Origin: Magnolia sinica
Taxonomy: Eukaryota; Streptophyta; Magnoliopsida; Magnoliales; Magnoliaceae
Length of the DNA stretch: 64,000 nucleotides
Assembly: GCF_029962835.1 (NCBI RefSeq)
Contig: NC_080588.1
Coordinates: 10,000,001 to 10,064,000 of the forward strand
Direction of reading: 5' to 3'
The position numbers were made by a program, and so were the translations under genes. Below, one piece after another: positions 1 through 64,000 of this stretch; the first letter of the stretch is position 1; every line of letters begins with the position of its first letter. The notes below the pieces were generated by a model that made no database searches, had not been told where the DNA came from, and worked only from the letters and a program-made list of their open reading frames with translations.

Positions 1-419
1 ATGTATATTTACAATTTTTAGGTATAATTTTATAAGTGGCCAGACTAGGAGTTAAAACAGCCTGATTTTTTGAATAAAAGCCAAAAATGTTTACCCCCAA
101 GCTTGATTCCTGATGAATGCAATGCGGTGGATTAACATGTTTTATGACACGTGTGGTGGATGAGTCACCAACATTTAAAAAAATGGTGTAAATGCACATG
201 CTAGTCTAACACTTCAATCATATTTCTCAATATATATATGAATGCCTATGCCAGTAACATAAAAGAAATAAAAATATAAAAAAACAAATTCAAATTGATG
301 TCACAATCTGACAAACCCAAAAAAAAATAATTCTGGAATTCCTTTCAGGATCTTAAGACAATCCACTGACATCACCATCATTACCTTTAAATCCCATCCA
401 ATCCACCCTAATCCCTTTA
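1..419. other. No gene recognised (AT-rich flank)
   Basis: I see no coding region, RNA gene or clear repeat terminus in this AT-rich stretch. The phrase around 161-180 (gagtcaccaacattt) recurs in similar form near 9595, which suggests dispersed repeat DNA. Confidence 0.4.
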
Positions 420-1021
420 GGGCCTGTTTGGCCGGACCGATCCCACGGTATTAGGTGGGATGGGATTAAAAAAACATCATTATTACCCATGGCAGGGACT
501 GTTCCCTGATACCATGGGATAAGCTTAATTCCCTTTTTTGTTTGCAATACGGTGGTACATTGAAAGGAGATACCCACTATCATTTGAAACGATTGACAAT
601 AACATACATGTGTTATATCTGAACCGTTCATTTGTTTTGTAACCTCATTTTGTGGCATGGGCTTAAAAATGAGGCAGATCCAAAACTTATGTGGCCCAAA
701 GAAGTTTTCAATGGTAAGTATTCAATCCCCATTGCTTTCTATGGTGGGGTCCACTTGAGATTTAGATCTACTTGATTTTTTGGCCCATGCTCTAAAATGA
801 TCTCGAAAAATGGGTGGACGGTGTGGATATGGCCCACACATCATGGTGGGACCTACACAACTTGCTAACATTGAGTGATATTAGCACGGGACCCGATACG
901 ATTCCATCTAGCCTACTTCCAAGCTTTTACACTCTTCCCAAACGTGGAGTGGAATTGGCACAGGACCAGATGCAATTCCATCCCATCTAAGCCTATGTAA
1001 TCCAGCCGGCCAAATAGGCCC
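420..1021. mobile_element. Tourist-like MITE (PIF/Harbinger type)
   Basis: The left end reads gggcctgtttggccgg (420-435) and the right end ccggccaaataggccc (1006-1021), a 16-bp terminal inverted repeat with one mismatch. Both sides carry the trinucleotide TTA (417-419 and 1022-1024), the target duplication used by PIF/Harbinger elements. There is no transposase, so this is a non-autonomous MITE of about 600 bp. The interior is made of the GTGGTCCAC / GGGCCCAC words found in many MITEs of this window. Confidence 0.75.
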
Positions 1022-1360
1022 TTAAAATTGCTTGGGACGTGTTTGGTTCAAGGGATTAAAAGGGATTGGAAAGTTTAATCCCGGGATTGGCCAGGCGTCC
1101 CAAACAGACCAGAAATAGCAATCCCATAGATCTTGCACCAATCTATTGACGCAACTATCATTACCTTGAAATTTGTACAATCTACTCTAATACCATCCAA
1201 ATCCATCCAATCTGCCCGGCCAAACAGGCCCTAATGGTGGGCATTCAATCACTACAGTTTCCTATGGTGTGGTCCACCTGAAATTTGGCCCTAAAATGAA
1301 GTTGAAAAAATGAATGACCTGCATACACATATTATGGTGGAGCCCACAAAGCATTTTTTG
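1022..1360. mobile_element. MITE fragments with an orphan terminus
   Basis: A second copy of the same terminus, ccggccaaacaggccc (1216-1231) followed by TAA, ends here without a matching left end. The stretch 1038-1110 (gtgtttgg...cccgggattgg...caaacag) looks like an eroded relative. These appear to be nested or truncated MITEs of the family at 420-1021. Confidence 0.45.
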
Positions 1361-1919
1361 GGCCCGTTTGGCGGGAACGAATTGACTACTCCCCCTGCCA
1401 CCAGCCCCGTGGCTGGTGGTCTGTGCTCTGTGGGACCTACCATGATGTATGTTTTTCATCCATTCCGTTTATCCATTTTTAAAGATCATTCTATGGTATT
1501 ATCGAAAAAATTAGAAGGATATAAATATCAGGTGGTCCACACCCCATGAAAACAATACTAATTGGATATCCACCATTAAAATCCTCCTAGGGCCCACTGT
1601 ACTGTTTATTTGACATCCAATCTGTTGATTTGGTCAGACAGACCTAGATGAAGGGAAAACACAAAAATCAGCTTGATCCAAAACTTTTATGGCCACCAAA
1701 ATTTTTTTAATGGTCGACGCTCATTCAACATTGTTTCCTGTAATGTGGTCCACTTGAGATTTGGATATATCTCATTTTTGGTCTCAAATATTACAATTAT
1801 CAGTAAAAATAGATGGACGGCATGGATGAAACACATACATCATGGTGGGGCCCACAGAGCACCGACCACCAGCCATTGGTTGGTGTCAGGGGGAGTAGCC
1901 AGTCCGTTCCCCCGTTTAG
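1361..1919. mobile_element. MITE with roughly 45-bp imperfect inverted ends
   Basis: The left end (about 1361-1410, containing gggaacgaattgactactcc) is matched in reverse complement by the right end (about 1870-1919, containing ggagtagccagtccgttccc), and both are followed inward by a short hairpin of the form accagcc...ggctggt. The interior holds the words shared by a large MITE family here: GAAGGGAAAACACAAAAAT, GTGGTCCACTTGAG and CATCATGGTGGGGCCCA. No coding capacity. Target duplication not resolved. Confidence 0.6.
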
Positions 1920-2180
1920 TTGGGTGGATTGAAAGGGATTGAAAGGTATTATGGTGGATGGCCTGGATTTCTAGGTATTGATGGTGTTGTCAGTGGATTG
2001 TCTTCAGATACATGGGATTGCTATATCCCTGGATTGATATATCCAGTCTGTTTGGCACACTCGGCCAATACTGGGATTAAACCTTACCATCCCTTCCAAT
2101 GCCTCGAGCTAAACGGGTCTCAGGCATTGGCTGTTGATCACCGACTCTGTTTGGCATGCCCGACCAATCCCAGGATTTAA

Positions 2181-2340
2181 CTTCCAATCCCTTCCAATAA
2201 CATCCAAACCCTTCCAATCCGACCGGCCAAACGGCCCTTAGATTTCAGAAACAGAAGGGGCAAATCCTTCCAATCCCTTCCAATAACATCCAATCCCTTC
2301 CAATCCGACCGGCCAAACGGCCCTTACATTTCAGAAACAG
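2181..2340. repeat. Tandem duplication, 86-bp offset
   Basis: The segment 2181-2254 is repeated at 2267-2340 with very few changes. Both copies contain the MITE terminus gaccggccaaacggccctta and end in tttcagaaacag. This is a local duplication that includes a MITE end. Confidence 0.7.
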
Positions 2341-2412
2341 AGAGAGGGGAATGCGGATTAAACCTCTGAAAGATTTGAGAAAGAGATAAAGAGGGAAAAA
2401 GAAATATACTCA

Positions 2413-2549
2413 CCGTACGATGCTTCTTCTTCTTCTACTTCATGCAGCGAAATAGGTTTCGGGAGATGCGGAATGCGGCCTTGAGACTGTGCGAGAGGGT
2501 GAGGGAGATCGGGAGATGAAGAGAGGGCAAGGGAACGAGAGAGACTGAG

Positions 2550-2594
<45 letters not shown>

Positions 2595-2700
2595 CGGAGA
2601 TGGAGAGTGGGTTTCTGTTTTAGAGGGCGAGAGATAATGGCGGTGGGTTGTGTTTTTGGAGGGAGAGGGAGTTTTCGACGGGCGCGTGATGGACGGCCCT
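2413..2700 (-). other. Possible non-coding first exon with a donor site
   Basis: Read on the minus strand, this C/T-rich stretch resembles a plant 5' leader with a long CT microsatellite. It ends at about 2413 in a strong donor-like sequence (tacg|gtgagtat). It lies inside the CACTA terminus at 3151, much as a CT-rich leader lies inside the left end of the CACTA element at 12718. I find no downstream coding exon, so this is only a suggestion. Confidence 0.2.
2552..2588. repeat. (GA)n microsatellite
   Basis: Uninterrupted GA dinucleotides, within the CT-rich (minus strand) leader-like stretch. Confidence 0.9.
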
Positions 2701-2724
2701 GAGCTGTTTTAGGATTTTAGTTAC

Positions 2725-3010
2725 GTGGGGCCCACTGTGATGTATTTCATATATCCACTCCATCCAATAAATTTAAATTATTATTTTAAGGATGATACAA
2801 AATTCATTTAGATCAAATCTTTAAGGTGACCACACAACAAATTAACAGTAAACATTAAATTTATATTATTTCTTATGGTGTGGTCCACCTAGATATTCAA
2901 TCCATATAATTTTTGGACTCATGCAACAAAATTACATATCTGAATTTTTGGACGGCTTAGATCAAATACATATATTCCAGTGGACCTCATGGATCCCTCT
3001 AAGCACCATA
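2725..3010. mobile_element. MITE-family copy (GGGCCCAC type)
   Basis: Contains the family words gtggggcccactgtgatgta, tggtgtggtccacctag and the final ccagtggacctcatgg in the same order as other copies. Termini not defined. Confidence 0.45.
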
Positions 3011-3040
3011 TAGGTTATAGGTTGAGAAGTACATTTTAGC

Positions 3041-3151
3041 TACAGAGAACCTAGGCTATAGCTACGGAAATCCGTAGCTATTTTGCTACGGATTTAATCC
3101 ATAGCTAAAAGCTTTCAACTTCCATAGCCATTACTCGATTTTTTGGTAGTG
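3041..3151 (-). mobile_element. CACTA transposon terminus
   Basis: On the minus strand the element begins at 3151 with CACTACCAAAAAATCGAG, a plant CACTA-type end. It is followed inward by inverted subterminal motifs built on tagctacggatt / aatccgtagcta (about 3055-3110), as expected for transposase binding sites. The matching far end is not identified in the window, so the extent of the element is unknown. Outside the terminus the telomere-like array starts at once. Confidence 0.7.
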
Positions 3152-6100
3152 CTATAACCTAACCTAAACTTAAATCTATAACCTAAACCTAAACCTATAA
3201 CCTAAGTTTATTCTCAAATCCTTAAACCAAAACCTACACCTAATCCTAATCTCAACTCCTTAACCTAAACCTAAACCTGATCCCGAACTGGATCCCGATT
3301 TCCTAAACCTAAACATTAACCTATTCTCAATTCCCTAAACCAATATCTTATAACCTAAACCTAAACCTAAACCTAAACCTATAACCTATAACCTTAACCT
3401 AAACCTAAACTTAAACCTATGACCTATAACCTAAACCTAAACCCAAAACCTAAATGTATTCTCAAATCCCTAAACCTAAACCTACACCTAATCCTAATCT
3501 CAACTCCCTAACCTAAACCTAAACCTAAACTTGAAAACCCAAACCTAAACCCGATCCCGAACCCGAACCTGATTTCCTAAACCTAAACCTTAACCTATTC
3601 TCAATTCCCTAAACCTATAGCTTATAACCTAAACCTATACCTATACCTAAACCTAAACCTAAACCTATAACCTATAACATAAATATAAACCTAAAACCTA
3701 AATGTATTCTCAAATCCCGAAACCTAAACCTACACCTAATTCTAATCTCAAATCCCTAACCTAAACCTAAACCTAAACTTGAAAACCCAAACCTAAACCT
3801 GATCCTGAACCCGAACCCGATTTCCTAAACCTAAACCTCAACCTATTCTCAATTCCCTAAACCTTAACCTATAACCTAACCTAAACCTAAATCTATAACT
3901 TAAACCTACACCTAATCCTAATCTCAACTCCCTAACCTAAACCTAAACCTAAACTTGAAAACCAAAACCTAAACACGATCCCGAACCCGTTTTCCTAAAC
4001 CTAAACTTTAACCTGTTCTCAATTCCCTAAACCTATAGCTTATAACCTAAACCGAAACCTAAACCTATACCTAAACCTAAACCTAAACCTATAACTTATA
4101 ACCTAAACATAAACCTAAAACCTAAATGTATTCTCAAATCCCTAAACCTAAACCTACACCTAATCCTAATCTCAACTCCCTAACTTAAACCTAAACCTAA
4201 ACTTGATAACCCAAACCTAAACCCGATCCGGAACCTGAACCCGATTTCCTAAATCTAAACCTTAACCTATAACCTAACCTATACCTAAATCTATAAGCTA
4301 AACTTAAACCTAAAACCTAAGTGTATTTTCAAATCCTTAAACCTAATCCTACACCTAATCCTAATCTCAACTCCCTAACCTAAACCTAAACCCGATCCCC
4401 AACCCGAACCCGATTTTCTAAACCTAAACATTAACCTATTCTCAATTCCCTAAACATATATCTTATAACCTAAACCTAAACGTAAACCTAAACCTTAACC
4501 TAAACCTAAACCTATAACTTTAACCTAAACCTAAACCTAAACCTGTAACCTATAACCTAAACCTAAACCTAAAACCTAAATGTATTCTCAAATCTTTAAA
4601 CCTAAACCTACACCTAATCTTAATCTCAACTCCCTAACCTAAACCTAAACTTAAACTTGAAAACCCAAACCTAAACCCGATCCCGAACGCGAACCCGATT
4701 TCTTAAACTTAAACCTTAACCTTTTCTCAATTCCCTAACCTATATCTTATAACCTAAACCTAAGCCTAAACCTAAACCTTAACCTAAACCTAAACCTAAA
4801 CCTAAACCTGTAACCTAAAACCTAAACCTAAACCTAAAACCTAAATGTATTCTCAAATCCCTAAACCTAAACCTACACCTAATCCTAATCTCGACTCCCT
4901 AACCTAAACCTAAAACCTAAACTTGAAAACCCAAACCTAAACCTAATCCTGAACCCGAACCCGATTTCCTAAACCTAAACCTCAACCTATTCTCAATTCC
5001 CTAAACCTTAACCTATAACCTAACCAAAACCTAAATCTATAACCTAAACCTATAACCTAAGTTTATTCTCAAATCCTTAAACCTAAACCTACACCTAATC
5101 CTAATCTCAACTCCTTAACCTAAATCTAAACCCGATCCCGAACCTGATCCCGATTTCCTAAACCTAAACATTAACCTATTCTCAATTCCCTAAACCTATA
5201 TCTTATAACCTAAACCTAAACCTAAACCTAAACCTATAACCTATAACCTTAACCTAAACCTGAACTTAAACCTGTAACCTATAACCTAAACCTAAACCTA
5301 AAACCTAAATGTATTCTCAAATCCCTAAACCTAAACCTACACCTAATCCTAATCTCACCTCCCTAACCTAAACCTAAACTTAAACTTGAAAATCCAAACC
5401 TAAACCCGATCCCGAACCCGAACCCGATTTCCTAAACCTAAACCTAAACCTATAACCTATAACCTAAACCTAAACCTAAACCTATAACCTAAGTTTATTC
5501 TCAAATCCTTAAACCTAAACCTACACCTAATCCTAATCTCAACTCCTTAACCTAAATCTAAACCCGATCCCGAACCTGATCCCGATTTCCTAAACCTAAA
5601 CATTAACCTATTCTCAATTCCCTAAACCTATATCTTATAACCTAAACCTAAACCTAAACCTAAACCTATAACCTATAACCTTAACCTAAACCTGAACTTA
5701 AACCTGTAACCTATAACCTAAACCTAAACCGAAAACCTAAATGTATTCTCAAATCCCTAAACCTAAACCTACACCTAATCCTAATCTCACCTCCCTAACC
5801 TAAACCTAAACTTAAACTTGAAAATCCAAACCTAAACCCGATCCCGAACCCGAACCCGATTTCCTAAACCTAAACCTAAACCTATAACCTATAACCTAAA
5901 CATAAACCTAAAACCTAAATGTATTCTCAAATCCCTAAACCTAAACCTACACCTAATCCTAATCTCAAATCCCTAACCTAAACCTAAACATAAACTTGAA
6001 AACCCAAACCTAAACCCGATCCCGAACCCGAACCTGATTTCTTAAACATAAACCTAAATGTATTCTCAAATCCCTAAACCTAAACCAACACCTAATCCTA

Positions 6101-7800
6101 ATCTTAACTCCCTAACCTAAACCTAAACTTAAACTTGAAAACCCAAACCAAAACCCGATCTCGAACTCGAACCCGATTTCCTAATCCTAAACCTTAACCT
6201 ATTCTCAATTCCCTAAACCTATAGCTTATAACCTAAACCTAAACCTAAACCTAAACCTAAACCTACAACCTATAACCTTAACCTAAACCTAAACCTAAAC
6301 CTGTAACCTATAACCTAAACCTAAACCTAACACCTAAATGTATTCTCAAATCCCTAAACCTAAACCTACACCTAATCCTAATCTCAACTCCCTAGCCTAA
6401 ACCTAAACTTGAAAACCCAAACCTAAACCCGATCTCGAACCCGAAGCCGATTTCCTAAACCTAAACCTTAACCTATTCTCAATTCCCTATACCTATAGCT
6501 TATAAGCTATACCTAAACATAAACCTAAACCTAAAACCTAATATATTCTCAAATCCCTAAACCTAAACCTACACCTAATCCTAATCTCAACTCCCTAACC
6601 TAAACTTGAAAATCCAAACCTAAACCCAATCCCGAACTTGAACTCGATTTCCTAAACCTAAACCTTAACCTATTCCCAATTCCCTAAACCTAAACCTAAA
6701 CTTAAACTTTAACCTAAACCAATAACCTATAACCTAAACCTAAAACCTAAATGTATTCTCAAATCCCTAAATCTAAACCTACACCTAATCCTAATCTCAA
6801 CTCCTTAACCTAAACCTAAACCTAAACCCAAACCTAAACTCGATCCTGAACCCGTACCCAATTTCCTAAACCTAAACATTAACATATTCTCAATTCCCAA
6901 AACCTAAAGCTTAACCTAAACCTAAACCTAAACCTAAACCTATAACCTATAACCTAAACCTAAACCTAAAACCTAAATGTATTCTCAAATCCCTAAACCT
7001 AAACCTGCACCTAATCTTAATCTCAACTCTCTAACTTAAACCTAAACCTAAACTTGAAACCCCAAACCTAAACCCGATCCCGAACCCGAACCCGATTTCC
7101 TAAACCTAAACCTGAACCTATAACCTAACCTAAACCTAAACCTATAACCTAAACCTATAACCTAAACATAAGCCTAAAACCTAAACCTAAACCTAAAATC
7201 GAAATGTATTCTCAAATCCCTAAACCTAAACCTACACTTAATCCTAATCTCAACTCCCTAACATAAACCTAAACCTAAACTTGGAAACCCAAACCTAAAC
7301 CCGATCTCGAACCCGAACCCGATTTCCTAAACCTAAACCTTAACCTATAACCTAACATAAACCTAAACCTATTACCTGCACTTATAACCTAAACCTATAA
7401 CTTAAACATAAGCCTAAAACCTAAACCTAAACCTAAAATCGAAATGTATTCTCAAATCCTTGAACCTAAACGTACACCTAATCCTAATCTCAACTCCCTA
7501 ACCTAAACTTGATAACCCAAACCTAAACCTGATCCCAAACTCGGACCCGATTTCCTAAACCTAAACCTTAACCTTAACCTATTCTCAATTCCCTAAAGCT
7601 ATAACCTATATGCTATAACTTATAACTAAAACCTAAACCTTAACTTAAACCTATAACCTAAGCCTAAACCTTAACCTAAACCTAAACCAAAACCTATAAC
7701 CTAAACCGTAACCTATAACCTATAACCTAAACTTATAACCTAAAACCTAATCCTAAACCTAAACCTAACCTAAAACCTAAAACCTAAACCTAAACCTATT
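3152..7800. repeat. Degenerate telomere-like (CCTAAA)n satellite with higher-order units
   Basis: About 4.6 kb made almost wholly of CCTAAA and variants (CCTATAA, CTTAAAC, CCCGAA). The plant telomere repeat is CCCTAAA; here the dominant period is six. The hexamers form a higher-order unit that passes in fixed order through tgtattctcaaatccctaa, acacctaatcctaatctcaa, cttgaaaacccaaacc, gatcccgaacccgaaccc, tttcctaaacc and attctcaattccctaaacc. The motif t(g/t)tattctcaaatc recurs roughly every 180-270 bp, for example at about 3455, 3703, 4127, 4580, 4847, 5309, 5740, 6060, 6340, 6977, 7205 and 7445. No genes. Confidence 0.9.
5049..5901. repeat. 432-bp tandem duplication inside the satellite
   Basis: The block 5049-5480 is repeated at 5481-about 5901 almost without change; I noticed one difference (cctaaaacc against ccgaaaacc). 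Neighbouring higher-order units differ much more, so this looks like a recent unequal exchange. Confidence 0.75.
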
Positions 7801-8715
7801 TTAATGATCAGTTTTATTTTTAAAAAGTGCCCACTTTTTTGGAAGAAGTTTATGCAATTCTTCATGATTCTGAATTATAATGTTTTATTGGTTTAATATT
7901 TTTTTTTCAGGTGAAAGACACAAAAAGAAAATTGTTGCTGATTTTTTTCTTTTTTTATTTATGATGTTAAACTTATATGTATTTATGTGTGGATGAATGT
8001 AATGTAGATAAGATTGCATGTATTTGGATGGATGTAGTTTATGCTTGGATGAATGTAGTTTATGTTGGATTTACGTAGTTTGGGTTGTTTAGATGGATGT
8101 GAATGTGAATATGATGAAATATATTATATAACAGGTGTATATTAGGAAGAATACGATGAAATATATTGTAACAGGTGTATATTGACCCTCATAAAAAGGA
8201 CGGTCTATGGCCGTCCTTTAAAGGCCCATAAGAGACAGTCCATGACAGTCCTTTTTAAGGACGGTCCATGGCCGTCCTTTTAAAGGACGGTCCATGGCCG
8301 TCCTTTTAAAGGACGGTCTATGGCCGTCCTTTAAAGGGCTATAAGAGATGGTCTATGACAGTCCTTTTTAAGGACGGTCCATGACCATCCTTTTAAAGGA
8401 CGGTCTATGGCCGTCCTTTAAAGGCCTATTAGAGACGGCCGACGACAGTCTTTTTTAAGGACGGTTGATGGCCGTCCTTTAAAGGCTCATAAGAGACCAT
8501 CCGAGACCGTCCTTTTTAAGGATGGTTCACGACCGTCCTTTTTTAGGACGGTCCATGACCGTCCTTTTTTCGTCAGTAAAAATGACGGTTTTCGACCGTC
8601 CTTTAAGTAATACGACACGTCAAAATTTGACGGCCCTTGCGACAGTCCATGACCGTCCTTTTTGGTCATTTGAGACGATTTTGGACCGTCCTTTTTTCGC
8701 AGTTTTGGCGTAGTG
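7801..8715 (+). mobile_element. Truncated CACTA element inside the satellite
   Basis: The right end reads ttttggcgtagtg (8703-8715), in reverse complement CACTACGCCAAAA, a CACTA terminus. Inside it lie more than ten subterminal copies of ggacggtccatggccgtcc-type palindromic motifs (8190-8700). The 7915-8190 part (tatgatgttaaactt...ggtgtatatt) is homologous to 10114-10345. There is no CACTA end at the left border near 7800, where satellite sequence stops abruptly, so the 5' part is missing. No coding region. Confidence 0.7.
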
Positions 8716-9385
8716 TTATAGCTTAAACCTAAACCTTAACCTCAACCTATAACCTAAACCTTAACCTTAACCTATATCTAATCTTATAACCTTAACCTAA
8801 ACCAAAACCTATGACCTAAACCTTAACCTATAACCTATAACCTATCACGTAAACTTATAACCTATAACCTGAACCTAAACCTAAAACATAAATGTATTCT
8901 CAAATCCCTAAACCTAAACCTACACCTAATCATAATCTCAACTCCCTAACCTAAACCTAAACCTAAACTTGAAAACCCAAACCTAAACCCGATCCCGAAC
9001 CCGAACCCGGTTTCCTAAACCTAAACCTTAACCTATTCCCAATTCCCTAAAGCTATAACCTATAACCTATAACCTACAACCTAAACTTTAACCTAAACCT
9101 ATAACTTAAACTTAAACCGTAACCTAAACCTAAACCTATAACCTTAACCTAAACCAAAACCTTTAACCTAAAGCTTAACGTATAACCTATAATCTATAAC
9201 CTAACCTAAACCTAAACCTAAAACCTAAACCTAAAACCTAAAACCTAAACCTAAATCTAAAACCTAAATGTATTCTCAAATCCCTTAACCTAAACCTGCA
9301 CCTAATCCTAATCTCAACTCCCTAACTTAAACCTAAACCTAAACTTGGAAACCCAAACTTAAACCTGATCCCGAACCTAAACCCG
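8716..9385. repeat. Continuation of the (CCTAAA)n satellite
   Basis: The same hexamers and the same higher-order sequence blocks resume directly after the CACTA terminus and end near aacccgattgatg (about 9385). The array was therefore one block before the CACTA insertion or rearrangement. Confidence 0.85.
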
Positions 9386-10030
9386 ATTGATGTAATAATG
9401 TAGCCCAATCACATGGCAACAAACCAGAAAATCTTGCTTTGTTGGCAAGCATACTTAAACTCAAGCATCACAATGCATCTATTTCCATCTCCACTATTTA
9501 TCTCTTATACCATAAATTATTTGAGATTTGGATTGATCTCATTTTTAGAGTCATGTCCTAACACAATATGATAATATTAATAGACAAGGTGGATTTGTCA
9601 CCAACATTTTTCCAAGACCCATATAACTTCTCCTTATAAGAAGTTGGGTAGGGCACATGCAGCTTAAATCCATCAAAGGAGATAAGGATCACCTCTCATA
9701 TGTTCTCTCTCTTTTCATTTATTTTTTTTCCATAGGATTGTTTATTTTGTGGTGTCTGCTCAAATATACGTACAACATTTTATCATGTTAATATAATTAT
9801 AAGTGGCCTAATCTTACCTTTCTAAAAATAACTAATAATAATTTCTACCTGATGAGAAATCACCAAGTACCATTAGGCTCAACCCAAAAGATAAATCAGC
9901 ATTTTCTTTCTTTCCTTTTCTTTTAACACGCACTCATACACCAGAGTCGCTTACGGCCACAATGGGTACTTGAACTCGTGACCTTGTATTGAAACTATTT
10001 TGAATCTACCATGAAGGCATGAGTAAGGAT
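9386..10030. other. No gene recognised
   Basis: AT-rich DNA without a convincing reading frame or repeat terminus. A short part near 9930-9990 (cagagtcgcttacgg...ctcgtgacctt) has the look of dispersed repeat DNA. Confidence 0.4.
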
Positions 10031-10351
10031 CTAGGTGTGTGTGCACAGTCAGCGATGTGTTCACCACACTGAATTTTGTGAGCCCCACCAGGAAATGGCT
10101 ATGAATAATTTTTTGTATTTTATTTATGATGTTAAACTTTTATGTATTTATGCATGGATGAATGTGATGTGGATAAGATTGTGTTTAGATGGATGTAAGT
10201 TATGTTTGGATGAATGTAGTTTAGGTTTGGATGGATTTACGTAGTTTGGGTTTAGATGGATATGAATGTGAATATGATGAAATATATTATATAACAGGTG
10301 TATATCAGGAAGAATATATTGCAACAGGTGTATATCAGGAGTATTGTGCTG

Positions 10352-10400
<49 letters not shown>

Positions 10401-11067
10401 TTACCTACGAAATATTTCATCAGTATAAGTCCCATCCACGTTTTTTACCTACGAATATTTTCGTAGGTAAAAGTCTCCACTACGTTTTTACCAATACTTT
10501 ATAAGTGAAAAATATAAGACTTTTACCAACGAAACTTTTCCGATCCACATTTGTTACCTACGAATCTTTTTGTAAGTAAAAGTCTCCTCTACGTTTTTGC
10601 TACTATATTTGTAAGTGAACAATATAAAATATAACACTTTTACCAACAAAAATTTTCGTCGATAAAAGTCACATCCACATTTTTTACCTACGAATATTTT
10701 CATAGGTAAAAGTCTCCTCTACGTTTGTTTCAAAAAATTTTAAGTGAAAAATATAATACTTTTACCAACGAAAATTTTTGTCGGTAAAAGTGGTTTTGTG
10801 CTTTTTACCGACGAATATTTTCGTCGGTAAAAGTCTTACCGCGAAATTTTCAAAATAGCGCGAAAATTTTCTATCTTAAAAATTAAAATACTTTTACCGA
10901 CAAAAATTTTCATCGGTAAAAATATTATTACCGATGAAAAATTTTCGTCGGTAAAAGTGGAGTTCTACCGACGAGAACAAAATTTCGTCAGTAAAAACGT
11001 ACTTTTACCAACGAAATTTTTTTCGTCAGCAAAAATTTCGTTGGTAAAAGTGTTGTTTCTTGTAGTG
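10031..11067 (+). mobile_element. CACTA element 3' part
   Basis: The right end is tttcttgtagtg (11056-11067), the reverse complement of the classic plant CACTA end CACTACAAGAAA. The preceding 600 bp (10430-11055) is a dense field of palindromic subterminal repeats of the type acttttaccgacgaaa / tttcgtcggtaaaagt. The segment 10114-10345 is homologous to 7970-8185 of the CACTA remnant in the satellite, although the two subterminal fields and terminal repeats are unrelated. A left end is not identified. Confidence 0.75.
10354..10397. repeat. (GA)n microsatellite
   Basis: Uninterrupted GA dinucleotides between the CACTA internal module and the subterminal repeat field. Confidence 0.9.
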
Positions 11068-11372
11068 AGGCAACTGAGGCTAAAATTTGGATTTAATCTC
11101 AGTTGGAAACAATGGAAGTTAAAATTTTGATTTAGCCTCATTTCATGACAATTAAAGCTAAAAATGTTCTTTTAGCTTCACTTGAAGATCCGAGACAATA
11201 AAAGTCGTTTTAGCTTTAGTTGTTAAAACCGAGGTTATAGCATTTAGCCATTGTGGTTCCAACCTCAGTTTGGATAATTTAGGTAAAATTAAGGCTAAAG
11301 GCTTTAGCCGCAATTTTTAACCTTTTTATCCATAATTTTGAACCGAGGCTAAATGCCTATTTTCTTGTAGTG
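11068..11372 (+). mobile_element. Second CACTA 3' terminus
   Basis: The stretch ends with tttcttgtagtg (11361-11372), again CACTACAAGAAA in reverse. Its subterminal repeats are of another family, based on ctgaggctaaaa / tttagcctcag / aaccgaggct. Two CACTA 3' ends therefore stand only 305 bp apart, which suggests that the element ending at 11067 inserted into the subterminal field of this one. Confidence 0.65.
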
Positions 11373-11758
11373 CCCCGTACTTCTACTCTTTGCACATGTT
11401 CACAGTGGCTAACACCCGTAGAAATGGTACTTATTACATGAGGATTCATGCAGAGATTGAGCAGCTACAATGGTATTTTTGTCGAAATCCTTACTCTAAT
11501 ACCAACTTAAGGTGTGTAGGGATTGACAGATTGACGACCATCCACCCAAACATTTACGACGACTCTCTAGCTTCCAACTCCAATAAATGAATTTGATTAA
11601 ATTTCAATCAAACAACACTCCAACTAATCTTAATTATAACTTTTAACTAATCCGATCATTAAATGTCAAAGACTCCAGCCATCCATGAGCCTTCATGTAA
11701 GCAAGTCCTACATGGACTGCATCATAATCTGTCTCACTCGCACACATCTTCCCAACTT

Positions 11759-11762
<4 letters not shown>

Positions 11763-11819
<57 letters not shown>
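11763..11819. repeat. (CT)n microsatellite followed by (CA)n
   Basis: Long CT run, then a short acacacac / cacgcacgcac run up to about 11855. Confidence 0.9.
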
Positions 11820-11822
<3 letters not shown>

Positions 11823-11868
11823 CACACACACATACACGCACGCACACACACACATACATATGAGTAAT

Positions 11869-12200
11869 GCTCACATGCAACTAGTTCGACAATTCAAATT
11901 GGTCCAACTAGCTGTATATTAAATAGCTTAAATTTCTCTTTCAATTCAACGTAATGCACCACATGAAGATGTGTGAGATCAAGTCTTACGTGAGTGTCAT
12001 GGAAATTAAGTGTCAAAGATGCATGAAGATGTGTGAGATCAAGTCTTACGTGAGTGTCATGGAAATTAAGTGTCAAAGATGCAGTTCGTTTGTCAAATAG
12101 AGTCTAATAATTAAATTTTATCTACTAAAACTTAGTAAATATTTCTCACCATTGCAACCGCACATGTAAGTTGAATATGAACCATTGGAATGGATATTTA
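11869..12200. repeat. Dispersed repeat, inverted relative to 22850-23130
   Basis: The phrase gacaattcaaattggtccaa (about 11889-11908) and flanking text (gctcacatgcaactagtt) occur in reverse complement near 23088-23130. The weaker match cgcacatgtaagttgaat here also has an inverted counterpart near 22890. This marks two copies of one dispersed element in opposite orientation. Confidence 0.5.
11962..12081. repeat. Exact 60-bp tandem duplication
   Basis: Positions 11962-12021 and 12022-12081 are identical (catgaagatgtgtgagatca ... gtgtcaaagatg). Confidence 0.95.
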
Positions 12201-12500
12201 ATGTCCTATTTATATTTATATTTTTACAGAAAAATAATATATTATTGATCACGAAAAATAAAATAAAAAATTGTCTTCACCTGATTATAAGGGACCTTAC
12301 CTAATTAATAGATCGGATTTCTTATATTTGTGACACTTCGTCCAAATACCTCACATGCGCATAACGTTTTAGTCATTCAAATTTCTTTAGAAAGAATCAA
12401 CTTCCTATTCTCTCTCTCTCTTCATTTAATGCATCTCTATTGTTTAATGTTCTCTCCCACCACAAAAATGAAAACCATTATAGTTCTCTTCAACCTAGAG
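12082..12500. other. No gene recognised
   Basis: AT-rich DNA with no convincing reading frame, RNA gene or repeat terminus. Confidence 0.4.
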
Positions 12501-12717
12501 AGGGCTCTTGGAGGCCCACCATGATGTATGGCTTTTATCCACGCTCACCTCTATTTTTCTAGATCATATTAGACTATGAACCTAAAAATGAGGCAGATCC
12601 AAGGCTCAAGTGGATCACACAATGGGGATTGAACGCCCACCATTAAAAACTTCTTGAAAGTTAGAAGTTACGGATCAAGCTGATATTTGTGTTTTCCCTT
12701 CATCCAGGTCTGTGTGA
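12501..12717. mobile_element. MITE, left part, split by the CACTA element
   Basis: The family words ggcccaccatgatgtatggc, aatgaggcagatccaaggc and ttcatccaggtctgtgtga run up to 12717 and continue at 19881 with tgaccttatgaacaggtaag. The same joined phrase (gtgtgaccttatgaa) is intact in another copy near 48201, which supports an insertion at this point. Confidence 0.65.
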
Positions 12718-12882
12718 CACTACAACAAAAGCCGGCTTAGCCGACGATGTGTGTGGCTGGTTTACCGGCGCTAATTAAAATGGGGCGTCGGTCCGTAATC
12801 GAGTATAAATACCGTACGTACCAAAAGACCTAACCCTTTTTTCTCCCCTCCCGACGCTCTCTCTCTAACTCTCTCTCCATCC

Positions 12883-12884
<2 letters not shown>

Positions 12885-12929
<45 letters not shown>
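12885..12929. repeat. (CT)n microsatellite in the leader of the CACTA element
   Basis: CT run directly downstream of the left subterminal region; a second run lies at about 13080-13113. The C/T-rich stretch between them looks like a plant 5' leader and gives only a low-complexity Ser/Pro/Leu frame. Confidence 0.85.
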
Positions 12930-12931
<2 letters not shown>

Positions 12932-13075
12932 TTACATGCAGCGACGGCCATCGTCATCTCCACCTCTACCATCCCTTTCTCAATCGACCCTCTCTCTCTA
13001 TATTTCCCCTTTTCCCTCTCTCAATCGACCATCTCTCTTCGTTTCCCCTTTCTCAATCCACCTCTACTCCTCCAG

Positions 13076-13122
<47 letters not shown>

Positions 13123-13978
13123 CTGTCTCTTAGGGGTTTTTAATCTCTATCTCTCTTTTAACATGTCTAAGGATGAGATACGAGGATCTCTGCAATCTGA
13201 TGTATGATATGGACATCAAGGAAGCCTTAGCCACTTGCATCTCAAGCATTCAATGGATCTCTCCATAAAGCATGAATATCTCCCCGAAGATCTACAAGTT
13301 GTCTCTCTGTATATGTCTATCATCCATCTGTTAGATCGATTTTTTTTTTCCAGATTTTGTCTATGACTGTAGGTTATAAAACGAGGTGCAAATGATTGAA
13401 TCTGTGAAGTTTTCATCAACCTTTTTTGAAAATTTGGTTATGTTATGCTTTGACACCTTACATGCTCGATTAAATGCTAAACGCGGCCCAAACTTGTGGA
13501 TTGTCTTTTTCCATTCATTTTAGTTCTATTGAAAATGAACAGTTTATCTATTTACTTATCTAACATTAGTTCTCGTTAGATTCTCATGCAAGAAGGTTCA
13601 TAGGCAATCAAGTAGTTGAAAGAGGGAGAAAGGTCAGATCGATAGTAGTGAGACAAGATGTATTGTGGTGGGAAATTGACATTTGAGACCGTACTCCATT
13701 CACGAGATTAAAATTGCAAGTGATTGTCTAAATCCCAAATGCTGTTACTGTGTTAATTTTATATATGCATATTGTTATTTGATTTCATCATTTTGTGCTA
13801 TCTAGCTCTTGAGCGTAACCATTTCCATACCTTTTTTTTTTCCCCAATTTCATAAAGCATAAACAGAGCATTCGAGAACTTGTCTTTTTTCTTTTCTGAA
13901 AATAGTTGCTATATTTAGCTATGCACTTGGCTTTTTATCTTTTTTCTTTTATGAAATTAGTTGCATATGTAGAGGTTA

Positions 13979-14140
13979 TAGTGCTCCTAGTTACACCGGT
14001 TCACTTGGACAGTCCGATTGAGTGACCTGAACTGTTCATTAACTCCAGAACACATTTCATGGACTACCATGCTAAAATTGCACTGATCAGATGAATTATA
14101 GTCATCCATTTTTCAAGCCATGGATAGGAGTAAACATTGG
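13979..14140. mobile_element. Fragment of the TAGTGCTCCTAGTTGCA MITE family
   Basis: The phrase tatagtgctcctagttacac and the following text on a paired subject (catggactaccatgctaaaa) resemble the MITEs at 56033-56395 and 62606-63016. Only the left part is present. Confidence 0.45.
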
Positions 14141-14789
14141 GCAGGTCTTAATTTATATTTTTGTCACTTCATTTATATGCTTTCCTAGAGAAAAAATATC
14201 ATAAGTATGCTTATTAGTTTCAGACAGAGATTAAAGGTGTATTGCCTCAAGCCTTCATCAAGGTTGGGTAAATTCAATTCACAGTAGTGTTTTTCCATCG
14301 AAGCTGGTTGAAAGATGGACTCCGCTACCTCATGGTTTTTGGAAATCTGGGTGGGTTTGAAGGATGATGTTAGGTATGAAAATGGTTTCATTCATCTTTG
14401 CTTTTTTGGGGTAGTGGTGAAGCAATCAACGACAGAAATACTATTTTCAAAGAAAACTAAATTGGTGCTTGTTGTCAAAGGATATTCTTGCAACTTTGTT
14501 TCTTGGGTGTTTGGTAGCCCATCTAATCTGGTGCCTTCGAAACTGTTTTTCTCAACTAATGAAATCAAGAACATCTCTTCAGTAGACCATTTACTGGGGG
14601 CTGATGTCTGGTAGGCAGTTGGTCATTGGTGAAACATGATTCACAAAGCTGACCCCAAATAGCTGGGACAAGGATATGATGATGATATCATCTTTTAGCC
14701 GTTGCAGTTAATCTAGCTGATGTTGTTATAAGTCTGGTGCTTTCCTATGCTTTTGCAGATTGGGATATTAACTTGATGTGTATTTTCAG

Positions 14790-14886
14790 GAAGCCACAGC
14801 ATATTCTCGAACCTGGCGGGGGCACTTGCAGAATTTGTTGGGCTATGCTTGCTCTGTGTACTGTGTGTATAAAATTAATGATTAAG
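14790..14886 (+). pseudogene. Captured exon of a GTG/COLD1-type membrane protein
   Basis: Between an acceptor (ttttcag, ending 14789) and a donor-like gtatgc (14887) the frame includes the peptide [20 protein letters not shown] followed by CVYK. This matches, from memory, a signature of the plant GTG1/GTG2 family (GPHR-like multi-pass membrane proteins; COLD1 in rice). The frame runs into a stop soon after CVYK (INDstop). Only this piece was recognised, so it is a transduplicated fragment in the CACTA element, not a functional gene. A BLASTP of the 32 codons would decide. Confidence 0.75.
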
Positions 14887-15922
14887 GTATGCATATGAAA
14901 CCTTAGGCATCTTTTCTTTATTTGTTTTCCAATCTTTTCTCTGACCAAATTATGCTCTCGTCCTTTTATCATCTGTTCTTTCTTTACCTGGTTTTACACA
15001 GTTAGTTACTATTGAGCAAGGTATGTGACTGTTATCGTTGATTTTTGCGGTCTTTGCGGAGTGTGGTTTTCAAGGAGGTATGTTTTTGTAAATTTCTCAT
15101 GGATCCCTCTTAAATCAAAATTGTTCAACTATTCTCCTATAAATCTATTCCAAGATAACGGTCTTACATTCCAGTTAGGTTGCACGCACATTTCATGTTT
15201 TTTGCATGTTGTAATTTTGTTATTTACATTGGTTCAAGAAATCAGGAAATGATGCAGTTGTCCTTGTTTTGCATCGGGGTTTTGAATATAGGTCATGGTT
15301 TTGAGCTTTTACAAGTGTATTTGCCTTTTTTGTAAGAAAATAGTTCATCACTTAATGGACCTATCTTTACAGTTATCCAGCCATTTTGGTGGCCAATTAT
15401 GGGTATGGTCCCTGATCATTTGGTCTAGTCCAGGTTTTGAAAAGCTTAGCATTCACAATGAGGAAGTAGACTTCAAACTGAGTTGCATACTTCTCAAGTG
15501 CAACTTGATGGTAACATGATTTCAATTTAGGCCCTAGTCCTCAATATCAGTACTAAGGATGGTAATTGCAATCTGGTTAATCCACTTCATTGAACTAATT
15601 ACTGGTCTTCTGTTTGATAGTGCATCCAAATGCAGCTTTAATGATGATTTTTGGAGTATTTCAAACTACATAAGTAATAGTTTCACATTGTCAAACCACA
15701 ATAATGGTGTGAACTTAAGACACTTCAATTGAAGATTGACATGCAGATGTTCTTGTAGTTTCTTTATTAACTTTCTTATACTTAAGCTAGAATTAAGCTT
15801 CAACTTCAGTGGGTTCTGCCATTTCGAAATAATAAGAAGACAACTATTTTAGCGCTCTCTTGTTTCTTTCTCATGATTGTCCTTTTTTTAATTGAAAAAT
15901 CATTGTTTACTTTTTGTCACAG

Positions 15923-16168
15923 ACTAGAAGAAAAGCTCTTGGACATGGAGACCGTGGATATTCTAAGGCAGCAGGCCTTGTTAAAAACACCTGTAAAACA
16001 CATGTCAGGGCATTTGTCAATTCCAAAAAATGAAGGTGTATATGAGTTCTGGATTAGTTTAAATCTTTATTTCATGGTTCTCCTCAGGATGGTTCTATCT
16101 TAGGATTTCTTTACGTGCAGAATTTGGAGAATGGTCACCATGAGAATGAAGAGCCCAAAGGCAAAACT
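15923..16168 (+). pseudogene. Two exon-like pieces of an unrecognised captured gene
   Basis: The piece 15923-16035 follows gtcacag and ends before gtgtat. It reads RLEEKLLDMETVDILRQQAL and on, a charged helical-looking peptide. A second piece, 16121-16168, lies between gtgcag and gtaggt and reads NLENGHHENEEPKGKT. Both have plausible splice borders and coding-like composition, but I do not recognise the family. They may belong with the pieces at 16233-16411 and 16670-16726. Confidence 0.35.
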
Positions 16169-16232
16169 GTAGGTTCAATGATTTAATTATTTTATATTAT
16201 TGTCTAATTGTTTATTTGTGTCCAGTTTTACC

Positions 16233-16726
16233 TTTTTGTGTTGAGGCCTAAGGAAGAGCAATTTCTATATGTGCCACAAAGTGTAACTCCTGCTACCAAG
16301 AATAATGCATTATCCGATCACATTGTCAACCAAATTGCAATAAATCAAGCTGATAAAGAAGGAACTGAACAATGTGGAACTGGGCCCCATATCTGCTGCT
16401 ATGACCTTTAAAATTATTTGGTACACAACTCGAATTGCATGGAATTGCAACTTGGGCTTCCACCATTACTATGAATTAGAATGGTGCCATATTAATGTGT
16501 ATTTTGTATTGGATTGTACTTGCCTGCAAACAGTACCTTTCAAAATGTAGCATATCACAATATGGTAGCTTGTATTCTATATATTTCATTCAAATGTCTG
16601 TATCTCACTTTTGCTGTCACCTTTTCTAACTTGGGATCTACCTTAACTGTTGTTTGCAAATTCAAAATGCAAGAGGTACTTCCACAGCCAGCTGAAGCTG
16701 TCAAAGCTTTCCTGGACCATGTATAG
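16233..16726 (+). pseudogene. Further exon-like pieces of unknown origin in the CACTA element
   Basis: A frame from about 16241 to 16411 contains KEEQFLYVPQSVTPATKNNA and then a polar stretch. Another at about 16670-16726 contains [17 protein letters not shown] before a stop. The composition is unlike the AT-rich surroundings and suggests captured coding sequence, possibly from the same unrecognised gene as 15923-16168. Confidence 0.3.
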
Positions 16727-17190
16727 GAAGCAATATAAGGAGGTGATATTCATTTTATTTCTCTAATTTTGCTTGAGATGGGCCTTCTTGCTTTTTGTTG
16801 TGCAATTTTGTCAAGTGGTTTTGCCCATTGATTGGGTGGTGGAAATTAAACTTTTATGGTTCCTCAATGAGGCAACCTAGCACAATACTAGATTGGAGTC
16901 TTAGTACATGATAGAGGCCAAAATTGAATGTTCTTTTCTGGCCTCTGTTTTTTGGTGATGCTTTGGAAGCATTGTTGAAGTTTTCAGCTTCTAACTGCTT
17001 CTGTATTCCCATTGGAATTTCAAACTTTGATCATCAATGTGGGAATTCAAATGTGTCAACTTAGTGAGTTCTAGATTTATGCTCATGACAATCATGTTTA
17101 TAGTAGATTTTAGTCATTTTCACTTTCATGTTTGTGAAGATTCTCAATTTGAATCAGTCACATGCTGTTATAAATTCTTCAATCATTTAG

Positions 17191-17307
17191 GAACTGCTAT
17201 AGGATGAGGGGGGCAAAAGACCAGTGCTCTCATTAACCTTGGAGCTTTCTACATTGTGGGAATTCCAACTGTTGTTCTCTTTGCTCGTCTTCCATTTTGG
17301 AGGAAAG
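17191..17307 (+). pseudogene. Captured exon of a MATE (DETOXIFICATION) transporter
   Basis: The piece is bounded by an acceptor (catttag, ending 17190) and a donor (gtgagc at 17308). In frame it contains INLGAFYIVGIPTVVLFA, the transmembrane segment shared by plant MATE efflux carriers (usual form: xNLGAYYLVGIPxxLLLxF). Upstream in the same frame GTAIG is followed by a TGA stop where a Cys is common in the family. It is one exon only and inactivated, a fragment carried by the CACTA element. Confidence 0.75.
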
Positions 17308-17911
17308 GTGAGCTTTCATCTTTCATGGCTACACCCTTCTTGTAAAGGTTTGCTAATTCAATAGACAACAGACATTCCAACACATGAGAATGTGACATAC
17401 ATGTGCTACATCTAGGTTGTGCATCAGGTAGACCACCCCAATATGATCTTTTGTGGACCTACTATAGTTTGTATCCGTTTTCTCTTCACTAAGTCATTTT
17501 ATTACAAATTTTTTTTTTCGTTGCAGGGAGTGTTTAGCAAAGTAAAGTCAGCAGCTATGGTGGATACTCACAATCTCATGTTCAAGTAGATATGGTTGCC
17601 TTGCATGTTTGTGTGCGTATGGAGAAATGCATAAAAGTTCATATGGAGAAATATGTTACACCCAAATCTCAACCAGATTACACGCATAATCATACAAATT
17701 CAAATGCCAAGGGCCTGTTTGAGTGCCACTTTAAAATGAGTGCATACCACTTTAAAAGATAATTTAAACACTGGTAAGAAAGGACTTGAATCTACTGAAC
17801 ATGTCATTATATTGCTTTCTTATGCCTAAGATTGAAATTTTTTGAGACTGAAAGTGATTTCAAATTTCAATGCTTACGTAACATTCAAAAATTATTTTTT
17901 TAATTGAATAG

Positions 17912-18496
17912 GTGAAAACATTACCTCAATTGGTTGCTGTTACAAATGAGTCATTAGTTGGTGAACTCAAAGAGGCTTTGGCTGATGCTGAACACAGGCC
18001 TGAGATCATTCTTGGAGAGGAAGTTGTCATAGAGGTCTGCCACATTATCTAGTTTCTTTTCTATTTATGGTTAGTGGCAATTTCATTCTTTAATGTAGCT
18101 TTAAAAATTTTCAGGTTGCTCGCCACCCAGATGTTGTCACAGTTGTCACACGAATGGTAGGCTGTGTAGGTTTGAAGGTAAAAGCAGAAGTCCTTTTGAT
18201 TGATCATCATAAAATTCCCTTACAGATAATTTATTTTTGCACCATAGATTATGCATCTTGGTATATGTCCTGATTTGAAAAGTCATCTTATACACCAAAA
18301 TTAATACCAAGCTGGCTGAGTATTCACCTCTTTCTTTTCTTAAAGCCTACCATGGCTGTAATAGAGGCAGGAAAAGATAGAGAATTGGCTAATAAAGAGA
18401 TCCTAATTGCTGGAGGTCCTTTTGTACTTCCTCTGGCGCACAAGTAAAAAGTAAAAATACTTCCTGCATATTCAGAACATTTTGCTATATTTCAGG
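17912..18496 (+). pseudogene. DXR: Captured four-exon fragment of 1-deoxy-D-xylulose 5-phosphate reductoisomerase
   Basis: DXR converts 1-deoxyxylulose 5-phosphate to methylerythritol 4-phosphate in plastids. Exon pieces with their introns are kept in order. 17912-18032 contains [20 protein letters not shown] and [12 protein letters not shown]. 18115-18177 reads VARHPDVVTVVTRMVGCVGL plus K. 18346-18496 contains [29 protein letters not shown] and later KILPAYSEHFAIFQ. Borders carry GT and AG. A TAA stop replaces a sense codon just after the LAHK stretch (18445-18447), and both ends of the gene are missing, so it cannot encode the enzyme. I am confident of the family. Confidence 0.9.
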
Positions 18497-19146
18497 TATA
18501 TAAGCTTATTGTTAGGAAGTCACCATATGCCATTCAGAACATTCTGCAGATTCACCATCTGCTTAGAGTTAGAAGCTTATGTATTTTGTAACCAACAGGT
18601 TCTCTGTCTAATATCAGGAAGTGTTAGTTACAGCGATTCACAATATCAAAGCAACTATAACCCCATAATCCATGATGAATTATTTAACTAAATAATAGGG
18701 TGTTGTTGGATGCAACCAATTATGGCAATATGCTCCAGCAAAACAAGCATCCAATAAGAATGTTCCTTCAGAAAAAGGAAATTCATATTTCAATATAAAA
18801 GTCAGCGCGTGTTAATTTAGAAAAGAAAAAGAAAAGGAGTTGAGCTGTATTACATGACCCTCACTAGTGTTTACTCAATCCCCAATTGAGGCGTTATTTT
18901 CTAGTAATAGATAATCCACTTGTACTTTTTTTCCCGGAAAGGTGGGAGCACACAAAAATATAGGTCCTCATCTATCCTATAAGCGCAAGTAAAAATAGAA
19001 CGGAAACAAAGCCACGGCTTGAGAGGCAAACATGACAGCAGATTCTCTTGTGAAAGATGTGAAAGATGGCACATGCAGGAACAATTTATTGGTGTTAGAT
19101 CAGAGATGATCTTCATCCCGATTTTTCTTTTTTATTTGTGTTGCAG

Positions 19147-19260
19147 CCCCTCACTGCTTTCACTGTTATTGCTGTCAATTTTGCCTGTTCCATTGTCAAT
19201 TATGCCATTGATGGGAAGCCACGTAAAGCGTCGAAAAACCAACTTCCATGGAGCAGCTAA
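19147..19260 (+). pseudogene. Exon-like terminal piece of an unrecognised gene
   Basis: After the acceptor ttgcag the frame reads 37 codons and a stop. It contains a hydrophobic stretch (FTVIAVNFACSIVNYAI) followed by a basic tail (DGKPRKASKNQ). It looks like the last transmembrane helix and cytosolic tail of a membrane protein, but I cannot name the family. Confidence 0.3.
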
Positions 19261-19880
19261 GGACTAGCCTGGTTCTGGCTATCATAGGAGCAATTTTCAA
19301 AGGGCTAATGGTGGGTGATCCACTCTTCTCATTGCAAACAAGTGGGGCAATCCAGAGCTCAAATCACTTCAGCCTTTTGACGCCACTCGTGCTAGGAGTA
19401 AGACCATATAGAGGATTTGTTTTTATTTATTTACATTCAAGACCATTTATTGTAATTTTTTTTTTATTGTGTGGTAATATAAATTTTGTTTAATATTCAG
19501 TTTTATTTGTATTGCATCATTTTTATGTTTCAAATATTTAAAAAAAAATTACTGGCATGCTAGGGCCTCACAAATCCATACAAAGGCCTCTACCGGCGCT
19601 TGCGTAGAAATCTTACGGCGCTTTTTCGCAAGAAAAAGTGTCCACTAACCATTTTTAGTGGCACTCTAAGTGATTTTTAGAGGCGCTTTTTCGTGTCGGA
19701 AAAACAGACAGCTATCGGCGCTCAAAAAGGCGCCGCTAGAAGTTACCTAGCGCCGCCAATGCTTTTAGCGACATACCCATTTATCGGCGCTTGACTAGTG
19801 CCTATAATAGAATCGCCGGCGCTTTTAGGGACTTATAGCAGCGCTTGTGAGCGCCGCTAAACGTCTCATTTGTTGTAGTG

Positions 19881-20150
19881 TGACCTTATGAACAGGTAAG
19901 ATGGCAAATAAATATCATCGTCATCCCAGGAAGATTTCAACGGTGGGATTATTATTACAACTATTTTTTGTGGTGTGGTCCAATTAAATTTTGGATTTTA
20001 CTGGTTGTTGGGCTCATGCACTAAAATAATTGGAGAAAATTAATGAACAGTGGATATAACACATGCATCATGGCTGGCACATAGAATTTGCCATGTCAAC
20101 ACAGCACCAGCCTAGGTTGCTTTGTTGCTGCCCAATCGGAGTCAGTTTGT
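19881..20150. mobile_element. MITE, right part, split by the CACTA element
   Basis: Continues the copy at 12501-12717. It carries the family words tttcaacggtgggat, tggtgtggtccaa, actcatgcact-like text (ctcatgcactaaaat) and acacatgcatcatggctgg. Confidence 0.6.
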
Positions 20151-20253
20151 AAATCGGGTGATGGTTTGTAACCCTGGGTCACACGTTAGTGGGTGTTTCA
20201 CTGACCAGGGGGCATGTTCATGTACTTGTTGTATATCAAGGATGTCCATTAGT

Positions 20254-21439
20254 CCCGGTGGATAGTGCGGTACAAGCTTAGGGAGTTCAACTCGCGTCCA
20301 GGTGTGTACGTTGGGATCTTCATGCCACTCAATCTTCTGCCATCAAAACTTCTCTTCATCTGTTCGTAAACAACTCCATGGCGCAATCCGTGTGGTCAGT
20401 TATTGGCTATTCGCTGGGGATTAGCGTCATGCCTGTTCTCTCGATTGAAGCCAGGCTTCAAAAGTGGTGGGCGGGAGCATCTTCCTTGCAGCGTCGGTCG
20501 GTAAGCAACATGCTCATTCCCTACTTTTTAATCTAGGAACTGTGGAAAGCTCAAAATGCAGCTGTTTTTGATAGTCGATCGGTGTCCACAGATCGTGTGA
20601 TTCAGAAAATCAAATGGTAGTTTACTCTTCTGAATGGTGATATAACCAATGGTTGTTTGTCAAGGAGAAGGGGGCCTCAAAATTGGAGGCTTTGGGATGT
20701 TGCGCCTTCTTACTCAGGAAACAATAGTCGTCTGTTCCTCATCAAGTGGGAAAGGCCTTCCATGGGATGGGTTAAAATTAACATTGACGGCTCAGCCAGG
20801 GGAAATGTGGGGAACTCAGGGGGTGGTGGCATCGGTAGAGGGGTGAAGGGGGAGTTCATTTTTGCATTTTTTGCTAGTTATGGTGTTGGATCAAATACTA
20901 TTGCGGAATTGCGCATTGTGCATGATGGCCTATTGATGGGTCTTCAAAGGGGCTTTCGACAAATTATTTTGGGGTTCGATTCGCAGCTGGTAGTTGATCT
21001 GATCAATGGTGGGGCGCAGCCTGGATGGAAATGGAAATATTGGTTGCATAGGATCAACCAGTTGAGAAGGGGGGTTTCGACCAGAGTGATGCACGTCCTA
21101 AGGGAAGGTAACTCTCCGGCTGATTTTCTAGCCCATCTAGGAAGTGCATCTCAGTCCTGGTTTTGCTTCAAAAACTAATCTGAGATCCCTCGTCAGGTTC
21201 GTGGTTTCATTTTTCTTGATAAAGTGGGTTTGGGATTGATTAATATACGGTGATCTTAGGTGATGTTAAATATGTATTTATTTTGCTGTTTTTCACGTCT
21301 GGGGCTCCAGTTTTATGTAAGGGAGTCCCCAGTTTTGTATAGCTCGATTTTTTGGAAATGAACACAGACACTTTTTGAAAAAAAAAAAAAAAAAAGCTAC
21401 TTCCTATATATTAAAAAAAAAAAAAATTAAAAAAAAAAA
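20254..21439 (+). mobile_element. 5'-truncated LINE (L1 type) with 16-bp target duplication
   Basis: The 16-mer aaggatgtccattagt stands at 20238-20253 and again at 21440-21455, directly after an A-rich tail (21378-21439). These are the marks of LINE retrotransposition. The body holds only the end of ORF2: a broken stretch with a typical ELWKAQNAAVFD motif near 20537-20573 and then the RNase H domain. The length of about 1.19 kb is far below a full L1 element. Confidence 0.85.
20657..21178 (+). pseudogene. LINE ORF2 C-terminal RNase H domain
   Basis: The 173-codon frame shows the RNase H fold motifs of plant L1 ORF2 in order: KINIDGSARGN (first Asp), AELRIVHDGL (Glu), LGFDSQLVVDLI (Asp) and REGNSPADFLAHLG near the end, where the final acidic residue sits in PAD. 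The domain is nearly complete but detached from any reverse transcriptase, so it cannot support transposition by itself. Confidence 0.8.
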
Positions 21440-21455
21440 AAGGATGTCCATTAGT

Positions 21456-22640
21456 TTTTCCAGATCAATATCCACTGTTTCGTGTGGTATGATCCATGAG
21501 TGGATATTGAACGCACACCATTGAAACATTCATAGGGCCCACGATGATGTTTATTTTCTAGCTAACATGTTTTCAAGGTCACACAGACCTGGATGAAAGG
21601 AAAACAAAAATATATACTTGATTCAAAACTTCCATGGCACCTAAGAAGTTTTGAATTGTAAGCTCTTAATCCACACTAATTTCTATGGTGTGGTCCACTG
21701 AGCTTTGGGTGTGCCTTATTTTTTAACTCATACTCTAATTATCTGGAAAAATAAATGAGCAGTGTGAATATAACACACACATCTTGTTGGGGCCTAAAAA
21801 AGCAACAGGAGTCCAGAGCAGCAACGACATACTTTACAATGCTTCGGGACTGGATTAGGTGTGGGTGGCCTCACCCAATACGGTGCCTCCCTGATGGAGG
21901 GGCCCACCTGGATGCATGTATTGTATATTCACGCCGTCCATTCATTTTCCCAGGTACTTTAGGTCATGAACCCAAAAATCAAGCAGATAAAAATTGTAGA
22001 GTGGGCCCTACGAGGGTTTCGACGACCGGTGTCATTATCACCGCTGCTTCCACTGGTGTGATCCACTTGAGAATTAAATTTGCCTTATTATTGAGAATTT
22101 CTTATGAAATGATATGAAAAAAAAAAAAAAAAAAAAAAAGAAAGATGGACAGTAGATGAAACTGTAGATCACGGTGGCCCCTCGGAGCCCCTGCCCATCC
22201 CAGCAAGGGATGGGCGGGATTATTACCTAATTAAAACTCATGTGGACCACCCAGCTAGAAAAAGTGGGTCGGGGAATCCCTACCGGTGAAACCTCCGTGG
22301 GTTCACCATGATGTATAGATGCCATTTATACCGTTCATGAGGTCAATCCTACCGGGATGGAAAAAAAAAAAGGCATGATCCAAAACTTTTTTAGTCGCAT
22401 GAATGTTTCAACGGTGAAAGTTCGATCCTCACCCTTTCCTGTGGTGTGGCAAAGTGGGCCCTACGAGGGTCTCGAGTTTTAAATCTATATTATTGTTGGA
22501 TCCATGTCCTAACATGATCTAGCAAAACTGATGGGCCAGATAGATTTATCACAGATATCACGGTGGGCCCCACCAAGCTTCCTGTTGCAGCAATACAGGG
22601 GGAGAGAGAGTGTTAATAAAGGAAAGAGGGACTAAATGAA
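21456..22640. mobile_element. Cluster of GGGCCCAC-type MITE copies
   Basis: At least three copies or fragments. 21470-21800 has gggcccacgatgatgttta, ggatgaaaggaaaac and tggtgtggtccactgagc. 21850-22120 has ggggcccacctggatgcatg and gtgtgatccacttgag. 22190-22590 has a hairpin catcccagcaagggatg, then gtgggttcaccatgatgta and cacggtgggccccacc. An A-run lies at 22118-22139. No coding region is supported. Confidence 0.55.
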
Positions 22641-23180
22641 GAGAGGGAGGAAGATGAGGAAGCTTGTTTTAAAAGAAAAAGGAATATACAGAGAATTTGT
22701 ACACTTGCTTTTTATTTGGTCAATCCACCGCATGTGTAATAAATCCGGTCAGTTAAACAGTTATAGTCCCTTATAAACATATAAGCATGTCAAATATATA
22801 AAATATTATTTTTCTATAATTAATAATTAGATATTCTTCTACAGGAAAATTAAGTTGTTAGAAATTCATTTTAACAATTCAAATTCAACTTGCATGTGTG
22901 GCTAAGTGATTACAATCATTTAATAATTTCTTTCGCAAATAAAATAAAATTAGTATGTCCTATTTTCTAAATGATTAGATATGTGACACATTCCCATTGT
23001 ACCTATATAAAACTTGATGAATGTACCCTCTAATAAGGAGGCATTACATGTGAATAAAGAGAGATGCCTTTTGTATTTATAATGCACAACTAGTTGGACC
23101 AATTTGAATTGTCTAACTAATTGTGTGTGAGCATTTCTCTCCCTCTCTCTATATGTGTATGTGTGTAAAGTAACAAAAGC
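22641..23180. repeat. Dispersed repeat downstream of the CRC-like gene
   Basis: Inverted counterpart of 11869-12200 (see there), with a short CT / GT microsatellite at 23130-23165. The minus-strand AATAAT at 23186-23191 lies about 140 nt past the stop codon of the CRC-like gene and could serve as a near-upstream polyadenylation element; this is weak evidence. Confidence 0.4.
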
Positions 23181-23330
23181 CAAATATTATTCAAATCCCC
23201 ACAGTTGATCCATTTTGAGTACAAAATACTAGATAAGTTACATCTTCGTAATAAAACATGCACTAATCCATCAAGCAACAAACGTCACTGAGCAAAGAAA
23301 GAGTTTAAGAACAAAAGCTGATCAAACAAC

Positions 23331-23459
23331 CTAACCGTCTTTCTTCACGCACTGCACTTCATCAACACCCTCCAGAAGAACCCCATTAGCTCGTTCCTGC
23401 ACAGCCCATTCAAACCCCATAAAACCATGAACCATAACCACACCTCCACACCTTCCAAG
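23331..23459 (-). CDS. CRC: CRC-like gene, exon 7 (C-terminal tail and stop)
   Basis: 42 codons and TAG. After the acceptor agtcag it starts [20 protein letters not shown]; the GG..MVHGF part resembles the GGHNMIHGLGF tail of Arabidopsis CRC. The last 20 or so residues go beyond the Arabidopsis end. The acceptor choice rests on phase and on this similarity. Confidence 0.72.
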   Translation of the reverse strand, partial: LGRCGGVVMVHGFMGFEWAVQERANGVLLEGVDEVQCVKKDG

Positions 23460-26400
23460 CTGACTGGAATTTCTGCATGATCTGATCCGTCTATCATATG
23501 GTGCACATTCCATGGCCCAAAGTTCAGTCCAATCCACGCATCAGGTGGGCCACACCATATGAACAAACAGGTAGCTAGAATAATTTATTTTACTTGTCCA
23601 TTTGTTTCCTACACTGGCCCATCATTTGGGTTGATTGTCTGATTTCCTGCCGATATCATGGATGGCTTGGATCTTCACCATGTATGCCAGCTTCGCATGT
23701 TTAGTGAACCTCATTAGATTTCTTTACTTACATGTTCGTGGATGATATTTACTAGCTTTTCATTCTCAGGAGCCGATCCATGCGTCGTGTTCGGGTCATT
23801 CCTAGCCCACTGTCAATTATTCAGGATCAAAATATTAATTAATTAATTAATTAAAAATAAAAAGGATAGAAAATATGATTCAGTTAAATGAGAAAGTTCC
23901 ATTGAAATGTACGTTCTTCGCGGCCATGCTAAAGGCTTCACGATGAGGAATATCTGGATTCGCAGCTTTGATCCGCTGTATCTCCTCCCTGTAGACAGGG
24001 CCAAATTTCAGTAATAAAAGAGAAATAAATAAATAAATAAAAATCCCCGTATTGTAAGGAGAAGTTGTTGTATTATTAATATGAATGACAGTTATTAGCG
24101 GCAGCGGAGACATGCGGGACATCAAACGTGTATATCAGTGGGTATCGTGCACCTTGTGTTGTTTGTGTCTTAAATTTGTCATTAACAGTTTCTGTCGATG
24201 TCATTAATATACCACTTGAAGCCATCGAGCAAATGCCGATGCCATCATAAAATTCAAAAAATTTGTGTTAGTTGTTAGAACATTTTAGTGTGGTTACTTT
24301 ATGTCAATGAAGTAAGTTAGATGTGAATTGATAGATCCTTGATGGGTTGTTGATGACATCGAAGGTCTCATCGAAGATGTTGGTAGAATTATGTAAATCG
24401 GGAATTTGTTTTCTATTCCAGTTGTGATAGTATATATGTTGGATGTAATCGGGATTAGGGAATAGAGAGGTATTCTAGGGCTCTCTAATTCATTACTAAG
24501 GTTTCTGACGCAGGGGAGGACGTGAGGTCGAGCACCGTCTTCCTCAAGAGGATAACTATTCCGAATCCACGGAACTTCTTTGGACTCCTCACAGAGACTT
24601 CTCGAATCCACGAGGAAAGAAAGCAGAAAATAGAAATAAATTCTAATAAATTTGAAACTGATTGATGAATTATTAAAATCGAGTTCACAACCCTTTAAAT
24701 AAGGGTATCAAGCAATGGGAAAGAAATCATAATCAAACTACAACTCAAACTCCTAGAATCCGCGACTTACTATAAATAGTAAACTTACTATTTATAGACG
24801 GTCATGATGTCTACTAGTGCGCAAGGTTTTCGGCCAAAAATAGTAAGTGTCCTATTTGGCTTCACCAAACCGTTCCCCTAATTATTCTAAGCTCTTTTCA
24901 CGTTGGGCGCAACTCCTAAAGCCCAACGGATGAAGAGTTATAATCAAACTAAAACTTACTATTTATAGTAAAAACAAAATTAAAACAGGGAAACGACCAT
25001 CAATCAAGGGGTTTTTCGTAATTTCGGGCGGCGCAACCCGACGTAGCGGGTTGGTTGGCTAAAGTAGCTCGTTCTACCCCAAAATCATATATTTTACGTC
25101 AGCTAACTCATTCCGGATTGCGAGATACGTCTGATCTAAGGTCCGATGGTCCGAATCACTTCTGTCGTCGACCGGGCCTTTTCTGATCCATCTTGGCCAT
25201 GAAACTGTCCGCGACCCACTCTACATCAGTTTCAAGGGCATAACTAGGGCTTATGAAGTAGATTCAAGGCTTGTTCGAATTGGTAAGACTCTCTCTTTTA
25301 ATTTCTACTTTCATAGTGCATTACTTGTCACTTTGTGTCGTGGTTTTTCCCCCCAAGGGTTTTTCCATGTAAAATCTATATTGTTCTTATCTAGACTTGG
25401 TTGTACAATTGCATATACTTTTCTTGATTTGTCTATGGGTGTTTCCATGGTTTTCAACAAGTGGTATCAGAGTTATATATCGTTGGGAATAACGCTATAC
25501 ACGAATCGAGTTAGCTCGGTTAACTCGCTCGACTTGACTCGAAAAAGCTCTATTTGACTCGGTTCGAAACTCAGTTCGAGTCAAGTCGACTTGATTTTTG
25601 GAGCTCGAAAAAATTTCAGGCCGAGTTCCAGCTTGGTCAAGCTCGAATCAACTCGGATCGAACTAGTTTGATGACTTAGTTATTTTTATATTGATGGTGC
25701 TAACCAAGTGTTTGATGAAATGACTCAATGAAGTGTTGTTTCAGGTGTATACATTCTCTGTGAGATTGGCTGGTAGTGAGGAAGGTATGGATATGAAATA
25801 AATCACTACCAAAAGAAAAACATTACATGATAATACCTTTGGATCTTGATTTTGATGCTGCCTACTGAGTATTTGATGAAATACCTATAAACTACTGCTG
25901 ATGTTTTGCATACTGTGAGATATTGAAGGTGCACTCCATGTGTTTGAGAAAATGCCCCACTAGCTCGAACTCGGCTTGTATTGGCCCGAGCTGTTGACCG
26001 AATCGAGCCGAGCTAGCCAGTCAAGCTCAAGGACCGAGCCAAGCCGAGTTCAAGCTGGGGTCATCTAGAGGTCGAGTCGAGTCAAGCTATGTCATGCTCG
26101 ACTTGTGTACAACTCTAGTTGGGAAGCAGATCGAATTTGAAAGTAAGCAGATCGAATCTGAAAGCAATGTATCAATGGCATCTAATCCGAAGTTTAATGT
26201 AGAAAAATACTTTGGTAAAAATAATTTTAAACTATGGAAAGTTAAGATGAATGGTTTAAGCGAGAATTTTGAATTGGGTTTGATCATATGCATAAAGTTT
26301 CAAAGGGGGCACTCATAATCATGAAGGCACAGAGGAATGGAAACCTTTACAAGTTGATCGGGAGTACTTCATCGGGTGGTCCATACGTATGTGGCATGCA

Positions 26401-27639
26401 TGCGTAGGCCACATGAGTGAACAGGGCATGAAGGTACTTTCTTACCATTATTTAATTCTAGTTTTTAAAAGCATTGATTTTAGTATTTACAAGCAGTGTA
26501 TTTATGGTAACAGAGATTTCCATTTCACATAACTGTAGAGACTAGTAGCTAGGGACTCCCTCTTCACCATTTTACGAAGACAAGGTGCCTTCATCAAAGC
26601 ATACATATCATGCATTGCATTAACTAATATTTTCTTATGGATGTTTTTTCTTGTTACTTATGAAATGTATGTGTTATTATTGTGGAATGAGATTTAATTT
26701 TCCTCGTCATTTATACTATGTTTTCCATGGAAATATGAAATTATATAGTTTTAAGGAATATGTGAAGTATTTATGCTCTATCATATTCAAATTATTACCT
26801 TGAAATTCAATTTTTCGTGTCATTTATGAGAGTCAAAATCTAGAGCTATTACAGATGTTGTTCTTTGAAGTTGTTTATAGTTTAGGTTGCTATATTGTAT
26901 GGGTTGCAGATTGGGTAGGTGGAGTTTTGCTAGATGTGTCTTTGTGCGTAGGCTAATTACTTCCATTGTTTTATATGGGAGCTGGAGCTCTTCTGGAAAT
27001 GACCATGTAAGATGGTTGGATGCAAAGTATGCCATGTCTCTATTTTACTATATATTTTTTTAGTGTTTTTAAGGAATATCATGTGATAAGTGAGGCCTAT
27101 TAGTTTTTTTTGTGCTGCCCCTCTCATATTAGCGGGCCCAATTCATGGGAACTTCTCATGAGGTCGAGCTGTGTGGCCCACACCCTGATGTGTGTTGAAA
27201 ATCTATCTCATCATCTAGATGAAACATTTCATGGTGGGCCATGGGCTTAAAAATCAAGTCAATCCATGAATTGGGTGGGAAACACCACATACAATAGTTG
27301 AGAGGGGTTACCCTCCCATTAAAACATTCATAATCATTTATTGGGCCCACTAAGATGTGATTCACAAATTCAGTCCATTCATTGTGTGTGTCCCACCAGG
27401 ATTAGGGGTCGGACCAAGTTTTAGCCTCATCCAAAACTCATGAGGTGGGCCCCACCAAGTGCCTTTATATGTTTTAGGCATGTCTTCACATGGTTTTAGA
27501 TGGTATGGCCCACCTAAGTTCCATATACGGTTGATTTTTAACCTAAAGGGGACCCATCAAATGCACAGTATTGATGTTTGACACACATCACGGGGGTTCC
27601 CACACAGATCGACCTCATGAGAGGTCAACCTGATAGTAC

Positions 27640-27707
<68 letters not shown>

Positions 27708-30700
27708 CACACACATAATTTTTTGTTTTAAAAATGTACAAGTAGAAACAAAAGAAGAAGTTTAGCTATTAATGAGAAGGTCTAGCTCAAAGTATTGAGT
27801 AAAGCCCTTCCCCATTAGACGTGCTTTATGGCAAGTAAAGGACCCTATCATGGTTATATTTCAAAATGTACACCCACTTTCAACCAATAACCTAACAGCC
27901 CATGGGCAAAACAACTAACTCTCATATTCCTTAACACTCTTGGGCATCATCTCATCATTCATTATTGCATTCCATTAGGGATTTATATACAACTTTTTTT
28001 TTTTATGTTGTAGTGGATGAGATGTTTTTATTGACTCAAAAATAGTATTATTGACTTGAATTCACCATTGTCGTTATTGGTTCACAATTGGAGATCCCTA
28101 GTAAGGGCCTAGATGATGGAGAAGAAAGGGGTTAGGAACCCTTCTCTGCCGCACTGACGTGTTGTCTCCATTTTATAGGATTTATGAATTTTTTTGGATT
28201 ATGGGCAAAACTAAAATAACTCAACTACGATCATAACCATGGAGATGGAATGCTTGATATTGATCATAATTGAGGTGATTATTTCAAAAACTAAAAAGAA
28301 AATACAACAGGGAGTGTGTGAGAAAGGAGATGTGCAGTATAAATGTAAATGTGATGACAAGCCATAAATGAACAACATGGGATGAATGTTAGGGCACACA
28401 AATATGAATAATGTTCTTAAGATGGTCCTGTTGTGCGGTCGCACAATAGAGATGGATTGCGCAACTGCACAATGGTGATAATGGTGCCAGAATACTAGCT
28501 TGCAGGCAGGCTACCCAGATTGGACAGAAACCTATTGTGTGACCGCACAACAGGGGTATGATGCACGATTGCACAATGACCCTCGGTTGTGTGAATCTTG
28601 CAATTCACATGTGTGGAGGCCTATAAATACCTCTCTCCTCTCATTTGAACGATGAATAAGTGAAGAGTTATAGAGAGATTAGAGGAATCTTCAAGAGTCT
28701 TCCAGAGCCAAGAGTCGCAACATTCAAGTATCCCACGGTGCGACATGGGAGAAGAGAATAGAAGGAAGAAGATGCAAGGAGCAGAGTGGAAGAACAACCT
28801 ATTGCGTGACTATGCAACAAGGACTATTTGCACAACCGCGCAACAAAAGCCCCCACTATATTCGATGATTATGCACCATTAGAGATTAGTCTAAGATTTG
28901 ATCTTCTATGCCCGATTAATATGGGATTTGATCTCCTATACACATATTTTAGGCATTTCAGCATGGAACAGGGGTTTCAAACCCCACAACTCCTATGTCA
29001 TTACGATGAACGCTATGCAAGCCGAGATGCTACCGAAATTATCATTATTGAACTATTTTCAATTATATTGATTACGTGTATTATGTTTTAGAATCAAGGG
29101 CAATGTTAGGGATGTAAAAAGAATTCAAATTAAAGAAATAAAATGATGATATTCATTCTTTGACTTTCCTTTGGTATTGTTGAATGTGGATATTCCAATC
29201 TTCTTCTTCTTCTTTTTTTGAGAAAAACCCAGTAAATTTCATATATGGGGATCAAGCTGATCACATCTTTACAGAGAGATTCGAGTTGGCTAAAACAAAA
29301 AGTGAATGGGCCAACCTATCATGAAGAAAGGAAAACTGCACAAAAAACACTACCACTTTCTCAGCGAACCAAGCCCAACCCTGTCCAAGAAGATGAGACC
29401 TTTGGTGTGAGTAGTAAGGTCCGCCAGCATGTAATAGAAGAAAGAGGTTTGGGTCCCGCTACCCAACCTAGCCATGGCGTCTGCGGGTGCGCTGCCTTCC
29501 CTTAGGGAGTGGGAGAAGGTCACCCTGGCAATCCAGTAGAGCCATTTCCACCCTGGGGTTGCTGCACCCGAGAGGAAGTTGAAGATTAATTCCGAATCCA
29601 ATTCGATAATGATCTGATGGTACCCCTTTAAAAGGCCCAGGTGTAAACCATCATGGATGGCTCTGAGTTCCGCATGGGAGTTTTATGCCATCCCATAGCC
29701 TTCCGCAAAGGTAAAGAGAAATCCACTCAAATTGTCTCTGCAAAGACCCCCTCCTCCTGATGGGCCAGGGTTCCCAAGGGATGACCCATCGACATTTATT
29801 TTGACCCATCCAATAAGAGGCTGCTACCATCTTACAATGTAATTGGAGGGATTGCGCTGCGCATGGGAGGAAAGAGGAGAATACCCTAGAGTGAGTGGCT
29901 GATGCAGGCAGGGGGTTTGAGCATGCATAGACCCTGCTTTCTCCTTGAAGAAGTCTAACCACCTTTTAATGGGGGCCCGTAACACCTGTTTGGAGGGCGT
30001 GATACCCGAGAACATCGCTGCATTTCAAGCTTTCCAAACCTCCCAGAGCATATAGCATGGAGCCAGCTTATGGGGTAGGGAGGCATGACGGCCCACAGCG
30101 AGCGCTGACCACCATTGGACTAGACATTGTTCGACTGTTGAGGCTCGCTGAGTGTCGATGCCAAAGTAGGATCCGATGAATTACCAACCCGTATTAGTTA
30201 GGCCACCTTCGAGGAATAAGTGGGAGATTGATTCGCAGTCGATGCCCGACCCGTTAGGATAGGTCGTCGATTCGTTAGAACAACAACAAACACATTTAGT
30301 TGCCATATGGATGCATTTCGCCTGGATTCTACATTCTATCAGGACTACCTTCATCAAGATTCTCCACACCAATGTAGATATTTTTGGGGGAAGGGAGGGC
30401 TGCCAGATCCATCTGGCCCACTGCTTTCTCGGTTGGGCTGCTCTACATCAGTTCCAAGCCGATGAAACCGAGAATTCGCCTGATGGGGTGAATGGCCAAA
30501 AAGGGATATCAGGCCTAGTAGAAATGTAAAAACCTGCTTGAAAGATAAAATCTGACACCGCTTGAGGTAGGAATGTCAATACCAATCATGGGGGGAGAGG
30601 GTCTGATCTGCCCAAAAATTGATTAATCTTGAGCTGACGCAGGGAGGGGGGATATGGATCCCATCAATCCCCTGGAGTGGGCCAAGGCCTGTCCAATTCC

Positions 30701-33700
30701 AACTCCATAGGTTACTGTCTCTTGCACCTATCTGTAGCTGCGCAGCAAACTCCACTGAAGGGAGAAGACGATGGATTTGTTTCCAAATAGGGGAGGCAAA
30801 AGCAAGGGTGGGCCTTTGTTTATTTGGGTTGAGGCTCGATCCATATATAGCTACCATGAAGTTCCTCCATAGACCGTGTTCATGCTAGAAAAGAAAAGAC
30901 CAGGCCATTTTCAGCCTAAGTGCCTGCATGATATCACTTAGCCTCCTAATTCTGATGCCCCCTTCTGCCTTTGGGAGAGCTAGAGACCGCCAACTGCGCC
31001 AATGGAACTATGCTTTCCTTCCGACCAACCCCACAGAAAATCTGCTATCCGCCTTTCCAGGGATTGCAATACCTGCACAGGAATATGAGAAGCTGCGAGG
31101 CTATGAACTGGGATACTACTGAGCACGTTTTGGATATTCCGATCTTTGATAATTTTTTTTTGTTTGAAACAAAATGATGAATCCACTAGGGATCGAATGC
31201 AAAATCTCTGATTGTAATATCTACATTTGATATTAACAATGGGATAACTAAAGGACATTTTTCATCAATTGGCACTGTAATGGCACCAGAATGGTGACTC
31301 TCAATGGGAACATACCCCCCTTCATGTTTAAAATAAAGTACACTACGATTTAACCTAAATGACTTACTGACTGCTTCATTATCTAGGTACTTCTTCACAG
31401 TCACAATCACTTCTCTCCCAATCAATGTGGTTTTCTATTTCACGCCTAACGGATTCCCTGTTGACTACACCAGTAACATTCAATCACTATTCAAAAGGAC
31501 CATAGGGAAAGTTCAATCAGTCGTAACCGACAATAGAAAGCAGCGAGTAATGTCGTGAGTGATTTCTACTTCGCTGACAACACAAGAGGATGATGAAGAA
31601 TGGACAATGGTGGCATATAGGAAGGCGAAGACCCGTTTTCTCCCGATGAGGAGTCCAATGTCATTACGGGCAACTAGAGGGCTAGTTACATGCAATGCTG
31701 CAAGACACAACCCCACATTAGCTCCACCCCCACTTTATCCCGAATAGGCCAAAAGTACTCTCTTCGCTCTACAAGACTTTCCTACCCTTCTGGTTATAGT
31801 TTCATAGCCTACTTGGAAAGAAAAGGGAAAGACTCCTTTAACAAAATGAGTCATCATCCCCAAAATTTGTCGCGATAACCCCATCGAGAGTATCAACACT
31901 AAGCACACCTTGGTTAGAACCACTAGAATCACTGGGACTATGCGAAAATTTTAATAGATCCATCGTCGGCTCTTTCTCTTTAAACTCCCCCACGACGACT
32001 TATCTGTTCTCTCCCTTGACATCTAGACAATTAAGAAGTAAAGAGGCAACAATTTTCATGGCAATAACAAGTCAAACCTAGCCACTATCCACCGACAAAT
32101 GCCTGGTTGAGATGGCACATATATAGACCATCTTAATAGAAGAATGCAAAAACCTTAGAGAGGCATTGGCAACATGACTCGCAATGTATCCCAAGTAACC
32201 GCTCCTATCATGATGGTTGTTGTGAATCGAAATGAGCAACAAGTAGAAGGATCGCAACCGCTGAAGCAAGATCGCATGGATCAACACCCGCTATTCGCAC
32301 AATAACTCAAGAAAAAATCCGCCAAGTAATAGCCAAAGACGTGCGAATGGAAAGAGATAGAGAACTGGAGATTCTGTTTTCAAATATCGTACCAAGGTCA
32401 AGGATGTGTCATTTTCAACAAATTTCAAATATCCAAACTTTCAAAAGTTCAACGGGGATGGATCGTCGGAGGAACACTTGATGTATTTCACCACGACCAT
32501 GGAAAACTTCTCAATGATCTCATAATAATATTTACGACTATTTGGATCCTCTCTGACAAAAAAAGCCTTCAGGTGGTTTTCGGGCTTGGCACTCAAATTT
32601 ATACGTACATGAGACCAAATGCAGGATGCCTTTATGGCAAATTTCTTTTCATCTGATAGATATGTTAGCCTCACTAAATTGGCCTTTGTTCGTGTAACGC
32701 CCCGAATTTTTGTCAACCTGGAGTTAGACGTCCTTAAGCAATGGGTCAATCATAACCCCCTTGTTGACTTCTCAGAACTCAATCCTAGAGCCTCAAATCC
32801 CCTTTCAACCCATTTCCTTCAAAATCTCACCTTTCACCACCTTATTCTTAAAATTTTTTAACTACTTTCATATTAGACATGGATCCTAAAGTTTAGGTGA
32901 TAAAAAATAATACTTAAACAAAAAATTACTATAAATATTAAATAAATAAATAAAATAGATTTTTGACCATTAACATTATGAAATATAACAAAATAAATAG
33001 TTATTTGGATAGATCAGCTTCTCCAACCCCAAAATCATATATTGCACATCGAATAACTCATCTCGGGTTGTAAAATACACCCATTTCAAAATCTCATGGC
33101 AAAACACCACCAAACACCACAGCGGGCGGGCGGCGGAGCACCAAGTTATGGTGGACCCTCGCTGCAGATTTTCTGCACTTTTCAATCGACTTCAAAGAGT
33201 CATATCTCCCTCGTTATAACTCTGATTTATGTAATTCAAAAGCCAGATTAAATATTGATAAGTCTAATTTCATATAAAAATAAGTGAAAAATATAATAAA
33301 AATACTAATATAGTTAAATATAGGTTGTTGTGACAACTATCCAAAAATTATTAGTTTGGATAGCTGCTACTTCTAAAATTTTTATAATTTTTCTACAACA
33401 CAAAATCTAATGAAATTTGGTAGAGATGAAGTAGACTTGATGAAAACTACTAAAAAAATAATTTAAATAATATACTAACTAAAAGTGCCAAATGGTAGCA
33501 TACAACTACCCTAGGACCTTATCTTGTCGTAATTAGGGCAGAATTTAGTTAAGTACTAAACTAAACAATTGATGGATTTGGCTTGAACCACTTTCTGTAT
33601 GAACTACAAGACCCAAAACCTTTATAATCACTAACTCAATATTACTTAAAAATCTAAGAGCAATCTCAAACCTAGTTGCTATCAAGAGCATCTTGAAACT

Positions 33701-36700
33701 CCGTATTGGACCTGGACCGCGAGTCGAAAGTCTGATTACAGCGAAACTATACGGTTATGACCACCTTAATGGGCTTGACAACTATCTCAGAAATTAAGTC
33801 CAAATAGTATCCCAAACTGTACAACTTCGGCCTAGAGCGAAGTGTGTAAGAAACGCGAATATCTTTAGGAAATGAACTTAAACTTAAGTGATTTGAGCCA
33901 TTCGCTTGCAGGCCAAATGTAAGGTTTCAGACCATCAGATTCTGACCCAAATACATCCTTAGATCAAGAAAAATTTCTAACACATGTCAGTGTACTTGTG
34001 GACCTAATCGAGTGGCGATGACCGTTGAATTGAAACAGGTCCTCCGCGGTCGATCCACTGATCCGATCGGATTGAAATCTTAACCTGGCTTAGATCCATT
34101 GTCAGAGAACTTGCCCCTGACCGTGTACAAGTAATAGACCCCCATATGAGCTCCGTTGGCCCGAAACAGATGCCTTATGGCTATAACCTAAGTATACCAT
34201 GGCCCTGGGGCCATTACCATCAATTCTGGGCCTATATAAGGGCCTTAACCCACCCATCTCTCATTCTATACAATTTCTTTAACCCTAGGAGAGAGAAGAG
34301 AAAAGAGGAGGAGAAAGTGAGGAGAAGTGAGAGAGAGTTGTGGTTTGATGCCGGGATTCGTTCCTGCCACTCCACGGGCTGAATCCCTTCTCCCGTGTCG
34401 CTACACCGACGAATCCGAATTCATTTTTGGGTAAGAAATCCTAACTGTAATCTATTTTAGGTATCCAAGTAGGTGAATCCATGAAATAGCTAACCTATTT
34501 CGTGATTTAGGTAGCCATTGTGTCGTAGACAAAGACGTAGTGTTCAAACTGAGCTCGGTACGGGTTTACCAGTGAAAGGTGCGGACTATAAACATTTAGG
34601 TTATGGTTTTCAAGGCTTTTAATGTCAGCTAATGATTTATATCTGACTTGATTGCTACCATATAATCCTAGTTACGATGCTTTGTATATATTATACATAT
34701 GTGAACTATGTTAAATTCAAAGATGCATTCCATGTGTTTGTTGAAATGTTCGAATGAATATGAAATTATGATTTGTGTTCGTCATGACTGTAAACATAGG
34801 ATTCATGGTTGTCATCGGCATTATGATTACTGTGTGATGATTTGCTACAATATATGCCATAACTAACCTAGTTCATATATTGGGTAAAGGGTAGCCTAAG
34901 TGTTTGATAAAATGCCTGAATGAGTAAATGCTTTTTGAATTGTATTTAATGAGGCCATTGAGATGGGATTCTCAATTACCTTGTCTATAGTTACAGTTTC
35001 CTTCATGTAACTTATCTTCCTACTACGTGATTTATAGATGAATGCCTATGTATGATAACATGTACTTTATGTGTTCGTTAAAACGCTTATATGAGATTTA
35101 TATTTGAATTGGTTGCTAAATGCTGTTTTGACTAGCACGTATGAATGTCTATTGTATTTGAAGTGTGTTTAGGGCTACGATGTAGTCCAGGCAATCGATA
35201 ATAGTTTACGATCGGTGGCCAAACTGTTTTAGCCATGACGGATACGTTCGAGGAATCCGAGTCATACACTAATTATCAACTGTGGTTAGGCCACAAGGAG
35301 TGCATATGCACTCCATGTCGACTAATTCAATGTACGCTCGTACCAGTCGAGCTTGTCAAGTAACCCGATTAACCCAATGCATGTTCACCATGTATGGACA
35401 CTATTTCCTTAACCTAAGGTACCAAACTTACCAGTGAAAAACTCACTGAACCTTGGTACCACGATCCGCTAACACTCATAAGCAGGGCATGGTGGTATAT
35501 GGGACGTCGTGGTCGAGCTGTCGACCTACACTAGGGCGATGAGCCTCCCCGTAGTGACCAGTGAGCAATCTAAACTTGTGAGCCAAATATGGTGGTGTAT
35601 GGGACACTGTATTCGTGCTGTCGGCCTATGATCAGGTGACGAGCCTCTCATAGTGACCTCGAGTATACCCTAGGACTACGTTACAGCAACGAGCCTTTCC
35701 ATAGTTACTTCGAGTATAAAATAGGCCTACCCCTGCGTAGCCTGGCTGTGGTCCCCAGTCCGGTTGGTGACAAGCCTTCGAAAATAAACTACCAGTTGGT
35801 AGGGCGTTAGTGGTAATGACCTCGAGTGTGAATTAAGCCTACATTGAGGTGATAAACCTCCCCTAACAACCTACAGTGTAAACTCGTGAACTTGCTTATC
35901 GTATGTGATTAACTAGGATTGACAACCCTAGATGGATCATTATTTGGGTAAATGATACAAAGGGAGGTACCTTAGCTTCCCAATCCTGCTGTATGACTAT
36001 GCCTAATTAAGAACTTGGCTAATCACGTACATGCACTGCATTTGCATGTGCCTTTGGCATTGGAGTTGAGCATAGAGGAAGGAGTGCATGCTGCGATCGT
36101 GAGATCATGTCGGAGAGGGAGTGCAGGCGAGGGCATGCATAATTAACACATATCATTGTTGCATTAACCAGAGTACCTAGGAATGATTGTTGTACTGCTT
36201 TATCATTACTGCTTGACTGAATTGATAACATGTTAACCTTTGCTTTATAGTTCCACTGAATTAGCTACTCATTCCCACCTGGGACGATGTTTTAAAACAC
36301 CACCTAGACTCTGGTTTAGATGCAGGTGATGGTGAGGTCTATACAACAGAGTTGGACTTCATGGACGAGGAGGAAGAATTCTCCTATTTTCAGTTATCAG
36401 GCGGGTCCTTATTGACCTTGTTCTGATTCGATGGGATTACAGGGATTATATTAATTAGTTGGGCATTTACAATTTTTTGTATTTTGTGTATTGTGGATCA
36501 ACACATGTATATATATATATTTAGCCCGGTTTCATACTCATACTCCAAACTTTGTGAAACGTTTTCATAATTAAATGCATATATTTCAGTCTTCTGCTGC
36601 CAAATCACATTAACTCTAAAGTATGATATGCTGTTTTAGTATAACCTCACTCATGTTTGAATGCACTCATAATAATCATCATAATCTATGTTGCATAAGT

Positions 36701-39700
36701 GATGCGTTGGAACTTCGGGAGTTGAGCTTTGCTCGACCCCCGATTTTTAGGGCATTACAAGATGGTATCAGAGCATGATTTGGATTAAATTGGACTTGAA
36801 TTATGGTAACACAATGTACTCTAATACACTCTAACTTAGGAGGGGGCAATGGAATCTAGAAACCACATTAGAATCCCAAGTTTTGCCGACGGGCGAAACT
36901 GACAGTTGTAGTATGACCTGTATGCACCTGTGATCATTTGAGATGATCCCAATTCATTTCCAGACCATCAATCGACAGGTTTAGACGATAATTTGGCGTA
37001 ATTCAACACTTAAAAGACCCAAAAAGCATGAATATATGCGAGATGGAACCCGAAACCATATCAAACAGAGGTGGGGGGCCACACCGTAATTTACAGAGGG
37101 ACCCGGGGGGGTCCCACATATTTTTGACATCCTGGGGAGGGGTGGACACCGCCCCTATGCGGAACCACCACCGGACTACCAGAGTCCGGGCGGTGGCACC
37201 GCCCGATCTGCGGTGCGCCACCCACCGCCCGACCATGTGGGCCCTGACTCATGTGTGGGACTACCCCACTAACCCTCTAAAGCCCCCCTGTTGTTTTAAC
37301 CCATTTACACCCCTCCAACTCTACTTTTCACTCCCAAACCCTCCAAAACTTTCTTTCCCTCTCAAATCCCTTCTTCCATACATTCAAAACCTTCAAATCT
37401 TCAATCTTATTCATCCTTACCTCACTATTCCTCATTTTCATCTCTCCATCTTCTCCATTTCCACCTATTTGAGCACTAAAGTACTCTTTGGTGTCTCATA
37501 TCCTTCCAAACTCACAAACCCACCTCATCCTTCAAGCTTTGTCAACTCAATGGCTCTTTTTAAGCTAGTCACCGCTATCTTCTCCCTCTCCACACTCCTT
37601 TCCCTTATGGGAAGGAAGAGAGTGGCCCCGGATGAGACCAGGCTTAGCTGCCTGACCCGTTCAAAGAAGAAGACGAGTGCTGAGACTAGGCGAGCATCGA
37701 GCGAAGGTCGAAACAGGATCACGACCCTCAAATCCTGATAGAAAGATCTCTACTGACGGGCGAGACCAAATACTATAGTTTAGTCCGTAAACAATGACCA
37801 TCAAATGTTGGGACATTTAGAGTTTTGGATCTAAGGTTGGTACTCCTAGATTTTAAGAAAAATCTTGTAGTTTAGGAAATCCAATAAATTAATAACATGA
37901 ACCCTAGGACCTCCTTAGCTGGTATGAGCAAGTGTGAAGTGCTTGAGCGCAGTTAAAAATTTAAGTTCAGGCAACTCAATTCTAATCAGACAACTTTTGA
38001 CCCTAGGTAATAAAACAATTTCTTGTATTAGAAATGGTATGAAATCATCTAGCATATGAGCGTAGACTTTGGATTACAACTATTAGATTACTGCTACTCC
38101 TAATTTAAGATTAGGCTATTGGTTATACTAAGGAAGGTAAAAGACTGATTATGCTAAGATAACTGAAAGATGGACTTAGTTAGTTTGCTGGATTAGGTTG
38201 GAGTGAGACCTCACTCCTTTGTTAGATCCCCTTGATGCTTATGGACTTCTCTAATAACTCTTAGGAAGCTTGTTTGATTAGAGACTACTCACGCTCAGAT
38301 AAAACTTATATATCCCTCGAATTTTACGTTAGGTTAAGTCAACAGACCCCTTAGAATTGTCTTACCAAAGACTTATTACAACCGGGAACACGGAGTAGAT
38401 GAACTATATATAAGCGAAGTATTTGCAGTTTGAATCGAATTCTAAATCCTGGTAGTTACCAATGAACTCAATGCTCTGATCAAGTAGAAGATTGGGATCA
38501 ACTAGGGTTAAGAACTGATATGACAAATTTTCTATCATAGTTTAAGCAGAAGGTCTATGTATCCGACTCAGACCCACTACACAACTTTCCTTCCGTATTG
38601 GCCCGACCACTTACAGCCAGAAGTTTATTACTTCGTCTTTGAAAAGTGTTAAGAACATATAGCCAATAGGGATATTTTTTTTGTAGGTCCAAGAAATTTC
38701 TCAAATGGGCAACAAATAATTAGGAATTAGGTCCCGAATCACAAACCATTCTGGCATATATATTGTGCATATGAACTTAGAAAGATAGTATGCCCGTTAA
38801 CCTATTTTTGTCCAACTTCCTTATGTACTAATAATGTATAGATTATCTTACTATATTAGACTGGACATGATTAAAGAAAGTAAATCAGGACCATGGCAAA
38901 AGTCCTTCTTTGGTAGAATTAGGCATCTTGCCACAAACTCACACCCGTCCCTGGAATTAACCACAACACCCAACATTTTAACTCCTTTCTATAACCATAG
39001 GTGCCAATGCCATAACACACATCATTGATGGAAGGAAGACCAATGTATTGGGAGATCATATCCCATTTCATGTCAAGGATAGGTCCTAAATTACACCTTG
39101 TTCTGACATGCAGATCAGAACAAAGATCCTTGAGCCTTAAGAGTGAAAATAATTTTTAATGGGGGTAGAACATTATGAGCCCAATCTAATTAAGTCAGTC
39201 TGTACATCCATTGGATCAGAGTAGCACAGCGGAAGCGTGGTGGGCCCCTGCCCCACTGGCCCAAGATCGAAGGAAATTGATCCAGGATACACGTAAGGAT
39301 AGGTCACTAAATTAATATCTGAATCTTAGAATGTCAATAATAGAGTCATTGAAGGAAAGTAATTAGAGTTCAAGTATTAAACCAATTCATATTAAAGAAT
39401 AGGTGTAACAATGGATAGGAGCTGAATTACAATAGCCGAGGTCCGTGTATCCACAAATGTGTTTGTTGAATACGAACTTAATAGAAGCCTTAGCCAATTT
39501 CAGGGCAAAAAAATAGTTTTAAGGGGGGTAGACCAACATGAGTTAGACTAGCATAGATAGTATACACCCTACCACGCATACAAACTTGAAATCAATAAAC
39601 TTAGGTAAATGAAATAAAAAAATCTTTACTTATTACCCTTAGCCAATTTTGGGGATGAAATTATTTTTTAAGGGGGGTAGATTGTAACTCTCTAGATTTT

Positions 39701-42700
39701 TGCCAACCTTAGGCAATGGGTTGATCATAACCCCCTTGTTGACTTCTCAGAACTCAATCCTAAAGCCTCAAATCCCCTTTCAACCCATTTCCTTCAAAAT
39801 CTCACCTTTCACCACCTTATTCTTAAATTTTTCTAACTACTTTCATATTAGACATGGATTCTAAAGTTTAGGTGATGAAAAACAATACTTAATCAAAAAA
39901 TTACTATAAATAGTAAATAAATAAATAAAATAGAGTTTTTAGTATTAACCTTATGGAATATCACAAAATAAATAGGTTATTTGGATACAGAAGCTTCTCC
40001 TACCCCAAAATCATATATTGCAAGTCGAATAACTCATCCCGGATTGTAAAAAACACCCATTTCAAAATCTTATGGCAAAACACCACACCGGGCTGGCGGC
40101 GCACCGCCGGAGCACCAAGTTATGGTGGACCCTCGCTGTAGATTTTCTACACTTTTCGATCGACTTCAAAAAGTCATCGCCCTCGTTATAACTCCAATTT
40201 AGGTGATTAAAAAACCAGATTGAAACTTGATAAGTCTAATTTCATATAAAAATAAGTGAAAATTTTAATAAAAAATTTAATATAGTTAAATATAGGTTGT
40301 TGTGACAACTGTCTAAAAATTATTAGTTTGGACAGCTGCTGCTTCTAGAATTTTTATAATTTTTCTACAATACAAAATCTAATGAAATTTGGTAGAGATG
40401 AAGTTGACTTAATGATGAACTATTAAAAAATAATTAAAATAATATACCAACTAAAAGTGCCAAAAGGGGGCATAGAACTACCTTAGCACCTTATTCTGTC
40501 GTAATTATGGCAGAATTTAGTTAAGTATTAAACTAAACAATTGATGGATTTGGCTTGAACCACTTTTTATACGAACTACAAGACCCAAAACCTTTATAAT
40601 TACTAACCCAACATTACTTAAAAACCTAGGAGCAATCTCAAAACCTAGTTGCTCTTAGGAGCATCTTGAAACTCTGTATCGGACCTACACCGTGCGTCGA
40701 AAGTTTGATTACCACGAAACTATACGGTTATGACCATCTTATTGGGCTTGATGACTATCTCAGAAATCAAGTCCAAATAGTATCCCGAACTGCACAACTT
40801 GGGCCCAGAGTGAAGTGTGTGAGAAACGCGAATATCTTTAGGAAATAAACTTAAACTTAAGTGATTTGAGCCATTCGCTTGTAGGACAAATGTAAGGTTT
40901 CAAACCGTCAGATTTTGACGCAACTACACCCTTGGATCAGGGAAAATTTTCAACACAGGTTAGTGTACTTGTGGCCCTGATCGAGTGGCAATGACCGTTG
41001 AACTGAAACAGGTCCTCCGCGGTCGATCCACTGATCCGATCAGATAGAAATCTTAACCTGTCTTATATCCATTGTTAGGGAACTTGCCCCTGACCGTGTG
41101 CAGGTAATAGACCCCCAGATGAGCTCTGTTGGCTCGAAACAGATGCATTTTGGCTATAACCTAAGTATATCATGGCCCTGGGGCCATTACTATCAATTCT
41201 AGGCCTATATAAGGGCCTTAACCCACCCCTCTCTCATTCCATATGATTTCTTTAACCCTAGGAGAGAGAAGAGAGAAAATAGGAGAGGAGGAGAAAGTGA
41301 GGAGAAGTGAGAGAGAGTTATGGTTTGATGCCGAGATTCGTTCCTGCCACTTCATGGGCTGAATTCCTTCTCCCGTGTCGCTACACTGACGAATCCGATT
41401 CCATTTTTGGGTAAGAAATCCTAACCCTAATCTGTTTTAGGTATCCAAGTAGATGAATCGACGAAAGAGCTAACATATTTCGTGATCCAGGTAGCGATTG
41501 TGTCATAGACAAAGATGTAGTGTTCAAATTGAGCTCGGTACGGGTTTACCAGCGAAAGGTGCGGACTATAAACATTTAGGTTATAGTTTTCAAGGCTTTC
41601 AATGTCAGCTAATGATTTATGTCTGACTTGATTACTGCCATATAATCCTAGTTACGATGCTTTGTATATATTATACATATGTGAACTATGTTGAATTCAA
41701 AGATGCATTTCATGTGTTTGTTGAAATGTTCGAATGAATATGAAATTATTATTTGTGTTCGTCATGATTGTAAACGTAGGATTCATGGTTATCATCGGTA
41801 TTATGATTACTATGTGTGATGATTTGCTATAATATATGTCATAACTATCCTAGTTCATATATTGGGTAAAGGGTAGCTTAAGTGTTTGATAAAATGCCTG
41901 AATGAGTAAATGTTTGTTGAATTGTATTTAATGAGGCCATTGAGATAGAATTCTCAATTACCTTGTCCATAGTTACAATTTTCTTCATGTAACCTATCTT
42001 GCCACTACGTGATTTATGGAAGAAAGCCTATGTATGATAACATGTACTTTATGTGTTCGTTAAAACGCTTATATGAGATTTATATTTGAATTGGTTGCTA
42101 CAAGCTGTTTTGACTAGCACGTATGAATGTCTATTGTATTTGAAATGTGTTTGGGGCTATGATGTAGTTCAGGCAATCAGTAATGGTTTACGATTGGCAT
42201 CCGAACTTTTTTAGTCGTACGTTGATTATCGACAGTAGTTAGGCTACGAGGAGTGCATATGCGCTCCATGTCGACTAATTCAATGTACGCTCGTACCAGT
42301 GGAGCTTGTTAAGTAACCCAATTGACAAAGCCTGCTTAACATTGGTACCACGATCCACTAAGACTCATGAGCCGGGCATGGTGGTGTATGGGACACCGTG
42401 GTCGAGCTGTCGGCCTACACTAGGGTGACGAGCCTCCCCGTAGTGACCAGTGAGCAACCAAAACTCATGAGCCAAATATGCTGGTGTACAAGACACTGTA
42501 TTCGTGTTGTCAGCCTATGATCAAGTGACGAGCCTCTCGTAGTGACCTCGAGTATACCCTAGGACTACGCTAAGGCGACGAGCCTTTCCGTAGTTACTTC
42601 GAGTATAAAATAGGCCTACCCCGGCATAGCCTGGCTATGGTCCCCGGTCGGGTTGGTGACGAGCCTTTGAAAATAGACTGTCAATTGGTAGGGCGTTAGT

Positions 42701-45700
42701 GGTAGTAACCTCGAGTGTGAATTAAGCCTACGCTGAGGTGACGAGCCTCCCGTCGCAACCTACAGTGTAAACTCGTGAACTTGCCTATCGTATGTGATTA
42801 ACTAGGATTGACAATCCTAGATAGATCATTGTTTGGGTAAATGATATAAAAGGAGGTACCTTAGCTTCCAATTCTGCTGTATGACTATGCCTAATTAAGA
42901 ACTTGGCTAATCACGTACATGCACTGCATTTGCATGTGCCTTTGGTGTTGGAGTTGAGCACAGAGGAAGGGGTGCATGCCACGATCGTAAGCTGATATCG
43001 CAGAGGGAGTGCAGGTGAGGGCATGCATCATTAACGTATATCATTCTTGCATTAACTAGAGTACCTAGGAATGATTGTTGTACTGCTTTATCATTACTGC
43101 TTGACTGAATTGATAACATGTTAACCGTTACTTTATAGTTTCACTAAATTAGCTACTCATTCCCACCTGGGACGGTGTTTTAAAACACCACCCAGACTCT
43201 GGTTTAGATACAGGTGATGGTAAGGTCTATACAACAGAGTTAAACTTCATGGACGAGGAGGAAGAATTCTCCTATGTTCAACTATCAGGCGGATCCTCGT
43301 TGACCTTGTTCTGATTCGACGGGATTACAAGGATTATATCAATTAGTTAGACATTTATAATTTTTTGTATTTTGCATATTGTGGATCAACACATGTATAT
43401 ATATTTAGCCTAGTTTCATACTCATACTCCAAACTTCGTGAAACGTTTTCATAATTAAATGCATATATTTCAGTCTTCCGCTTGCCAAATCATATTAACT
43501 CTGGAGTATGATATGTTGTTTTAATATAACCCCACTCATGTTCGAATGCACTCATAATAATCATCATAATCTATGTTGCATAAGTAATGCGTTGGGACTT
43601 CGGGAGTTGAGCTTTGCTCGACCCCCGATTTGCAGGGCGTTACAGTTCGGCATTAAGAATGTGAACTAGTGGAGAAGTCCATCGACCGATGGAAGACTGG
43701 GCCCGTCATGTCAACAGCTCGCAATAGAACCAGAACAAATAAAATTATGTCTAAATTCCATGAAAATAAGAGTCGCATTTGGCCTGACGTGTGCCAATAT
43801 ACTGACCTTCTGTGACCTCGCTACTAAGGTCCATCTTCTCGACACCATGATCAGGAAAATGACTGCCTTTCATATAGAGACAACACACCGAGGTCTGAAT
43901 AGGTTATCGACAAATGTCACCGACAGAGAAAGGAAGAGAGAAGACCCCCATGTCAGGTAGAAAGATGACAAAATAGATAGCAGAAGTCGTTACATAGGCA
44001 AAATTACTAATAAGCTGCCCAAACGATACGATGATCACGTGAGGTATACATTCAAGAAAGAAGATGTACTCCCCATGATAAATCAGCTATTGGCTGAAGG
44101 GACAATAGAATTGTCATAGCCAAAACGTCCGGAAGATGTAAGGAAAATGAAATAAAAGAACTACTGTCATTACCATAATATGCTCAACCATCTTACCGAA
44201 AACTGCTACACCATCAAAAATACACTTCAAAAAATGATGAATCTAAGTGAGATTGTAATAAAGAAAGATAAAAAGCGAATTAGAAAAATAACATCAAACA
44301 TAATGTCTATGTGGGGCACATTTCCCTTGCATAAGTTTCAAGGTGAACATAATAAAAAGGGTGAGCATGAAAGGGTTGAACAGGGGTAACACGTGTCGCA
44401 CGCACATGTCAGTCAAGGTTATGTAAGTTGCAACGTAATGACTCTTAAACGAGCGATAAAGCTGGCCAATTCTTCGTCAGAAACACCAGTAAAGCAACAG
44501 TAATTACACTACGCTTAGGAAAGAAGATATCCAGCCCTTCATGAAAGTGGGGTTTTACAACAGCACAAGAGAATGCCCTGGGAAGTTCACGAGATAAGAA
44601 TTCCTCTCATAATAAAGAAAATTAGGGGAACAAAACACCATGCGATAAAACCCCACTAATTAGCAAAGTGACTTACGATATCATGAGCCACTTAAAAAGG
44701 ATCCTTAATCGACTAAGCATATATGACGCGTGTTGAGATGTGGAGCCACATCTGGGGGACGAACGTCCGATCATAACTCCTGCTCGACTGGTCGTGATCA
44801 GTTGTGGACCGGCTTGACTCAAAGTCTAGCAAGCATCAGTTTTTGGGTCCGAGGTGCTCGACCGGTTGTGGGCCATGCTCGACCAGTCGTGGGATCCACT
44901 CGACCGGTTGTGCAGTCTGCTCGACTAGTTGAGGTTACGTAAATTCATTTTCGAATTTGATGCGGACTGCGGAAAATTGAGTCACCTTTCGCAAGGGTGC
45001 AAAAGGAAAGTTGCCAAAAGTATAAATTGGAGTCCCTAGGGCTATTCTAGTGTTAAGGTGAATATTGAGGAGTTATTCTAAGGTATGGGCAAAGGATTTT
45101 CTCTGTATTTTCAAGGGAGAGGTTAGTATATTGCCTTGTAATCTTCGTTTTCTTCATAGTGAAAGTTTGCATTTGTGGTTTTTTTTACCCTAGTTTGGAG
45201 TTTTTCCATGTATATCTTGTCTTGTAGTTTGTTTGGATTGCTTTGATCTATTTATAGTTTATATTTCTTCTTATTTATCATTTGTGGGTGAGACCGGAGA
45301 TTGGATCTCGGTTCACTGTGTTGTTAGCGTGCTGCGCAACAACTGGTATCAAAGCTAAGTTTAGTTCTATTGGGAGTGATGACGGAAGAAGGGAAGACTA
45401 GAATTGAGAAGTTTGATGGTTCAAAATTTACCTTCTGGAAGATGCAGATGGAGGATTATCTGTATCCAAAGGACCTCTATATTCTTTTAAGAGGAAAAGA
45501 GAAGAAACCAGAGAAGATGACAGATAATGAATGGTTATTATTGGATTGGAAGGCTTTAGGAACGATCCGGCTCTCTTTGTCTAAAAGCATCGCCTTCAAT
45601 ATATCAAAGATGAAAACTACAGAAGAATTAATAGAAGCCCTAGCCACCATATATGAAAAGCCCTCAGCATTTAACAAGGTTCATCTTATAAAACAGCTAT

Positions 45701-46708
45701 TCAACATGAATATGTCGGATGGTGGGAGCGTTGTAAGACCCGTGTCCTAATCCGTACCATTCTGTTAGCTTCCGCGGTCCTTCCGGTCAAATTCCGGCAA
45801 CCTTCGCACCGTATTCGGTGTTTGCGCACGATCCTAGGCCAGGTCCCGCGCACCGACGTCGGCTTGATCCGAAAGTTTTATCATAGCGACCGCGTCGTCG
45901 CCGCGGTTCCAACGCCGTGACTTGCGCACCGAACCGATACCCAGGCAAGAAGATGCCGATCTGCATTTATTCCAAAGAAACACCGCGCGTTGCGGATTTC
46001 GAGGGAATCTCTACACAATTAGTCCCACTAATTAACCATAAATGCAACCATACCTCAAAGTACTCCACCCATTCTCTCTTTTTCCAAAAGTCCACCATTC
46101 TTTCCACCTCACCATTCCTCTTTTTCTCATTTTCAACCTCAACCATCCCTCTTCTCCACCAATTTCAAACTAAACCATACCTCTCATCACTCCTTTCTTA
46201 CAACCATCACTCCACCCATCCCTCCATCCATTATTTCTATCTCTCCCTCTCATTCTCTAGCAATTTTTCCAAATCCCATGAGAAATTTCACTCATCCAAC
46301 ACTCCCTCTCAACTTCAAGTGTGGCCCACCCTCTCATCTCTAATCTCAACCATTCATCTTTCATCAACCTCCATTAAAAGTGAAGGTAAGGAGCTAAGGA
46401 GTCCAAGGGAGCAAGGAGAAGGAAGATAAGGTGGGTGATTTTCCATTATTTTAAGCTTTAGGCCCACTTGTTGGTGGGACCCATTTGGATGTATGTGATT
46501 TAATCAAGAGGGCCCATAGTGGCGGGGTTCCTCTATCTCACCGTGTATCTCTCTCTCTATCTCTCTCTCATTCTTTCTTTATAATGGTGTGGATCCCACC
46601 GATATGTGTTACATCTCCCCCGTCCATCTACATCAGACGGTGTGGCCCACTCTATTATAGGTGATGATCCGCACCCTCCACTGTTGGGATGGGCCCAATG
46701 CATCTTTC

Positions 46709-46787
<79 letters not shown>

Positions 46788-49700
46788 TATATTTTATATA
46801 ATATATGTATATAATATATAATATAATATGTATTTATATATATATATATACAATATAAATAAATATTAAATGTATATGTATATATATATATATATTGGTG
46901 GGCCACGTTCACGTGGGACCCACCACAATTTTGTGAATATATATAAACCGTCCAGTGTCCCTGGACGCTGGACGTTGCAACAGTGGACTAAAAAAAAAAA
47001 AGAGAAAAGGAAAGGAGTGGTGGGCCTCTCATGCAGGCCCCACCTTAATGTTTCTATACAATCCAAACCGTCCATTCTCTTCCTCAGGTCACTTAAGGCA
47101 TTGAACCGAAAAATGAGATTGATTTGGTTTTCTGGCGGGCCGTGATATAGGAAACAGTATCCCTACCTTTGATTTGCTCCCTGATGCTCCTGTACATCTG
47201 AAAAAGCTCAATATTGGACTCTATGGGTTGGTATCAAGCCACAGAGACCAATGGATGGAGTGGATCGTACTGAAGCGGGCCCCACTTAGGAAAAACCGTA
47301 GAAAAACCGATTTTCAAAAAAAAAAAAGAAAAGAAGAAGCAAGCAGCAGCCGCTGCCGCTGACAACAGACGCAGGCAGCGCCTGCGCTGCCGCTGACGGA
47401 CGGACGGGCGACCGGGCTGGGGCTCACGGCCCCAGCTGTGGGCCCCACCTTGGTGCTTTCAACCATCAACATCGTCCATTTGATGGGTCCCCTCAGCCCA
47501 CGCGTCCAGTCCAAAAATCAGCCATAAACGGAACTCAGGCGGGCCATACCATCTAAAATCATGTGAAGACATGCCTAAAACATATAAAATCATTGGTGGG
47601 GCCTACCTGAGTTTTGGATGCAAGTGGAACTTGATTTGGACCCTTACAATTGTGGGACAGACACAATGAATGGGCTGGATTGTGAATCACATCTCGGTGG
47701 GCCCCAAATCAAAAAAATATATATAATAATAAAAAATTTAAAAAAAATAAAATAAAGCAGCAGCGCTGCTGCTGAGTGACGAGCGGACGGATTGGCTGGG
47801 GGTCACGGCCCCAGCTGTGGGCCCCACCTTGATGCACATCTCCCATCCAAACCGTACATTTGATGGGTCCCCACATTTCATCCGTCCATGCCAAAATTCA
47901 GCTGTATATGGAACTCCGGTGGGCCACATCATTTAAAATCATGTGAAGTCATGCCTAAAATATATAAAATCGTTGGTGGGGCCTACCTGAAATTTGGATA
48001 CGACTAAAACTTGGTCTGTACCCTCAGCCAAGTGGGACACACATAATGAGTGGGCTGGATTGTGGACCACATAACGGTGGGCTCCCTATCCATGTGTAAA
48101 ATAAAATAAATTAAAATTAAAATAAAATAAATAACGGTGGGCTCCCTAACCGTGTACTGGGGATGCAAAAATAACGATGGGCCCCACCCACGGTCCGTGT
48201 GACCTTATGAATAGTTTGGGTGGAAAATAAACATTCCAGTGGGCCCAGTCCAGTGGGCCCTACCTTGGTTCAAGTAGCTGCATGAACAATTGGGTGGAAA
48301 ATAAACATTATATTGGGCCTTAGGCTGGGTGAAAAATAAGCATCATGGTGGGCCCCACTTATGTAAGTATTGTAAACCACACCCTCCATTGGTGTGGGCT
48401 CCACCAGGATGCATGTGTTTCATTCGACTATCCAACCATTTTTGAGATATTTTAAGGCCCATATTATGAGGCCTGTAATGTACGCAAGGCCCATGTGACT
48501 AGGCCCATGCTTGCAGTGTAATTCCGCCATGGTATATGTGTTGATTTTGTAACGCGCCACGCCTTGGGAGTAATGCTGGTTTGACGTCCACATTGATAAT
48601 GTTGGTTAAATGTCCGCATTATAGTTCTCCCTAAGGCCCACTGATAGGCCCAAACTTGTGGTAAGTAGGCCGTTTAGGCCCATCTCCATTATACCTAGAA
48701 CCCATCTCTTATTACATGTTTAGTATAGATGCATGATTCATGATCATTCGCACCATATGTATGCCTGATGTGAGGAGTGACCGATCATAGCATATACCTT
48801 TGGATAGACTATTTATGGGCTCCCTGATAGGTGGAGTTGCCTCATATAAGTGCATGGTATATACAGGACTGTTGCATGACTGATAATGTGACTCATGCAC
48901 TTGCATTTGTGTGATTGCAGTTACTGTATGCCCTCGCGACATCAGGGCCATAGCCTCCATGGACACATCGTGGATGGCTGAGTTGGATACCGAAAATATT
49001 TAGTTCTAGCATACGGGCACCATAGACGTCCCTGGGTGAAAATCCCTAAACCCGATGGTACCAGAGGATGACTCCAATGTCGAGACCGAGTGGATATATG
49101 AGCGCACGAGGGCCGAATACCAGGAGGCCGCGTCTCCCACTGTGTCGTGGTCGGTTGGAAAGGGGTGTGGCCTTACTCGCCCGAGGGTAGGGGGCAATAC
49201 TAGTTGAGTTTGACCCGCTCGCGAATGGGTCCGCTATCGACGTGCGAGATAGGTATAGGCCGATATTGGTCAGGCGGATAGTGAGGTTTCTTACGCTCAC
49301 TTGGACTGTGCGGCTAGGAGAGCGACAGTGCCATTTGGAGTGTATTGGACCCCGGTGATTATCCAGAATGAGAACTGTACTGATACATGATGAGGATTGG
49401 CATGCTTGAGCTGCATCTCGCATCGCATGGCTGTGTTATGGCCGATAGCATTCATATCTTGCACCGCATAGCCTTGGTACGGCTGATTGCATTCATGTGC
49501 TCATCACCATGATTCTGCATCACTCTGACCTTGTATTTTAAGCACGTTTATATTGCGCACACACTTACACCACCCTTTAAGCTTTCCATAAGCTTATGCA
49601 CGATTGATGCGTGCAGGTGACGCCAGGACGCAGTCGTAGCCATAGTCTCGCTGTAGTTGGAGCGTGCAGCCGAGCTTCCGGAGTTTTGTTTCTTTTATTA

Positions 49701-52700
49701 CATTGTATTTTCCCCTTCCAGTCGCATTGTACTCAAAATGTTTTTGATCATAGTGGATTTTGTGGTGGTGTTCTTGTGCTTATTGTTTGTGGGTTATGCT
49801 TTTGTTATGCTCATTATGAATCAGACTAATGATTTGAAACCCTCCTTGTGGTATCCCAGGATCGGAACCTGGTAAATGGGTGCCGGGATCCGAGAATGGG
49901 GTTCTACGGAGGCTGTCGGCGCCGGATTCGGCGATCGGGAATTTTGTGAGCCCGGTTTCCGAGTTCGGGGCGTGACAAGCGTGGCTGAACATCTAAACGA
50001 GTTCAACACAGTCATGAGCCAGTTGGAATCCGTTAGCATTGTTTTTGAGGATGAGGTCAGGGCGTTATTGATCTTATCCAGTTTATCAGATAGTTGGGAT
50101 GGTTTGGTGATTGTTGTGAGCAATTCCTCAAGGTTGACAAAGATGAAATTTGATGATCTGGCCGGTCTAATCCTCAGCGAAGAATCTAGAAGAAAGGCAT
50201 CAAGAGTTTCAGGGGATTCAGGGAATGTTCTAAATGTTAAAGGAAGAGGAAGATCGCTGAATAAAGGAGGCAATAAACACGGGCGTTCTATGTCGAGGAA
50301 AAAGTCCAAGGGACTGAAAGACAAAGATGAGTGTTGGCATTGTGGCAAGAAGGGGCACATGAAACGTGATTGCAGGGCGCTTAAGAATCAAGAAGGAAGC
50401 TCTCGAGGTGGGAAGGATTCAGTGAATCTATCTGAGGAGAGTGACACATAAGCATTGATCTTGTCTCTTGATGCGAGGAATGAGTCTTGGGTTATAGACT
50501 CGAGTGCTTTATTTCATGCCACTTCGTGTAAGGAATTTCTACGTGATTATATGTTAGGTGACTTTGAGAAAGTCTACCTGGGTGATGATGAGTCATGCAG
50601 TATCGTTGGAAAGGGAGACGTTCATATAAATCAGAAAGACGGAACAACTTTGAAATTGAAGGATGTCAGACATGTACTGAGTTTGAGAAGGAATCTGATC
50701 TCAGTGGGGCAGTTGGCCGATACTGGTTATGTGACGACATTCACTAGTGATTCCTGGAAGATCACAAAAGGTACTCTGGTGATATCTCGAGACAAGAAGG
50801 AAAGTACTTTGTACGTGACTTTAGGATCGTATAGTTCACTCGCAGTTGCATCAACTAGAGTGAATGAGCAGTTATGGCATCAATGGTTGGGACATATGAG
50901 TAAGAAGGGGATAAAAGTGTTATTGTCAAAAGGGAAGCTACCAGGGCTGAAGTCTATTGACTTGGAATTCTGCGAGGACTGCATGTATGGAAATCAGAAG
51001 AGGGTAAGCTTCAAGAAAATAGGACGCGCTCCAAAGATGTATCTGTTAGAGCTTGTACACACTAATGTGTGGGGACCGACACAGGTATTATCTCTTAGTG
51101 GCTCATGTTATTTTGTCTCTTTTATTGATGATGTTAGTAGAAAACTGTGGGTCTATTTCTTAAAGTATAAATCTGATGTATTTGATGTATTTAAGAAGTG
51201 AAAAGTCATGGTAGAAAACGAGACAGGTAAAACAGTAAAATATTTCAGATCTGATAATGGAGCAAGACTACTGTGATAAGAGATTTGAAGAGTATTGTGC
51301 AAGAAATGGAATTAAAAATCAGAAAATGGTTCCAGGGACACCGCAGCAAAATGGTGTGGCTGAGTGCATTAACAGGATTATCCTTGAGCATGCCAGGAGC
51401 ATGAGGTTACATGGAGGGTTGCCCGAGACTTTTTTGGCAGATGCTGTGAATACTTCCACATATCTCATCAATAGAAGTCCCTCAGCACCATTGGATGGTG
51501 GGCTACCAGAAGAAACGTGGACTAGGAAAGAAGTGAATCTTGCATATCTCAAAGTGGTTGGTTGCACTTCATATGTTTTCATTGATGCAGAGCACAGAAA
51601 CAAGCTGGATGCGAGTCCAGGAGGTGCACGTTTATAAGTTACGGGTAGCATGATTTTGACTATAGGTTTTGGGATGCAGAAAATAGAAAAATCATCAAAA
51701 GAAAGGACGTAGTCTTTAATAAAAAAAAAGTGATGCATAATGACTGTGTAAGAAAATAAGGCCAAGGAGAAAGAATTCGTAAAGTTGGAAGAGTTACCGG
51801 ACATGAGTGTTACAGCGCCACAGGATGATCATGCACATGAGCATTATGAGGCAAAGCTGCATACACCGGTTGTGAGGAGGTCTACTCGAGAGAGGAGACT
51901 TACGGTCCGATACTCACCCTCCTTACATTATCTACTGCTGACAGATAATGGTGAACAAGAGTGTTTTGAAGATGCATTACAGTCAGATACATGGGTTAAG
52001 TGGGAGCAGGCCATGGATGATGAGATGGATTCTTTTGAGTCCAATCGTACAGACGAGCTAGTCACTCTACCCAAGGGGAAGAGAGCTCTTCATAACAAGT
52101 GGGTTTACAGACTGAAGGAGGAGCACGATAGTTCGAAATGGTATAAAGCTAGATTTGTTGTGAAAGGGTTTCAACAAAAGGCAGGTATCAATTTCACTAA
52201 AATATTTTCACCTGTGGTGAAAATGTCTACGATTCGTATGGTCTTGAGTATAGTGGCTATAAAGGACTTACATCTAGGGCAGCTAGATGTTAAGACAGTC
52301 TTTCTTCATGAGGACCTTGAAGAAGAGATATACATGCATCAGCCGACAGGATACGTGACACCAGGAAAGGAGAATAAGGTGTGTAGACTGAAGAAGAGTC
52401 TATATAGCCTGAAGGAGGCCCTGAGACAGTGGTACAAGAAGTTCGACAGTTTCATATCGGGAAACGGTTTTAGAAGATGTCATGCAGACCACTGTTGTTT
52501 CTTAAGAAAGTTTGATACGTCATACATCATCTTTCTTCATTATGTTGATAATATACTTGTGGCCGGTTCAAGCATGAAGGACATCTCAGATCTTAAAAGA
52601 CGACTGTCTAGAGAATTTACTATGAAAGATTTAGGAGCTGCAAAACAAATCCTAGACATGAGGATAAAGCGTGACAGGGAAAACAAGAAACTGGTTTTGT

Positions 52701-55700
52701 CACAGGCAGAGTACATAGCCAAGGTACTTGATTGATTCAATATGGGAGGTGCTAAGCCGGTTAGCACTTCATTAGCCAACCACTTCAAGCTATCTAAGAA
52801 GCAAGGTGCAAAGATGCAAGAGAAATGGGACTACATAGCTAAAGTCCCATATGCATCGGCTATCGGGAGTCTCATGTATGCTATAGTGAGCACGAGGCCA
52901 GACATTGCTCAAGCAGTGAGAGTTGTTAGCAAGTTCATGAAGAACCCCGGAAAGGAACATTGGGAAGCTGTGAAGTGGATCCTTACATACTTGGTAGGTA
53001 CTAAGGATGTAAGGCTGTGCTATGGTGGATCAAAAATCAAGCTACAAGGCGACGTGGATTCAGATTTGGCAGGAGATATCGACAGCAGAAGAAGTACTAC
53101 AGGTTATGTCTTTACTCTGAGTAGTGCTTCAGTTAGATGGGTCTCTCAGTTACAAAAGATAGTATTTATCAGTACGATAGAAGTAGAATATGTTGCGGCT
53201 ACAGAAGCAGGCAAGGAGATGGTGTGGATGCAAGGTTTCATGGAAGAGTTTGGAAAGAAGAAAATAGATTGCAAGCTGTACAGTGACAGTCAGAGTGCAA
53301 TATACTTAGCTAAGAATTCAGCCTTTTATTTAAGGATCAAGCATATTACCATCAGATATCACTTCATACGTTCGTTACTGGAAGATGGATCGATTGCTCT
53401 AGAAAAGATTCATATAACTAAGAATCCTGCGAATATGCTGACTAAAGCGGTCACATGGGAGAAGCTAAAGTTCTGTTCAGCTTTGATTAGTCTTCAGGCT
53501 TGATGACGGGAGCTGGTGCACTCCGGATGAAGAAGACAAAGGTTTATGACGATGTGTCTCTAAGTGAGGGATTGTTGAAATGTGGAGCCACATTTGGGAG
53601 ATGCACAACTAGTCCTGACCCCTGCTCGACTGGTCGTGGGGTCCGCTCGTGGTCAGTCGTGGACCGGCTCGACTCAAAGTTCAGCGACATTAGTTTTTGG
53701 GTCCGAGGTGCTCGACCAGTTGTGGGTCATGCTCGAACGATCGTGAGATCTGCTCGATCGGTCGTGCAGTCCACTCGACCAGTCAAGGTTACACAGATTC
53801 GTTTCCGGATTTGATACGGACTGCTAAAAATTGAGTCGTTTTTCGTAAGGGTGCGAAAGGGAAGTTGCCAAAACTATAAATTGGGGTCCCTAGGGTTATT
53901 ATAGGGTTAAGGTGAATATTTGGGAGTTATTCTAAGGTGTAGACAAAGGTTTTCTCTGTATTTCCAAGGAAGAGGTTAGTATATTTCCTTGTAATCTTCG
54001 TTTTCTTCATAGTCAAAGTTTGCATCCGTGATTTTTTTAACCCTAGTTTGGGGTTTTTCCACGTATATCTTGTCTTGTGGTTTGTTTAGATTGCTTTGAT
54101 CTGTTTCTAGTTTATATTTCTTCTTGTTTATCGTTTGTGGGTAAGACTGGAGATTGGATCTCTGTTTACTACGTTATTGGCGTGCTACGCAACAACACGT
54201 TGCACGTATCTAGAGATTTTCGCCAAACGCTAATTCAGGCGCTGTTAGATGACGGGGTGAGGTAGGCATTACTCATTGAAATGAAAATTGTAGAAACAAA
54301 GGAAGGCAGTTGTATGGCATAGGATGTCACACACAAGGAAATGGAAGCAATTAACTGTATGTCCGTTATCACGTTCTCAGAGGATGATTTAATGTTCGGT
54401 GATAAAGAACATAACATAATACTTATGATCACTGGCTACATCCATGAGAAACAAGTCAAGCATATAATGCTGGATAATGGCTACATAGTGAACTTGTTAC
54501 CGCTAAGCATGCTCGTCAAACTGGGCTATCGTCGTTCGCATCTGCGTACTATCGGAATGATGATTCAATGATTTAATCCAGATGCCTAAAACGAACTGGG
54601 AAAAATCACATTGGTGCTAGAAATTGGAGATCTGGTCACAAACATCATGTGCCACGTAATCAACACTGTGACAACATCTAATTTACTCCTAGGGCAACCA
54701 TGGATGCACCAGTATAGCATCATGCCCTCCATGTTGTATTAGTGCTTTAAGTACCGTAGAAATGGCCTTCATTATAAGATAATGGCTGATACAAAGCCTT
54801 ATACAGTGGTAGAATCATTCTTTGCATATGCAAGTTATTATGACAAATTCACCACAAGAAAAATGAAACAGTGAATGAAGAAAGGCCACAGTCAATATAT
54901 CCTTTCTGGTTCCATTGCCACTATTTTCATAGTATCAAGTATCAAATGATGTCGTATATCCTTTCTGCATGGAGGAATGTCTCAAGAACATACACCAAAT
55001 ATAGTGATGGTCTAACTTATCATGGAAAAGACTATTATATATAAAATAAAGACTACAAAAAACTTTGGGTGGAAGATGAAACACTGGCGCATTAAGGTTG
55101 TAGAACATTTGGTCAAAGACATGAACAGAAGTATGCCTATGAGGATTGCCTCATCTCTGTAGACTTTGAAATTTGCATTTCAGTCGAAATGAATCGGAAT
55201 GACATCAAGGAGATTTGGCAATTTTTACGATTCGGCAACCAAATTTTGTTTAGGCAATATAGTTATAAGACGTACCACAAGTAGAAAAGAAGGTTTGGAC
55301 TTCATGACATATTTTTTACATTGTCAGAAAAAGGGTTTTTATTTGATTATTAAATTAATTTTTAAACATATTGACAAAATATTTAAATTATGGTAGGTAC
55401 CTTAGATCTACTTTTTAACAAATATAACCATGCGAATCAAGAAAAATCATCAACAAAGGATGTAAAATAATTATGTCCAAAATAGAAATAATCAAGGTAG
55501 GGCTTCAAATATTTGAATGGAATAAACTAAAAAGGAAAAGACAATTTATGATCAAGTGAATGCATAAGAGAGTTATGTAACCGTTGGGAAATGCATTGAC
55601 AAAAAATAAATTATCAAGAAACGAGAGAATGTCAATGATAGTAATCTAAACAAAGAGAGATAAAATCCTTGTCTAGACACATGTGAAAAGGATCCATTGG

Positions 55701-56786
55701 CATGGAAAAAATTAGGGTAAGTATTTTCCCCATCGCTCTTTGTTTATAATAGAAAATAATAAAAGAATGGTAATCTAAAATAATAAAAGAATGGTAATCT
55801 AAGGTCTGGCAAATAAAATACACTCATTCACGCTAAAAACAACTACTAAAATGACATGATATCAATGGCAGTAGCAATGACAATTGAAATCGTAGTATTG
55901 CCTCTTTCTTACTTCATGAATCGATTGTAAGCCGATGGAAGCCTATGTTTCTTCTCAGGTGCTGCACACAGAACCCAACCAACATAAAATGTATACATAC
56001 ATTGAGATGACCTATTGCTCTTAAAACATTAAAAGTAATAATGCTCCTAGTTGCACCAGGACACTGGAACAATCCAATGGATCAATCTGGATTGCCCTTC
56101 AGGTCCAGAAGAATTTTCATGGGCTACTATGAAAAAATCATACCAATGGGATGATTCTAACCATCCATTCAATTGCCTATAAACTGGACGGTCAAGATCA
56201 CTTACAAAAATAGGTCAAGTGAAACGTTTTAACCACCTGGTGGTTGGCAGATGGATTGGTTGTGGCCATAAATAATCACTTTATCAGAGAATCCTGACCA
56301 TACCATGGATTGGGAAATAGATGGCTGTAAGAAGAAGACCAAATTGATTGTATTACCAAGTGTCCCAATACAACCATGAGGACCAGAACTTATGATGCTT
56401 TGAGTTTACTGATCGTTTCTCTACATATAAGCACGTACGTATATTACAGGTTTGCTAATTCCACAGGCGTATTGCAGCCTTATCTATCCAGTCGTGGGCA
56501 CATGTGCTAGTATGGAACATGTGCAGAAGATCTGAGACTTCCATCAGGTGGACTAAGTTACCCAGGTGATTAGACCTTCTAAATTAGGAATCAATCCACA
56601 TCTCAGGTGGGCCACAGTTAGAAAATATTGTTTTAATAGTTGGTGAAAGATCTTAGCATTATTTCCAACCATTTGGAAAGCTCAGATCTAACATACGTGT
56701 TCCATATTGGCAGGTGTGACTGCGCGTGCATAGGTAGGGCTCCACACTTGTGTTGAATTGTAAAAAGCTAACCTACATATATTCAT

Positions 56787-56840
<54 letters not shown>

Positions 56841-58112
56841 TCTACGTTTAACAATGTAAGGAATGGTGGGGATCGTCTGTTGGCTGGACGTTGATGAAGC
56901 GGACGGTGAGTGATGAACTCTCCTGAGATCGTTGGAGAAACCCTGATTCTCCATTCAAAGAAGAATAGAAAAGAAAAGAAAAATATATAATTTCCTTCAA
57001 CTGAAATTCTTTTTTTTTTTTCATTATTTTGGTTTTACTTAGAATGAGATCGTAAGAAAATGAAAATGCAAATCATACAATCATGTATTTGGTCTTGAGA
57101 AATGCAATACACTGGAGTGCTCTTTGTTAGTTTACTTCCCTTACATGTTCAAACAAGGCACATATGTGAGATCACAGCCGCTCAATTCGATATCCCGCAA
57201 TGTGTAGATACCGTATCTCTAAGATCAGAACAATCTGATGATCAGGTGGCCCACATGTGTATCATGGTATTTGGAATTTTGGTCAATGAAAGACCAGAGA
57301 ATTTTCCACAATAAAAATTAAAAAAACACGTGTGGAATCTAATAAGATACCTTAATGGTCAATCTAGCCGAAATGGGAGTCCGAAGCTTAGATGTCTTGT
57401 TGGTAGAGCTATATATTTTTTGTTTTGTTTTAATGAAATCTAAGTTTTGCTATAAAAAATAAATAAATAAACAAATTATAAATAAATAATAAAAAAAAAT
57501 CTAGCCGAAATCACATTTATGGGAGATTCCTAACCATCTGATCAATAGCGTGCAAATGGGCAATCCAAATAAATCCTAACAAAAAGGTCCAATCGTCAAA
57601 CTAGATTATGCATGTGGTGGGCCTTTTTCATTTTCAAGTGATGATCCTAACCATCCCAACTGCATGATTCGGAGAAAATGGAGTGTTATAACAAGAACTG
57701 GCCATCATTCAGATGGTTATGATCATGTGATCAATGTCGTTTTGGCATAGTCCATAATGCTACTTTGGAGTCTCATTTGTCCCACACAACTCTTTTCCGT
57801 TACACTAACGTTTAAATTATTTGGATAGGACCATTCTCTGTGAAGGGATGAACAATAAAAAATAAAATAAATAAAAAAGCAGCAGCCACAACAACAACAA
57901 CAGAAACAGCAACAACAACACCACCACCACGAGGATACTACGATGATAGAACTACGCAGATGAACCCAAGGACTGACCTGACATCCTAGTTGAAGATCCG
58001 GGCATTGGTTTTGCACCATAGCTCTGGTGCTGAGAAAGGAGAGATTACTACAATGGCCACATTTTACTGTCACAGTCTCCAAAAATCGCTTGCATGGAAC
58101 TCCAACCTGCGT

Positions 58113-58154
<42 letters not shown>

Positions 58155-58251
58155 GAAATATATCCTTCCTAATAAGAGAGCCAGATATTTTATATCAAGG
58201 TAATCATGAAATTAATGGATAATACAAAACGCGCGCTCTTACACACACAAA

Positions 58252-58324
<73 letters not shown>

Positions 58325-58692
58325 CTTAGGTAAAAATGAAGCACGTTGAATCATACATGGATTTTCACCATTTCTTTTGGAAGAATAAGAAGAAGAGAAA
58401 AAAAGAGGAGAAGAAAAGAGGGAAGGCAGTGCAAAACATATGAGAGAGGGAGCGTAGTAGAACAAAGATCATCTTGCTAGAACTAGATGTAGGTCATGAA
58501 TGCAAATGTGCGTTAATTTGTAATGTTCATGTGCTTTGCTCTCATGTCCTTCAAAACTATGAAGGAGGTCTTTCTGGAACAAAATCAAAACTACATGGGT
58601 GGTGTTATTTTCATGTATATTACCACTAGCATTGTGTTGCAGAAGTTGCAGTTCACGTAGAAGACATGCTCCGGCGGTTGAGCGAACTCCAT
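23331..58692 (-). CDS. CRC: CRABS CLAW-like YABBY transcription factor, seven exons, 32-kb intron
   Basis: Nuclear DNA-binding protein. In flowering plants CRC/DL-type YABBY genes act in carpel (and in eudicots nectary) development. Exons: 58692-58624, 58106-57978, 56942-56846, 55961-55913, 23988-23913, 23809-23753, 23459-23331. Lengths 69, 129, 97, 49, 76, 57 and 129 join in phase to 201 codons plus stop, and all six introns are GT-AG. The C2C2 zinc finger uses C15, C18, C39 and C42 (spacing 2-20-2). The HMG-like YABBY domain covers about residues 98-145 ([17 protein letters not shown], then [20 protein letters not shown]). The [15 protein letters not shown] stretch, EHVFYV before the finger and a Ser/Thr-rich linker before PPEKK point to CRC rather than other YABBY clades. 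No stop or frameshift was seen. Intron 4 is 31,924 bp and full of nested transposons. Whether it is spliced in vivo needs RNA data. Confidence 0.9.
23460..23752. mobile_element. Intron 6 with MITE-derived sequence
   Basis: Holds words of the MITE family (caggtgggccacaccatatg, catggcccaaagttcagtcc). A MITE remnant therefore lies within 100 bp upstream of exon 7. Confidence 0.45.
23753..23809 (-). CDS. CRC: CRC-like gene, exon 6
   Basis: 57 bp in phase 0 between attgacag and gtaaat. Reads [19 protein letters not shown]. The Trp-Ala start directly after AAKN is the family norm (AAKNWA), which fixes the acceptor. Confidence 0.85.
23913..23988 (-). CDS. CRC: CRC-like gene, exon 5 (YABBY domain core)
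   Basis: 76 bp; reads [20 protein letters not shown] then MAAKN, the most conserved YABBY signature. It is 31.9 kb from exon 4 but completes the split Lys115 codon exactly (AA|G). Acceptor tctacag, donor gtacat. Met135 stands where the family usually has Ala or Thr. Confidence 0.92.
24130..25260. other. Repeat-derived DNA, partly LTR-like
   Basis: No coding region. The sub-stretch 25070-25115 (accccaaaatcatatatt...taactcattccgg) resembles positions 33025-33068 and 40003-40035 in the LTRs of the LARD-like element. The motif actatttatagt also recurs here. Probably an eroded LTR of a related element. Confidence 0.35.
25262..26460 (+). mobile_element. Copia retrotransposon remnant
   Basis: A 3' LTR-end-like stretch (about 25262-25459) is followed by tggtatcagag (25462-25472), the primer-binding site for initiator tRNA-Met. 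After a hAT insertion comes the gag start (26166-26260, [18 protein letters not shown]). After a deletion there is a short GAG-pre-integrase piece (26389-26442, [17 protein letters not shown]). The rest of the element is missing. Strand + is antisense to the CRC-like gene. Confidence 0.7.
25490..26117. mobile_element. hAT-type non-autonomous element
   Basis: The 8-mer gttgggaa stands at 25482-25489 and 26118-26125, the 8-bp target duplication of hAT elements. The ends are imperfect inverted repeats (taacgctatacacgaatcga against tagagttgtacacaagtcga in reverse). The interior is rich in gctcgactcgag-like motifs. It lies between the primer-binding site and gag of the Copia remnant. Confidence 0.7.
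26461..27140. other. No gene recognised
   Basis: AT-rich intronic DNA without recognisable domains or repeat ends. Confidence 0.4.
27146..27635. mobile_element. MITE with roughly 50-bp inverted ends
   Basis: The left end (cttctcatgaggtcgagctg...gatgtgtgttgaaaat) is matched in reverse by the right end (tttgacacacatcacggg...agatcgacctcatgagag). The interior (ttaggcatgtcttcacatgg, gggacccatcaaatg) is homologous, in reverse, to the two tandem units at 47390-48085. Confidence 0.65.
27646..27708. repeat. (TA)n then (GA)n microsatellite
   Basis: Compound dinucleotide run directly after the MITE. Confidence 0.9.
27709..28389. other. No gene recognised
   Basis: Intronic DNA without a recognisable frame or repeat end. 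Confidence 0.4.
28390..29100 (+). mobile_element. Probable LTR fragment
   Basis: Contains at least five variants of a short palindromic motif of the form tgtgcgaccgcacaa (about 28430, 28460, 28535, 28565, 28840). Between them lies a promoter-like ggcctataaatacctctc (28617-28634). This build is common in plant LTRs. LTR ends were not fixed. Confidence 0.45.
29203..31131 (-). mobile_element. 5'-truncated LINE with 15-bp target duplication
   Basis: The 15-mer ggatattccaatctt (29188-29202) recurs as ggatattccgatctt (31132-31146), one mismatch. The T-rich start at 29203-29219 is the poly(A) tail of a minus-strand element. Minus-strand frames, broken by shifts, show ORF2 C-terminal parts in order: [19 protein letters not shown] (about 31000-31090), a Cys/His-rich zf-RVT-like stretch (about 30200-30340), and an RNase H tail with [20 protein letters not shown] (29350-29510). 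It lies in sense with the CRC-like gene. Confidence 0.8.
31147..32692 (+). mobile_element. Old Ty3/gypsy element, first part (leader and gag)
   Basis: A damaged plus-strand gag gene. [15 protein letters not shown] at about 31590-31635 is an N-terminal gag-like stretch. From about 32424, in shifting frames, come [40 protein letters not shown] and [20 protein letters not shown], the Retrotrans_gag domain. The frame is cut at 32692 by the LARD-like element and resumes at 43650. Stops and shifts show that it is dead. Confidence 0.7.
32693..36759 (+). repeat. 5' LTR of the LARD-like element
   Basis: 4,067 bp. Starts tgtaacgccccg and ends gggcattaca. A TATA-like tatataag at 34233-34240 precedes a C/T-rich leader and may be the promoter. 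The paired LTR is about 105 bp shorter; one cause is a stretch near 35355-35450 that is missing there. Confidence 0.85.
36763..36774 (+). other. Primer-binding site (initiator tRNA-Met type)
   Basis: tggtatcagagc three bases after the 5' LTR; the standard complement of the initiator tRNA-Met 3' end used by many plant LTR elements. Confidence 0.85.
36775..39682 (+). other. Interior of the LARD-like element
   Basis: A plus-strand frame at 37028-37738 (236 codons) is Pro/Ser-rich at first and ends in a basic stretch ([20 protein letters not shown] at about 37606-37665 and on). I do not recognise it as gag. The rest is AT-rich without domains. Purine-rich polypurine-tract-like sequences occur three times, at about 39152-39166, 39509-39522 and 39667-39681; only the last abuts the LTR. 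Confidence 0.6.
39683..43644 (+). repeat. 3' LTR of the LARD-like element
   Basis: 3,962 bp. Starts tgtaactctctag and ends gggcgttaca. TATA-like tatataag at 41206-41213. Visible substitutions and small indels against the 5' LTR show that the insertion is not very recent; divergence was not computed. Confidence 0.85.
43650..44730 (+). mobile_element. Old Ty3/gypsy element, second part (gag end)
   Basis: Continues gag after the LARD insertion ([11 protein letters not shown] near 43671-43704). Later come [18 protein letters not shown] (about 44052-44105) and a C/H-rich [20 protein letters not shown] (about 44159-44218), typical of the gag end of this gypsy group. It ends with an SHLKRI-type stretch interrupted at 44730 by the Copia element. 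Confidence 0.7.
44731..45341 (+). repeat. 5' LTR of the Copia element
   Basis: 611 bp. Contains about six variants of gctcgaccggtcgtg between 44777 and 44935. The downstream part (taaggtgaatattgaggagt...tgtaatcttcgttttcttca) looks like transcribed R/U5 sequence. Confidence 0.88.
45344..45355 (+). other. Copia primer-binding site
   Basis: tggtatcaaagc two bases past the LTR; one base differs from the usual initiator tRNA-Met site. Confidence 0.75.
45370..45731 (+). pseudogene. Copia gag, N-terminal part
   Basis: Plus-strand frame with [18 protein letters not shown] and [20 protein letters not shown], the N-terminal Copia gag (DUF4219/UBN2-like) region. The frame is cut after the Gly-Ser codons at 45731 by the solo LTR and resumes in the same phase at 49978. 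Confidence 0.85.
46717..46781. repeat. (TA)n microsatellite
   Basis: Long TA run within the solo LTR; shorter TA runs follow at about 46833-46850 and 46880-46893. Confidence 0.9.
47390..48085. repeat. Two MITE-type units in tandem (about 378-bp offset)
   Basis: 47390-47708 and 47768-48085 run in parallel: cacggccccagctgtgggcc, catttgatgggtcccc, aaaatcatgtgaag, ttggtggggcctacctga and gggctggattgtg occur in both in the same order. In reverse, the same family forms the MITE at 27146-27635. Confidence 0.7.
49978..50451 (+). pseudogene. Copia gag, C-terminal part with zinc knuckle
   Basis: Resumes gag after the solo LTR ([12 protein letters not shown]). It carries the CCHC knuckle [14 protein letters not shown] at about 50335-50376, which binds the element RNA. 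The frame ends in TAA at 50449-50451; the polyprotein would normally read on into protease, so this is a nonsense mutation. Confidence 0.85.
50455..51201 (+). pseudogene. Copia protease and integrase start
   Basis: [13 protein letters not shown] at about 50488-50526 is the aspartic protease site; the usual D-S-G triad reads D-S-S, so catalysis is doubtful. Then come the GAG-pre-integrase domain ([17 protein letters not shown]) with CEDCMYGNQ, and the integrase core start ([19 protein letters not shown]). It stops at TGA 51199-51201, a position normally Trp. Confidence 0.85.
51202..51637 (+). pseudogene. Copia integrase core, frameshifted
   Basis: After the stop the integrase continues to an RSDNG motif near 51248-51262. 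A frameshift there leads into [13 protein letters not shown], then [13 protein letters not shown] (the catalytic Glu region) and [11 protein letters not shown] further stop lies at 51635-51637, and the stretch up to 51785 is broken by stops. Confidence 0.8.
51785..52735 (+). pseudogene. Copia reverse transcriptase
   Basis: RVT_2 domain: [56 protein letters not shown] and [17 protein letters not shown] in order. The catalytic box reads YVDN instead of YVDD, so one metal-binding Asp is lost. The frame ends in TGA 52733-52735 just before the normal ...FNMGxAKPV stretch, again a nonsense mutation. Confidence 0.88.
52742..53503 (+). pseudogene. Copia RNase H domain
   Basis: [18 protein letters not shown], then the RNase H motifs [37 protein letters not shown] and [14 protein letters not shown], ending [18 protein letters not shown]. 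The acidic residues are largely present. It ends near the expected place before the 3' LTR. Confidence 0.85.
53573..54194 (+). repeat. 3' LTR of the Copia element
   Basis: 622 bp, preceded by a purine-rich taagtgaggga that may be the polypurine tract. Collinear with the 5' LTR with moderate divergence. Confidence 0.88.
54200..54950 (+). mobile_element. Old Ty3/gypsy element, third part (protease)
   Basis: Resumes directly after the Copia element with [16 protein letters not shown], which completes the YDA.. stretch cut at 44730. The protease region follows: [20 protein letters not shown] and [16 protein letters not shown], where the usual D-x-G active site reads D-N-G. Then come [16 protein letters not shown] and [20 protein letters not shown], all typical of this gypsy group. 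No reverse transcriptase follows, so the element is cut off near 54950. Confidence 0.75.
54951..55912. other. Intron 4, gene-proximal part
   Basis: AT-rich, no recognised domains. A 24-bp unit (aaaataataaaagaatggta and four more bases) is repeated in tandem at about 55753-55800. Confidence 0.45.
55913..55961 (-). CDS. CRC: CRC-like gene, exon 4 (start of YABBY domain)
   Basis: 49 bp; reads [15 protein letters not shown] with split codons for Pro99 and Lys115. Acceptor tgtgcag, donor gtaagaaa. The small size and the phases are, as I recall, those of this exon in other YABBY genes. Confidence 0.9.
56033..56395. mobile_element. MITE in intron 3 (TAGTGCTCCTAGTTGCA family)
   Basis: The left end aatgctcctagttgcaccag...ggacactgg is matched in reverse by ccaagtgtcccaatacaacc...gaccagaactt at the right end. 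Same family as 62606-63016. Confidence 0.55.
56791..56836. repeat. (GA)n microsatellite next to the intron 3 donor
   Basis: On the minus strand it is a CT run starting about 9 bases after the donor of exon 3. Confidence 0.88.
56846..56942 (-). CDS. CRC: CRC-like gene, exon 3 (Ser/Thr-rich linker)
   Basis: 32 codons plus one base. The polar linker includes [20 protein letters not shown], comparable to the Ser-rich linker of Arabidopsis CRC that precedes KPPEKK. The acceptor aatcag follows a pyrimidine tract, and the donor is aaac|gtagat. A (CT)n run starts 9-10 bases past the donor. Confidence 0.85.
56943..57977. other. Intron 2 of the CRC-like gene
   Basis: 1,035 bp. Holds a CAA/CCA-rich run at about 57885-57932 and MITE-like words (gatcaggtggcccacatgtg). 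No extra exon seen. Confidence 0.7.
57978..58106 (-). CDS. CRC: CRC-like gene, exon 2 (second zinc-finger pair)
   Basis: 43 codons starting [20 protein letters not shown]39 and C42 complete the zinc finger. The acceptor is acgcag. Only four bases (aaaa) and cgcag separate a (CT)n run from the exon. The donor is cag|gtcagt. Confidence 0.88.
58107..58623. repeat. Intron 1 with two (GA)n runs
   Basis: 517 bp. (GA)n at 58116-58151 and 58254-58320. The first, read as CT on the coding strand, takes the place of the polypyrimidine tract of the intron 1 acceptor. Confidence 0.8.
58624..58692 (-). CDS. CRC: CRC-like gene, exon 1 (start codon, first zinc-finger pair)
   Basis: Begins [19 protein letters not shown]15 and C18 are the first zinc-ligand pair. 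The start is the ATG at 58692, preceded by a CT-rich leader. Ends in phase 0 at ATGCTAGTG|gtaata. Confidence 0.88.
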
Positions 58693-58790
58693 CACGGCGA
58701 GAGAGAGGGAGAGAGAGAGAGAGAGGGAGAAGTAGAGTGCAGATATTTCTAGAGGGAGGGAGAAGTAGAGTGCAGATATTTCTACTCTCG
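58693..58790 (-). promoter_or_regulatory. CRC-like gene 5' leader: CT-rich with 33-bp tandem duplication
   Basis: Directly upstream of the ATG the minus strand is CT-rich (58693-58735). A 33-bp unit containing gggagaagtagagtgcagat (plus strand) occurs at 58725-58757 and again from 58758. No clear TATA box was seen between the ATG and the MITE at 58855. Confidence 0.5.
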
Positions 58791-58854
58791 TAATAATTCA
58801 CTTCATGCACAGCCTAGTTAAACGGAAGCGGATTGCGTCCTACCCCTGCCTGGA

Positions 58855-59338
58855 CGATAATCAGTCCAGGCAGGGATATTTGGGACCCAGTATGATGTAT
58901 GGATTTTATCCACGCCATCCATCCTTTTTTCCATATCATTTTTGCATATCAAACCAAAAATGAGGTAGATTCAAGGCTTAAGTGGACCACACAGTCGGGG
59001 TTTAACGCTTACCATTAAAAATTTCTTGGGAGATACAGAAGTTTTCGATCAAGCTGACATTTGTGTTTTCACTCATCAGGTCTATATGACATTATGAATA
59101 GGTTGGATGGAAAATAAACATCACGTTAGCTCTAGGATGGTTTCAACGGTGGGTATAATTATCACATTATATTTATCAATTTTTGTCCTATAAACTAAAA
59201 TGACCCATTTTGAGCTTTGGATCTTTATCAATTTTGGTCCCGTATACTAAAATGTTCTGAAAAATTGGATGGACGGCGTGGATAAAACATATAGATCACG
59301 TTGGGCCCCACAGAGCCCCTGCCTAGACGGATTATCCT
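58855..59338. mobile_element. MITE about 160 bp upstream of the CRC-like start codon
   Basis: The left end (gataatcagtccaggcaggg...tttgggacc) matches the right end in reverse (gataatccgtctaggcaggg). The interior has the family words (aatgaggtagattcaaggc, cgatcaagctgacatttgtg, tcacgttgggccccacagag). A hairpin cctgcctggac / gtccaggcagg sits at 58847-58874. Confidence 0.65.
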
Positions 59339-59339
59339 C

Positions 59340-59990
59340 GAGGGGGCTTCCCGGTTAGACTCTAGACAAGGTCCGCGATACATTGCCGAGATGGAGCATT
59401 TTGAGTCGACACTTCTCCCGATATTTTTAAAATGCTTTTTAAAAAACAAAAGTCAAAAACATTCTGCAGCCCTGTGGAATGAAGAGCTTTCGCAAACGAC
59501 AAAAATAAAACAGCCGGCACATGCCTACGCTGACGCACGTGTGGGATAACTAGGATGTTGGCCGGCCATGTGGGTGTCCTCCAGATATTCTGCACTAGCC
59601 GCGGCAGCAAGCATGACGGGAATTGCTTATGCCCCGGTCACGTGAGATTATTGTGGTTGGAAGCTAAGCGGGGCTACCTATATGCCCCTTGCAAGTTCAC
59701 TTTGCCTGTTAATTTTTAGAAATTGTTAGTGCAGTCACTTTTTACTTCTTTTTTATTAATTAAGTGAGTCTTACTACATATAATTGGTTGTGTTCTTGGA
59801 AGCTGAAAATAAAAAATATAAGTGAATGTGAAGCATCGAGAGATAAATAACAAGTAAATGTACCTCAATGACCTTTAACTCTTAACCCGAAACAACCTAA
59901 ACATTTAAACGGTCTTAAACCTAATAGGTAAATCTTTTATTGATCATCCCTTAAGTTATAGAAATATAAATTAACAATCCTTAGATTGGC
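59340..59990. other. No gene recognised (upstream of the CRC-like gene)
   Basis: Mixed DNA with no supported feature; I found no convincing CArG box by eye. Confidence 0.4.
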
Positions 59991-61290
59991 TTTAAAGGTC
60001 TCGTGTTGCTGAGAAAACTACATAAATTCAGAAACCTTTGGTCCCACCGAAATCGGTTAAAATAAGACAGTATGCTAGGAAAAAATTCTGAGAAATTCAG
60101 TTATAATTGAGTGCCAACTTCGGTCTCACTGAAGATCACCTACGATGTGACTAAAAGTGCACAAATCTGTCCCGTGGCTTTCCTGTTTAAAATCAGCTCG
60201 ACTAAACCTCAATTTGATGATCGAATATAATTCGATGCAACCGAATATTCACTTGATGCGACCGAACACTAGTCATTATTAATTTGTTGGAGCCTTTTTC
60301 CTATAAATGCAACAATCGGATCTTTGTGAAAATGATTGATTTTGGCATTTTAGAGACCGTAATACATCCCAAGCTCTACCAAACCTCATAAACTCTATCT
60401 CAATGAGATTTATGCTCTCTTCTTTGTGATTCTTCTCTCTAACGAGCATTCCAAGATCCCTTACAAGAATACCATGATCTCAAGCCATTTATAGATTTTA
60501 AACACTATTTTTCTTAAGAAATCCAAGTGTATATTAACCTAGCTTTAAAGTGTCCATCAAGTAGAATCTCTTAGGTTTTATAACTTACCATTAATTGAAA
60601 GAGATTCTACTTAGCCTCCCATCACATTAGCGATCACCTCATCGGAACATCACATGTAAGGTGTTTGATCTTTGAGTTGAAGCCTTGACAAAGCATCGGT
60701 ATCACAATCAAGGAGTAAATGAGAGCTAATTGAAATACGGGAGAACATCGATCAAGCAATTTAAGAAGACGCAACAAAAGTGGCTCAATCCAACAAGTAA
60801 GTTGTCATGTGTAAGAGTCTGTATACACTCATTATTCATGTAGAATTGAGTGTAAGAGTTTGAATTACCAAACTCGACTACTTTCTTATGTAGGACCCTG
60901 ACTCTTATGTAGAACTTAAATCAAAGTCATCCTGCAAGCCACCAGACACAAGTGCGTACGTGTTAGTCTCAGTTGGAGTCTCCTATAGATGAAAATGTAG
61001 GTACTTAGATTAAGATCGGGGTTGTTACTTAGCATATAGAAAATTAACTAAAGTCTCTTGCGGAAGCCTCCTTTTTATGTAGGATCGAGGTTCATAGTGA
61101 TCCTATAGAAAACCATATATAGTCTCTTACAAGAACTAGTCTTTATGTAGGATTGTAAAGTTCAGAGGTGAACTTAATTTAAAACATCCGATAGTAAAAT
61201 CCGGTACACTTATGGGTTGAGTGCGTCTGCCGGGAGTCGAGTAGGGAAACCGAAGTACTATAAATGCTTGTATTTCGAATTGTTATTTGA
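59991..61290. mobile_element. LTR-like remnant
   Basis: Repeats of tcccaccgaaatcgg / tctcactgaagatc / gatgcgaccgaa motifs, a TATA-like cctataaatgcaac (60301-60314), and a run of taggatcg / tgtaggaccctgactctta phrases resemble a large Copia LTR. Ends and primer-binding site were not found. Confidence 0.35.
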
Positions 61291-61689
61291 GTATTTTTTT
61301 AATTATGCTTATATGGTGAATATTTAATTATACACGTGCATGATTAGATGAATACTGAGTATTAATAATTAGCACATCCCACATGCACACATATGTATAC
61401 TGTCATGTTTATAAACTAGTTACTTAATTGTCATATCTTTTATAGTTTAAGTGATTAAACCATTTATTAGCTTAAAAGCCCTAGAGTTAATTATCTTACT
61501 TAGTTTAATTTGCATATTAATTTAAGTAAGTAATTTGATTTAATTAGCCATAATATTTAATTAGTCATAATAACTCTCCTCTAAGACATAGTCATCATTC
61601 ATTAACTTTACCAATCTTCTGCGTATAGCCTGTGAGCTCTCTACGTGTAATTTCAAAAACCAAATTTAAATAGGAGCCTAAAAATTAGA

Positions 61690-62045
61690 CATATCGAAAG
61701 CTTGAATGGTCGGCATGAAATATCAGGGATTGAACACTCACCATTGGAAATCTCTCGGGGCTATAAAAGTTTTGTATCAGCGTAATATTTATGCCGAACG
61801 TTTGTGTGGTAAAAAGCCTATGAACAGTTTGGATGGTTTATAAACATCCTGGTCAGCTCCAAGAAGGTTTCTAACGGTGGATGTTTCCGTTCTCATTATT
61901 TCGTATGGTATGGCCCACCTGAGTTTTGTATCTTCCTGATTTTTAGGCTCCTGTTCCATTGTGGTCTTTAAAAACGGATGGAAGGAGTGGATTTTACATG
62001 GGCATCTCGGTGGGCTCCAAATAGCTTCCAATCGCTGGAAATTCC
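61690..62045. mobile_element. GGGCCCAC-type MITE copy
   Basis: Contains gattgaacactcaccattgg, gaacagtttggatgg, tggtatggcccacctgag and catctcggtgggctcc in family order. Confidence 0.5.
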
Positions 62046-62605
62046 TGTGGCCCGGTAACAGGCAACTCGCGTCCCAGTTGACAGCCCTAGGAACGTGGTC
62101 ATCCTCTTTGCAGATATATATGTGCCCCATGTAAAGAGCGGACGCGGATGAACGTTCAGGATCTCATGTACGTTTATTATTTTGGCACGTGTGAGACACT
62201 GGTGTGGCGTTTGGGAGTCGGTTTTTAGCTGACGTGGAGGTACATTACCATATTTTAAACACAATGCCGCCTGAACCGGTTTACACGGGATTCCTGTAAC
62301 CCTGACGTGGTCGGAGACGCTGAATCCTCTGCAACGCCTCGGTGAAACCCACCATGTTCTATATGTAAAATCTAATCCGTGTAACAGGTTCTGTCTTCAA
62401 TTTTAGATCCTAAGCCCAAAAACAATTCAGATACACTTCTTAGATGAGCCACTCCACATGAAACGGTGGGATGGAATGCCAACCATACGTTTGTGTGTGG
62501 GGCCATCATGATGTGTATCTTTCATCAAAGCCATTAATAAGGTGTAAATCACGAGGTTGAGAAATGATACAGAAACCAGCCTGATATGAAACTCCGAGCA
62601 TATAA
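62046..62605. mobile_element. MITE fragments
   Basis: Pieces with gtgaaacccaccatgttcta and ggggccatcatgatgtgtat; ends not resolved. No coding region. Confidence 0.4.
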
Positions 62606-63016
62606 GTTACGGTGCTCCTATTTGCATGGGGACAATTAGATAATCCAATCTATTGATCTAGAATATTGAATCTCTGATACGACGGATACTACTCATCTGA
62701 TCAATAGTCTTCAATATAGATGGTCAGGATTGTTTACAAAAGAACAGGTCAAAACAACAAATTTTTTCGTCTATTTGTTCGATCTCATAACGGATTGCTT
62801 TTGATCATAAAGAAATGATTTTATTAGTCATTTATCACAATCTCATCCATGGCTTGGAAAAAGGATGGCTGTAGAAAATAAGGCCAAGCCACGGATGGAT
62901 TGGATCATTCCACATTACTATTTTTACCTGGTAGCCTATGGAATGACTTAATGGATGGTTCAGATCGAACTATTGACCTGTCCAACGGGTCCAACGCAAC
63001 TAGGAGCACTATAACT
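62606..63016. mobile_element. MITE of the TAGTGCTCCTAGTTGCA family
   Basis: The left end aagttacggtgctcctattt and the right end caactaggagcactataact form an inverted repeat, followed inward by a weaker match (gacaattagataatcc / gacctgtccaacgggtcc). About 410 bp, no coding capacity. Confidence 0.6.
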
Positions 63017-63429
63017 TTTATGTGCTCTGAGAGCACTGAAGCATTTCTCATACTTAAACCCTCCAAAATTAACATGCTGTGATGCGAATTGTATTTTACG
63101 AACTGAGTGGGGATGTCTGTGTCGAAGGCAATGGAAATTCCAGTGCCTGCGCTTCTCATTGGTCCACGTAGTTTTCGATGACTCCTGCGACTCTCCCCCC
63201 ATATACTGTGTGCTACGTAACACAACTTTTAATGTGTGGAATTTCTCTGGCTCAGATTGACTTATGTATTAGTTCAACACCGTCCATCAAAATTTTCAGA
63301 TAGTTTGAAAATAATTTTAGAGCATGAGCTCAAAATCGGGGTATATCCTAAACTTAAATTAACCATGTCACAAAGAGCAATAGGTATTAAACAAACTCCT
63401 GGGGCCAACCATGAGGCTTATTAGCCAAT

Positions 63430-64000
63430 TAATCTTTTCATAAGGTCACCCTTACCTGGATGAGGGTAGAACACAAATATACGCTTGATCAGAGCCTTCT
63501 GCAGCTTGAGAAGTTTTCAATGGTATCATCAATTTCCACTATTTCCTATAGTGTCGCCCACTTGAGCCTTGGATTTACCTCAACTTTGTCTCATGTTATA
63601 AAAGTCATTTGAAAAAAAAATAAAAATAAAATTGAAATGGCTAACGTGGATCTAATATATACATCATGATGGCCACATAAGTACCACAAGAATGAAAAAT
63701 CTGGACGTGTGAAATTTATGTACTACAATGATAATGTATTTCTTAGATTTTACACTGCTCATCCATTTTAAAATCATTTTAGGATATAAGCCCAGGAAAA
63801 GGGCATATCCAAAGCTCGAGTGAACCACATCACAGCAAAATAGTATGAATTAATGCTATTGGTGAAAACTTCTCCAATCCAATAAGGCTATGATCAAGTT
63901 GATATTTATGTTTTTCCTTCATCAGTCCGTTTGACTTTATGAAAAGCTTAGGTGGCAAATAAACATCACATTGGACCATAGAAAGGTTTCAACGTTAGTT
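63430..64000. mobile_element. GGGCCCAC-type MITE copies, cut by the window edge
   Basis: Family phrases ccttacctggatgagggtag, tttcctatagtgtcgccc, tcacgtt-like and gtttccttcatcagtcc-like text, and a final gaaaggtttcaacg at the edge. Two overlapping copies are likely. Confidence 0.45.

Follow-up and report, generated by a model that had tools for sequence, protein, structure and literature searches.

A CRC/DL-type YABBY gene of Magnolia sinica with a 32-kb, transposon-rich fourth intron

Ping is a DNA transposon. In rice, its insertion into intron 4 of DL reportedly reduces expression weakly and gives a mild drooping leaf phenotype, to go by the title of the 2008 report of Ohmori et al. A published account of the structure of a Magnolia CRC gene was not found in our literature search. 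In the orchid Phalaenopsis equestris, the two DL genes (PeDL1 and PeDL2) are described with seven exons and six introns, intron 4 being large and particularly repeat-rich; each gene lies in two parts on separate scaffolds, and the legend mentions introns whose size is unknown (PMC8268020). Magnoliids and Chloranthus likewise have long introns in otherwise ordinary genes, as reported in figures that are genome-wide (PMC8626473; PMC7917104). The mean intron is given as 2.87 kb in Magnoliaceae, and long introns are common in magnoliids generally; in Chloranthus, LTRs are named as contributing most to them (PMC8626473). Introns of Magnolia biondii are reported to average 2,774 bp (median 525 bp), some genes having exceptionally long ones (PMC7917104), and for Kmeria the mean is given as 2,852 bp (PMC11246460).

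The gene described here lies on the minus strand of a 64-kb window of Magnolia sinica DNA (the whole stretch analysed; no N, 39% G+C). It resembles rice DL with Ping in carrying transposon sequence in intron 4 of the orthologous gene, but the rice case is a single transposon with, by title, weakly lowered expression, whereas the M. sinica insertions are LTR retrotransposons. With PeDL1 and PeDL2 it shares the seven exons and the large, repeat-rich intron 4, resolved here at 31,924 bp as against the orchid genes lying over scaffolds (PMC8268020). Because of the Phalaenopsis and rice DL genes, intron 4 of CRC/DL can be said to have taken up repeats or a transposon elsewhere too. The original prediction called such an intron unusual in a compact developmental gene. 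This is weakened by the long introns published for Magnoliaceae, other magnoliids and orchid DL, although intron 4 is still some eleven times as long as the mean of 2.87 kb for Magnoliaceae (PMC8626473).

In our assessment the locus is, with high probability, the M. sinica CRC/DL orthologue, with seven exons and a product of 187 aa, and its intron 4 was most likely enlarged passively by transposons. The gene is an ordinary orthologue; the intron is very long but explicable, in line with published magnoliid genomes.

Gene structure and identity of the protein

As read from the window sequence, the seven exons run from 58692 down to 23331 (Table 1), with GT-AG borders at all six introns and a joined frame that is in phase without an internal stop. 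Exons 4 and 5, although 31,924 bp apart, complete a split Lys codon (AA/G). All of this had been proposed in the original prediction and was borne out on reading the sequence, as were the proposed lengths of exons 1–5; the lengths given for exons 6 and 7 were not. A tblastn search of the 187-aa protein against the window returned nine rows: one for each of the seven exons, and two at chance level (E 6.5 and 9.5).

Table 1. Features of the CRC/DL gene and of its fourth intron (positions in the 64-kb window)
Feature	Position	Strand	Size and remarks
CRC/DL exon 1	58624..58692	-	69 bp; start codon ATG at 58692; sequence reading and tblastn
CRC/DL exon 2	57978..58106	-	129 bp; second half of zinc finger; sequence reading and tblastn
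CRC/DL exon 3	56846..56942	-	97 bp; Ser-rich linker; sequence reading and tblastn
CRC/DL exon 4	55913..55961	-	49 bp; conserved YABBY core begins; ends in AA of split Lys codon
CRC/DL intron 4	23989..55912	-	31,924 bp; GTAAGAAA...TGTCTACAG
LTR retrotransposon 1	32693..43644	+	10,952 bp; antisense to gene; paired LTRs, ends, target duplication
Copia LTR retrotransposon 2	44731..54194	+	~9,464 bp; antisense to gene; LTRs and Copia domains
Insert within gag of element 2	45750..49900 (approximate)		~4.1–4.2 kb; gag model split
RVT_3 (RNase H-like) fragment	29353..29682	-	intron 4, gene's strand
CRC/DL exon 5	23913..23988	-	76 bp; remainder of YABBY core
CRC/DL exon 6, corrected	23732..23809	-	78 bp; donor CAT/GTAAGT
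CRC/DL exon 7, corrected	23331..23396	-	66 bp with stop TAG; acceptor TGTGCAG/GAACGAG

Each of the two exon-6 ends can be combined with either exon-7 end to give an open, in-phase frame, four models in all. The ends were settled on 78 bp and 66 bp because the product of the resulting 564-bp CDS is identical, letter for letter over all 187 residues, to a public protein, "protein DROOPING LEAF [Magnolia sinica]" (P0001). The model first proposed does give 606 bp, that is 201 codons and a stop, but its product departs from P0001 in exons 6 and 7, having 21 residues extra and seven lost relative to the corrected version. We thus rejected both an exon 6 of 57 bp ending at 23753 (donor CTA/GTAAAT) and an exon 7 of 129 bp starting at 23459, the product in each case differing from P0001 and the 21 added residues being intronic on the corrected model. 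Two mixed models (long exon 6 with long exon 7, short exon 6 with short exon 7) were also discarded as open and in phase but unlike the public protein. When the protein was aligned with 17 chosen relatives, the corrected C-terminal tail fitted those of monocot DL proteins, for example Lilium AERANGFLLGSFDAFK.

The product is therefore already public as one whole protein spanning the long intron; the P0001 record may be homology-guided. Iso-Seq data for M. sinica are mentioned in its genome paper. That simple gene finders would split the gene or miss it, as had been expected, did not hold for M. sinica, although in Phalaenopsis the repeat-rich intron 4 is reported to have left both DL genes in pieces on different scaffolds (PMC8268020).

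Assignment to the CRC-type YABBY genes with an intact frame, also part of the original prediction, is upheld by Pfam, by the identity with P0001 and by a YABBY phylogeny. The protein has a C2C2 zinc finger at its N terminus and a YABBY (HMG-like) domain at its C terminus, matched far beyond chance and above cut-off by PF24868 (YABBY_N; residues 6–57, E 3.5e-22) and PF04690 (YABBY; residues 85–147, E 7.6e-33), and the zinc-finger residues C15, C18, C39 and C42 are invariant in 18 aligned proteins. Solved structures gave 12 matches at E 1 or below, the best at 0.012; all are chains of TFAM, SWI/SNF subunit E or CCDC124, and none is named YABBY. The tree comprised 47 rows, namely 44 chosen from 165 retrieved proteins together with Arabidopsis FIL, YAB2 and INO. 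The 44 CRC/DL rows are united in a single clade (100/100) apart from the three Arabidopsis proteins, and the window protein lies inside it, grouped with Chimonanthus and Cinnamomum (97/92); in this tree 16 of 44 inner branches are unresolved, and the program warns that long branches meet at the outgroup join. None of the names FIL, YAB2, YAB3, YAB5 and INO occurs among the best 120 of 764 matches listed, some rows of which are unnamed or generally named.

The exon sizes were compared with those printed for magnoliid CRC genes in Table 2 of PMC7824534, which sum to the ORF only with one base added to each. Exons 1, 2, 4 and 5 of Cinnamomum micranthum CRC, printed as 68, 128, 48 and 75, equal those of M. 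sinica (69, 129, 49 and 76) once this base is allowed, whereas exon 3 has 91 bp as against 97 bp (PMC7824534). Piper nigrum CRC is near (72, 132, 91, 49 and 76), and the first exons of the Litsea, Phoebe and Chimonanthus salicifolius genes are annotated otherwise in the same table (PMC7824534). Judged by its sequence, the window gene is a CRC/DL-type YABBY gene with the magnoliid CRC exon pattern, and its orthologues suggest that it functions in the carpel.

Several repeats surround the gene. Just upstream of the start codon, a 33-bp unit is duplicated in tandem (58718–58784), overlapping a GA run. A short repeat is present in three diverged copies (58880–59156, 12504–12719 and 1566–1860) in which no clear terminal inverted repeats were found; one copy lies ~190 bp upstream of the CRC start codon and is adjoined by a 36-bp imperfect palindrome near 58841–58878. 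Beyond the 3' end, a 185-aa ORF on the plus strand (20621–21178) has an RVT_3 (RNase H-like) domain and is probably a retroelement fragment; RVT_3 was the one match when Pfam was run on 11 of the 38 ORF pieces in the flanks. Degenerate AACCTA-type units (telomere-like, six-base) form long arrays at 3156–7798, where longer periods of, for example, 38 and 248 bp are also present, and at 8724–9383, with a tandem array of 26-bp units (GACGGTCCATGGCCGTCC...; 8195–8570) between them.

Contents and probable enlargement of intron 4

The original prediction had placed the gene among transposons, and two LTR retrotransposons do make up 20.4 kb of intron 4. The LTRs of element 1 (32693–36759, 4,067 bp, and 39683–43644, 3,962 bp) are 90.8% identical, and the element has the ends TGTAA...TTACA and an exact 5-bp target duplication, GTTCG, on both sides. 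Its 5' LTR is followed by TGGTATCAGAGC, which we take to be the primer site of an LTR retrotransposon, and its longest ORF (36992–37738) has no Pfam match. Element 2 has LTRs of ~610–620 bp (~44731–45341 and 53573–54194) that are ~86% identical, with ends TGTTG...CAACA; its flanks, ACGCG and ACACG, are alike at four of five positions if the 3' end is placed by eye at 54194, whereas an end at 54195 gives no match. Pfam found in it copia-type gag (PF14223, in two pieces), PF13976, PF22936 and PF07727, with PF25597 below cut-off, and the gag, pre-integrase and RVT_2 domains are in separate stop-to-stop pieces. The position of the primer site puts both elements on the plus strand and hence in antisense orientation to CRC/DL.

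In element 2, positions 1–99 of the gag model stop near 45732 and positions 96–170 start near 49972. Because the two pieces are ~4.2 kb apart, we read the sequence between them as a nested insert; a search for its target duplication yielded nothing convincing, the best flanking match being 7 bp. Within this apparent insert, a 372-bp stretch stands in tandem (~78%; 47384–48134), and an inverted partial copy is located 20 kb away at 27343–27539. The RVT_3 fragment on the gene's strand is probably derived from a non-LTR element, and the 11.5 kb of intron 4 outside elements 1 and 2 is mostly without assigned origin. We also considered a host gene nested in the intron and rejected it: the Pfam scan covered 25 of the 57 intron-4 ORF pieces of at least 75 aa, and the matches, in six of the 25 (one below the curated cut-off), are all to retroelement families.

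The K2P distance between LTRs is 0.0996 for element 1 and 0.16 for element 2, the latter computed with LTR ends one base off the final ones. At a faster substitution rate of 1.3e-8, these distances correspond to ~4 and 6 million years. At the rate of 1.51e-9 quoted in PMC8626473, they correspond to ~33 and ~53 million years. When only transversions are counted, the two distances hardly differ (0.026 and 0.024), so the apparent age gap between the elements may stem from extra transitions. LTR dating thus yields no firm age for either element.

On the passive scenario, an intron 4 of whatever ancestral length would have received the two elements (10,952 and ~9,464 bp), the second later being struck by another insert, and further sequence would have been added as well. 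CRC/DL would be transcribed through intron 4 and the intron then presumably spliced out in vivo, which would leave the protein unaffected. Slower or lower expression may be a cost of such length, and the expansion is likely to have been nearly neutral.

Alternative explanations for the locus

Rather than being tolerated, the long intron 4 or elements in it could have been kept for delaying or tuning CRC/DL expression. This would be compatible with passive enlargement as far as the anatomy goes, but we consider it improbable. The reported effect of Ping on rice DL expression and phenotype points in that direction. So does the large, repeat-rich intron 4 of both Phalaenopsis DL genes (PMC8268020). 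However, no constraint or regulatory element was found in intron 4 of the window alone, Rfam returned no structural RNA at gathering scores in the 64-kb window, and long introns are reported as common in magnoliids generally (PMC8626473).

A second alternative, which we regard as very unlikely, is that the insertions or some other cause stopped correct splicing and that the exons are those of a young pseudogene whose frame merely happens to be open still. A short gene with a repeat-rich intron of 32 kb would be consistent with this, and LTR pairs that are 90.8% and ~86% identical indicate that some time has elapsed since insertion. The end branch of the window protein (0.24) is also twice the tree median (0.11), but it is within the range of other magnoliids (Cinnamomum 0.18, Chimonanthus 0.35). 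Against a relic, the frame, start, stop and all splice dinucleotides are kept, as are 50 of the 52 residues invariant in the 17 chosen relatives (the changes being A23V and V96I); in a leave-one-out count, each of the other relatives misses 0 to 6 invariant residues.

How much weight such intactness bears was gauged by a simulation of neutral decay, with rates taken from the LTR pairs (shorter alignments, K 0.0984 and 0.1486) and gene death set at the arrival of the element. The frame and the 24 splice-site bases survived together, with no frameshift, at a frequency of 0.059 (element 1) or 0.018 (element 2), and the simulated chance of at most two changes in the 52 residues was 0.09 or 0.009. 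Death at insertion is disfavoured only moderately, because the frame alone survives neutral substitutions in 0.34 (element 1) or 0.22 (element 2) of runs. The simulation is accordingly moderate evidence with respect to death at insertion, and a recent death is not disfavoured by it at all.

Finally, a joining of exons 1–4 and exons 5–7 across mis-assembled repeats is hardly credible: the splitting of both Phalaenopsis DL genes at the repeat-rich intron 4 marks this as a hard place to assemble (PMC8268020), but the window is free of N, the target duplication of element 1 is exact and its ends match, the possible duplication of element 2 is near-exact, exon 5 carries on the exon-4 frame and split codon, and the M. 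sinica genome paper reports a contig N50 of ~45 Mb and nanopore data.

Copy number and the Liriodendron question

The original prediction had named a second intact CRC copy as the finding that would make this gene a relic. None was seen: among the best 120 of 764 matches listed, one protein has a Magnolia name, P0001, which is the sole member of its cluster and on one contig, and this too argues against a relic that has been replaced. When exons 1–4 were searched apart, no Magnoliaceae-named entry besides P0001 appeared among the best 120 of 320 listed, and with exons 5–7 none appeared among the 27 of 27 listed, some rows being unnamed in both searches.

Liriodendron belongs to the same family as Magnolia. 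One survey reports no CRC protein in it (PMC7824534), and CRC expression was not detected in nectary RNA-seq of L. tulipifera in a study that took the L. chinense genome as its mapping reference (PMC6889543); for the M. sinica gene, these reports would favour a relic. A long intron could be the cause of the CRC gap in Liriodendron, as could true absence or biological silence in the nectary.

More tentatively, CRC/DL intron 4 might be a recurrent, tolerated landing place for transposons in rice, orchids and Magnolia, its size hiding Magnoliaceae CRC from surveys, its length tuning output and the absence from Liriodendron being an annotation gap; taken as a whole, we find this doubtful. As an ordinary CRC/DL orthologue with an intron most likely enlarged by transposons, the M. 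sinica locus shows, in full resolution, a carpel gene whose coding frame is maintained over an intron of 32 kb rich in transposons; in orchid DL genes, too, this intron is rich in repeats. It may be worth re-checking the reported absence of CRC from Liriodendron one exon at a time, with introns of tens of kb allowed for.
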